IMG/VR virus record: IMGVR_UViG_3300015371_000086
Span: 1-40,771 of that record
Length of the DNA stretch: 40,771 nt
Direction: 5' to 3' (one strand)
From: a virus
Part shown: in pieces, positions 1-40,771 of the stretch
How positions within the stretch are numbered: the stretch's first letter is position 1
Layout: each line of letters begins with the position of its first letter
Notes under the pieces: generated by a model
What the model was told of the DNA's origin: nothing
Seen by the model: only the letters and a program-made list of their open reading frames with translations
Database searches by the model: none
Program-made: the position numbers and the translations under genes

Positions 1-12
1 GGGATTTCCAAC
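1..12. repeat. 12-bp direct terminal repeat, left copy
   Basis: GGGATTTCCAAC is repeated exactly at the right end (40760-40771). It shows that the two ends of the window join, either as an assembly overlap of a circular map or as a filled-in cohesive end. The HNH-to-TerS gene order across the junction supports this. Confidence 0.85.
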
Positions 13-57
13 CAAGCGGCGATTTTTCAGAAAAATTTTTGAAGGGCGGTGAAGCTT

Positions 58-411
58 TTGGCAACTAAACTTGAAATTGAAACAAAACAGAACATGCAGG
101 CGCTTGGAGTTTATCAAAGTGAATTTGATGTAGCAATTTCGATATATGCAGGGCTTGTTGAACAATATCAGCAGCTTGAAAGGGATTTTAAAAAATCCAA
201 GTTCACTGTTGTTGAAAATACCGGATACAGTGACAACAAAAAAAGAAATCCTTTGGTTGCTTCAATGGAATCTTTAAGAAAAGATATTCTTCAATATAGC
301 AACGCTTTAGGATTGACACCGGCAGGATTGAAAAAGATTAAAGAAAAAGCCGGTGAACCTAAAAAGAAGCAATCAAAGCTTGAAATGGCGCTGAATAACT
401 TTGGAATTTAA
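58..411 (+). CDS. terS: Terminase small subunit, P27 family
   Basis: This is the DNA-recognition subunit of the packaging motor. The 117-residue protein has the P27-type signature: a central segment NPLVASMESLRKDI followed by LGLTPAGLKKI and a basic tail (GEPKKKQSK). I chose the TTG start at 58 because AAGGGCGGTGA sits just upstream, as in the portal gene's AAGGAGGTGA; a GTG at 49 lies inside that ribosome binding site and would add three residues. The end overlaps terL by 11 bases. Across the circle junction the preceding gene is HNH, the classical HNH-TerS-TerL packaging order of cos phages. Confidence 0.88.
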   Translation: MATKLEIETKQNMQALGVYQSEFDVAISIYAGLVEQYQQLERDFKKSKFTVVENTGYSDNKKRNPLVASMESLRKDILQYSNALGLTPAGLKKIKEKAGEPKKKQSKLEMALNNFGI

Positions 412-2128
412 AAATCTTGAAACAGTTAAAAGCTATGCAAAAGCTGTTGTTGATGGCAGCAAGGTTGCTTGCAAAGAATTAATTCAAGCAGCCCAACGAT
501 TTCTTGATGATTTAGAAGATGAACGCTATGAACTAAGGGCAAAGGATGCAGAATTTTGTATTGGCATTATTGAAAAAACCTTTGTTCATATTAAAGGAAC
601 AGCAAAAGGACAACCATATATTCTTGAAGATTGGCAGCGGTTCATTGTTTACAATGTCGCTGCTATTTATTTGAAAGGAACTAATGAAAGAAAATATAAA
701 GAAGCTTTCATTTTCCTGCCAAGAAAGAACAGCAAAACATTTTTTGCTTCAGCTTTGGCTTGGGCGCTTTCACTTTTGGAAAGAAACTATTTCAGCGTGT
801 TGTATATTGTGGCAACCAAACTTGACAGGGCGCTTGAAGGATTCAACAACATTCTTGAAAATCTTGAAATGATGGGCGAAAAGGCAAACTTCAGAGTGCT
901 TGACAACAACAGTGAACATTCAATTAACAGAAGCTTTTATGATGCTGATGGAAGAAAAACCGGAGCAATGAAAATTCAAGCTTTAGCTTCAGATGCAAAA
1001 AAGGCAGACGGATTGAATGCAAATATTTTCATCTTGGATGAAATACACGCTTATAAAAATGCCAATGAATACTTTGTTTACAAACAAGCCCAAAAAGCTT
1101 ATGTGAACAAGCTGCTGATTGGAATCACAACAGCCGGCAGCAATATGAACAGCTTTTGTTATCAGCGGTTAAATTATTGCCAAAAGGTTTTGAACAAAGA
1201 AGTTGAAGATGAACAGTATTTTATTTTCATAACAAAAGCAGACAATCCGGATGATTACACGAATCCAATTGAACATGAAAAAGCGAATCCAAATTACAAT
1301 GTCACAATTCGTGCTGCTGATATTATGGCAGATGCAATGCAGGCACAAAATGACCCTTCAGCCCGTGATGAATTTTTAAATAAATCATTGAACATTTACA
1401 CCAACACAATGAGCAGTTATTTCAACATGGCTGAAGTTCAAATAAGTGATGAAGCAGCACACAAGGACCTTGAAGCAAAACTTGGGCAGCCGGTAACACT
1501 GGAAGCATTGGCAAAGCTGCCGGTTCAATGGTTTGGCGGTGCCGATTTATCCAAAATGTTTGACTTGACCGGCGCTTGTATTTATGGGCGCTATGAAGAA
1601 ATTGATATATCAATCACACACGGCTTCATTCCGGTAACACAAGCAAAAGCAAAAGCGGAAGAAGATAATATTCCGTTCTTTTGGTGGGAAGAACAAGGTT
1701 GGTTGACCATGACCAACAGCGAACTTGTGGACTATGAAGAAGTAGTGAAATGGTTTAAGCGAATGAAAGAAATGGGATTCAAAATAAAAGCTGTTGCTTT
1801 TGATAAATATAACAGCCGTGATTTTGTTCGGAGCATGGAGCGGCAGAAATTCAAAATGGAAGAAGCAGGGCAGCAGTTTTGGAAGAAATCTGAAGCTTTC
1901 AGGGAGATAGAGCGCAAAATAAAAGCAAAGCAGTTCACCTATATGCAATCAAAAGCTTTTGAATATTGTATTTCCAATGTCAAAGCAAATGAAGATGCTG
2001 AAGAACGTGTTCGCTTTGAAAAAGTTGGTGACAACTTCCGGATTGACTTATTCGATGCAACGGTTGTTGCCGTGAAACAAGCGATTATTGCAAGAGATAA
2101 AAAGACCAAGCTAAACACTTGGTTGTAA
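401..2128 (+). CDS. terL: Terminase large subunit (Terminase_1 type)
   Basis: This is the ATP-driven packaging motor with a C-terminal headful or cos nuclease. The 575-residue protein shows a degenerate Walker A in LPRKNSKTFF (about residues 106-115) and a Walker B in NIFILDEIHA (about 207-216). Downstream are GADLSKMFDLTG and AFDKYNSRDFV, which fit the acidic residues of the RNase H-like nuclease. The protein opens with TTG at 401, overlapping the terS end; no strong ribosome binding site is visible, so translational coupling is likely. Length and neighbours are normal for HK97-like phages. Confidence 0.93.
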   Translation: MEFKNLETVKSYAKAVVDGSKVACKELIQAAQRFLDDLEDERYELRAKDAEFCIGIIEKTFVHIKGTAKGQPYILEDWQRFIVYNVAAIYLKGTNERKYKEAFIFLPRKNSKTFFASALAWALSLLERNYFSVLYIVATKLDRALEGFNNILENLEMMGEKANFRVLDNNSEHSINRSFYDADGRKTGAMKIQALASDAKKADGLNANIFILDEIHAYKNANEYFVYKQAQKAYVNKLLIGITTAGSNMNSFCYQRLNYCQKVLNKEVEDEQYFIFITKADNPDDYTNPIEHEKANPNYNVTIRAADIMADAMQAQNDPSARDEFLNKSLNIYTNTMSSYFNMAEVQISDEAAHKDLEAKLGQPVTLEALAKLPVQWFGGADLSKMFDLTGACIYGRYEEIDISITHGFIPVTQAKAKAEEDNIPFFWWEEQGWLTMTNSELVDYEEVVKWFKRMKEMGFKIKAVAFDKYNSRDFVRSMERQKFKMEEAGQQFWKKSEAFREIERKIKAKQFTYMQSKAFEYCISNVKANEDAEERVRFEKVGDNFRIDLFDATVVAVKQAIIARDKKTKLNTWL

Positions 2129-2140
2129 GGAGGTGAAAGC

Positions 2141-3397
2141 GTGGGCTTATTCTCAAAGAAATCACGGCTGCTTAAAAAGCGCCAATATGACCCTGTGCAA
2201 GTTTGGCTTTCAGGAACCGGAAACGATGAAATTATTTTGCCTGCCGGATTCACACCGGTAACAAAAAATGAAGAAGTAAGAAAATGTATTCACAAAATTG
2301 CCGATTTGGTCAGCAGCATGACAATAATGTTGATGCAAAACGGTGAAACCGGTGATAAGCGTTTAAAAAATGCACTTTCAAAGAAAATAGATGTTTATCC
2401 TAATCACCATATGATAAGGAAGAATTTTATTTATAGGATTGTCAGCGATATGATAACCAACGGCAACAGTGTTGTTTTGCCGGTTGTTAAAAATGGGCTG
2501 CTTGACAATCTAATTATTTGGGAAGCAAGACAGTGTTCTTTTAGGGGTGACGATGAAACTTATGAAATTCAATATAAGCTTCAGACCTTCAACCCTGATG
2601 AAGTGCTTCATTTTGTTTTAATTCCTGATGATGAATTTTGTTTTAAAGGTGTGGGCTTTATTCCGGTTGTCAAAGATGCAATTGCAAATATTGTTCAAGC
2701 CAATGCAACCAAGACAGGATTTTTACAAAGTAAATGGAGACCTTCTTTAATTATCAAAGTCGAATCTGATGCAGAAGGAATGCAGATAAAAGAAGAACGT
2801 GAAAAAATCCTAAATTCTTATGTTGGTGATACTGAAGCCGGTGAACCGTGGATTGTTCCGGCAAGTGAAATTGATGTAACAGAAGTGAAACCTTTAAGCC
2901 TTCAAGATTTAGCAATTCAAGACGGTTTGCAGCTTGACAAAAAAGCGGTTGCTGCTGCCTTTGGTGTTCCGGCTTATATGTTAGGAGTTGGGACCTTCAG
3001 CAAGGATGAATATAACAACTTTATCAGCAGCGTGATAATGCCAATAGCAAAAGTGATTGAACAAGAATTAAGTAAAAAAATCACTTATGCCCCTGATTGG
3101 TATTTCAAATTTAATCCTAAAACACTTTATCAATATGACCTTGCAGAACTAACAACACATGTGAAAGAAATGGTGAATGCAGGCATGGTGAACCGGAATG
3201 AAGGAAGGAATTATTTTGACCTTTCACCGGTTGAAGGGCTAGATGAATTTGTTGTTTTAGAAAATTATATTCCGCTTGACCAAGTGGGCAATCAAAACAA
3301 ACTAAACAATCCGGCACCGGCGGACAATACACCGCCGCCGAATAATGAAGGAGGTGATACCAACAATGCACAACCGAACAGCGGAAGCCAAGCGTGA
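2141..3397 (+). CDS. Portal protein, HK97 family
   Basis: It forms the dodecameric ring at the capsid vertex through which DNA enters and leaves. The 418-residue sequence has the Phage_portal layout: an N-terminal basic stretch, NEEVRKCIHKIADLVSSM early, MITNGNSVV in the wing region, and the conserved AAAFGVPAYMLG with NNFISSVIMP near residues 280-305. The GTG start follows a perfect AAGGAGGTGA site. The last about 35 residues are Pro/Asn-rich and low complexity, and this end overlaps the protease start by 32 bases. Confidence 0.93.
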   Translation: MGLFSKKSRLLKKRQYDPVQVWLSGTGNDEIILPAGFTPVTKNEEVRKCIHKIADLVSSMTIMLMQNGETGDKRLKNALSKKIDVYPNHHMIRKNFIYRIVSDMITNGNSVVLPVVKNGLLDNLIIWEARQCSFRGDDETYEIQYKLQTFNPDEVLHFVLIPDDEFCFKGVGFIPVVKDAIANIVQANATKTGFLQSKWRPSLIIKVESDAEGMQIKEEREKILNSYVGDTEAGEPWIVPASEIDVTEVKPLSLQDLAIQDGLQLDKKAVAAAFGVPAYMLGVGTFSKDEYNNFISSVIMPIAKVIEQELSKKITYAPDWYFKFNPKTLYQYDLAELTTHVKEMVNAGMVNRNEGRNYFDLSPVEGLDEFVVLENYIPLDQVGNQNKLNNPAPADNTPPPNNEGGDTNNAQPNSGSQA

Positions 3398-3956
3398 TTT
3401 CAGAACAAAATTTGAAGTAACTAGGCAAGCCGAAAACACTAATGATTTTGTCATAGAAGGCTATTTTGCTTTATATGAACAAGAAACTGAATTAATGGAT
3501 GGTATTTATGAAATCATTACTAAGGGAGCCTTTGACAATACTTTAAATAATGATATCAGAGCGCTTTGGAATCATAACACACAATTTGTTTTAGGCAGGA
3601 ACAAAAGCGGAACACTAGAAATGAAGCTTGATGATAAAGGACTTTATGCAACAGTTAGAATGCCTAAAACCCAATATGCTGCTGATTTATATGAATTAGT
3701 GCAGCGTGGAGATGTGGACCAAGCAAGCTTTGGTTTTAATATATTGGCTGAAGATTTAGAGGAACTTGCAAGCGGCGGTTATAGATGGCGAATCAATCAG
3801 ATTGATTTGCACGAAATTTCTGTTGTCACTTTTCCTGCATACGAAAATACTTCAGTTCAAGCAAGAGCAAAACAAGTTGAGCAGCTTCAACAAAGAAAGC
3901 TTGACACCAAAAAACAAGAACTTTCAAAACGATTGGAGAGATTTAAAACATGTTAA
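3366..3956 (+). CDS. HK97 family prohead (capsid maturation) protease
   Basis: This serine protease removes the scaffold-like delta domain of the major capsid protein during head maturation. The family motifs are visible: IEGYFALYE near the start, ALWNHN with the catalytic His, and VDQASFGF with the catalytic Ser, then HEISVVTFPAYENT. I place the start at ATG 3366 because GGAGGTGATACC lies directly upstream; the earlier in-frame ATG at 3345 is part of that ribosome binding site. The tail is a charged coiled coil (residues about 165-197), and the stop overlaps the capsid gene by 7 bases. Confidence 0.93.
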   Translation: MHNRTAEAKRDFRTKFEVTRQAENTNDFVIEGYFALYEQETELMDGIYEIITKGAFDNTLNNDIRALWNHNTQFVLGRNKSGTLEMKLDDKGLYATVRMPKTQYAADLYELVQRGDVDQASFGFNILAEDLEELASGGYRWRINQIDLHEISVVTFPAYENTSVQARAKQVEQLQQRKLDTKKQELSKRLERFKTC

Positions 3957-5215
3957 AGCAATTGAAGATTCAAAAGGCTTTAGAACTTAAGCGCCAAAAG
4001 CTGAAGGAACTTGAAACAAAAGCTGCTGATATTTTAAAGCGCAGCGAAAATGCACAGGCTGCTTTGGCTGAAGCTGCAAATGAAGAAGATTTGAATTTGC
4101 TTGAAACTGAAATTCAAGATATTGAAAAAGAGCAAACAGATTTAGACAATGAAAAGAAAACTGTTGAACAAGAAATTGCAGACCTTGAAACAGAACTTGA
4201 AGATGTAAATGAACGTGCAAGCAAAGCAGCAAAAGAAATTCAGACAAGAGAAAAAGGAGCCAAAACAATGAAAGATATTAACCGCCTTGAAGTTAGAGAA
4301 TTATTAAAGAATGGCGAATACTACAAGCGCCAAGATGTAATTGATTTCTATGAGCAGTTTAAAAATTTACGAGCAGTAACAGGCGGCGAATTAACAATTC
4401 CTGAAGTTGTTGTAAATCGTATCATGGAAATCTTGGGTGATTATTCAACACTTTATCCTTTAGTTGACAAAATTCGTATCAAAGGAACAGCACGAATCAT
4501 AATTGACACCGACACAACACCGGCTTCTTGGGTTGAACAAAATGCTGCTTTACCGGTTGGCGATGTTGGAACACTTGCAACAATTGACTTTGACGGCTTC
4601 AAGGTTGGAAAGGTTACTTTTGTTGACAATTACTTATTACAAGATTCTGTTATCAATCTTGATACTTATATTTCACAAAAAATTGCAAGAGCAATTGCAC
4701 TTGCACTTGATATTGCTATTCTTAACGGAACAGGAGCAGCAGGCAAACAACCAACAGGAATCATTCCAACAATTCCTGCCGGCAATCAAGTAACGGTTGC
4801 AGATGGTTCACCGCTTGTTGATTTTGTCAAGCCTATTGGATTAATTGACACCGGACTTGATTCTGTTGGTGAAATTGTAGCAGTAATGAAGCGTTCAACG
4901 TATTACAACTATTTCTTGGAGTTTTCTATCAATGTTGATGGTAACGGCAATGTAGTTGGCAGATTACCAAACCTAACAAGACCGGATATTTTAGGAATCC
5001 GTGTTGTATTTAATAACAGCATGGCAGAAGATGAAGTTTTATATGGTGATTTCCAAATGTATACACTTGTTGAGCGTGAAAATATTGCTGTTGATTCTTC
5101 AGACCAAATTCGATTTGTTGAGGACCAAATGGCATTCCGTGGAAAAGGGCGCTTTGATGGAAAGCCAACAAAGGCAGAAGCTTTTGCTTTGGTTACTATC
5201 ACACCGGCACCATAA
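3950..5215 (+). CDS. Major capsid protein, HK97 fold with N-terminal delta domain
   Basis: It is the shell subunit. The first roughly 105 residues are an alpha-helical, Glu/Lys/Gln-rich coiled coil, the expected internal scaffold (delta) domain that the adjacent protease would cleave near EKGAKTMKD. The mature part has the HK97 pattern: LTIPEVVVNRIMEIL, ASWVEQNAALPVGD, then ALALDIAILNGTGAAGKQPTGI and a C-terminal FVEDQMAFRGKGRFDGKP. The start at 3950 follows GGAGAG and overlaps the protease gene. The 421-residue length is usual for precursors that carry their own scaffold. Confidence 0.94.
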   Translation: MLKQLKIQKALELKRQKLKELETKAADILKRSENAQAALAEAANEEDLNLLETEIQDIEKEQTDLDNEKKTVEQEIADLETELEDVNERASKAAKEIQTREKGAKTMKDINRLEVRELLKNGEYYKRQDVIDFYEQFKNLRAVTGGELTIPEVVVNRIMEILGDYSTLYPLVDKIRIKGTARIIIDTDTTPASWVEQNAALPVGDVGTLATIDFDGFKVGKVTFVDNYLLQDSVINLDTYISQKIARAIALALDIAILNGTGAAGKQPTGIIPTIPAGNQVTVADGSPLVDFVKPIGLIDTGLDSVGEIVAVMKRSTYYNYFLEFSINVDGNGNVVGRLPNLTRPDILGIRVVFNNSMAEDEVLYGDFQMYTLVERENIAVDSSDQIRFVEDQMAFRGKGRFDGKPTKAEAFALVTITPAP

Positions 5216-5223
5216 TAAAAAAA

Positions 5224-5403
5224 ATGGCACAAGCAATTGAATGTTTGTTGACCGATTTAAGCACCGGTGAAGAAATTAAAATTCCTTCAATTGCAAGAGC
5301 AAGAAAATATATGCTAGTTGATACCAATATTATTTATGGGCGGTTAGCAGTTCAGGAACCGTTAATAATAAATGGGTACAAGTTAGAACGAATTAAAAAA
5401 TAA
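5224..5403 (+). CDS. Small NUMOD1-like protein
   Basis: This 59-residue open frame fills the gap between capsid and the next gene, and its stop overlaps the next ATG by one base. The pattern TDLSTGEEIKIPSIARARKY followed by IIYGRL and INGYKLERI resembles the NUMOD1 DNA-binding repeat (TGE, SI.A, then GY) that normally sits behind homing-endonuclease catalytic domains. No nuclease domain accompanies it here. No clear ribosome binding site precedes the ATG, only an A-tract, so coupling to the capsid gene is presumed. It may be a leftover of a homing nuclease or an exapted structural or regulatory protein. Confidence 0.6.
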   Translation: MAQAIECLLTDLSTGEEIKIPSIARARKYMLVDTNIIYGRLAVQEPLIINGYKLERIKK

Positions 5404-5417
5404 TGGAGGTTCTGAAA

Positions 5418-5990
5418 ATGACAAATGAACAACAAAACGCTTCACAAGCTAATACGCAAAAATCAGAAGAACTTGCAAAAGCACATCAAGAAGCTGCAAA
5501 AGCGGTTGAGCCTAAAACGGTTGTCAATGGGAAAGTTGTTTCTCTTAAAGCTGCCCAAGCTGCTGAAGCTTATCATTCAGCTAATGCAACACAAACAGGT
5601 ATTCAAGAACATCATGCAAATAACACGGAAGCTGTTCAAGCCGGACAAGTAGCACAACAAGCACAATCAGCAGCTTCAAGCCAACAAATGAACCAAGCAA
5701 CAGGCGCTTCAGTTCGCCAAGCAAATGTGCAAAGCAGCCAAGCACATCTTGAAGATGCAATGAATCAAAGCGGCTATGAAGCAGGAGCGGCGCAAATGTA
5801 TAACCAAGGCAAAAGCGAATTTGCTAAAAGCATGAATGTTGCAAATGAAACAAATGCAATGGGAGCAGCACACCAAGCAAGCACAACACATATTGAACCG
5901 GAACAGCAAGCACAAGCTGCCCAAGCTGCTGCCCAAGCTGCTGCCGAATCAAAAGCAGCAAGAGCAAGAGCAAAAAAGGAAAATCAATAA
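5418..5990 (+). CDS. Ala/Gln/Asn-rich low-complexity protein of the head module
   Basis: I do not recognise a family. The 190-residue product is dominated by Ala, Gln, Asn, Ser and Glu, with almost no aromatic residues, repeated AAQAA-type tracts near the end and a basic tail (KAARARAKKENQ). The start at 5418 follows GGAGGT; an earlier ATG at 5403 overlaps that site. Its place between capsid and the gp6-like connector is where some phages encode decoration or minor head proteins. The sequence should be helical or disordered and very hydrophilic. An internal head protein, capsid decoration fibre or scaffold helper are all possible. Confidence 0.8.
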   Translation: MTNEQQNASQANTQKSEELAKAHQEAAKAVEPKTVVNGKVVSLKAAQAAEAYHSANATQTGIQEHHANNTEAVQAGQVAQQAQSAASSQQMNQATGASVRQANVQSSQAHLEDAMNQSGYEAGAAQMYNQGKSEFAKSMNVANETNAMGAAHQASTTHIEPEQQAQAAQAAAQAAAESKAARARAKKENQ

Positions 5991-6275
5991 TTGGACACTG
6001 TTTTAAATTTGTTAAAAATTGATTTGGGCATTACGCATAATTTGCGTGATGCCTTTTTGATTCCTTTGATTCAGGGCAGCCAAATTGAGATTGAAAAAAG
6101 AGGAATCACACTTGATTTGAAAAATACAGCGGACCAAATGCTTTTATCTGATTATGCTGCTTGGTGTTATAGAAACCGCCAACAAGATGTGCCGCTTGCA
6201 AATAACATTCAACACCGTTTAAGAAACCGAATCATTGAAGAAAGGATTGCAAAACAAAATGACCTTCTCATATAA
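5991..6275 (+). CDS. Head-tail connector, HK97 gp6-like
   Basis: This is a small all-helical ring protein that binds under the portal. The 94-residue sequence starts at TTG 5991, directly after the previous stop and behind an AAAAGGAAAA site. The DAFLIPLIQGSQIEIEKRGI and DQMLLSDYAAWCYRNRQ segments match the helical pattern of gp6-type adaptors. It overlaps the next gene by 17 bases, typical of this tight connector cluster. Confidence 0.82.
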   Translation: MDTVLNLLKIDLGITHNLRDAFLIPLIQGSQIEIEKRGITLDLKNTADQMLLSDYAAWCYRNRQQDVPLANNIQHRLRNRIIEERIAKQNDLLI

Positions 6276-6609
6276 GGCAAGTATAGGCAATCCGCAAAAT
6301 ATTTCTTTAGATGATGTTGCTTATTTGATTTCAATCACAACAACAAAAGATGATTTAAATCAAGCAATCAAAAGTGAAAAGCAAGCAATGATTTTTTGCA
6401 GCCGGCTTTCAATCACAAGGGCTGAATTTTCAACAGCCGGACAGCTTGGACATAAACCTGTTATGATGCTTGTTTGTGATTCTGATTCTTACAATGATGA
6501 ACAGCACCTTGAATATAACAATAAGCGCTTCAGCATTTATAAAACTTTTCGCCGAATAGATGGCTTCACGGAATTATATTGTGAGGTGAAAAGCGGTGAC
6601 AACACCTGA
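6259..6609 (+). CDS. Head closure protein (SPP1 gp16/HK97 gp7-like)
   Basis: It probably forms the small beta-barrel ring that plugs the head and receives the tail. The sequence begins MTFSYKASIGNPQNIS and carries ICSRL-like and EFSTAGQLGHKP stretches typical of head-tail adaptors (head closure knob). I place the start at ATG 6259, about 12 bases after GAAAGGA; in-frame TTG codons at 6235 and 6247 are alternatives. It shares ends with both neighbours, overlapping gp6 and the gp10-like gene, which supports a co-translated connector set. The family call rests on position and general pattern. Confidence 0.75.
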   Translation: MTFSYKASIGNPQNISLDDVAYLISITTTKDDLNQAIKSEKQAMIFCSRLSITRAEFSTAGQLGHKPVMMLVCDSDSYNDEQHLEYNNKRFSIYKTFRRIDGFTELYCEVKSGDNT

Positions 6610-6964
6610 TAATTTAGCAGAAGAAATTCAAAGAGTGCTGCAAGGTTATGTTTCAGGAGTTTCAGAACAGATTGAAACAGACAAAAAAGAAGTTGCCCAA
6701 CAAATTTTGAAAGAATTAAAAACAAAAGGGCTTGGACCTTACAAAGATAGAACAAACGATTATCGAAAAGGTTGGCGCTTAAAAAGGAAGGGCAAAAAAT
6801 ACATTGTCCACAATGCAACAGATTATCAATTAACACACCTTTTGGAACATGGACACGCTAAAAGGGGCGGCGGAAGGGTGCCGGCTTATCCGCACATTGC
6901 GCCGATTGAAGAAAAGAATGTTGCAGATTTTCTTGATAGAGTGGAAAGGGCTTTAAGACAATGA
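6596..6964 (+). CDS. HK97 gp10-like tail component
   Basis: This neck or tail-completion protein joins connector and tail. The family signature is clear: the TNDYRKGWRLK region, KYIVHNATDYQLTHLLEHGHAKRGGGRVPAYPHIAPIEE split over residues about 68-110, and a final helix. The GTG start at 6596 follows GTGAGGTGA and overlaps the upstream gene. Length (122 residues) is normal. Confidence 0.9.
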   Translation: MTTPDNLAEEIQRVLQGYVSGVSEQIETDKKEVAQQILKELKTKGLGPYKDRTNDYRKGWRLKRKGKKYIVHNATDYQLTHLLEHGHAKRGGGRVPAYPHIAPIEEKNVADFLDRVERALRQ

Positions 6965-7287
6965 CACTTTCAGAACTTAATTTAATCCTGCAAGCAACCG
7001 GTTTTCCGGTTGCTTATTCTCATTTTATTGAATCAGATAATGAGCCGCTGCCAACACCGCCTTTTATAACTTATTTAGTGCTTTATTCTTCAAACTTTTC
7101 TGCCGACAATGTGACCTATAAACAGTTTCAAAATTTACAAATTGAGTTGTACACGGATAGAAAAGATTTAGAAGCTGAAGCTATTCTTGAAGCGGTTTTG
7201 AATGAAAATGAAATTCCCTTTGATACAACAGAATCTTACATTGAATCAGAACAGCTATTCCAAAAAATTTATGAAGTGAGGTTGTAA
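6961..7287 (+). CDS. Tail terminator / minor structural protein
   Basis: It is the expected tail-terminator (gpU-like) gene, which caps the tail tube once the right length is reached. The 108 residues contain PFITYLVLYSSNFSADN and QIELYTDRKDLEAEAILEAVL, a pattern common in small tail proteins encoded just before the major tail protein of Gram-positive siphophages. It overlaps the gp10-like gene by ATGA. The role is inferred from synteny more than from motifs. Confidence 0.78.
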   Translation: MTLSELNLILQATGFPVAYSHFIESDNEPLPTPPFITYLVLYSSNFSADNVTYKQFQNLQIELYTDRKDLEAEAILEAVLNENEIPFDTTESYIESEQLFQKIYEVRL

Positions 7288-7289
7288 AA

Positions 7290-7868
7290 ATGCCTGAAAA
7301 TAAAGTTGTTTTTGGTTTAAAAAATGCTCATTACAGTGTAATCACTGAAGGTGATGATGGCACTTACACTTATGCAGCACCAGTTTCTTTGAAAGGCGCT
7401 GTTGAACTTGCACTTGATGCAAAAGGTGACAGCAACGATTTTTACGCTGATGATGTTTTATATTACACAACATTAAGCAACCAAGGATATGAAGCAACCT
7501 TGACTGTTGCAAATTTAACAAGAGAATTTAGAACCGATGTTTTGGGTGAAACGCTTGATGCAACAGATTCAACCCTTTTAGAAAATAGTGCTATTCAACC
7601 AAGAAAGATTGCCTTCATGTTTGAATTTGATGGCGATGTGAAAGCAACAAGACACGTTTTATATAATTGCACAGTGAACCGCCCAGGATTTTCCAGTGCG
7701 ACAAAAACGGAATCAGCAGAAGTGAAAACGCAAGAATTAACTTTGATTGCTGCACCTAGACCATATGACCAAAATGTAAAACGTTCTACAACTTCAGACA
7801 CACCGGATACAATTTACAATGCTTGGTATGATGCTGTTTATGACCCTGCACCAACAGGCGGAGTATAA
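7290..7868 (+). CDS. Major tail protein, phi13 type
   Basis: This is the subunit that stacks to form the tail tube. The 192-residue protein has the phi13-type pattern: KVVFGLKNAHYSVIT at the start, LKGAVELALDAKGDSNDFYADDVLYY split around residue 40, and RKIAFMFEFDGDVKATRHVLYNCTVNRPGF near the centre. It starts 3 bases after the upstream gene behind GAGGTTG. No extra Ig-like decoration domain is present at the C-terminus. Confidence 0.92.
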   Translation: MPENKVVFGLKNAHYSVITEGDDGTYTYAAPVSLKGAVELALDAKGDSNDFYADDVLYYTTLSNQGYEATLTVANLTREFRTDVLGETLDATDSTLLENSAIQPRKIAFMFEFDGDVKATRHVLYNCTVNRPGFSSATKTESAEVKTQELTLIAAPRPYDQNVKRSTTSDTPDTIYNAWYDAVYDPAPTGGV

Positions 7869-7882
7869 AAGGCGGTTATAAC

Positions 7883-8266
7883 ATGGAAAAAACCATTCTG
7901 ATTGATGGGCAAAAAGTAAGATTTAAAACAAACGGCGCAACACCTATGAGATATAAAGCCCAATTTGGTAAGGACTATTTTAAAGAGATTTTAAAGATGT
8001 TTCCTTTGACCGAATTAGCAAACAAAAAGGGAAAAGCAAAAAAAGATGTGACGGCAGAAGAACTTGAAACACTTGATTTTGAAGTTTTCTATAATATTGC
8101 TTGGATAATGGCAAAAACAGCAGAACCAACCATTCCGGAGCCTTTGGAATGGTTGGAACAGTTTGATGAATTTCCAATTGCAGATATATTTCCGGAATTG
8201 CAAGATTTAATGATTTCATCCTTGCAAACAACAAAAAAAAAGATGGCGGCACCGGTGAAACGATAA
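7883..8266 (+). CDS. Tail assembly chaperone, short (gpG-like) form
   Basis: This protein keeps the tape measure soluble and recruits major tail protein during tail assembly. The unshifted 127-residue product ends shortly after the slippery run at 8233-8242. The N-terminal part (ATPMRYKAQFGKDYF) and acidic middle fit the Firmicute gpG-type chaperones. The gene lies directly between the major tail protein and the tape measure, the fixed position of this family. Confidence 0.88.
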   Translation: MEKTILIDGQKVRFKTNGATPMRYKAQFGKDYFKEILKMFPLTELANKKGKAKKDVTAEELETLDFEVFYNIAWIMAKTAEPTIPEPLEWLEQFDEFPIADIFPELQDLMISSLQTTKKKMAAPVKR

Positions 8267-8436
8267 GCACGGAATTATATCTTGTTCTTTGTTATAGATG
8301 CAAGCTAACACATGCAGACTTGGAGATTATGACAATAGGCATGTGCCTTGATTATATTGATGAATATCTTGAACAGACCAAGCCACAAAAGCAGCACAAA
8401 AGAAAAGCAAGTCAATCTGACTTTGATGCTTTTTAA
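7883..8436 (+). CDS. Tail assembly chaperone, frameshifted (gpGT-like) form
   Basis: A -1 shift on the A-run ending at 8242 fuses the first 120 codons to a 64-codon extension that has no start of its own. The extension reads DGGTGETISTELYLVLCYRC, continues with LTHADLEIMTIGMCLDYIDEYL, and ends DFDAF with TAA at 8434-8436, 14 bases before the tape measure. Total length is 184 residues. The extension's YLVLCYRCKLTHADLEIMT-type sequence is what gpT regions of Gram-positive phages look like. The frameshift is inferred from sequence only. Confidence 0.87.
8236..8242 (+). promoter_or_regulatory. -1 programmed frameshift slippery heptamer
   Basis: A-AAA-AAG in frame with the chaperone gene (codons end at 8236, 8239 and 8242) lies at the end of a nine-A run. 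Slippage by -1 opens the 64-codon extension ending at 8436. This is the canonical heptamer used by lambda-like G/GT genes. Confidence 0.85.
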
Positions 8437-8450
8437 AGGAGCGTGAAAGA

Positions 8451-10616
8451 ATGGCTGATAGAATAAAAGGAATTACCGTGGAAATTGGCGGTGACACAAC
8501 GGATTTAAGCGCTTCTTTAAGGGGCATCAATAATGAATCAAAAAGCATTGGAAAAGAATTGTCCGATGTGCAGCGCCTTTTAAAATTCAACCCTGATAAT
8601 GTTGAACTTTTAGAGCAGCGGCAGCAGCTTTTAAACCGCCAAATTGAAAACACTTCACAACGCTTGGAGCATTTAAGAAGTGTTGAACACCAAGTTCAAC
8701 AGCAATTTGAAAGGGGCGATATTGGAGAGCAGCAATTCAGGGCTTTTCAACGTGAAATCATTGCAACAGAAGGGCGATTGCAGCATTTTGAACAACAAGC
8801 AAGGGGAACAAGCCGGAATTTAAGAGCCGGATTTGCAGAACTAGGCAAAGGAATGGCAGGAGCAATTGGCGCTGCTGTTGCCGGTGCCGGACTTAATGAA
8901 GTTATTCAAAAATCATTAGAATCAGCACACACAACAACACAAATAAAAGTTGGAATTGATGTTGCTGATGACCAATTGCCCAAAATTCAAAACATGGTTA
9001 ACACTATCAAAGCTTATGGTGTTGATGGTGAAGCAGCGCTTGAAGGTGTAAGGCGGCAATTTGCTTTGAACAAAAGCGCAAGTGTTGAAGCAAACAATGC
9101 AATCATAAAAAGCGCCGCTGTTATTGCAAATTCTTATGCCGGAATTGATTTCACTGAATTAATTCAGGAAACAAACGAGATGGCAGGCAGCTTGAATATG
9201 TCCCAAAAAGATGCACTTGGAATGGTGAACACCCTTTTGAAAATGGGATTTCCGCCGGACCAATTGGACATAATCACGGAATACGGCGCACAACTTCAAC
9301 GTGCCGGCTATAATGCAAGCGAAATTCAAGGTATTTTTGCAGCCGGAATTGATACCAAAAGTTGGAATATTGATAAGCTGATGGATGGTGTTAAAGAAGG
9401 GCGAATAAGACTTGCAGAGTTTGGCATACAAGTTGATAAAACAACAGCAGGACTTATAAAAGGAACAGGGATTTCAGCAAGCGAATTGCAAAAATGGGGT
9501 GCTGCTGTTGCTGAAGGCGGCGATGGTGCCAAGGTTGCAATGGGTGAGGTTGCAACCAAGCTTGCAAACATTGACGATGCAAGCAAAAGAAATGCGGTTG
9601 GTGTTCGTTTGTTCGGAACCATGTGGGAAGATACCGGCGCAAAAGTAACAGATACAATTTTGAACTACAAGAAAAATGCCGGTGATGCAAAAACCAACCA
9701 AGACAATTTAAATGCTTCCATTTCACAAATGAATGCAGACCCACAAGTAAGATTGAATCAAGCTATGGCGCAAATGCAAACAGAACTTACACCGCTGCTT
9801 GCATCAATTGCAGAATTTGTTGCAAAAATTGCAGATTGGGCGGCAAAGAATCCGGAATTAGCAGCAACAATAATTGCCGTGACTGTTGGATTAGGCATTT
9901 TAATTGGATTAATTACAGCAGGGGCAGCGGTTTTTGCTACTTTATCAGCAGCAGCGGCAGCAGCGGAAATTGCTTTATTGCCTTTCATTGCAATTGCAGC
10001 AGCGGTTGTTGTTGGCTTGGGCTTATTGGTTGCAGCTATTGTTTATTGTGTAAGGCATTGGAATGAAATAAAAGCGGCTGTTGTTAGTTTTGTAAATGTT
10101 GCCGGACAAAAGTTTGATGAATTTAAGGCAGCAGCAAGCACAAAAATTAAAGCGGCAACTGATAAAGTCAAAGAAATTTGGAATACTGTTATGTCTTGGT
10201 TTAGAAGTATTGACCTTTCAAGCATTGGAAGAAATGTCATGCAAGGTTTTTTAAATGGAATTAGCAGCATGGCTTCAAAGATTTGGAACAAAGCAAAAGA
10301 AATTGCAAATAATGTTGGAAAAACACTTTCTAAAGCGCTGCATCTTGGAAGTCCAAGTAAATTGACCTTCCAATTTGGTAAATGGACCGGTGAAGGCTTG
10401 GTTCTTGGTTTAGAAGATTCCATAAGGGCAATTAATCATGCTTCAAACAAAATGGCAGCAGCGGCGCTTCCAAATTATCAAGCGCCAACAATTCAAAATC
10501 AAACAGTAGGCAGCAAAACGATGGCTGTTAATTTTTACAGCCCAAAAGCTTTAGATGTAAGAGAAGCAAACAAAGAATTTTCAAGGACCATGAACCGCAT
10601 GGCTTTAATGTGGTAG
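8451..10616 (+). CDS. Tape measure protein
   Basis: It sets tail length and is ejected during infection. The 721 residues begin with a coiled-coil region (DVQRLLKFNPDNVELLEQRQ and following, residues about 40-120). A hydrophobic Ala/Ile/Val-rich block with several membrane-like segments follows near 470-535. The end has the usual LHLGSPSKL...GKWTGEGLVLGLEDSI signature. By the usual 0.15 nm per residue the tail would be about 108 nm. AAAGGAGCGTGAAAG precedes the ATG, so translation does not depend on the frameshifted chaperone. Confidence 0.93.
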   Translation: MADRIKGITVEIGGDTTDLSASLRGINNESKSIGKELSDVQRLLKFNPDNVELLEQRQQLLNRQIENTSQRLEHLRSVEHQVQQQFERGDIGEQQFRAFQREIIATEGRLQHFEQQARGTSRNLRAGFAELGKGMAGAIGAAVAGAGLNEVIQKSLESAHTTTQIKVGIDVADDQLPKIQNMVNTIKAYGVDGEAALEGVRRQFALNKSASVEANNAIIKSAAVIANSYAGIDFTELIQETNEMAGSLNMSQKDALGMVNTLLKMGFPPDQLDIITEYGAQLQRAGYNASEIQGIFAAGIDTKSWNIDKLMDGVKEGRIRLAEFGIQVDKTTAGLIKGTGISASELQKWGAAVAEGGDGAKVAMGEVATKLANIDDASKRNAVGVRLFGTMWEDTGAKVTDTILNYKKNAGDAKTNQDNLNASISQMNADPQVRLNQAMAQMQTELTPLLASIAEFVAKIADWAAKNPELAATIIAVTVGLGILIGLITAGAAVFATLSAAAAAAEIALLPFIAIAAAVVVGLGLLVAAIVYCVRHWNEIKAAVVSFVNVAGQKFDEFKAAASTKIKAATDKVKEIWNTVMSWFRSIDLSSIGRNVMQGFLNGISSMASKIWNKAKEIANNVGKTLSKALHLGSPSKLTFQFGKWTGEGLVLGLEDSIRAINHASNKMAAAALPNYQAPTIQNQTVGSKTMAVNFYSPKALDVREANKEFSRTMNRMALMW

Positions 10617-10626
10617 GGGTGAAATA

Positions 10627-12111
10627 ATGCTTAAGGTTGATAAAATAGAATTTTGGTTAAATGACGATGTTTATACAATCTATAAAAATCAGATTCAGGA
10701 TTTTCCTTTGATTGGCGGCACGGCTGCACAACTTGTGACAACAAAAGTTTGGAATCAGCACGGAAACACATTTGTAAATAGTTATATGGAAGCACAAGAT
10801 GAAAATTTGACTTTCATTTTATATACAGCTTTTAAAAATAGCAATCAAATTGAAGAAATGCGAAAAGAATGCACCGATATTTGCAACCCCTTAAATGGCA
10901 AAGTAAGAATGAAAGTTTATTTGAACAGCGGCAGCATTTACAACCGTGATATTGTTTTCACAGCAGCACCAAGTTTTGCTGTTGGAGCAGAGAACAGAAA
11001 TCAAGCATGGCAAAAAGTTTTGCTGCAATTTGAAGCAAACAATCCTTTCTGGTATTCAGAAGAAGAAATTGTTGAAAGCTTTCAAGCTGTTGAACCTCTT
11101 TTTTCATTTCCTTTCAATATGACCGGACAAACAGATAAAGCTTTTGGCGATTATGTGAATAAGACAACCGGAAGCTTGACGAATCCGAATCTTTTCAGAT
11201 ACCGGCAAGCAGCAACCCTTGCAACAGCAATCACCGATTTTACAACAGAAGTAACACAAACACATTATGATGCTGTTGAAGCGATTGGCGGCACAACTTC
11301 AACTTGGGGAACAACTACAAACGGCAATATTCCGCAAATGTTGTGGAGTTTTGACGTTATAAAGATTTTAGAAGCCAAATATGGCACAGCGATTTGGGGC
11401 GGCTTGACAGCTCTATCAGATAAGATTGCAAAAGCAAAAACAATGATTACAAAAATCATTTACGATTATAGAGGTTATGGGACTAACAGCGCCGGCACTT
11501 CAGTAACTTTGAACCGGTGGAGAAGTGATACAAACACTTGGTATGGTAATTGGACCTATAATAATACTGTTGTCACACAACATTTAATAAGCAGCGCAAC
11601 ACCAAGCAATAATATTGATGCAAATGGAATGATTCATCTAATGGCAAACACGGCTGCAAGCAATGGCACGGTTGCTTCAAATTTAATAACAGATTATGTG
11701 CATCTTGAATTGCAGCTAACGGCAGATTATAGGACCGACCCTGTTTATTTTGGGGCAATCCTTCCAAACAATGTTGCTGTTAATACCGGACAAGTGCCGG
11801 CACCGGTAACAATCCGGATTGAAGGGGCTTGTATTAATCCGAGAATTGGAAAAATCATAAATGATAAAGAGGTTGCTTTTATAAAGTTTAATAATTTGAC
11901 TTTAGGCGCAAAAGATGTGCTTGAAATACAAACGGCTTTTGGTGAAAAGGGTGTTTGGTTGAATGGTGTTTCCGTGTTCAACAAGCTTGATTTTAGCAGC
12001 GAACTTTTTAATTTAGATGTTGGACCAAATGAAATTTCTTTCACTGATGATACCGGAAACACGGCAGCAGCGATTCATTTTATTTACAAAAATCTATATG
12101 TGACAGTTTAA
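10627..12111 (+). CDS. Distal tail protein (Dit) with large internal insertion
   Basis: Dit forms the hexameric ring linking tail tube and baseplate. The first about 160 residues follow the Sipho_tail pattern: DFPLIGGTAAQLVTTKVWNQ, EIEEMRKECTDICNPLNG-like segment, WQKVLLQFEANNPFWYSE and a belt strand. The C-terminal about 110 residues (VTIRIEGACINPRIGKI to the end) form the galectin-like half. Between them about 190 extra residues (165-355) rich in Thr, Asn and aromatic residues are inserted, including WRSDTNTWYGNW. Classical Dit is about 250 residues, so this is an 'evolved' Dit with a probable carbohydrate-binding module. Confidence 0.88.
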   Translation: MLKVDKIEFWLNDDVYTIYKNQIQDFPLIGGTAAQLVTTKVWNQHGNTFVNSYMEAQDENLTFILYTAFKNSNQIEEMRKECTDICNPLNGKVRMKVYLNSGSIYNRDIVFTAAPSFAVGAENRNQAWQKVLLQFEANNPFWYSEEEIVESFQAVEPLFSFPFNMTGQTDKAFGDYVNKTTGSLTNPNLFRYRQAATLATAITDFTTEVTQTHYDAVEAIGGTTSTWGTTTNGNIPQMLWSFDVIKILEAKYGTAIWGGLTALSDKIAKAKTMITKIIYDYRGYGTNSAGTSVTLNRWRSDTNTWYGNWTYNNTVVTQHLISSATPSNNIDANGMIHLMANTAASNGTVASNLITDYVHLELQLTADYRTDPVYFGAILPNNVAVNTGQVPAPVTIRIEGACINPRIGKIINDKEVAFIKFNNLTLGAKDVLEIQTAFGEKGVWLNGVSVFNKLDFSSELFNLDVGPNEISFTDDTGNTAAAIHFIYKNLYVTV

Positions 12112-12122
12112 GAGGTGGAAGC

Positions 12123-12719
12123 ATGACAATAAACAGTTATTTTTATGACTCTGTTGATAATGATAGACCTTATTCCGCCGGTGATTTTGCAAAAGCTTTT
12201 GGAATCATTCTTTCAAATGGTGTGATTCAAAAAGATGATACCGGCGCACTAGGTTTTGATATAGGCGGCACAAATTACACAACCATTTATGCAGGTAAAG
12301 CAACGGTGCAAGGGCATTTTGTTGAAATACCGGATACAGAAATTTTGAATGTGACCGGCGGCACTTATTCAGGAATGGTTGTTATAAGAATTGATTTTAC
12401 AGATACAAGAATAGCAAGTTTGGTTGTAAGAACAGACCGAGTGCCGCAACAAGATACAAGCGCTTGGGAATTGCCGCTTTATAATGTCAGCGTGACAAAT
12501 GGAGTTATCACGGCGGTAACTGATGTGAGAGTGCAAGGCGGAGCGGTTGCAAAGATGGCTGCAAACACCGTTTCTTGGGGTGCCGACCCTAACGGCGTTT
12601 ATTTAAATTGCGGATTGTTAGGCGGAACCGGTAAGCCAATAAAAGTTTTCTTTACTTCAGCACAACCGGCAGCTTCTTCAACTGAAATTCGTGCTTGGTT
12701 CCAAATTGACAAGTTTTAA
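12123..12719 (+). CDS. Baseplate/tail structural protein
   Basis: The protein starts MTINSYFYDSVDNDRPYSAGDFAKAF, a beginning shared by many Gram-positive phage baseplate and adsorption proteins. The following 130 residues are beta-rich (DIGGTNYTTIYAGKATVQGHF, IRIDFTDTRIASLVVRT). The last 40 residues look like a small C-terminal beta domain. AGAGGTGGAAGC precedes the ATG. It lies between Dit and the putative binding modules, so a baseplate adaptor or fibre holder is likely. I cannot assign a named family. Confidence 0.78.
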   Translation: MTINSYFYDSVDNDRPYSAGDFAKAFGIILSNGVIQKDDTGALGFDIGGTNYTTIYAGKATVQGHFVEIPDTEILNVTGGTYSGMVVIRIDFTDTRIASLVVRTDRVPQQDTSAWELPLYNVSVTNGVITAVTDVRVQGGAVAKMAANTVSWGADPNGVYLNCGLLGGTGKPIKVFFTSAQPAASSTEIRAWFQIDKF

Positions 12720-12731
12720 GGCGGTGAAATT

Positions 12732-13376
12732 ATGGCTGATGGTGTTTTATACAAAGCAAATGCAACAACTTGGAGTAAATCACAAGCAAAAAAGTTTAAT
12801 GCAACAATTATTAGTGATGGGAAAGCGCAACATGCCAATGCAACAACTTGGTTTAATAATTACCCAATGGAACAAAATTATGTTCAAACTTTTGCGGCTA
12901 CTTGGTCCCAAGGATGGCTTGGAAGCGGCACACGGCTTGACGATGGAGTTTGGCAGGGCAATATTATAACCGGTTCAACAACAGGATATAGGGGCATGTT
13001 GGGCTTTTCGCAAAGTGCAATTGCTGCTTTTATTGCCGGCGGCACGGTGACAAGTTTAAGATTGCTTATAAATTGTTATGAAACAACAACCAACGGCGCA
13101 CCGGATGTGCAGATTGGAAAACACACTTATACAAGTAAGCCGGCAGGCACTTGGACCGGACAAAATACTTGGTGGGATGATATGTCAACGCTGCACGTTC
13201 CAAATAAAGCAACCGGCGGCTATTGGGTAACATTGAAGCCTTCACAAGCTTTATATAATGGTGTTGCAATAGGTGGTATTGCTTTAAGGGGAGCAACTAA
13301 CACTGATGAAGATATGGGAAAATTCAGCGGTGTGAGCAGCTTTTCAAGTAAATTAGAAATCACGGTGTTAAAATGA
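12732..13376 (+). CDS. Putative baseplate carbohydrate-binding protein
   Basis: This 214-residue protein begins with two short related repeats, YKANATTWSKSQAKKFNATI and AQHANATTWFNNY, each with an ANATTW core, at residues 7-41. The remainder is a Gly/Thr/Trp-rich beta domain (GTWTGQNTWWDDM, SSFSSKLEITV) of the sort used for adsorption modules. The start follows AAGGCGGTGAAAT and the end overlaps the next gene by ATGA. Function is inferred from composition and its place in the baseplate cluster. Confidence 0.72.
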   Translation: MADGVLYKANATTWSKSQAKKFNATIISDGKAQHANATTWFNNYPMEQNYVQTFAATWSQGWLGSGTRLDDGVWQGNIITGSTTGYRGMLGFSQSAIAAFIAGGTVTSLRLLINCYETTTNGAPDVQIGKHTYTSKPAGTWTGQNTWWDDMSTLHVPNKATGGYWVTLKPSQALYNGVAIGGIALRGATNTDEDMGKFSGVSSFSSKLEITVLK

Positions 13377-14509
13377 TAATCAATATTTATGACCAAGATT
13401 TAGTTTGGAAGGGAATGCTTGATTCCGTAACAACTTTAGTTCACCGCACTTCATGGCATGAAATTGTTAATTCTGATTTAAAGGTTCCAATTACAGCAGC
13501 CGGACTTGAAGAATTGCAGCTTGGGCGGATTCTTGTTGTCAATAATCAGAAGGACAAAGCGCTAATGATTGAAGATATTACAAGAAATTTAAATGAGCCT
13601 TTTGTTGAAATATCTTGTATTTCATTAAAAGGCTTGATGAATTGGCGAATTTGTCACCCAACAGACACCTTGACTTTTTCACAAAAAAAGCAATCAGAAA
13701 TCATGATGATAATTCCTTTCAACAATTTGGTGCAGCAAACAAGGGACCTTGACCGGAAATTTTGGAGCAGCGCCGGCAGAACAGGCGGCAAAAATATGTT
13801 TGGTGTTGCACCAATAAAAACATATGGTGACACAATAGATTTCACGGTTGATTGGAACACCGGCAACATGGGTGATGCAATTGTTTCAATTGCAAAGATG
13901 CAAGCAGCCGGCGGCACACCGGTTGGTTGGAATATTTATATTAATGCCGGTTGGTCCCAACTTGTTTTTGATACTTACAAAGCAACAGACAGGAGCATAA
14001 ACCAAACAACATTGCCGCCGGTTGTTTTTAGTGAAGATTTTGGCAACATTAAAAATGCAACATGGAACAACAGCATGAAAGATTGGCGGAATGTTGCCTA
14101 TATGAGTTATACCGATGTTGCCAATGCAGAACAACACCTTCCTGTTGGAAACACCAAATTTGGGGCAACCGTGGGCTTCAATCGTAAAGAAATAATCATT
14201 TCATCATCAAAGAAAACAACACCTGAAGTTGGGGCAGAAGCTAACAGCGAATTGAACAAGCGGCTGATTGTTGAAAGCTTTACGGCTGAAATCATAAACA
14301 ATGAAAACACTCTTTCAACTTATGGTGTGAATTGGTTCTTGGGCGATATCGTGACAATACAATCAAAGCAGTTAGGAATCAGCGTTTCAGCCCAAGTGAC
14401 AGCAATACAAGAAACTTATGATTCCGGAGAATACACGCTTGAAGCAACCTTTAATGAAGGGCAACCAAGTTTGATTCAATTAATCAAAAATGAAATCAGG
14501 AGAAGGTGA
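13373..14509 (+). CDS. Siphovirus ReqiPepy6 Gp37-like tail protein
   Basis: The 378-residue protein fits the Gp37-like family found in many Gram-positive siphophages as a baseplate hub component, replacing a standard Tal. Visible landmarks are the N-terminal DQDLVWKGMLDSVTTLVHRTSW, VEISCISLKGLMNWRICHP, and in the second half FSEDFGNIKNATWNNS and a final NWFLGDIVTIQSKQLGISVS. It overlaps the preceding gene by ATGA and ends just before the holin, the expected end of the tail module. Confidence 0.85.
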   Translation: MIINIYDQDLVWKGMLDSVTTLVHRTSWHEIVNSDLKVPITAAGLEELQLGRILVVNNQKDKALMIEDITRNLNEPFVEISCISLKGLMNWRICHPTDTLTFSQKKQSEIMMIIPFNNLVQQTRDLDRKFWSSAGRTGGKNMFGVAPIKTYGDTIDFTVDWNTGNMGDAIVSIAKMQAAGGTPVGWNIYINAGWSQLVFDTYKATDRSINQTTLPPVVFSEDFGNIKNATWNNSMKDWRNVAYMSYTDVANAEQHLPVGNTKFGATVGFNRKEIIISSSKKTTPEVGAEANSELNKRLIVESFTAEIINNENTLSTYGVNWFLGDIVTIQSKQLGISVSAQVTAIQETYDSGEYTLEATFNEGQPSLIQLIKNEIRRR

Positions 14510-14513
14510 AAGC

Positions 14514-14846
14514 ATGATATTTAATAGTGATGTTTTCAATAATTTTGCTTTAGAAGCTGCAACAATTATTCCAATTATTACGGCAATCACCCAAGCTTGC
14601 AAATTTTGGGTAAATGAGAAGTACGCACCGTTTTTGGCAATGGGTGTTGGCATTGGAATAACATTTTTAATGGCAAATGATGCTTCAAGCAATTTAAGCG
14701 GAACAATATTATTAGGGTTGCTTTTTGGATTGGCTTCAAGTGGATTATATTCCGGATTGACTACAACAGCGGCTGCAATCAAAGAAGTTAAAGCAAAAAG
14801 GGCTAAAGAAGAATCACAAAAGAAGGACAACCATAATAAGATATAA
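14514..14846 (+). CDS. Holin
   Basis: This 110-residue membrane protein has three hydrophobic segments (ALEAATIIPIITAIT, FLAMGVGIGITFLMA, TILLGLLFGLASSGLYSG) and a highly charged C-terminus rich in Lys and Glu, the layout of a class I holin. It would permeabilise the host membrane so the amidase can reach the wall. AGAAGGTGAAAGC precedes ATG 14514; upstream in-frame ATG 14490 lies inside the previous gene. The endolysin gene follows directly. Confidence 0.85.
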   Translation: MIFNSDVFNNFALEAATIIPIITAITQACKFWVNEKYAPFLAMGVGIGITFLMANDASSNLSGTILLGLLFGLASSGLYSGLTTTAAAIKEVKAKRAKEESQKKDNHNKI

Positions 14847-14878
14847 AGAAAATAAATTTTGAAGGGTGGAATGGTACT

Positions 14879-15583
14879 TTGGTAAAAATTTTCATAGATG
14901 CAGGACACGGCGGCAAGGATTCAGGAGCAGTAGGCAATGGGCTTCAAGAAAAGAATCTTACATTGGATATTTGCAAAAGAATTGCAGCCGGCTTGAAAGC
15001 TTATGAAAATGTTACAGTGATAATGAGTAGGACAGATGATTCATATCCAAGCTTATCAGACCGTACCAAGGCGGCAAACAATGCGAATGCAGATGTGCTG
15101 CTTTCAGTTCACATAAACAGCGGAGCGGCAACGGCAAGGGGCTTTGAATCACACATATACACAACAGCAGATGCAGGAACAAAAGCTTATCAAAATGTAA
15201 TGCACCAAGAAATTTATAATGAAGCTTACAAAGCAGCCGGTGAACCGGACCGAGGAAAAAAGCAATCGAATTTCCATATGGTTAGGGAATCCAAAATGAA
15301 AGCAATCTTGACTGAAAATTTATTTGTAAGCAATGCAGCCGATGCAAAAAATTTGGCTGATGCTGATTTTCGCCAAAAGATTGCACAAGGGCATATAAAC
15401 GGACTTGAAAAGTTTCTAGGTTTGAAGAAATCAGCGCAACCGCCGCCGGCAGCAGAAAAACCGGCAGCAGATGGCAAGCTTTGGAAAGTTCAAGTTGGTG
15501 CTTTTGAAGATGAAAAGAGTGCAAGAGATTTAGCAGCAGATTTGACAAAACAAGGGTATAGACCTTTTGTATATAAAGAATAA
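14879..15583 (+). CDS. Endolysin: N-acetylmuramoyl-L-alanine amidase with SPOR domain
   Basis: It cleaves the amide bond between MurNAc and L-Ala in peptidoglycan at the end of infection. The Amidase_3 zinc motifs are present: FIDAGHGGKDSGAVG (His10), GLQEKNLTLD (Glu24), LLSVHINSG (His) and AILTENLFVSN (catalytic Glu). A Pro/Ala linker (about 180-195) leads to a SPOR domain (LWKVQVGAFEDEKSARDLAA) that binds denuded glycan. TTG 14879 is the start, behind GAAGGGTGGAA. No signal peptide, so export relies on the holin. Confidence 0.93.
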   Translation: MVKIFIDAGHGGKDSGAVGNGLQEKNLTLDICKRIAAGLKAYENVTVIMSRTDDSYPSLSDRTKAANNANADVLLSVHINSGAATARGFESHIYTTADAGTKAYQNVMHQEIYNEAYKAAGEPDRGKKQSNFHMVRESKMKAILTENLFVSNAADAKNLADADFRQKIAQGHINGLEKFLGLKKSAQPPPAAEKPAADGKLWKVQVGAFEDEKSARDLAADLTKQGYRPFVYKE

Positions 15584-15636
15584 TATAAATGTTGTTGAAT
15601 GCCATTGATATCACCTCTTATTTGTTGGGGTAAAGT

Positions 15637-15669
15637 AAAAACCGCCGAACAGGAACCGGCGGTTTTTTT
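15637..15669 (+). terminator. Late operon terminator
   Basis: AAAACCGCCG pairs with CGGCGGTTTT around a 10-base loop, followed by a T-run. It closes the long structural operon after the endolysin. Confidence 0.92.
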
Positions 15670-15738
15670 CGTGTTTAGATTTTGAAAATCCTGTTCATAA
15701 TGGTGAAAGACCTTTTAGAACAGGAGTTGAATAAAAAG

Positions 15739-15882
15739 ATGTGGATTAAAAATGATAAAACATGTTGTGAAAATTGTGGTATTCACATGGCTGCATTTTA
15801 TGAATATGATGCTGAAAATTATCTTTGTCCGGAATGCACCGCTGAAATGAATGAGCATAAAGAATTTGAAGAATGTGAATGA
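15739..15882 (+). CDS. Small zinc-ribbon protein
   Basis: The 47-residue product has CENCG and, 22 residues on, CPEC, the two knuckles of a zinc ribbon, with an acidic C-terminus. I choose ATG 15739 because AGGAGTTG lies upstream, though the spacing is long; an extended frame with starts at 15682 and 15700 exists. It follows the late terminator and precedes the structured non-coding stretch. The partner or target is unknown. Confidence 0.6.
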   Translation: MWIKNDKTCCENCGIHMAAFYEYDAENYLCPECTAEMNEHKEFEECE

Positions 15883-16205
15883 AAATATTGTCATGATTCA
15901 AAAAGACAACACTTGTTCAATCTATAATTACAAGCTGAAGCAGCTTTTAAAGGGCTTTTACCCAAGCACATGTGCTTTAAGCCTTGCAGATAATGCTTGA
16001 AAAGCATTTTGTTTTAGTTTGTGTGATTTCTCGACCAATGGAACCGAACCGCAACGGAAACCGAACAGCGCCGGAATTTAAATTTAGCTTCTTGTCTGCA
16101 CGGAATGGCTACGATTGATTTTTTGATTTGTTTTGTTTGACCATGTGGAATCCTCCTATTTTGCACGGGTGAATGAAATGAAAAAAGTGATTTTCCTCCA
16201 ATGAA
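15883..16205. other. Structured non-coding stretch with hairpin series
   Basis: No convincing gene is found here. A -10-like TATAAT (15923-15928) is followed by three hairpins sharing AAGC/GCTT arms: AAGCTG/CAGCTT (15932-15946), a perfect 14-bp palindrome AAGCACATGTGCTT (15964-15977) nested in GGCTT/AAGCC arms, and AATGCTT/AAGCATT (15992-16008) followed by a T-rich run. A block relatively rich in CG follows (16029-16110, repeated ACCGAAC). On the - strand, AGGAGG (16152-16157) precedes an 11-codon ORF (16109-16144). A regulatory RNA, attenuator or recombination site is possible. Confidence 0.45.
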
Positions 16206-16238
16206 AAGGAACCTTTAAAAAGGTTCCTTATTTTTTTT
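16206..16238 (+). terminator. Terminator, possibly bidirectional
   Basis: AAGGAACCTTT and AAAGGTTCCTT form an 11-bp stem followed on the + strand by eight Ts. The hairpin overlaps the stop of the - strand gene ending at 16215. It would stop any + strand transcript from the structured region. Confidence 0.85.
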
Positions 16239-16358
16239 GTCCACAAACTTCTTTATATTTTCATCAATTTTATTTTGCCAACAATAGGTGCATAGGTTGT
16301 TGAAATGATAAGCGCCGCCCCTATCACAAACGATACAGCGCCGTGTTTTATATGGCAT
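16215..16358 (-). CDS. Small Cys-rich (zinc ribbon-like) protein, the only clear - strand gene
   Basis: The 47-residue product starts MPYKTRRCIVCDRGGAYHF and continues NLCTYCW, giving two CxxC knuckles 14 residues apart, then a Lys-rich tail. On the - strand AAAGGGGTGAAAAT precedes the ATG. Longer in-frame starts exist upstream, but they would run through the promoter at 16406. It is divergent from the gene at 16481 and shares its control region, so it is a reasonable candidate for a regulator of that promoter family; that is inference. Confidence 0.68.
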   Translation of the reverse strand: MPYKTRRCIVCDRGGAYHFNNLCTYCWQNKIDENIKKFVDKKNKEPF

Positions 16359-16405
16359 ATTTTCACCCCTTTTTAGTTTGTCCAATTTGTCTGTTGGTGA
16401 ATAAT

Positions 16406-16438
16406 ACCATGTACTTTTGTCAATGATGGTGATAGAAT
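16406..16438 (+). promoter_or_regulatory. ACCATGTAC promoter/operator, copy 1
   Basis: ACCATGTAC is followed by TTTTGTCAA. A -35-like TGTACT (16410-16415) lies 17 bp from a -10-like TAGAAT (16433-16438). ACCAT (16406) and ATGGT (16426-16430) form an inverted repeat. It drives the gene at 16481, whose leader carries CTTTGGAGGAATT. Confidence 0.72.
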
Positions 16439-16480
16439 GAAAAAGTACCAAACAACACAAACACTTTGGAGGAATTAAAA

Positions 16481-16873
16481 ATGAGAATCACAGAACGTGC
16501 AGCAAATTTGGCAGAATCAAAAGGTTGGGAATTATTATTTGCAAAAAGACTTCAACACCCTGATGATTATTATCTTTTATATACTTTAGTTGGAATCAAA
16601 GAATCTGATGGAAGCACAAGCTATGCAACACACCTTTTCAACAATGAACTTGGTGAAGCCGGTTCATTCAATTATGGGCATTATGATTTTGTTACTTTGG
16701 AAGCAGCTAAAAAAGATTTGTATAAACGTGCCGGCTTGTGTCCGAGGTGTGGGCAAGTTCACTTGAAAGGAAACGGAAGGGATGCTTTGAGCCGGTTTGG
16801 TCCTTATAATGTTTGTGCAAATTGCGGAATCATGGAAGCACTAGATGAAGCAAAGCAACAAGGGTTTATTTAA
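16481..16873 (+). CDS. Hypothetical protein with C-terminal zinc ribbon
   Basis: I do not recognise the family. The 130-residue protein has an N-terminal alpha/beta part (ERAANLAESKGWELLFAKRL) and a C-terminal zinc ribbon with CPRCG and CANCG about 29 residues apart. The start is ATG 16481 behind GGAGGAATTAAAA; a TTG at 16466 is part of the leader. It is the first gene of the unit driven by promoter copy 1 and overlaps the next gene by one base (TAATG). Confidence 0.78.
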   Translation: MRITERAANLAESKGWELLFAKRLQHPDDYYLLYTLVGIKESDGSTSYATHLFNNELGEAGSFNYGHYDFVTLEAAKKDLYKRAGLCPRCGQVHLKGNGRDALSRFGPYNVCANCGIMEALDEAKQQGFI

Positions 16874-17058
16874 TGGGAATCAGACAAAGGCAGCAGCATT
16901 GCAAACGATGTGCCGGCAAAGGGAAAATAAATGACAGCTTGGGTTTGTTGAAAGTTTGCCCAAGCTGCAAAGGAGAAAAGAAAAATGGAATTAACAAAAA
17001 TAATGGGCAGAACAACAAAGATTTCAACGGTGGACACTTGGAAAGGCAGAATGGTTGA
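16873..17058 (+). CDS. Small DnaJ-type zinc-finger protein
   Basis: The 61-residue product has CKRCAGKGK followed by CPSCKGEKK, CxxCxGxG repeats like those of the DnaJ central domain. In cells such modules bind unfolded peptides or act as adaptors; here it stands alone. The ATG shares a base with the upstream stop, suggesting translational coupling. Its Asn/Gly/Lys-rich tail overlaps the start of the next gene in another frame. Confidence 0.65.
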   Translation: MGIRQRQQHCKRCAGKGKINDSLGLLKVCPSCKGEKKNGINKNNGQNNKDFNGGHLERQNG

Positions 17059-17161
17059 AATCAGGCAGCATGATGTTTTAACTAAGGAAACCAGTATATT
17101 GTTGGACAAAGAAACTATTTTAAGATTGGCTGAATTATTTAAGGAGGAACAGGAGCAATGA
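16985..17161 (+). CDS. Hypothetical 58-residue protein
   Basis: An open frame with a good site (AAAGGAGAAAAG) precedes ATG 16985. The sequence MELTKIMGRTTKISTVDTW then KGRMVEIRQHDVLTKETSIL ends in an acidic helix. It overlaps the zinc-finger gene by 74 bases in another frame and the next gene by ATGA. No family recognised; a small beta-strand pair plus helix is suggested. Confidence 0.6.
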   Translation: MELTKIMGRTTKISTVDTWKGRMVEIRQHDVLTKETSILLDKETILRLAELFKEEQEQ

Positions 17162-17298
17162 AAACCAAAAAAGAATGTATTGTATGCGGAAATACAAAAG
17201 CAAGCGAATTGGAGCCAACAACACTGTTTTCTGATGGTGATGGAAATGAAGCTGAAATAAATGCTTGGTGCTGCAAAGAGGGAAAAGGCTGTTCTTAA
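17158..17298 (+). CDS. Small Cys-rich protein
   Basis: The 46-residue product carries CIVCGN near the start and WCCKEGKGC at the end, enough cysteines for one zinc site. Its ATG follows AAGGAGGAACAGGAG, a very strong site inside the previous gene, and the two genes overlap by ATGA. It ends at the terminator that closes this unit. Confidence 0.65.
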   Translation: MKTKKECIVCGNTKASELEPTTLFSDGDGNEAEINAWCCKEGKGCS

Positions 17299-17317
17299 TG
17301 AGCAGCCTTTTTTTTTG
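17285..17317 (+). terminator. Intrinsic terminator
   Basis: AAGGCTG pairs with CAGCCTT (17303-17309) and a run of Ts follows to 17316. The stem overlaps the stop codon of the upstream gene and ends the copy-1 transcription unit. Confidence 0.85.
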
Positions 17318-17328
17318 TGGTATCAATT

Positions 17329-17362
17329 ACCATGTACAAAAGTAAACCTTCTATGTTATTAT
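17329..17362 (+). promoter_or_regulatory. ACCATGTAC promoter/operator, copy 2
   Basis: ACCATGTAC is followed by AAAAGTAAA. TGTACA (17333-17338) and TATTAT (17357-17362) are spaced by 18 bp. It lies just after the terminator and drives the ArdC-like gene; the leader ends in ACAACTTGGAGGAA. Confidence 0.7.
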
Positions 17363-17414
17363 TAAAGAGTAGTAAGGCACGGCAAACAAAACAACAACTT
17401 GGAGGAAACACAAC

Positions 17415-17723
17415 ATGACAAACTTAGAAATTATCACTGAATATATCGAACAAAACGGAATTGATTTTGATTATGACGGCAACAACCTAAACACTTTTCA
17501 AGCTTGGAAGAAACAAGGTTATTCAGTTAAAAAAGGCGAAAAAGCTTTCATAAAAGTTGACCTTTGGACAATGAAGATGGTTGAAGAAAAAGACGAAAAA
17601 GGCAAGCCGGTTCTTGATGAAAAAACTAAAAAGCCAAAAATGAAAAAGAAGTTCTTCTTAAAAGCAGCGGCACTTTTCACAGCGGACCAAGTAGAAAAAA
17701 TCAAAAAAGGAAAGGCAGCTTAA
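17415..17723 (+). CDS. ArdC N-terminal-like ssDNA-binding domain protein
   Basis: The 102-residue protein matches the N-terminal domain of ArdC/LtrC-type proteins: TFQAWKKQGYSVKKGEKAFI, then a Lys/Glu-rich insertion, and KFFLKAAALFTADQVE. Full ArdC adds a C-terminal metallopeptidase that is absent here. In plasmids ArdC protects incoming ssDNA and blocks restriction. A single-domain form early in a phage could be an anti-restriction or ssDNA-binding protein. It is expressed alone from promoter copy 2. Confidence 0.72.
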   Translation: MTNLEIITEYIEQNGIDFDYDGNNLNTFQAWKKQGYSVKKGEKAFIKVDLWTMKMVEEKDEKGKPVLDEKTKKPKMKKKFFLKAAALFTADQVEKIKKGKAA

Positions 17724-17733
17724 TTGCTGCCTT
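17712..17733 (+). terminator. Hairpin after the ArdC-like gene (weak terminator or processing site)
   Basis: AAGGCAGC and GCTGCCTT form a perfect 8-bp stem around TTAATT, overlapping the stop codon. No T-run follows, so it may only pause transcription or protect the 3' end while letting polymerase reach the next gene. Confidence 0.5.
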
Positions 17734-17750
17734 CATAGGAGGAAATGAAA

Positions 17751-18041
17751 ATGAAATCAGGCAAAAAATGCTTCACTAAGATAAGAAAATGGGCTGCTGA
17801 AGTTGGGGCGGTTATCACTGAAAGTGATTATTTTGATTCAATTACAATCGAATACAAAGGCAGAAAATTTAAAGCTGAAATGCAACACGAAAGCACTTCA
17901 AGAAAAGTGATTGCTAGGGGCAGGGGCTTAAAATGGTCAGGACAACCGGCAGGCTTTTATTTTGGAGAAATCACCGGCAGCAGATACGGTTACACTTTTG
18001 AAAGTACACAAGCAAAGGCAATTGAAAGAATGGAATCCTAA
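17751..18041 (+). CDS. Hypothetical protein
   Basis: No family recognised. The 96-residue protein is basic and alpha/beta: KIRKWAAEVGAVITESDYFD, a beta hairpin SITIEYKGRKFKAEMQ, then RKVIARGRGLKWSGQPAGFYF. ATG 17751 sits 8 bases after AGGAGG; an ATG at 17745 is closer than usual to that site. It is read from promoter copy 2 through the hairpin. Confidence 0.75.
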   Translation: MKSGKKCFTKIRKWAAEVGAVITESDYFDSITIEYKGRKFKAEMQHESTSRKVIARGRGLKWSGQPAGFYFGEITGSRYGYTFESTQAKAIERMES

Positions 18042-18046
18042 TTATT

Positions 18047-18079
18047 ACCATGTACAAAAGTAAACGATGATGTTAATAT
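18047..18079 (+). promoter_or_regulatory. ACCATGTAC promoter/operator, copy 3
   Basis: ACCATGTAC plus AAAAGTAAA, with TGTACA (18051-18056) and TAATAT (18074-18079) exactly 17 bp apart. The downstream AGTACCAAA and ACAACTTGGAGGAATT match the copy-1 leader. It drives the genes from 18122. Confidence 0.73.
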
Positions 18080-18121
18080 AAGAGAGTACCAAATGACACA
18101 ACAACTTGGAGGAATTAAATC

Positions 18122-18520
18122 ATGAAAAACACTTATGAAATCATTGCTTTTTCTGAAACTTGTGGAGATAAATTTTTTACAATTGCAATCACGAACCAAG
18201 AAGGAGAAACACACACTGATATTTTCAGCGCTATTACTTTAATGAAATTTATTAGCAATCGTAAAAGTCCTGAATTTACAGTTGATGAAGAAAATGAAGA
18301 ATTGGTTCATGAACTTGGTGAACTTGGATTTATTGAAGTAGCACTTGACCAAGACGGAAGCACCGGCGCTGCTGTTTATGATATTTATTTTCACAAGTTC
18401 TTTGTTGCTGCAAACGGTGTTCTTGAATATGATGGTGCCGGCGAATTTATGAAATCTTACAAGCGTGAACAAGCAGCTTTGAATTTTGCTAACAAACAAA
18501 AATATCCGGTTTTTTATTAA
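18122..18520 (+). CDS. Hypothetical protein
   Basis: The 132-residue protein has no motif I know. It looks like a compact alpha/beta fold with NTYEIIAFSETCGDKFF at the start, an acidic centre (VDEENEELVHELGELGFIEV) and an aromatic end. First gene after promoter copy 3; start behind GGAGGAATTAAATC. Confidence 0.75.
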   Translation: MKNTYEIIAFSETCGDKFFTIAITNQEGETHTDIFSAITLMKFISNRKSPEFTVDEENEELVHELGELGFIEVALDQDGSTGAAVYDIYFHKFFVAANGVLEYDGAGEFMKSYKREQAALNFANKQKYPVFY

Positions 18521-18535
18521 AAGGAGGAAATGAAA

Positions 18536-18760
18536 ATGAAACACCGCTTTGAATATAGAAATTGGGGCGAAAGCATTTACGGTGTTAATTGGCTTTATGA
18601 TTACAATCCGATTTCAAAAAGATTTCTGAAAGAATCACTTGGAATGGTGCAGAAAAAAGGCAATGAATGGTTTGTTCTTGGGAATGAAGGCTTAACAGCC
18701 AAAACAAGAAAAGAACTTTCAGAAATGATGGTTGAAATTCATTTAAAGGAGGTGAATTGA
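18536..18760 (+). CDS. Hypothetical protein
   Basis: The 74-residue product starts MKHRFEYRNWGESIYG and contains a beta-strand-rich middle (LGMVQKKGNEWFVLGNEG) followed by an amphipathic helix. ATG 18536 is 8 bases after AAGGAGG. It is adjacent to its neighbours within the copy-3 unit. No family recognised. Confidence 0.72.
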   Translation: MKHRFEYRNWGESIYGVNWLYDYNPISKRFLKESLGMVQKKGNEWFVLGNEGLTAKTRKELSEMMVEIHLKEVN

Positions 18761-18994
18761 TTGGACCAACTAGAATTGCTTAAGTTTTACGATGCAAAGG
18801 AAAAAGCTTTGATTGAATCACATGGGCAGGATATTGAATATATAAAACAGCATATGCAAGAAGTTGAACAGTTTGCCAACCCTGTTGCCCAAGAATCAAG
18901 GCGGCAGCATATAAATGATTTAAGAAAGCAAATGAGAGAAGCAGCGGAAAGAAGAATTGTATTAGCAAAATTAATGCACCAACTTACAAAATAA
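18761..18994 (+). CDS. Small coiled-coil protein
   Basis: The TTG start at 18761 follows AAAGGAGGTGAATTGA, directly after the previous stop. The 77 residues are almost entirely helical and charged (FYDAKEKALIESHGQDIEYI, RRQHINDLRKQMREAAERRI). It might be a dimeric regulator or adaptor; nothing more specific is visible. Confidence 0.72.
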   Translation: MDQLELLKFYDAKEKALIESHGQDIEYIKQHMQEVEQFANPVAQESRRQHINDLRKQMREAAERRIVLAKLMHQLTK

Positions 18995-19019
18995 AACATA
19001 CACTTGGAGGAATTACACA

Positions 19020-19547
19020 ATGAAAAAAGTATTAGGATTTGCAAAAGGATTTGGATTATTTATGGCAGGATTTGTGATTGCAGCACTTATTTTTTCAAGC
19101 AGCAACGATTCAGAACAGGCAATAACAAGCGAACAGCCGCCGGCAAGCCAACAGCAAGCCAAACAGGAAACAAAAGCAGCAGCGCCGAAAACAGAAGCCC
19201 CAAAAGTACAAGAAGCAGCACCGGTTGTTGTTTTCAATAATGCTAGTGTGACAATCAGCTTTAAAGATGTTACGGATGAAGGTGTTCGTTTCTTGGTTGA
19301 AAATAAAACAGACAAAACGCTAACAATTCAAGCTGATTCTGTTGCCGTGAATGGATTTTCTGCCAATGATATTATGATGAGTGATGCAATCAGCCCAAAA
19401 TCAAAAGGTTATGCAATTGCTAGAACTTCAGAATTAACGGATGCAGGCGAACCGGCAACAGTTTCAGGCGGTTTAAGCATAATTGATTTTGATTCACAGA
19501 ACATGGACACAACAAAAGCTGTTTTCAACAATGTAAAAGTAAAATAA
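19020..19547 (+). CDS. Membrane-anchored extracellular beta-domain protein
   Basis: The 175-residue protein has one N-terminal membrane segment (GFGLFMAGFVIAALIFSSS, about residues 9-28) preceded by lysines, so the rest lies outside. A Pro/Gln/Ala/Lys-rich linker (about 38-70) leads to a beta-sandwich-like domain (ASVTISFKDVTDEGVRFLVE, KTLTIQADSVAVNGF) resembling DUF4352/FxLYD-type extracellular domains. No lipobox Cys is present. It closes the copy-3 unit before a terminator. Phage proteins with this layout are often surface-exclusion factors, but that is inference. Confidence 0.75.
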   Translation: MKKVLGFAKGFGLFMAGFVIAALIFSSSNDSEQAITSEQPPASQQQAKQETKAAAPKTEAPKVQEAAPVVVFNNASVTISFKDVTDEGVRFLVENKTDKTLTIQADSVAVNGFSANDIMMSDAISPKSKGYAIARTSELTDAGEPATVSGGLSIIDFDSQNMDTTKAVFNNVKVK

Positions 19548-19554
19548 AAATCAG

Positions 19555-19577
19555 GGCTGCCTTGGCAGCCTTTTGTT
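19555..19577 (+). terminator. Intrinsic terminator
   Basis: GGCTGC and GCAGCC pair around CTTG and are followed by TTTTGTT. It ends the copy-3 unit just before promoter copy 4. Confidence 0.82.
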
Positions 19578-19584
19578 GTATATT

Positions 19585-19617
19585 ACCATGTACTTTTGTC
19601 AATAATGGTGATAATAT
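19585..19617 (+). promoter_or_regulatory. ACCATGTAC promoter/operator, copy 4
   Basis: ACCATGTAC with TTTTGTCAA, as in copy 1. TGTACT (19589-19594) lies 17 bp from TAATAT (19612-19617), and ACCAT/ATGGT (19605-19609) repeats the inverted repeat. It drives 19657-20641. Confidence 0.73.
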
Positions 19618-19656
19618 TATTCTTGTAGAAATACACTTTAAGGAGCGGAAAAAAAC

Positions 19657-19899
19657 ATGAAAAGAGAAGCAGCAGCGGAATTTGTCAGCACTAATGTTTT
19701 AGGTTCACAGGAGGTACAAGAAGCGCTTTTAATTACACGTTCACGATTGAAAGCTTTGGTTGATGAACACAAGCTTGTTCCAATTAAAAAGCTTCAGCGT
19801 GAAAATCTGTTTTGGGCTGATGATGTTGAGCAGCTTAAGAAGCAATATTTGAAGGACAAGAAAAGCAATCTTTATAAGAATTTGAAAGCTGCACAATAA
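19657..19899 (+). CDS. Small excisionase/HTH-type DNA-binding protein
   Basis: The 80-residue protein contains QEVQEALLITRSRLKALVDE, then HKLVPIKKLQRENLFWADDV, the helix-turn-helix plus wing pattern of MerR-like/excisionase proteins (HTH_17). Such proteins serve as recombination directionality factors or regulators. With a serine integrase 1.4 kb downstream, a directionality role is possible but unproved. ATG follows AAGGAGCGG. Confidence 0.72.
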   Translation: MKREAAAEFVSTNVLGSQEVQEALLITRSRLKALVDEHKLVPIKKLQRENLFWADDVEQLKKQYLKDKKSNLYKNLKAAQ

Positions 19900-19912
19900 A
19901 GGAGCCGGACCG

Positions 19913-20113
19913 ATGGAAGAACAATTGAAAGTTTTATTAGAAGTTATTTGGGAAAAGGAAAGAAAAGCTGAAGATTGCCGCAAACATGCCGAAAAGTATA
20001 AAGCGGCAGGCAACAGCCAAAAGGTTGAGCTTTTTGAAAGTACAGCAACCGAGCATGAAAGGAAAGCAAAAGCGCTGATTGCTATTTATCAGCAAATGAA
20101 AGTTCTATCATAG
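19913..20113 (+). CDS. Small helical hypothetical protein
   Basis: The 66 residues are Lys/Glu/Ala-rich and predicted to be two long helices (EVIWEKERKAEDCRKHAEKY, FESTATEHERKAKALIAIYQ). ATG follows AAGGAGCCGG. It is co-transcribed with the excisionase-like gene and DUF3846. No family recognised. Confidence 0.72.
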   Translation: MEEQLKVLLEVIWEKERKAEDCRKHAEKYKAAGNSQKVELFESTATEHERKAKALIAIYQQMKVLS

Positions 20114-20125
20114 GAGGAATGGAAA

Positions 20126-20641
20126 ATGCCAAGAGGAAAAGATGAAGATGTTTTTGTTCAAGCGTTTTGGGCTGAATTTGCTAAGAAGTACCGTGAAGAA
20201 ACTTTAAGGGAAGTAAGAAATGAAGAAGAACTTTTAAGACTTGCAGCAGAAGTTGTTGCCAAGGCTGAAAAGAATGCAGAAGAAAATCCAAGGACTGAAG
20301 AAGTTTTGATTGTAGTTGTGGAGCCGCAAAAAATACCATACCGGAAATATATCAAGAATGATTTGGACCATATGAAAAAAATAGTTGGCGGTTGGATTGA
20401 ACATATTAGCATTGCAGAACGTGCCAACGGTTCACGAATAGGCATTATTTTGAATGAAGAAGGTAAGCTGATAGGATTGCCGGCGAACAGAATTATAAAC
20501 GGCAGAAGCGGCAATTCTGATGTTTTAGTTGGTACGTTTTTTATCACGGCACACAATCTTGAAGGTGATACAATCAGTTTGACAGACCAAGAAGCCGCTG
20601 ATTATATTCACCGCTTCAGTAATACTTCAGTTTATTTATAA
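20126..20641 (+). CDS. DUF3846 domain protein
   Basis: The 171-residue protein has an acidic helical N-terminus (residues 1-55) and a DUF3846-type domain: LIVVVEPQKIPYRKYI, LDHMKKIVGGWIEHI, LNEEGKLIGLPANR, DVLVGTFFITAHNLEG and SLTDQEAADYIHRF. This domain is common on phages and conjugative plasmids next to anti-restriction genes, and its biochemical role is not established as far as I know. TAGGAGGAATGG precedes the ATG and a strong terminator follows. Confidence 0.82.
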   Translation: MPRGKDEDVFVQAFWAEFAKKYREETLREVRNEEELLRLAAEVVAKAEKNAEENPRTEEVLIVVVEPQKIPYRKYIKNDLDHMKKIVGGWIEHISIAERANGSRIGIILNEEGKLIGLPANRIINGRSGNSDVLVGTFFITAHNLEGDTISLTDQEAADYIHRFSNTSVYL

Positions 20642-20650
20642 GCAGACAAA

Positions 20651-20677
20651 AACCCCTGATGCCTTCAGGGGTTTTTT
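20651..20677 (+). terminator. Intrinsic terminator
   Basis: AACCCCTGA pairs with TCAGGGGTT around five bases and runs into TTTTTT. It closes the copy-4 unit. Confidence 0.92.
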
Positions 20678-20702
20678 ACATTTAATTTTAAGGAGGAATT
20701 AA

Positions 20703-20768
20703 ATGCACAACATACGCACGATTTTTGAACAAGTCAACCCTGTTTATATTTTGTCCAAAAGCAAATAA
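20703..20768 (+). CDS. 21-residue micro-ORF with strong ribosome binding site
   Basis: ATG 20703 lies 6 bases after AAGGAGG, and the frame reads MHNIRTIFEQVNPVYILSKS plus K before TAA. It stands alone between two terminators (20651-20677 and 20797-20822). No membrane segment or signal is visible. It may encode a micro-protein or a leader peptide; expression is unproved. Confidence 0.45.
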   Translation: MHNIRTIFEQVNPVYILSKSK

Positions 20769-20796
20769 TATAAATGCCGATTGCAATAAAAAAAAG

Positions 20797-20822
20797 CCGC
20801 CCCAACAGGAGCGGTTTTTTTT
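20797..20822 (+). terminator. Intrinsic terminator
   Basis: CCGC-c-CC and GG-a-GCGG form a short stem around AACA with one mismatch, followed by eight Ts. It ends the micro-ORF unit. Confidence 0.82.
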
Positions 20823-20850
20823 CGCATCTTTTAGAAAGGAGTTAGACCAT

Positions 20851-20934
20851 TTGAGAGAACAGAAGGTTCAACTTGTTAGGGAGAAAATAGGAAGAACCAA
20901 TAATAATATTATGCACGGTTTAAAACGCTGCTAA
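20851..20934 (+). CDS. 27-residue small protein
   Basis: TTG 20851 follows GAAAGGAG with 8-base spacing. The peptide is basic and helical (REQKVQLVREKIGRTNN, ending LKRC). It is the last part of a longer open frame whose upstream portion crosses a terminator, so the internal start is preferred. Function unknown. Confidence 0.45.
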   Translation: MREQKVQLVREKIGRTNNNIMHGLKRC

Positions 20935-21003
20935 TCAGCCCAAAATGAAAAAATAGAAGCAAGCGGTATTTGCATATGCTTCTTATAGAAAGGGGTTGAA
21001 ATC

Positions 21004-21144
21004 ATGGCAGGAGAACATCAAGAAGTGCCTTGTGAAGTTGAAAGAATCAATGAACCGAATCTTGAACTTATGGCAATTGCATTTAGAAATTTGTATTATG
21101 ATTCAATCCGGCAGGAAGTGCAGCAGGAATTGCAGAATAAGTGA
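21004..21144 (+). CDS. 46-residue small acidic protein
   Basis: ATG 21004 follows GAAAGGGGTTGAAATC. The product (MAGEHQEVPCEVERINEPNL, then ELMAIAFRNLYYDSIRQEVQ) is acidic and ends in a helix. It is flanked by a terminator on the right. No family recognised. Confidence 0.6.
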   Translation: MAGEHQEVPCEVERINEPNLELMAIAFRNLYYDSIRQEVQQELQNK

Positions 21145-21168
21145 ATCAAGGGGAAACCCTTGATTTTT
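21145..21168 (+). terminator. Intrinsic terminator
   Basis: ATCAAGGG and CCCTTGAT pair around GAAA, followed by TTTTT. It ends the small-gene unit before the integrase. Confidence 0.88.
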
Positions 21169-21195
21169 CTATGTTTCACCATACTATAAATAAAA

Positions 21196-21219
21196 AACGC
21201 TATACCTATGGCGTTTTTT
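21196..21219. terminator. Bidirectional terminator-like hairpin before the integrase
   Basis: AACGCTAT pairs with ATGGCGTT (one G-T pair) around a four-base loop, with As on one side and Ts on the other. It insulates the integrase from upstream transcription. Confidence 0.75.
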
Positions 21220-21220
21220 A

Positions 21221-21276
21221 TATAATGTATGTATAATGTTGATATATCAATGATTTGAAAGAAGGTATATCAATGG
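21221..21276 (+). promoter_or_regulatory. Integrase promoter region with palindrome and direct repeat
   Basis: Two TATAAT boxes (21221-21226 and 21232-21237) lack a good -35. A perfect palindrome TTGATATATCAA (21239-21250) follows, and TATATCAATG occurs twice (21243-21252, 21266-21275); the second copy contains the integrase start codon. The arrangement suggests a repressor or integrase-binding site controlling int. Confidence 0.5.
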
Positions 21277-22820
21277 AAAAAGTTTACGCTATGTTGTTAC
21301 GATTATCAAGGGACAAGAAAGAAGCAGATTCATTGCAGAATCACCGTGAAATTTTAGAAGCCTATGCAGCAGCACACAATCTGAAATATGAGCCAATAGA
21401 ATACATTGTTTCAGGTATGAAAGCAGATGTGCTTGATAGACCGGATATACAACAAGTTATCAATCAAATTGACAGATACAAAGGCATTTTGGTTTACGAT
21501 ATTTCACGGATTGCCCGTGATGTTGGTGTTGGTGATTACTTCAAGAAAATGTGTAAATTGAATGAACTTGAAATTGTGACACCTTATTATAGATTTGATT
21601 TTTCAGACCCTATGCAAGAAAGCATGTATGAAAATCAAATACAAATGGCTGCAACAGAAGGCAGGATGATTGCCAAGCGGCACAAAGATAATAAAATGGC
21701 AAGAGCAAGAAGGGGTGAATGGATTGCTTCAGACACCGCTTTTGGATATGCAAGGGATAAAGAAACACGGCGGCTTGTAATTGTTGAAGAAGAAGCGGAA
21801 ATAATACGGCGAATTTTTAAGCTGCACAATGAAGGCTTGGGAAGTTATAAAATAAGAGATATTTTGAACGCTGAAGGCATACCGGCACCAAGAACAGCTT
21901 TTTGGAATCTGCCAAGCATAAAACGAATTATAAAAAATGAAGTTTACAAAGGAACCGTGCTTTTTAACAATAGAAAAGAAATTATGGAAAATGGAAAGCG
22001 AAAATATAAGATAGTTGAAACAATCAGGGCTGAAAATGCACACCCAAAAATTATAGAACTAAAAGAATGGTTTGAAGCAAATACAGAACGTGTTGCAAGG
22101 GCTGAAAAGTTTGCACATTATAGAGAGAAGCCGGCAACCAAAAGCGGCACAAGTTCTTTGAAAGATTTGGTTTATTGCGGTTGTTGTCATAGAAAGCACA
22201 CAATCCTTTTAGACCATAAATGTAATACCGGATATGTTGTGAAAGTTTGTCATTATCTTAAAGATGGCAGCAAAGAAAAGTGTGGGAATGCAGGAATCCA
22301 ACTTGCAAAAATTGAAAAGAGAGTTTTTCACGATATTAAACGAGAAAAAGCAGCGCTTGAAAAATATCTGCTTTCATTGGAACAAAACGATAATAGCGAA
22401 TTGAAAGAAAAGAAGCTGAAGCGCTTGGACCAAATAAAAGAGCAGCTAAAAGATTTAGATGATAAAGACACCAATTTATTGTTGGCGATTGTTGCCGGCG
22501 GATTTACGGCTGAAAAAATTGATATGATGAAAACCATGCTTGCAACACAACGGATGCAGCTTGAAGGAGAAGAAAAGCTTGTTGAAGCTGAATTGAAAAA
22601 GCTTGAAGTGTTTGATGAAGCTGAAAATGTAAAAAAGATAATTGATAAAATGGAGCGCTTGGAGGAAATGACACCGGAACAACAAAATCAAGCCTTGAAA
22701 ACATTTATTAAAAAGATTCATTACACTAGAACAATTCCTGAAGAAATAAAAAAGCTTTCAACAAGAAATCCTTTAAGAAAAAATGCACCGTTCAAGCTTA
22801 AGATTGAATATATTAGATAG
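21273..22820 (+). CDS. int: Large serine recombinase (integrase)
   Basis: This site-specific recombinase would integrate and excise the phage. The 515 residues start with the resolvase domain: YAMLLRLSRDKKEADSLQNH carries the catalytic Ser12, and YDISRIARDVG and GRMIAKRHKDNKMARARRGEW follow. The recombinase domain contains GYARDKETRRLVIVEEEAEI and IKNEVYKGTVLFNNR. A zinc ribbon (VYCGCC...C...C, about 295-340) precedes a long coiled coil (about 350-460), as in TP901-1 and Tn4451-type enzymes. I chose ATG 21273 behind GAAGG. No second integrase is seen. Confidence 0.93.
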   Translation: MEKVYAMLLRLSRDKKEADSLQNHREILEAYAAAHNLKYEPIEYIVSGMKADVLDRPDIQQVINQIDRYKGILVYDISRIARDVGVGDYFKKMCKLNELEIVTPYYRFDFSDPMQESMYENQIQMAATEGRMIAKRHKDNKMARARRGEWIASDTAFGYARDKETRRLVIVEEEAEIIRRIFKLHNEGLGSYKIRDILNAEGIPAPRTAFWNLPSIKRIIKNEVYKGTVLFNNRKEIMENGKRKYKIVETIRAENAHPKIIELKEWFEANTERVARAEKFAHYREKPATKSGTSSLKDLVYCGCCHRKHTILLDHKCNTGYVVKVCHYLKDGSKEKCGNAGIQLAKIEKRVFHDIKREKAALEKYLLSLEQNDNSELKEKKLKRLDQIKEQLKDLDDKDTNLLLAIVAGGFTAEKIDMMKTMLATQRMQLEGEEKLVEAELKKLEVFDEAENVKKIIDKMERLEEMTPEQQNQALKTFIKKIHYTRTIPEEIKKLSTRNPLRKNAPFKLKIEYIR

Positions 22821-22851
22821 AGGATTCAGTTTTCTGTTATCACTATTCACA

Positions 22852-22882
22852 AAGGACCGAGCGGAAACCGGTCCTTTTTTTT
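22852..22882 (+). terminator. Integrase terminator
   Basis: AAGGACCG pairs with CGGTCCTT around seven to nine bases, followed by a run of Ts. It ends the integrase transcript. Confidence 0.92.
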
Positions 22883-23060
22883 ATGAACTTTTTATTATTG
22901 ACAGAAGGGAATCTTTTTAATCCTGGCATTTTTATATTTTTTTCAGGTATATTTCAGAATGATTTTGTATATCATGATTCTTGGAAGGACATAAACAGAA
23001 AATTTTGATTGAGTGAGAAAAGCCTTTCATGTAAAATGAACTTGAAAGGAGGTTTGAAAC
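22883..23060 (+). promoter_or_regulatory. Control region and promoter of the early gene block
   Basis: TTGAGT (23009-23014) and TAAAAT (23032-23037), exactly 17 bp apart, form a good promoter for the XRE gene. Upstream lie GTATATTTCAGAATGATT (22947-22964) and GTATATCATGATTC (22967-22980), which resemble the repeats before the integrase. An isolated TTGACA occurs near 22898. Operators or half of attP could be here. Confidence 0.6.
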
Positions 23061-23294
23061 ATGATTCAGATTACACTAAGAGCAGCAAGGGTGAATCTAG
23101 GATTGACACTAAAAGAAGCAGCAAAAGAATTTGGCATACATCATGAAACTTTAGCAAAGTATGAACTTGATTCAACAAACGTGCCAAGGACTTTTTTCAC
23201 TCAAATTGAAAGTGTTTATGGGATTCCAAATGATTATATTTTCTTTGGTAAACAAAGCAAGATGCAAAAACCTTTAGTTTTAAAACATGCTTGA
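23061..23294 (+). CDS. XRE-family (Cro-like) transcriptional regulator
   Basis: The 77-residue protein is one helix-turn-helix domain: LRAARVNLGLTLKEAAKEFG, HHETLAKYELDSTNVP, then IESVYGIPNDYIFFGK. It resembles the small XRE proteins that head the early region of Firmicute phages, closer to Cro or an early activator than to a full repressor. AAAGGAGGTTTGAAAC precedes the ATG. It likely binds the repeats directly upstream. Confidence 0.88.
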   Translation: MIQITLRAARVNLGLTLKEAAKEFGIHHETLAKYELDSTNVPRTFFTQIESVYGIPNDYIFFGKQSKMQKPLVLKHA

Positions 23295-23350
23295 TTGCAG
23301 ACTTTGAAAGGGGTGTTGCAAATAAGGCAATGAAATAAGGAGGTTGGACA

Positions 23351-23584
23351 ATGGCTGATTTTTATTTGTTAGATTTAGAAAGAACCATTCAAAGCGGTGT
23401 GCCGGCTTATTGGAAAGGTAACAAACACGGTTATACTTATAACATACAGTTTGCAGGAATCTTTTCTGAAGAACTTGCAAATGAGATTGTAAAACATGAT
23501 TTAAACAATACAACAGTGAAGGTTCCAGTAAGATTGGCAATAGAAGTTTTGGGAAAGGACTTAAAAGCCAATGAAAACTGTTGA
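23351..23584 (+). CDS. Hypothetical early protein
   Basis: The 77-residue product starts behind AAGGAGGTTGGAC. It is mixed alpha/beta (DFYLLDLERTIQSGVPAYWK, YNIQFAGIFSEELANEIV) with no motif known to me. It overlaps the next gene by 14 bases in the early operon. Confidence 0.72.
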   Translation: MADFYLLDLERTIQSGVPAYWKGNKHGYTYNIQFAGIFSEELANEIVKHDLNNTTVKVPVRLAIEVLGKDLKANENC

Positions 23585-23786
23585 ACGTGAAATTGAAGTT
23601 GTTGAAAACATAATGCGAATCTTAAATGAGTGTTTGGCAATTTCCTTAAAGAACAAGCGCCGAGAAGAAGCAAAACGCACAATCCAAGATATTCACCTTG
23701 TACAAAAAGAATTGAGTCGGTTAAAGGTTGAAAGGGAAGCAGCACTTGTTTCAGTAAAGGAGCCGGCAGGGGATGCAGCGATTTGA
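23571..23786 (+). CDS. Small coiled-coil early protein
   Basis: The 71 residues are helical and charged (VEREIEVVENIMRILNECLA, RREEAKRTIQDIHLVQKELS). It overlaps both neighbours, supporting translational coupling. GGAAAGGAC lies 8 to 12 bases before the ATG. No family recognised. Confidence 0.65.
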   Translation: MKTVEREIEVVENIMRILNECLAISLKNKRREEAKRTIQDIHLVQKELSRLKVEREAALVSVKEPAGDAAI

Positions 23787-24405
23787 TGAAGCTGAAAAAG
23801 TTTTTTTATCTGATATTTGGGAGAAAAAGCAAGAAACCAAGCAATTAAAAGCAGCTTTGAAACACAAACGGCTTGGAAAAGGAAGCATGAAGTTTGCAAC
23901 AGACCTTATGAGCCGCAAAGAGAGAATAGAACACATGAAAGCAGGAAAAGTTGTGACTACTAATTTATACGACACTATACTAACATTCATGGAATTTGAT
24001 AGACTAGAAACCTATGAAAAAAAGAACATGCTTCAATATTGGCGCACAAAATACACAATCAAAGAAATCATGGGAGCAATGGGAATTGCGAATAAAAAAT
24101 ACTATGAAATCATTGATGAACTTGAACTTCCAAAAGACCGTTCAGCAATGGCGAAGGGCAAAAGGGAAGGCAAAACAAGGAAAGCACCGGTTAGAAAAAC
24201 GCAACCGGCGGAATTAGCGATTCAATCACAATTAGAGATAGAAACACCGCCGGTGCAGAAACTCATTATAAATGGACTGAATTTGGAGTTTAACGGCACA
24301 TATGAACCGGAACAAATTATTAAACAGCTTTTGAAGTTTGGGGCGCTGCTTGAAGGGGAAACAGACAGCTATTTCATAGAACTTAAGCTGATGCAAAAAT
24401 CATAA
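23773..24405 (+). CDS. Putative DNA-binding early protein
   Basis: The 210-residue protein has an N-terminal helical part, a helix-turn-helix-like segment TIKEIMGAMGIANKKYYEII near residues 96-116, a basic linker (KGKREGKTRKAPVRKTQ) and a C-terminal domain LIINGLNLEFNGTYEPEQII with KFGALLEGETDSYFIEL. The layout suggests a regulator that binds DNA through the centre. ATG follows AAAGGAGCCGG with long spacing. No named family assigned. Confidence 0.75.
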   Translation: MQRFDEAEKVFLSDIWEKKQETKQLKAALKHKRLGKGSMKFATDLMSRKERIEHMKAGKVVTTNLYDTILTFMEFDRLETYEKKNMLQYWRTKYTIKEIMGAMGIANKKYYEIIDELELPKDRSAMAKGKREGKTRKAPVRKTQPAELAIQSQLEIETPPVQKLIINGLNLEFNGTYEPEQIIKQLLKFGALLEGETDSYFIELKLMQKS

Positions 24406-24418
24406 AGGGGAATTTGTT

Positions 24419-24658
24419 GTGACGGTGCTTTATATAGGTAGACACGGCAGAAATGCAGAAGGTATTCACACCTACACCTTGGATACAACAACCAAAGATG
24501 AAATTTATGAATTGATTGATGCAGCTAGAAAAATGGGTTGGAAGTTTTGGGAAACACCTAACATTTTGAAAGGATATAAAACTTATCATGTTGTGTTGAA
24601 ACTTTATAAACCTAAAGAACTTGGTTATCCTGAAGAATCGAGCGAACAAAGTAAATGA
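24419..24658 (+). CDS. Hypothetical protein
   Basis: The GTG start at 24419 follows AAAGGGGAA. The 79-residue product begins TVLYIGRHGRNAEGIHTY and has a helix with GWKFWE. It overlaps the next gene by ATGA. No motif known to me. Confidence 0.72.
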   Translation: MTVLYIGRHGRNAEGIHTYTLDTTTKDEIYELIDAARKMGWKFWETPNILKGYKTYHVVLKLYKPKELGYPEESSEQSK

Positions 24659-24891
24659 CGAATCACTATATACAACATAAAGATGCAGATATTGTTGAAG
24701 ATATTATACAAACATTAGAGAGAGAAACAGGACAAAAGATTTTCACTATGAGAATCTTGGGAGAGAATACAAAAGAAAATGCACTTGAATTTGTTGCAGC
24801 CTTTGAAAGCAAAATGATGATGAAAGGCATCCTCATTTGTAGACCAATGAAAGGGCGGCTTGCAATTAAAGTGAAAGCAAATTTTCTTTGA
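24655..24891 (+). CDS. Hypothetical protein
   Basis: The 78-residue acidic-to-basic product (DIVEDIIQTLERETGQKIFT, AFESKMMMKGILICRPMKGR) looks like a small alpha/beta fold. It is coupled to the previous gene and ends at a terminator that closes the first early unit. Confidence 0.72.
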   Translation: MTNHYIQHKDADIVEDIIQTLERETGQKIFTMRILGENTKENALEFVAAFESKMMMKGILICRPMKGRLAIKVKANFL

Positions 24892-24898
24892 GAAACCG

Positions 24899-24930
24899 GA
24901 AGGCGGCAGAAATGCAGCCTTCTTTTTTTT
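24899..24930 (+). terminator. Intrinsic terminator with GAAA tetraloop
   Basis: GAAGGC-g-GCA pairs with TGC-a-GCCTTC around GAAA, followed by eight Ts. Confidence 0.87.
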
Positions 24931-24932
24931 CG

Positions 24933-24944
24933 CCCAAATTTGGG
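24933..24944. promoter_or_regulatory. Perfect 12-bp palindrome
   Basis: CCCAAATTTGGG lies between the terminator and the MBL-fold gene. It may be an operator for the replication genes that follow. No clear -35/-10 pair is seen beside it. Confidence 0.4.
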
Positions 24945-24976
24945 GATTTTATAAAAAACAGCAAGGAGCAGCAGCA

Positions 24977-25591
24977 ATGTTTTATAAAATTTTAGGTTCA
25001 GGCAGCAAAGGCAATTGTGTGATTGTGAACGATGTGATGATTGATTGCGGTTTACCTTTTAAGAAAATAAGAGAAGAACTTTATGATGTGAAATATTTGT
25101 TGCTTACTCATGTTCATAGTGACCATATAAAGCCGGACACGCTGCTTGCAATCATTGAAAATTTTCCGCATATAAAAGTCATAAGCAATTATGAAGTTTA
25201 TGAAAAATTTCCTATTTGCACAATTGCAAATGCCGGTTTTCCGGTTGTTACGGATGATTATGTTTTTCACCCTTTTGAAGCGCTGCATGATGTTGTTTGT
25301 TATGGCTACACTTGGACCGATGCAGAAGGAAATGAAATCATTTATTGCACCGACACCGGCAGCATGGAAAACGCACCTAAAGGACCATATGACTATTTAT
25401 TTCTTGAAAGCAATCATGATGAAAAGAAACTTGAAGAAGCACGGAAGCACGGCAACAAGGGCGGCTATGACCCTTTTTTGAGCGGCAAGCGCCACCTTTC
25501 AACCCAAGAGTGCAAAGCGTTCTTTTATATGAACAGAAGAAGCCGTGAAAGTGAATTGATTGAATTGCATAAAAGCAGCAGATTTTATTGA
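24977..25591 (+). CDS. MBL-fold metallo-hydrolase
   Basis: The 204-residue protein has the metallo-beta-lactamase fold signature: GSGSKGNCVIVND, LLLTHVHSDHIKP (HxHxDH at residues 45-50), then IYCTDTG, FLESNHDEKKLEEA and a final RHLSTQEC. The set of metal ligands appears complete, so it should be active. It resembles YycJ-like hydrolases that phages place beside recombination and replication genes, where a nuclease role is likely. Anti-Pycsar Apyc1 nucleases also have this fold, so an anti-defence role cannot be excluded. AGGAGCAGCAGC precedes ATG. Confidence 0.88.
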   Translation: MFYKILGSGSKGNCVIVNDVMIDCGLPFKKIREELYDVKYLLLTHVHSDHIKPDTLLAIIENFPHIKVISNYEVYEKFPICTIANAGFPVVTDDYVFHPFEALHDVVCYGYTWTDAEGNEIIYCTDTGSMENAPKGPYDYLFLESNHDEKKLEEARKHGNKGGYDPFLSGKRHLSTQECKAFFYMNRRSRESELIELHKSSRFY

Positions 25592-25605
25592 AGGGGTGAA
25601 ACAAT

Positions 25606-25986
25606 TTGTTTTCCTATGAAGAAGCGCTTGAAAGGATTCCAACACATTTAGATAAGATTCTTCAAGCTTTGAAAGATGCAGGACCGGAAGGTGTGACCAA
25701 TGCAGAATTAAACAAAATTACCTTCAAATATGATGCAAGAATTTCTGATTTGAGAAGAAAAGGCTATGTTATCAAAACAGAATATGTTGCAAGGGGTGTT
25801 TATAAATATTATCTGATTTCAACACCTTCACAAACAAAAATTCACGATAAAGCAATTGATATTTTTGTTCAAGAAGTGATTAAAAGGGGCGGCAATATTG
25901 ATGCTTGGGCAATCAAGCCTTTGGCAAAAGAATTGCGGCTTAATATGAAAAGAGAAAGCGGATATTACCAAAATGAAGCCTTGTGA
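25606..25986 (+). CDS. Winged-helix DNA-binding protein
   Basis: The 126-residue protein starts at TTG 25606 behind AAGGGGTGAAAC. ILQALKDAGPEGVTNAELNK with RISDLRRKGYVIKTEYVARG and YKYYLIS is a winged-helix pattern (helix-turn-helix plus beta wing, residues about 17-72). The C-terminal 50 residues are basic and helical. It may regulate replication genes or act in initiation. It overlaps the next small gene by 14 bases. Confidence 0.75.
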   Translation: MFSYEEALERIPTHLDKILQALKDAGPEGVTNAELNKITFKYDARISDLRRKGYVIKTEYVARGVYKYYLISTPSQTKIHDKAIDIFVQEVIKRGGNIDAWAIKPLAKELRLNMKRESGYYQNEAL

Positions 25987-26137
25987 AATTTGTGAACAAG
26001 ATTTTGCACGTTATTGTTTTGATGCAATTACTGAAGATAATGAACACACAACTTTTTATGTGTGTGCTGATTGCGGAAAATTATTAATTGCTTCACAAGA
26101 TGAAGAAGATTATTGGAGTTTTGAAAGCTTAATTTGA
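25973..26137 (+). CDS. Small zinc-ribbon protein
   Basis: The 54-residue product has CEIC near the start and CADCG about 25 residues on, with an acidic end. It overlaps the winged-helix gene. No strong ribosome binding site precedes ATG 25973, so translation may be coupled. The role is unknown, and it belongs to a set of tiny Cys-rich proteins in this genome. Confidence 0.6.
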   Translation: MKPCEICEQDFARYCFDAITEDNEHTTFYVCADCGKLLIASQDEEDYWSFESLI

Positions 26138-26151
26138 AAGGAGGTGAGGAA

Positions 26152-26928
26152 ATGGAAGAACTATTGATAAATGAGCAGCAAATAATTGTGCAGCAAGGCA
26201 GCGTGATTTTTAACGATTTTGAGAGAATCAAACAGCAGGCAGCAGCATTGGCGGAAAATATCAAAAAGGTGAAAGTAAATGATGAAAATCTGAAGCAATC
26301 TAAAAAGCTGCTTGCAGCGGTGAACAGCCGTGTGAAGCTGCTTGAAGATAAGCGGATTGAAATCAAAAAAGCTATGCTTGAACCTTATCAGGAATTTGAA
26401 GCCCAAGTGAAAGAAATTGTTGGGATTGTCAAAGAAGCTGATGATGTTGTTAGGCAGCAAGTCAAACAGCTTGAAGAACTTGAAAGGCTTGAAAAAGAAC
26501 ATGTACTTTCAACCAAGTTTGAAAGCCGGTTGAAACATTATTCCTTTAGAGATTTGTTTCACTTCAATGATTTCTTAAAACCAAGACACTTAAATAAAAC
26601 GGCTGCAATTGAAGCTGTTGAAGTAGAAATGGTTGAATTTTTGGAGCGTATCACAAAGGATATGAAAGTAATTGAAGGCATGGACAATAGCACGGCTATT
26701 TTAAGGGCTTATTTAGAAACAAAAGACCTTGGGGCGGCAATTGCCCAAGTGCAAAGAGAAGAAGCCAAAAAGAAGCAAATTGAAGCTTCAGCGGCACTTA
26801 AAAAGCCAACAGAAAAAATTGCTTATCTTGTTAGCGTGAAATGTATGAACCAAAAAGAATTGAAGCTGCTTGAAATCCTTTTGCAGCAAAACGGCTTTGA
26901 ATACACAACAGACAAAGTGGAGGTTTAA
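26152..26928 (+). CDS. DUF1351 family protein
   Basis: The 258-residue protein is mostly coiled coil: RIKQQAAALAENIKKVKVND, KQSKKLLAAVNSRVKLLEDK, YQEFEAQVKEIVGIVKEADD, then a globular end. This is the pattern of DUF1351, which accompanies phage recombination genes. ATG 26152 follows GAAAGGAGGTGAGGAA; the longer frame from 26134 reads through that site. No RecT- or Erf-like annealase is recognisable nearby. Its role would be in recombination or as an accessory to replication. Confidence 0.78.
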   Translation: MEELLINEQQIIVQQGSVIFNDFERIKQQAAALAENIKKVKVNDENLKQSKKLLAAVNSRVKLLEDKRIEIKKAMLEPYQEFEAQVKEIVGIVKEADDVVRQQVKQLEELERLEKEHVLSTKFESRLKHYSFRDLFHFNDFLKPRHLNKTAAIEAVEVEMVEFLERITKDMKVIEGMDNSTAILRAYLETKDLGAAIAQVQREEAKKKQIEASAALKKPTEKIAYLVSVKCMNQKELKLLEILLQQNGFEYTTDKVEV

Positions 26929-26931
26929 CAC

Positions 26932-27573
26932 ATGGAACTTAAAGAACAGCTTGAAATTGTTGATGTGCAATTTGAGGATAATAATCAAAGAGCAAATTTT
27001 ATTTGCCTTGATGAACTTGTTGGAACCGTACACGATATTAGTTGGAACCGCCAAGTGTTCAACAAGGAAACCAAAAAATTTGTGCCGGATGAAAAGAAGG
27101 CTGCCGAGGTTGACAAGTGGTGTGAAGAATACTTTGGCATTCCCTTTGAGCGTTTAGGGGAAACAATAGGGCAAAAAATGGATGTATTTTGTTATGACCA
27201 TTTTAACAGTTTTTGGGAAGTTCAAATGATTTCCAAATTTGATGAAGAAATGCTTGGTCAAATTTTAGATGTTGAAATTGTGAAAGCTTTGGATGATGGC
27301 AAGAAAATCAGCTTGCAATTTGAATATGAAGGCAATCTTTATGAAAGCAAAATGCAATATGCAGATTGGTTGGAAAGCCGGCAGGAATGGTTTGTGAATC
27401 CGGTGAAGAAGAAAAAGCAATTTGATAAATTTGCCGAAAAGTTCAATATGCCTGTTGAAGAAATTGAAGCGATGGTTGGGAAGAAAGTTTTGGTTGAAGT
27501 GAAGAAAGCACTTGGAAAGTATATTTATTCCGAAATAAAGCCATTTCAGAAGGCGAAAAAGAAAAGCAGTTAA
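26932..27573 (+). CDS. Hypothetical protein between DUF1351 and DNA polymerase
   Basis: The 213-residue acidic-then-basic protein has DELVGTVHDISWNRQVFNKE, a beta-rich middle (KKISLQFEYEGNLYESKMQY) and a C-terminal basic helix. Its place, 4 bases before the polymerase, is where many phages encode a single-stranded DNA-binding protein or annealase. The sequence is not one I recognise. ATG follows GGAGGTTTAACAC. Confidence 0.75.
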   Translation: MELKEQLEIVDVQFEDNNQRANFICLDELVGTVHDISWNRQVFNKETKKFVPDEKKAAEVDKWCEEYFGIPFERLGETIGQKMDVFCYDHFNSFWEVQMISKFDEEMLGQILDVEIVKALDDGKKISLQFEYEGNLYESKMQYADWLESRQEWFVNPVKKKKQFDKFAEKFNMPVEEIEAMVGKKVLVEVKKALGKYIYSEIKPFQKAKKKSS

Positions 27574-27576
27574 ACG

Positions 27577-29298
27577 ATGGAAGCAGCAGCGGTGATTCAG
27601 CAGGACCAAGAAAATTTGTTGTTTTATGATATAGAGGTTTTTAAATATAACAGCTTTGTTGTGTTTAAGGATATTAATAAAAAAGTGGTTCGGATTTTCA
27701 ACAACACTGAAGGCTTTGTTGGTTTAGCGGATTTCATAAAAGGAAAGGTTCTTGTTGGCTACAACAACTATTGGTATGACGATAAAATTCTTACATACAT
27801 GATAGAACTTAAGCCGCAACATTTAATAAAGCAGCTTAATGATAGAATCATTTCCGGCGAAAATGTCAGCTATATAAACCGGCTTGATATTGTTTCACTT
27901 GACTGTTTTCAGCAAATAGATGTAAGCCGCCCCAGTTTAAAAAAGTGTCAGGGGAACATGGGGAAAGCAATTGTTGAATCAAGTGTTGATTTTTCGATTG
28001 ACCGACCTTTGACACCTGAAGAATTGAAGGAATCACTTTTTTATTGTGGTTACGATGTGGACACAACCATTGACATATTCATAAAACGAATAAAGTCTTA
28101 TTTTCAGCCAAAACAATCACTTCTTGAAATGCTTGGGAATCCAAAAGCTGCACGATGGAACACAACAAGCATTTCAGCCGCTTTACTTTTAGAAAAGCCC
28201 CTTGACCGGTGGGACAAGGTTAAAAACATTCCGCCGGAAATGTGGGAAATGGTTCCTGAAGCTGTTCAAGATATGTGGAGAGAAAAAAGCGAATCCTACC
28301 AATTTAAATCAAAATTGAATCAAGTGGAAATTGAAGCTTTTGATAATGTGATTCAGTTCGGTTTTGGAGGATTGCACGGCGCACACAAACGGATAAAAAA
28401 AGCAAAAAATGTGAAGCTGCTTGATGTTACAAGTATGTATCCAAATATTATTTTGCTGCTTAATGTGCTTGGAGCGGCAAGCGGTAAATATAAAGAAATC
28501 CTTGAAAAGCGAATTGCAGCGAAAAAAGCCAATGCAATTTTGGCTGAAGCCTTAAAGCTTATTTTGAATAGTGTTTATGGAAATTTGGGCAACAGATATT
28601 CAATGTTGTTCAATCAAAAGGCGCTGCTTTCAGTTTGTATTTATGGGCAGATTTCCTTATATGCACTTTGTCAAATGATTTCACCCTATTGCACAATTTT
28701 GAACATAAATACTGATGGTGTTGCTTTCATTCCGGAGCGTGACGGATGGCAAGCAGCCTATCTTGAATGGCAAAAAATTTTCAATCTTAATTTGGAAGAA
28801 AAGAATTTTGATGTGCTTGTTCAAAAAGATGTGAACAATTATATTGCTGTGAAGGGTGACAGCTATATTTGCAAAGGCGGCGATGTGAACCGCTTTGAAA
28901 AGGATGAATTTTTCAAAAATAATAATGCAAGAATTTTGGATTTAGCTTTAGTCAATAAATTGATTCACGATATTGATATTGAAGATACTTTTGAAGCTAA
29001 TCTTAAAAATCCGCATCTATTCCAATACATTTTGAGAGCCGGCGGAACCTATCAAGGCACATGCCTTGAATCAGGTGAATTGCTTCAAACAAAAGTGAAT
29101 AGGGTGTTTGCTTCAAATGAAGAAGGCTTTTGTCTGTTTAAAAAGCGGTGGGACAATGGGCTTGTAAGATTTGCCGATGCACCAACTAGTATGTTTTTAC
29201 ACAATGGGGATTGCAGCACAATTGAAAACTTTGAGGAAAAATTAGATTTAAAACACTATTACAACATTGTAAAGAAACGAATGGAAAGGTGGATTTAA
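27577..29298 (+). CDS. Family B DNA polymerase with 3'-5' exonuclease motifs
   Basis: The 573-residue replicative polymerase has all expected motifs: ExoI FYDIEVF (D18, E20), ExoII GYNNYWYDDK (61-70), ExoIII FYCGYD (155-160), motif A LLDVTSMYPN (D283), motif B ALKLILNSVYGNLGN (K327, N331, G335) and motif C NINTDG (D380). Motif C has Asn where DTD has its first Asp, while the second, metal-binding Asp remains, as in some phage enzymes. It is short for family B and has no large insert between motifs A and B. It is paired with the PrimPol-helicase downstream. Confidence 0.9.
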   Translation: MEAAAVIQQDQENLLFYDIEVFKYNSFVVFKDINKKVVRIFNNTEGFVGLADFIKGKVLVGYNNYWYDDKILTYMIELKPQHLIKQLNDRIISGENVSYINRLDIVSLDCFQQIDVSRPSLKKCQGNMGKAIVESSVDFSIDRPLTPEELKESLFYCGYDVDTTIDIFIKRIKSYFQPKQSLLEMLGNPKAARWNTTSISAALLLEKPLDRWDKVKNIPPEMWEMVPEAVQDMWREKSESYQFKSKLNQVEIEAFDNVIQFGFGGLHGAHKRIKKAKNVKLLDVTSMYPNIILLLNVLGAASGKYKEILEKRIAAKKANAILAEALKLILNSVYGNLGNRYSMLFNQKALLSVCIYGQISLYALCQMISPYCTILNINTDGVAFIPERDGWQAAYLEWQKIFNLNLEEKNFDVLVQKDVNNYIAVKGDSYICKGGDVNRFEKDEFFKNNNARILDLALVNKLIHDIDIEDTFEANLKNPHLFQYILRAGGTYQGTCLESGELLQTKVNRVFASNEEGFCLFKKRWDNGLVRFADAPTSMFLHNGDCSTIENFEEKLDLKHYYNIVKKRMERWI

Positions 29299-29304
29299 AT
29301 TTGA

Positions 29305-31134
29305 ATGACCGAGTATATAGAGTTTCAAGAAGGCAAAAAATTTCCTTCCAAAAATGCAGATAGAGCAAAAACCCCTGAAGCCTTCAAAGATGCCGGCGCT
29401 TTGTTGGAAGAAAAAGATTTGGTGATTGATATTGATGTGCTGCCGATTCCAACGATTAAAAAATTGATTCAGTATTTTAATATCAAGACACAAATTGTTT
29501 GGACCGATTCAGGCGCACATTTTTATTATAGGAAGCCGGAAACCTTCAAAGGGAACAAGGCAATTTGCCCCTTGGGTTTTGAAGTGGAGTACAAGCACCA
29601 AAAGAACACCCCAAACGGCTTGACAATCAAGCGTGACGGAAGAATGAGAGATATTGAAAATGAAGGAATCCGTGAAGATTTGCCGGATTTCTTCAAACAC
29701 AAAAGAGGATTGAAACCGCTGCTTGGACTTGAAGAACACGATGGGCGGAATCAGGCGCTTTTTGGGCATAGAATGAGGATTCATGAACTAGGACAATGGA
29801 AGCACATTTTGCGCTTTATAAACAATCATATTTTTGCAACACCGCTTGAAGAAAAAGAGTTTCAAGAGGTTGCAAGGGATGGTGTAAAGCCAAAAGCCGA
29901 AAAGGACAATCAGCCGGAAATTGCAGCTTATTTAAAAGAAAAATATAAAATTGTTTCTTATCTTGGAAAGATATATTGGTTCATTGACAAGCAATTTATT
30001 TCTGATGAAGAAATAATAAACCGGACCATTGTTGAAGAAGTGCCGGATATGAAAACGAATTTTTATAAAGAAATCAAAAGTCAATTAGAATATAGGGCTG
30101 ATTTGGTGCCGGCTGATAAAACTTTTGCAATCAAGCTGCAAAACGGAATCTTGAAAAACGGCAGATTCTTTGAACTTGATTATCAGGATTTCACACCCTT
30201 TTCAATTGATATTCCTTATGACCCAAAAGCAGCGCCGGTTCAAGTTGTGGATGATTATCTTGATTTCTTAAGTGAAAATGATGAATCTTACAAATTGCGG
30301 CTGCTTGAAACGATTGCACACCCTTTGATTGTGAATAGGGATTTCAAAAGATTGTTAGGAAAGATTTTTATTTTTGTGGGCGGCGGTGGAAATGGGAAAG
30401 GTACACTTTTGCAGATTATGAACAAAATTTTGGGTGACAAAAATTGTTCTGCCTTATCAATAAAACAAATGGCTGATGAAAGATATTTTCCGGCTATGTT
30501 TGGGAAGCTTGCAAACTTGGGTGATGATATTGAAGATGAATTTATTTCAAAAGAGCAAGTCAAAATGCTTAAGAATATCAGCACTTGTGACAAAGTTTCA
30601 ATGCGCCGAATGTTTGAAAATGCAAAAGATGTGCAGCTTACATGCAGCTTGATTTTCACAAGCAACCATATTTTGAAGGCAAGGGAAAAAGGGGAATCTT
30701 GGAAGCGCCGTGTTGATTGGGTGCCTATGTATCCAACACCGGCAAAGAAGGATGCACGGCTGATTGAAAAATTGACAGGACCGGAAGCGCTGAAATATTG
30801 GATGAAGCTTTTGGTTGATGCTTACAAAAGACTTCACAAAAATGAAGCTTTCACGGAATGTGAAAAGGTAAGGGCATTCAATGAAGCCTATCATGTTATG
30901 AATAATAATGTGAATGAATTTTTACATGATATGATTCCGGAAGATTTCATTGGCAAGCAAAAACGTGAAGCATATCGAGAATATAAAGCATGGTGTGAGC
31001 AAGAAGAAGAACAACATCTTGGACCGGAAAAGTTTCATGAAGAATTAACAGCAAAATTTAATTTGGTACTCAAAAAACAACACATTGAGAAAAAAGGTAA
31101 GCGAACAACCCAAGATTCCTATCAATTTTTATGA
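29305..31134 (+). CDS. PrimPol-SF3 helicase (D5-like primase/helicase)
   Basis: This 609-residue protein combines priming and unwinding. The N-terminal archaeo-eukaryotic primase part shows DLVIDIDVL (DxD 42-44) and SGAHFYYR (69-76), then EHDGRNQALFGH (144-155). The C-terminal SF3 helicase has FVGGGGNGKGTLL (Walker A, about 358-370), LANLGDDIED (Walker B, 402-411) and LIFTSNHIL (sensor, 449-457). It resembles the P4-type primase-helicases of phages and plasmids. AAAGGTGG lies 12 bases before ATG. The origin region follows immediately. Confidence 0.92.
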   Translation: MTEYIEFQEGKKFPSKNADRAKTPEAFKDAGALLEEKDLVIDIDVLPIPTIKKLIQYFNIKTQIVWTDSGAHFYYRKPETFKGNKAICPLGFEVEYKHQKNTPNGLTIKRDGRMRDIENEGIREDLPDFFKHKRGLKPLLGLEEHDGRNQALFGHRMRIHELGQWKHILRFINNHIFATPLEEKEFQEVARDGVKPKAEKDNQPEIAAYLKEKYKIVSYLGKIYWFIDKQFISDEEIINRTIVEEVPDMKTNFYKEIKSQLEYRADLVPADKTFAIKLQNGILKNGRFFELDYQDFTPFSIDIPYDPKAAPVQVVDDYLDFLSENDESYKLRLLETIAHPLIVNRDFKRLLGKIFIFVGGGGNGKGTLLQIMNKILGDKNCSALSIKQMADERYFPAMFGKLANLGDDIEDEFISKEQVKMLKNISTCDKVSMRRMFENAKDVQLTCSLIFTSNHILKAREKGESWKRRVDWVPMYPTPAKKDARLIEKLTGPEALKYWMKLLVDAYKRLHKNEAFTECEKVRAFNEAYHVMNNNVNEFLHDMIPEDFIGKQKREAYREYKAWCEQEEEQHLGPEKFHEELTAKFNLVLKKQHIEKKGKRTTQDSYQFL

Positions 31135-31137
31135 TTT

Positions 31138-31371
31138 TTATCCAAAATTTATCCAAGCAGATTCCAGCAATACCAAGGCTTGCAGGGCTGTTTGGATAAA
31201 TGGTAAAAATAAATTCTTATAAAGTAAAAATTGAATATAAAAGAAATAAAATTGGTACCAAAATTAATTTGTGAAAATGTATATAAAATAGGGCTTTTAT
31301 TTTTACGTTTTTATCCAAGAGCGGTTGAAGCCTTACACACCAACAAAAAAGGTGGATAAATTTGTGGATAA
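31138..31371. other. Candidate replication origin: six DnaA-box-like sites
   Basis: TTATCCAAA (31138-31146), TTATCCAAG (31149-31157), TTTGGATAA (31191-31199), TTATCCAAG (31311-31319), GGTGGATAA (31351-31359) and TGTGGATAA (31363-31371) are matches or near matches to the DnaA box TTATCCACA on either strand; the last is perfect. Between them (31200-31310) is a very A+T-rich stretch suited to melting. It directly follows the primase-helicase gene. The last two boxes lie around the start of the GIY-YIG gene. Confidence 0.7.
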
Positions 31372-31780
31372 AATAGATATAAAAGATTTAATCAAAATAA
31401 CCGTTTTAAAACACTTTGAATGGAAGCAATGGGAACATGAACTATATGGAAATCATGTTGAAATGCTTTTGAATCACCCCACAACAGAAGCAACGAATCT
31501 TTTGGGTGGGGGAATTTACAGAATGTATGATTCCAAGAATGAAATCATTTATGTTGGAAAATCAAACAACATTCACCGCCGGCTTTTGGAACACATAGGA
31601 CATAGAAGCAATACTTCCTATTTTGTCGATGAAGCAAAAAAATTTGATTATCATGTGAACAATGACCCTGCAATGCAAACGATGCTTGAAGGCATCTTTA
31701 TTGCCTACCATGAACCGAAATATAATGATGAAATCAAAGACCGGAGGAAATTAAATGGAGAAGAACAAGAGAATTTATGA
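31364..31780 (+). CDS. GIY-YIG endonuclease domain protein
   Basis: The catalytic domain is clear: GGGIYRMYDSKNEIIYVGKS (GIY and YVG), NNIHRRLLEHIG with the conserved Arg and His, and MLEGIFIAYHEPKYND with the metal-binding Glu and the typical Asn. GTG 31364 follows AAAGGTGG; a TTG at 31325 would extend the protein by 13 residues, overlapping the origin boxes. The single catalytic domain without NUMOD repeats may act as a homing or restriction-like nuclease, or process DNA near the origin. Confidence 0.85.
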   Translation: MDKIDIKDLIKITVLKHFEWKQWEHELYGNHVEMLLNHPTTEATNLLGGGIYRMYDSKNEIIYVGKSNNIHRRLLEHIGHRSNTSYFVDEAKKFDYHVNNDPAMQTMLEGIFIAYHEPKYNDEIKDRRKLNGEEQENL

Positions 31781-31994
31781 AGCTTCAAGCAAAGACGATG
31801 CAATTAAAAGCATTGTCAAAAAGGTTGAAGAAGCAGAAGGCAGCAAGATGCAAAGAATATGCAGAAGTGCAGTTTTTGAAGGCACTTTTTATTTCACAAT
31901 CATATTGGAAAATTACAGAATGATTGAAGTTTCTTTAAAAGCAGCAGATTTTCACGGATTGCCGGCACTTGATGTTGATATAGAAGCATTTTGA
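31755..31994 (+). CDS. Hypothetical protein
   Basis: The 79-residue product (ASSKDDAIKSIVKKVEEAEG, EGTFYFTIILENYRMIEVSL) is alpha/beta with no known motif. CCGGAGGAAATTAA precedes the ATG, and its start overlaps the GIY-YIG gene. Confidence 0.72.
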   Translation: MEKNKRIYEASSKDDAIKSIVKKVEEAEGSKMQRICRSAVFEGTFYFTIILENYRMIEVSLKAADFHGLPALDVDIEAF

Positions 31995-32007
31995 AAGGTG
32001 TGAAAAG

Positions 32008-32487
32008 ATGTATTTTGGCAGCCGGAACAGCGGAAAAACAAAAGCAATGAATGAACGATTGATTGAAAATCATTTAAGGCTATTCAAAACATATAAGATT
32101 GGCATTTTGAATTGTGAACAGCAGCTTGAATATATCATGCCAACACTTATTTCACGTTATGAAGTTTCAACCGATACCGGAGAAAGTTTCTTTATTGTCA
32201 ATAATACAGAAAAGGTTGCACTTGACCGAATAGAAAGCAAAAGGGCGCTTGATTTGAGAGAAGAAATCGAGCGCTTCAAAATTATCACAAGCAGCATTGA
32301 AAATGCTTTGAATGATTTAAAAGAGCAAGAAATGCAATTTGTGGAATTAAGATATTTTGATTGCCTGCCGGTTCATGAAGTAAAAACTAAACTTGGTTAT
32401 CAAGAAGAAAAAAGTGTTTACAGAATCCGGCGGCACGTTTTAGACAAGCTGCTGATTTCTTTGAACAATTTATTATCCTTAAAATAA
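32008..32487 (+). CDS. ArpU/RinA-like late transcription regulator
   Basis: The last 60 residues carry a sigma-70 region 4-like helix-turn-helix: LKEQEMQFVELRYFDCLPVH, then EVKTKLGYQEEKSVYRIRRH, as in ArpU/RinA regulators that turn on phage late genes. The N-terminus is odd: MYFGSRNSGKTKAMNERLIE looks like a P-loop (GSRNSGKT) but no Walker B follows. AAAGGTGTGAAAAG precedes ATG. Position, just before the membrane-protein cluster and the late control region at 34.6-34.9 kb, fits a late activator. Confidence 0.82.
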   Translation: MYFGSRNSGKTKAMNERLIENHLRLFKTYKIGILNCEQQLEYIMPTLISRYEVSTDTGESFFIVNNTEKVALDRIESKRALDLREEIERFKIITSSIENALNDLKEQEMQFVELRYFDCLPVHEVKTKLGYQEEKSVYRIRRHVLDKLLISLNNLLSLK

Positions 32488-32500
32488 AGGGGCAAAATAA

Positions 32501-32659
32501 ATGATGCTTCAATGTGATTATTGCGGTTGTTTGTTTTTTGAAATGGTGAAAGTACCAAGCAGCGCTTTTTATATTGAAGGACAAAGGCTTGTATCTATGA
32601 ACGATTACATAAACCTTTGTAAATCATGTTTATTACAAAAGGAGAATGAAGGACAGTGA
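32501..32659 (+). CDS. Small zinc-ribbon protein
   Basis: The 52-residue product has CDYCGC near the start and LCKSC at residues 39-43, a zinc-ribbon pair. AAAGGGGCAAAATAA precedes the ATG; a second ATG follows at once. It overlaps the next gene by four bases (GTGA). Confidence 0.65.
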   Translation: MMLQCDYCGCLFFEMVKVPSSAFYIEGQRLVSMNDYINLCKSCLLQKENEGQ

Positions 32660-33264
32660 AAAAGAGAATAGCAGCAGCATGTTTTGCCGGCTTGTTTGCT
32701 TTAGGGATAGGCAGCCAAGCAGCACATGCGGAATATTATGTTGAAAAAGGCGATACTTTTTATAAAATAGCAAAAGAATTTGATATGAGTCTTACAGATT
32801 TAATTTCTTTAAATAAGCATATAACCAACCCAAACAAAATAAAAGTTGGGGATTATCTTGTCGTAAGGACCGGCACGGAAACACAAAAAGATTTAGTTGA
32901 TTATGCAAGAAGCCTGCAAGCCGTGACAGCGTACCAATACGGCGGCAACAATTTTCCTTATGAAACTGATTGTTCCGGTTGGGTACAAGGCATATATAAA
33001 AAGTTTGGTGTGAATCTGCCAAGGGTGAGCCGTGACCAAGCAAAAACCGGCACACCGGTAAAATTTCAAGATTTGCAAATTGGTGATTTAATGTTTTTCA
33101 GCACCGCCGCTGATAAGCACATAACACATGTTGGTATTTACTTGGGACCGGAAACCAAAGCTTTCATTTCAAACTTGAACACTGAAAAAGATGTTGAAAT
33201 TCTCTCATCTTGGGGAACTTGGAGCCGTGAACATTTTATGTGGGGAACACGTTATAAATTATGA
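32656..33264 (+). CDS. Secreted LysM-NlpC/P60 peptidoglycan hydrolase
   Basis: The 202-residue protein has a classical signal peptide (KKRIAAACFAGLFALGIGSQ, cleavage expected after AHA, residues 23-25), one LysM domain (YYVEKGDTFYKIAKEFDMSL...KVGDYLVV) and an NlpC/P60 domain with catalytic Cys106 in ETDCSGWVQ and His158 in HITHVGIYLG. It would cut D-Glu-DAP bonds outside the membrane, via the host Sec system and not the holin. GTG 32656 follows AAAAGGAGAATG. It is far from the amidase lysis cassette, an unusual second wall hydrolase. Confidence 0.9.
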   Translation: MKKRIAAACFAGLFALGIGSQAAHAEYYVEKGDTFYKIAKEFDMSLTDLISLNKHITNPNKIKVGDYLVVRTGTETQKDLVDYARSLQAVTAYQYGGNNFPYETDCSGWVQGIYKKFGVNLPRVSRDQAKTGTPVKFQDLQIGDLMFFSTAADKHITHVGIYLGPETKAFISNLNTEKDVEILSSWGTWSREHFMWGTRYKL

Positions 33265-33368
33265 TTCACCCTAACTTGATTTATCTGTTTGGAACAATTG
33301 GCATCTTGGTAGGCTTAATGCTTGCAATGGATTTATATCAAAGCAGGAAGGGAAGAAAAAAACCATGA
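33261..33368 (+). CDS. Small single-span membrane protein
   Basis: The 35-residue peptide (MIHPNLIYLFGTIGILVGLM, then LAMDLYQSRKGRKKP) has one membrane span and a basic tail. It overlaps both the upstream hydrolase and the downstream protease by ATGA. A holin-like or targeting role is possible. Confidence 0.65.
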   Translation: MIHPNLIYLFGTIGILVGLMLAMDLYQSRKGRKKP

Positions 33369-34315
33369 CAAAACACCATGAAGAACACACAATGAAATTG
33401 ATTCCTTTCAAAATTGAAGCGCTGCAAACAGTAGCAAACGAAATTCCCTATGGTGTGAAGATGCACCAAGCGCCGGAAGTTTGGGACCAAGCAAACGGCG
33501 GTGAAGGCATTGTTGTTTGTATCTTGGACACTGGCATTGATAAAGAACACCCCGACTTAAAAGACAATATTATTGGCGGCAGAAACTTCACAAATGAAGG
33601 CGGCACCGATAATTGGGAAGATGGAAATGGACACGGCACACATGTTGCCGGAACAATTGCAGCCGTGGAAAATGGTAATGGTGTTGTTGGCATGGCACCA
33701 AAAGCAAAGCTTTTGATTGGTAGGGTGCTTGGTTCCGATGGTTCCGGACAATATGATTGGATTACAAAGGGCATCAAGTGGGCAACCGATTGGAGAGGAC
33801 CAAACGGCGAAAAAGTCAGAGTGATTTCAATGAGTTTGGGCGGCGGCTATAATGACCCAAGAATGCAAAAAGCGATTCTTCAAGCATGTGCAGCAGGGAT
33901 TCTTGTTGTTTGCGCTGCCGGCAATGAAGGTGATGCAGATGAAAACACTTTTGAATATGGTTATCCGGCTTTAATCAATGAAACCATTTCTGTTGCAGCT
34001 TGTGACGAAAACAGACAGCTTGCAAGCTTCAGCAATAACAATTTGCAAGTTGATGTGATTGGGGCAGGGGTGAAAGTTCTTTCAACTTATCCAAAAAGTC
34101 AATATGCTGTTTTGTCAGGTACTTCAATGGCAACACCGCACATTTCAGGAGCGCTTGCACTTTTGATTGCAATTGGTGAAAAGCAATTTAAAAGAATCTT
34201 GACAGAATCAGAACTTTTTGCTTTATTGACAAAATGCTGCTGTTCACTTGGATATCAAAAATCAAGTGAAGGTTCCGGAATGCCGGAATTGACCAAAATA
34301 AATCAAGAATGCTGA
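33365..34315 (+). CDS. Intracellular subtilisin-like serine protease (S8, ISP type)
   Basis: The 316-residue protease closely follows Bacillus intracellular subtilisins. It has an N-terminal LIPF (residues 12-15), matching the LIPY/F segment that inhibits ISP until cleaved, then the catalytic triad D55 (CILDTGID), H90 (GHGTHVAGT) and S254 (SGTSMATPH), with oxyanion Asn187 (AAGNEGD). There is no signal peptide, so it acts in the cytoplasm. AGGAAGGGAAG precedes the ATG. Possible uses are takeover of host regulation, destruction of a defence or immunity protein, or processing in lysis. It is not the capsid protease, which lies at 3366. Confidence 0.93.
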   Translation: MTKHHEEHTMKLIPFKIEALQTVANEIPYGVKMHQAPEVWDQANGGEGIVVCILDTGIDKEHPDLKDNIIGGRNFTNEGGTDNWEDGNGHGTHVAGTIAAVENGNGVVGMAPKAKLLIGRVLGSDGSGQYDWITKGIKWATDWRGPNGEKVRVISMSLGGGYNDPRMQKAILQACAAGILVVCAAGNEGDADENTFEYGYPALINETISVAACDENRQLASFSNNNLQVDVIGAGVKVLSTYPKSQYAVLSGTSMATPHISGALALLIAIGEKQFKRILTESELFALLTKCCCSLGYQKSSEGSGMPELTKINQEC

Positions 34316-34476
34316 AATGGGATTGCGGCGCTTTTTTTGGATTGGGTTTGTTGATTGGGGCTTGTTGGAATCAGATAAATTTTGTTGATGTGATGGCAGC
34401 AGCCGGCGGAATCCTAATTTTGGGAATTGGTACAGCCTATATTTATTACAAGGTGAAAACCGATGAAGAAAATTAG
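34309..34476 (+). CDS. Small two-span membrane protein
   Basis: The 55-residue product has two hydrophobic segments (GAFFGLGLLIGACW and VMAAAGGILILGIGTAYIYY) and a short charged tail, holin-like. It overlaps the protease end by 7 bases and the next gene by 14, within a chain of coupled membrane genes. Confidence 0.65.
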   Translation: MLKWDCGAFFGLGLLIGACWNQINFVDVMAAAGGILILGIGTAYIYYKVKTDEEN

Positions 34477-34582
34477 CTTCATAATTATAACCGCTTTTGT
34501 ATTTTTATTAATTTGCCAATATGTTTATTGGACAATTTTGTTTTATTACCTTTGTTTGTTTTTATTAGCAATGAGGGGTTGA
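34463..34582 (+). CDS. Small hydrophobic membrane protein
   Basis: The 39-residue peptide is nearly all hydrophobic (KISFIIITAFVFLLICQYVY, WTILFYYLCLFLLAM). AAGGTGAAAACC precedes ATG. It is the last gene before the late control region and its stop lies in the inverted repeat there. Confidence 0.62.
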   Translation: MKKISFIIITAFVFLLICQYVYWTILFYYLCLFLLAMRG

Positions 34583-34650
34583 CAGCTTATTGTGTCAATA
34601 CTTTTAACAAAAATAAATTTTTATAAGCACAAAATTTATTTTTGTCAACC
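34577..34650. repeat. Nested inverted repeats in the control region
   Basis: GGTTGACA (34577-34584) pairs with TGTCAACC (34643-34650). Inside, ACAAAAATAAATTTT (34607-34621) and AAAATTTATTTTTGT (34631-34645) form a perfect 15-bp stem around nine bases. TTGACA and TGTCAA (34593-34598) also form a small inverted repeat. It may be a bidirectional terminator or a protein-binding cruciform. Confidence 0.75.
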
Positions 34651-34709
34651 TACTTGATTTTGCGAATTTGAAGCGATAGATTCCAACCTGATAAATGGGT
34701 AGAGGAAAA

Positions 34710-34749
34710 CTTAAAACGTCTTAAAACGGCTTCTAAGAGCCTTAAAACG
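34710..34749. repeat. Three CTTAAAACG repeats at helical spacing
   Basis: CTTAAAACG occurs at 34710-34718, 34720-34728 and 34741-34749. The offsets of 10 and 21 bp place the copies on one face of the helix, as for a cooperatively bound regulator; the ArpU-like protein is a candidate. The third copy also forms part of a stem. Confidence 0.65.
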
Positions 34750-34788
34750 AATTTTATCATTTTAAGGAGGAAAGAAGCCGTTTTTATA
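34723..34788 (+). terminator. Two-level hairpin with T-run (terminator or RNA switch)
   Basis: AAAACGGCTTCT (34723-34734) pairs with AGAAGCCGTTTT (34773-34784). Within the loop CCTTAAAA (34740-34747) pairs with TTTTAAGG (34760-34767). A perfect AAGGAGG (34764-34770) is partly inside the inner stem but no start codon follows. A T-rich run ends the element. It resembles a terminator or attenuator upstream of the late genes. Confidence 0.68.
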
Positions 34789-34877
34789 TCGAATAGCACA
34801 ATTTTAACAATGTTATCCAATGACACTTTTAATACAGAAACAATGCCTTATTAAAAACAGATTTATTGATAATAATG

Positions 34878-34883
34878 TATAAT
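34878..34883 (+). promoter_or_regulatory. Candidate late promoter -10 (TATAAT)
   Basis: A perfect TATAAT lies about 90 bp before the membrane-gene chain and the fibre genes. No good -35 is found at 17 bp (AAACAG), which would fit dependence on an activator such as the ArpU-like protein. Confidence 0.5.
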
Positions 34884-34978
34884 GTCCAACTTTTCCATAG
34901 TAACAAAAACCCCTTCAAGGGCATTCAAGATTTTTCTTGGATGCTTATTTTTTTGCAGAAAATGGAAGGATGATTTTT

Positions 34979-35149
34979 TTGATTTTAACCAAGAAATATT
35001 TCAAGAAGTTTCAATATGGTGTTGTTGGCTTTTGTGTGTTTGCCGCCGCACTTGTTGGCAGCATTCAAACCGGCTTCATTATTCGAGAAGTAGGGAAAGC
35101 AAAAGAAAAAGGGAGAAAAAAAGCTAATGGCAAAAAAGAAAAAGGGTGA
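34979..35149 (+). CDS. Small membrane protein with basic tail
   Basis: The roughly 56-residue product starts at TTG 34979 behind GGAAGG; ATG 34970 is an alternative. It has one membrane span (GVVGFCVFAAALVGSIQTGF) followed by a strongly basic, Lys-rich tail. First gene after the control region, and its end overlaps the next gene. Confidence 0.62.
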   Translation: MILTKKYFKKFQYGVVGFCVFAAALVGSIQTGFIIREVGKAKEKGRKKANGKKEKG

Positions 35150-35288
35150 TTCTTGGTTTGGAAAGTATTGGATTTTAAATGAAACTTGGACAAAGGCATT
35201 TTTTATTTCTCATATTTTTGGTTGGACAATTGCATGGTTGCAAACAATTTGGCTTGTTGTCGAAATTAGAAAGAAGAAAAAATTATGA
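35127..35288 (+). CDS. Small membrane protein
   Basis: The 53-residue product is bracketed by Lys-rich ends (MAKKKKGD and IRKKKKL) with one Trp-rich span (FFISHIFGWTIAWLQTIWLV). GGGAG lies upstream, and it overlaps the next gene by ATGA. Confidence 0.62.
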   Translation: MAKKKKGDSWFGKYWILNETWTKAFFISHIFGWTIAWLQTIWLVVEIRKKKKL

Positions 35289-35398
35289 TGAATTGGAAAG
35301 ATTCATTTTTTCATGCTTTATATATAACAATTTTAGTTTATTTTGCTCACACCGTTTCACAATTAATTGATGCAATAGTTAGGATGATTGTTAAATGA
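35285..35398 (+). CDS. Small membrane peptide
   Basis: The 37-residue product (MMNWKDSFFHALYITILVYF, then an amphipathic helix) probably has one span. It is coupled to both neighbours by ATGA overlaps. Confidence 0.58.
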   Translation: MMNWKDSFFHALYITILVYFAHTVSQLIDAIVRMIVK

Positions 35399-35583
35399 AA
35401 GAATGGTTATTTTTTCAACTTGAACATTTCAATGTATTTATGATTTTGGTTATGGTGATTTTTGTTAGTGCTTTGAGCCGTGCCAACTTACAAAAGCAAT
35501 TGAAAGCACAAAATGAAGAAGTGTACAAGGAATTTGAAGAAATCAAAGATGAAATAAGAGGAATAGGCGGAAGGTTCCGATGA
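35395..35583 (+). CDS. Membrane-anchored coiled-coil protein
   Basis: The 62-residue product has one span (FNVFMILVMVIFVSALS) and a charged coiled coil (LQKQLKAQNEEVYKEFEEIK). It overlaps both neighbours by ATGA. The layout resembles small lysis or membrane-scaffold proteins of phages. Confidence 0.65.
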   Translation: MKEWLFFQLEHFNVFMILVMVIFVSALSRANLQKQLKAQNEEVYKEFEEIKDEIRGIGGRFR

Positions 35584-35822
35584 ATGAGCAAATAACATTT
35601 TCTTTGATAGAAATTTTTATAAGCTTGATTGTTGAAACAATCATTTTGGGCGGTGTTTTTACTTGGGTAAGCAACAAAACAGCCAAGCAAAATGAACAGG
35701 CACTTAAAAGCGAACTTTCAACAATTGAAAGCCAAAATAAGCTGATATTTCAACAACTTGAAGCAGCGATAAAAGCAAGCCGTGATGATGTGATAAGTGA
35801 AATCAAGGAAGTGATGAAATGA
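35580..35822 (+). CDS. Membrane-anchored coiled-coil protein
   Basis: The 80-residue product has a span near the start ([19 protein letters not shown]) and a coiled-coil tail ([20 protein letters not shown]). The XhlA-like topology is reversed. It overlaps the previous and next genes by ATGA and is the last of this membrane-gene chain before the fibre. Confidence 0.65.
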
Positions 35823-37900
35823 CCATAAAAAGCTTTGATGTGAAGCTTGATATTGAAGAAATTTTGTATTCTTCATCAATGCTGCTGTTTAGTGTATCTC
35901 AAAATGATTTTAATGATATTCAGCTAAACTTGATTATTGAACAAGATGGAAAGCCGCTTGATTTGACCGGCACAACTATTGAATTGGCGGTTAAAAAGCC
36001 AAGCGGTTTAACAGTTTATCAAAACGCTGATATTACAGAAGCGGCAGCAGGACTTGCAGCCGCTTTTTTATCTGTTCAAGCCTATGCTGAATATGGTGTT
36101 TGCACGGCTGAAGTTTATATAAGGACTGATAATGATGTTGCAGTAACAACACCGTTTTATTTTGGTGTTCGTGAAGCAATTATGAATGATGAAACACTTT
36201 TAAGCAGCGATGATTTCACAGCATTGCAGGAATTATTTTTTGCTTATGATAAAAAGCCGGTTTTGGTTGACGGTGTTCCAAACTTTGTGCCGGAATACAT
36301 AGGACAAACAGCTTTTGACACAACCGGAAAAAGGGGCTTCATTGCAAATGCTTTGGCGGTTGACGGTTGGCAGATTCTTGGAGCAGGAGAAGGCGGCACA
36401 GGGCTTGTTTATTGGAATGATATTTTAAATAAACCAACAGATGCAGAACTAATTGGACCACAAGGACCGGCAGGACCAACAGGACCGGCAGGACCAATTG
36501 GACCGGCAGGAGCAAACGGACCACAAGGACCGGCAGGACCAACAGGACCGGCAGGAGCAACAGGACCACAAGGACCAAAAGGAGATACCGGAGCAACCGG
36601 ACCGGCAGGAGCAACAGGACCACAAGGACCGGCAGGACCAAAAGGCGATACCGGAGATATTGGACCGCAAGGACCGGCAGGAATCCAAGGACCAAAAGGA
36701 GATACCGGAGCAACAGGGGCAACAGGACCGGCAGGACCACAAGGACCGATTGGACCGGAAGGACCGATTGGACCACAAGGACCGATTGGACCAAAAGGCA
36801 ACGATGGCACCGGAGTAACAATTTTAGGCAGCTATGCAACGGAAGCTGAATTAAATGCTGCACACCCTTCAGGCAATACAAATGGTGATGGCTACATTGT
36901 TGCCGGTGATTTATTTGTTTGGAATGGCACCGCCTTTGAAAATGTGGGCAGGATTCAAGGACCACAAGGCGATATTGGACCGATAGGACCGACAGGACCA
37001 CAAGGACCACAAGGAGATATTGGACCGACAGGACCGGCAGGACCAACAGGAGCAACCGGCGCTGAAGGACCACAAGGACCGGCAGGACCAAAAGGAGATA
37101 CCGGCGACACCGGACCAATTGGACCACAAGGACCACAAGGAGATATTGGACCAACCGGACCACAAGGACCACAAGGTGATATTGGATTGACCGGACCACA
37201 AGGACCACAAGGAGACACCGGACCGGCAGGACCACAAGGCGATATTGGACCACAAGGACCAATTGGATTGACCGGACCACAAGGACCAAAAGGCGATACC
37301 GGAGATATTGGACCGGCAGGACCGGCAGGACCACAAGGTGATATTGGACCAACAGGACCACAAGGACCAAAAGGCGATACCGGAGATATTGGACCACAAG
37401 GACCAAAAGGAGATACCGGCGATACCGGACCACAAGGACCAATTGGATTGACCGGACCGGCAGGACCACAAGGACCAAAAGGAGATACCGGAGCAACTGG
37501 ACCACAAGGACCACAAGGACCACAAGGACCAACAGGCACCGTTTCTTATGATTCACCGGCTTTCACAGGGACACCAACAGCACCAACACCGGCAGGAACA
37601 GACAATTCAACCAAAATTGCAACAACAGCTTTTGTCCAAGGACAAAACTATTTAAAAACTATTCCTGTTATGACCGGCGCTGTTATTGGCGGCGCTATGG
37701 TGGGCAATGGGCTTGGTCAAACAAACAATTATTTATATGTAAAAACCGGCAGCGGTTTGGGAATTGCCGGTGATAATTCTGTACAAGTTCAAACAACAAA
37801 TACAACACCGGTTCCTTTGAAATTTTGGACCGGAACACAATCTGCTTATGATGCTATTGGAACAAAAGATGCAAATACAATTTATTTAATAACGGGGTGA
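35819..37900 (+). CDS. Baseplate upper protein (BppU-like) with collagen-like fibre
   Basis: The 693-residue fibre protein has a BppU-type N-terminal domain (about residues 1-125; [20 protein letters not shown]), a linker, then two collagen-like Gly-X-Y blocks (about 210-330 and 378-570; [13 protein letters not shown] patterns). A small globular spacer separates them ([20 protein letters not shown], 331-377). The C-terminal tail ([20 protein letters not shown]) is typical of tail fibre tips. It probably trimerises and projects the binding tip. The start overlaps the upstream gene by ATGA. Confidence 0.9.
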
Positions 37901-37904
37901 GAAT

Positions 37905-40166
37905 ATGGCAACAACAGGGGTTTTGCCTTATAGGACCTTCAAAGACGATGTTTTAGCAAACACCGGATTTTTTGAGTGCAGCAGCACGGATGTAACAGTT
38001 CAACAAGGCACTTCAAGTGGAAATCATGACGGTGCCGGAATGTCAATGGGAAATTTACAGTACAACTTTGGACCGGCAAACAGATTAAATGAATTATGGA
38101 ATTACATGCTTACAAATTTTGAACAAGATTGTATTGATGCTTTTGGAACACACACAACGGAATATCAAACATGGAAAACGGCTGTTTTGTCAACCGTGCA
38201 GCAAGATAAAATCAATTTTGGTGCTTCAATAACAGACCCAAACAACTCACATGCAGTTATTGAACCTTATAAATCTGCTTTTGCAGCTTTAGGAAATAAA
38301 CAAAGTCATATTGACAAATATAAAGCGATGGCAGACCAATATTATTTTCCTGCACCTGAAAATGCTTTTCAGACACTAAGCTGCAAAAGCCGGCTTGCCT
38401 ATGCTTCATTATTTGACACTTATATAAATAAAGGGCGCTATTATCCAATAAATCTGCTTTGTGCTGATTTTGACAGAATAGATGCAGATACAACAATTGA
38501 TGAAACCGAAAAAGAGCGGCAAAAGATATATCAAATAAATTATCGTGGAAATTATGATAATGCAGTAAAGCCAACACCCAACACGGATGGGACCATTGAC
38601 CAAGTGACCTTTTGGGATGGTTCAACAGCAGGAGCAGAAAACGGCAGAAGGGGTTGTATGGCGAATCAAACCGGAAATTATTATGGTTTGACTTATGACC
38701 CTGATGTGCAATTTGATATGAGCCAAGAACCGGCGCTTGATTCAAAAGCAGCAACAACCGGCTTGAAACTTGGAACAACAGATATAAAAGCACTTTATCA
38801 AGGAACAGCAAAAATTGCCGATGTTTATTTTGGAACAACGCTTTTAGGCAGCGGAGCGCAACAAGTAACTTCTTCAGCGGTTCCAAAAACACAATTCAGA
38901 ACCAATGCCGGAAGTTATGCAGGCATAGGCGGCGCAACAAGCGTGAATTTAACAGCAGGGCAACCGCTTTGGATTGATTGCCAAGAAAATCCTTCAGGCA
39001 CATTAGTTGGCTGCCGGACTTATTACACAACCGATGGCAGTACACCAACAACCAATTCAACACTATATACGGATGCTTTGACTTTTAACAATTCAGTAAC
39101 TTTGAAAACTTTGACCGTTTCAACAAGCGGTGTTGCTGAAGCTGTTAAAACTTTGACCGTAAATGTTGCAACAGCGCCAACAACTACAATCAGCCCAAGC
39201 GCAACGGTTCAAAATTCTATTCCAATTACAGTGACTTTGACCACAAGCGAACAAGGCGCAACAATTTATTATCAAATTGGAACAGATGCAACAACTTATA
39301 CTTACACCGGACCATTTCAAGTGAATCAGGATACAACCGGAGTTTTAGGCACTCAAATAACCGTGAAATATTGGGCTGTTGGAGCAACCGCAACAGAATC
39401 AACCAAAACAATTACTTATGATACTTCAGGAGCGGCAACCGGTGTTCCTGTTGTGACAGCAACCGCCGGAAATGGGCAAGTTTCTTTATCTTGGACAGCA
39501 GCAACAAACACAACTTCTTACACTGTTTACAGAAGTACAACAGCCGGACAATTAGGCACTTGGATTGGAAGCAGCCAATATTTAAGTAAAACAACAACAA
39601 GTATGATTGATACCGGAGTTGTTGCCGGAACAACTTATTATTATCAAGTTCGTGCCGGAAATTATGGCGGCGGAAACTATTCAACACAAGTTTCAGCAAC
39701 ACCAACAGCAGCACCAACCAAGCCAACATATAGATACTTGAAAATTCAAGGTTACGGAACCGCAACAGATACAACAACACGGATTATTGAATTTGAAGCA
39801 TATAGCGGCGGCACTAATATTATGAGAAATGCAGGAACAACAATTCTTGCAAATGATAGTTTGAACAACAGCGGAAATGTGGGGCAAATAAAAGACGGTG
39901 TGAAAACAAATGCTTCAAATAGTTATCCGCTTTGGTGGACACCAGTACCAAACGCAAATGTTGTTATTGATTTAGCAAGCTCTTTTGCAATTGATTCAAT
40001 GAATTATATAAGCTATTCAGTTTCAGGGGACCAACGTACAAATAAATTTAAGATATTAGGCAGCAATACAAACAATGGGACTGATTGGGTAAGTGTTTGG
40101 GATAATTCAGATGGGCATCTTGGGGCGCAACCTTTATTGCCAAATGGCTATTCAGTAACATTCTAG
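37905..40166 (+). CDS. Tail-associated lysin/adhesin with beta-sandwich modules
   Basis: The 753-residue virion protein has a lysozyme-like N-terminal domain (about 1-240) with GFFECSSTDV (Glu24) and GNHDGAGMSMGNLQYNFGPA, the pattern of phage and spore wall-lytic domains. Two chitobiase-type beta modules follow (about 310-500; YYTTDGSTPTTNSTLYTDAL), then a fibronectin type III domain (508-600) and a C-terminal F5/8-like carbohydrate-binding domain (605-753; YLKIQGYGTATDTTTRIIEF). It would open the wall and bind host sugars at infection. The start follows GGGGTGAGAAT. Confidence 0.82.
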   Translation: MATTGVLPYRTFKDDVLANTGFFECSSTDVTVQQGTSSGNHDGAGMSMGNLQYNFGPANRLNELWNYMLTNFEQDCIDAFGTHTTEYQTWKTAVLSTVQQDKINFGASITDPNNSHAVIEPYKSAFAALGNKQSHIDKYKAMADQYYFPAPENAFQTLSCKSRLAYASLFDTYINKGRYYPINLLCADFDRIDADTTIDETEKERQKIYQINYRGNYDNAVKPTPNTDGTIDQVTFWDGSTAGAENGRRGCMANQTGNYYGLTYDPDVQFDMSQEPALDSKAATTGLKLGTTDIKALYQGTAKIADVYFGTTLLGSGAQQVTSSAVPKTQFRTNAGSYAGIGGATSVNLTAGQPLWIDCQENPSGTLVGCRTYYTTDGSTPTTNSTLYTDALTFNNSVTLKTLTVSTSGVAEAVKTLTVNVATAPTTTISPSATVQNSIPITVTLTTSEQGATIYYQIGTDATTYTYTGPFQVNQDTTGVLGTQITVKYWAVGATATESTKTITYDTSGAATGVPVVTATAGNGQVSLSWTAATNTTSYTVYRSTTAGQLGTWIGSSQYLSKTTTSMIDTGVVAGTTYYYQVRAGNYGGGNYSTQVSATPTAAPTKPTYRYLKIQGYGTATDTTTRIIEFEAYSGGTNIMRNAGTTILANDSLNNSGNVGQIKDGVKTNASNSYPLWWTPVPNANVVIDLASSFAIDSMNYISYSVSGDQRTNKFKILGSNTNNGTDWVSVWDNSDGHLGAQPLLPNGYSVTF

Positions 40167-40177
40167 GAGCATAACAA

Positions 40178-40417
40178 ATGAATCAGATAGTTATTATTAA
40201 CAGGATATTAAGAGAACGAGCAAGGCAAGATAAGCTTCACACATGGGATGCAGATACAAACAAGATGGCAGTATTGGCAGAAGAACTTGGTGAGGTTGCA
40301 GCAGCAATGCAAGGGCAGGGGATATTGCAGGATGAATTGGTGCAGCTTGCAGCCGTGGCAATAAGGTGGTTGGAATATGAGCAATCCATTCTACAAAAGC
40401 AAAGCATGGCGGAGTAA
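40178..40417 (+). CDS. MazG-like nucleotide pyrophosphohydrolase
   Basis: The 79-residue protein carries the MazG-type acidic motif in LAEELGEVAAAMQ and DELVQLAAVAIRWLE, the EExxE plus ExxD-like metal-binding helices. Such enzymes hydrolyse NTPs, or ppGpp in some hosts, to adjust nucleotide pools in infection. It is short and lies between the lysin and HNH. GGAGCATAAC precedes ATG. Confidence 0.8.
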   Translation: MNQIVIINRILRERARQDKLHTWDADTNKMAVLAEELGEVAAAMQGQGILQDELVQLAAVAIRWLEYEQSILQKQSMAE

Positions 40418-40625
40418 AAGAGAATACATTCTTAAACGTGATGGCTATCAATGCCAAGAGTGCAGGAAGTATGGCAAGAACACTGAAGCAAAGATTGTTC
40501 ACCATGTTATAGAACTTGAAGATGATTGGACACAACGATTGAAGAACAATAACTTGGTAAGTGTTTGTGCTGCTTGTCATAATAAGATTCACCCTGAAAA
40601 AGGTGGACATAAAATAAAATATTAA
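40377..40625 (+). CDS. HNH endonuclease (packaging)
   Basis: The 82-residue protein has the HNH fold: a basic N-terminus starting MSNPFYKSKAWRSKR, CQEC, HHVIELED with the catalytic His, N at NNNLVSVC, and CAACHNKIHPEKG. It is typical of the HNH proteins that work with terminase on cos cleavage. The start overlaps the MazG gene by 41 bases behind AAGGTGG. Across the circle junction it precedes TerS, the classical order. Confidence 0.93.
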   Translation: MSNPFYKSKAWRSKREYILKRDGYQCQECRKYGKNTEAKIVHHVIELEDDWTQRLKNNNLVSVCAACHNKIHPEKGGHKIKY

Positions 40626-40771
40626 AAAATATTTGCTGAAAATAAATTTTTTAAAAAATTCCTTTTGAAAAATTTTCAAAAAATATTTTGGAAAAAAATT
40701 GGAAACCCCCCGCCTTTTTTAAATTTGTCAGAGAACTTGGGAGAACCGGCGCCAAGGGAGGGATTTCCAAC
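40626..40771. other. Candidate cos region between HNH and terS
   Basis: The stretch has A+T-rich blocks, then TTGGAAACCCCCC (40699-40711) and GGGAGGGATTTCCAA (40756-40770), which are imperfect inverted repeats (about 12 of 14 matches). Between them CTTGG/CCAAG and GGCGCC form smaller symmetric sites. It lies where cos is found in HNH-TerS phages. No gene is visible here. Confidence 0.65.
40760..40771. repeat. 12-bp direct terminal repeat, right copy
   Basis: GGGATTTCCAAC is identical to bases 1-12. The copy lies at the end of the candidate cos inverted repeat. Confidence 0.85.

Follow-up and report, generated by a model that had tools for sequence, protein, structure and literature searches.

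Clade-specific clearing of short DNA words in a group of temperate-looking siphovirus-like phages

What would leave a phage genome of more than 40 kb without a single copy of two tetranucleotides? The window (the whole stretch of DNA analysed here, one virus record of 40,771 bases) has a G+C content of 38%, and its predicted genes lie essentially all on the + strand. A sequence-only reading had reported that GATC and GGCC appear to be entirely missing, and had proposed that this reflects selection against two restriction specificities in the hosts and could help identify the host range. We compared word counts in the window and in its relatives with several null models. The features on which this comparison draws are as follows.

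401..2128, + strand: terminase large subunit (TerL; phrog_9, E 1e-114), a shared marker for comparing clade-specific clearing
2141..5215, + strand: portal, head maturation protease and major capsid protein (MCP) (phrog_12, phrog_80, phrog_10), the rest of the shared region used for per-clade counts
17415..17723, + strand: small protein of 102 aa with an ArdC N-terminal-like domain (PF08401, E 1.4e-7)
21255..22820, + strand: large serine recombinase (integrase; phrog_95, E 3.4e-79; 39.6% to phi3T/SPbeta-group recombinases)
27577..31134, + strand: family B DNA polymerase and primase/helicase of the replication module (53% to Listeria phage LM 4-11-1; phrog_864, E 2.4e-139)
35819..37900, + strand: collagen-like tail fibre with Gly-Pro repeats (phrog_819)
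40377..40625, + strand: HNH endonuclease adjoining the cos-like end (PF01844, E 4.9e-9)
1-12 and 40760..40771, + strand: terminal 12-base repeat GGGATTTCCAAC (from the sequence)

The head genes run in the order TerS-like, TerL, portal, protease and MCP, and the genome also carries a siphovirus-like tail module, an amidase, the large serine recombinase, the family B polymerase, a primase, a subtilase, the collagen-like fibre and the HNH nuclease. With its integrase, its ordered TerL, portal, protease and MCP genes and its tail module, the window has the gene content of a temperate HK97-fold siphovirus of Bacillota; the large serine recombinase is what indicates a temperate phage. By its domain match, the small ArdC-like protein is a possible anti-restriction gene, ArdC being an anti-restriction factor. 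The GGGATTTCCAAC ends look like a cos-type virion end, since the relative L013 spans the junction with a single copy of the repeat and many relatives' contigs begin at the homologous position. A cos end whose 12-base 5' overhang had been filled in would account for this arrangement, the overhang type being a guess. No match was found in a near-identity search of a phage collection with window bases 1-25000; an Rfam search returned nothing, and PADLOC gave weak HNH matches only.

Both GATC and GGCC were absent from the 40,771 bases, against dinucleotide-shuffle means of 74.1 (sd 8.0) and 87.4 (sd 9.3), respectively. The rough expectations first proposed for them, ~130 and ~50, agree with mononucleotide values of 135 and 51, and CCGG and GCGC, described earlier as common, occur 240 and 89 times. 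The clearing is wider than had been described, however. CGCG was also absent (32-42 expected; shuffle mean 41.2), CCAG/CTGG was reduced to 13 copies (8 CCAG and 5 CTGG) where about 141-186 were expected, and CCCG/CGGG to 6 (4 CCCG and 2 CGGG) where about 85-116 were expected, so that each of the latter two had lost more than 90% of its sites on both strands. Five longer words (GAATTC, CTGCAG, CAGCTG, GWGCWC and CTCTTC) were missing altogether, against roughly 9-23 expected for each, and CTNAG occurred 9 times against 77 expected.

A low-GC, purine-rich phage might acquire such a pattern through its codon usage, the amino-acid content of its proteins or a dinucleotide bias. Strong biases of this kind are present (GAA 815 vs GAG 85; low TA and CG), and the window is likewise depleted in many 5- and 6-base words, which may reflect some wider word-use bias. 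The bans also shift the first-order Markov expectations. A synonymous-codon shuffle that kept codon usage expected 88 GATC, 80 GGCC and 30 CGCG. The strictest null kept proteins, codon usage and codon-junction dinucleotides, and left out the collagen-like fibre because its Gly-Pro repeats hold so many of the GGWCC and CCGG sites (70 of 112 and 46 of 240, respectively); it still expected 68.5 GATC, 51.0 GGCC and 32 CGCG. Under this null exactly five tetranucleotides reached no more than about 0.064 of expectation, and the lowest of the others stood at 0.29. The zeros held under every null, as in the count against expectation that the sequence-only reading had suggested, and they extended to the 4.7 kb of noncoding DNA, which contained neither GATC nor GGCC (7.3 and 10.2 expected). 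GATC, GGCC, CGCG, CCAG and CCCG each showed an observed/expected ratio below 0.1 with an expectation above 15, our criterion for site elimination. The depletion in the window thus goes beyond codon usage, protein content and dinucleotides, and an origin in composition or codon bias, rejected on these shuffle nulls, is extremely unlikely. The proposal of selection is partly borne out and gives the best account of the data; its restriction to two specificities does not hold, as far more words are involved, including the asymmetric CCAG and CCCG.

The clearing is accompanied by a synonymous escape in codon choice. Aspartate before C was encoded by GAC in 47 of 47 cases and never by GAT, whereas elsewhere in the window GAT was used 392 times and GAC 80 (83% GAT); glycine before C was never encoded by GGC, a codon found 209 times elsewhere. 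In the relative L004, where GATC is permitted and GACC scarce, aspartate before C was encoded by GAT 19 times and by GAC not once. Codon choice under the bans, with codons pushed onto the remaining words, thus produces much of the impression that words are either cleared or enriched. CCGG, for example, stood 2.7-fold above the strict null in the window. When the five banned words were barred from the shuffles, its expectation rose from 69 to 99 (183 observed) and that of GGWCC from 16 to 23 (39 observed), so the enrichment of CCGG is partly due to the banning of neighbouring words. Displacement accounts for only part of the CCGG excess, the remainder reflecting other bans or an unexplained preference. 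Enrichment of uncleared words was accordingly set aside as a separate signal, being partly displacement and, for GGWCC, also a product of the collagen-like fibre.

Scans of viral contigs added 34 members to the phage group, nearly all of them metagenomic and, judging by their IMG sample numbers, presumably drawn chiefly from soil and rhizosphere. Most show 81-100% TerL identity or 67-100% MCP identity, after which there is a gap down to about 64%; L046, L050 and L052 were admitted on the strength of PolB or tape-measure matches. The relatives are mostly fragments, 4-31 kb in length, and the rare-word zeros of the short ones are individually weak; the conclusions about the group rest on its long members and on repeats within clades.

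Every long member has several cleared words, and the sets differ among clades. GATC is absent from some clades but enriched 2-5 times elsewhere in the group, and CCGG, GCGC, CGCG, GGCC, AGCT, GCWGC and GGWCC switch in a similar manner. In the clade of the window (L002, L003, L023, L046), GATC and CGCG are cleared, GGCC is cleared or present once, CCAG and CCCG are nearly cleared, and CCGG and GGWCC are enriched. L004 and L005 contain 90 GATC sites against 36 expected, with no GGCC, CGCG, CCGG or GGWCC, and L007 and L081 lack GATC, CGCG and CCGG, have almost no GCAG and are enriched in GCGC. GGCC, CCGG and GCGC are all missing from L080, L015, L006, L024, L082, L085 and L086, in which AGCT is absent or nearly so. 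L077 and L078 carry GATC at about five times expectation together with enriched CGCG and no GGCC, and L142 contains GGCC (18 vs 10 expected) with no GATC, GCGC or CGCG. Asymmetric 4-base words (CCAG, CCCG, GCAG and GAGC) are cleared in most clades, and in both orientations even though the predicted genes lie essentially all on one strand; the clearing thus acts at the level of double-stranded DNA.

These differences are found between phages with similar proteins. Mean column identity was 90% in a TerL alignment of 10 members and 83% in the MCP alignment, and clades with terminases more than 80% identical bear different banned sets. Within the TerL-to-MCP region, scored against codon shuffles, observed/expected counts in the window and in L004 were 0/14 and 46/23 for GATC, 27/16 and 0/5 for CCGG, and 28/13 and 0/10 for GCWGC. 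The fact that zero sets differ between relatives whose proteins and G+C are similar also speaks against a compositional origin, and the clade-by-clade switching of the cleared set argues for lineage-specific selection over composition or codon bias. Because the records are metagenome assemblies, we also considered a library or assembly artefact such as restriction-digested input or masking. We rejected this explanation, which is barely credible: the same IMG metagenome series includes a member with 118 GATC sites (L078, 3300015374), a separate metagenome again yielded near-identical genomes (L046, L003), and reading frames are intact and the proteins conserved.

On a tree of TerL and MCP, the sets were common within clades and changed between them, with minimum numbers of changes of 7 for CCGG, 4 each for GATC, GCGC and CCCG, and 3 for CGCG; these counts take in six outgroup rows, and some inner branches are weakly supported. 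When a tetranucleotide was called cleared at an expectation of at least 12 and an observed/expected ratio of at most 0.10, each of the 11 group contigs that reach 9 kb, some of them close kin and hence not independent cases, had 3-6 cleared tetranucleotides. The rule was also applied to 81 non-redundant comparators, likewise no shorter than 9 kb and most of them belonging to these TerL or MCP families with about 50-64% identity: no tetranucleotide was cleared in 66 of them, one in 13 and two in 2. Bans of its own were seen in a 41 kb relative recognised through PolB (53%; L048, L209, L210), with GAGC at 3/104, CGCG at 1/18 and GCGC at 3/20 over 40 kb.

The longer relatives encode serine recombinases of diverse families. 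Those of L203 (9208-10647), L204 (15064-16707) and L202 (1-1541) are only 24-28% identical to that of the window (21255-22820), which suggests from sequence that integration modules have been replaced among otherwise related phages.

Together, these observations make it very probable that the group has undergone repeated Type II restriction-site elimination, mostly by synonymous change and with a lineage-specific target set, in temperate, cos-ended, siphovirus-like phages of what are presumably spore-forming Bacillales. The palindromes cleared across the group (GATC, GGCC, CGCG, CCGG, GCGC and AGCT) match known Type II specificities. Host Type II restriction would be the simplest agent, as the words include classic palindromes, the effect is double-stranded and holds in both orientations, it extends to noncoding DNA, and it is lineage-specific. 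The restriction enzymes of the current hosts would select away essentially every copy of their recognition sequences in each lineage, mostly through synonymous change. When a lineage moved to hosts with other enzymes, or its hosts exchanged theirs, the old ban would lapse and new ones would begin, and unbanned words would become over-represented as banned synonyms were pushed onto them.

Words might also be eroded without nuclease selection, by deamination of 5-methylcytosine in a methylated prophage. The members of the group do appear temperate, and clades F and G combine very low CpG with high TG/CA. However, GATC is typically N6-methylated, a modification that is not strongly mutagenic; TGCG/CGCA, into which C-to-T change would turn CGCG, is itself depleted in the window (65 vs 162), and erosion would be expected to leave a residue rather than zero. 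We consider this explanation very unlikely. Self-methylation was also rejected as the reason why some words persist: no methyltransferase gene was found among the window proteins scanned, a set that left out some small ORFs, and a search of the relatives with PF00145 gave a match in 1 of 15 related records. This match is a short, odd homologue in clade F (L202:2145-2768), a C5-methyltransferase-like protein of 207 aa with SPVC in place of the expected PPCQ motif.

Some features fit less easily with orthodox restriction. The serine recombinases make the group temperate-looking, whereas temperate phages reportedly eliminate sites less often (PMC6286503), and CCAG, CCCG, GCAG and GAGC are asymmetric, whereas published elimination concerns orthodox Type II sites almost solely. 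An unknown sequence-specific DNA immunity other than classical Type II restriction, for example one reading short asymmetric words, might impose part of the bans, notably those on these four words. Their clearing in both orientations in most clades is compatible with such a system, as are L014 and L015, in which GCCAGT or TCCAGT accounts for 28 of the 29 residual CCAG sites and the banned element is accordingly longer or composite. Yet there are asymmetric Type IIS enzymes, and such words could also be the sum of several overlapping Type II sites; we regard a separate immunity as unlikely, though far from negligible. A broader and rather unlikely proposal is that the group serves as a natural archive of the restriction enzymes in a Bacillales lineage that has yet to be sequenced and is extremely rich in restriction systems. 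In this archive the four asymmetric words would reveal undescribed restriction or DNA-immunity specificities and sets of about 5-15 bans would be swapped at host change.

The nearest named relatives of the window, module by module, are Bacillales phages, and we infer a spore-forming Bacillales host. Noted beside these module relatives, two other clades (F and G) also carry genes for a LysM-CAP secreted protein and a YetF-like (DUF421) membrane protein (L202 5104-6741; L203 4475-6080). Host searches with the terminase, in genome contigs and in about 700 Bacillota genomes, with the subtilase and with the YetF-like protein yielded no more than matches of about 50-56%, or none. These searches found neither a host genome nor a cognate restriction enzyme (closest genome terminase about 55%), and no close integrated prophage was found in the genome contigs. 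As a guide to host range, then, the signature is informative, as first suggested, but not yet decodable.

Accounts of restriction-site avoidance usually treat one site at a time. In this group, about a dozen clades whose proteins are similar have different near-complete bans, some of them within the same metagenome series, and each genome resembles a record of the immune enzymes that its lineage has met. It now becomes directly testable how fast a phage clears or regains a site, what number of enzymes a single lineage can evade simultaneously, and whether the immune enzymes of a host can be named backwards from the cleared set of an uncultured phage.

A limited literature search found no comparable phage group, which is weak evidence of novelty. 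The closest parallel is the survey of Rusinov et al. 2018 (PMC6286503), in which elimination was seen in 7.5% of cases, more rarely in temperate phages, and almost solely at orthodox Type II sites. The present phages resemble those cases in the complete loss of such sites from a dsDNA phage genome. They differ in that all long members are affected, with 3-6 cleared tetranucleotides each, in that asymmetric words are included, and in that the set varies between close clades; as a temperate-looking group, they also depart from the reported trend, in which full elimination is seldom attained by temperate phages. Their named relatives differ as well. The GBSV1-like Geobacillus phages (Svunavirus, DQ340064) share the head module of the window (MCP core 68%, TerL 52%) and its gene order (HNH, TerS-like, TerL, portal, protease, MCP), but GBSV1 has no cleared tetranucleotide (observed/expected 170/167 for GATC and 73/81 for GGCC). 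The amidase is 54% identical to that of Caldibacillus phage CBP1, and the replication module resembles those of Listeria phage LM 4-11-1 and Staphylococcus phage phiST9-C (PolB 53% and 49% identical), of which phiST9-C has no cleared tetranucleotide and LM 4-11-1 only GGCC (1/16). Site elimination is thus already known; what is new is its degree, its turnover among close temperate relatives and its extension to asymmetric motifs.
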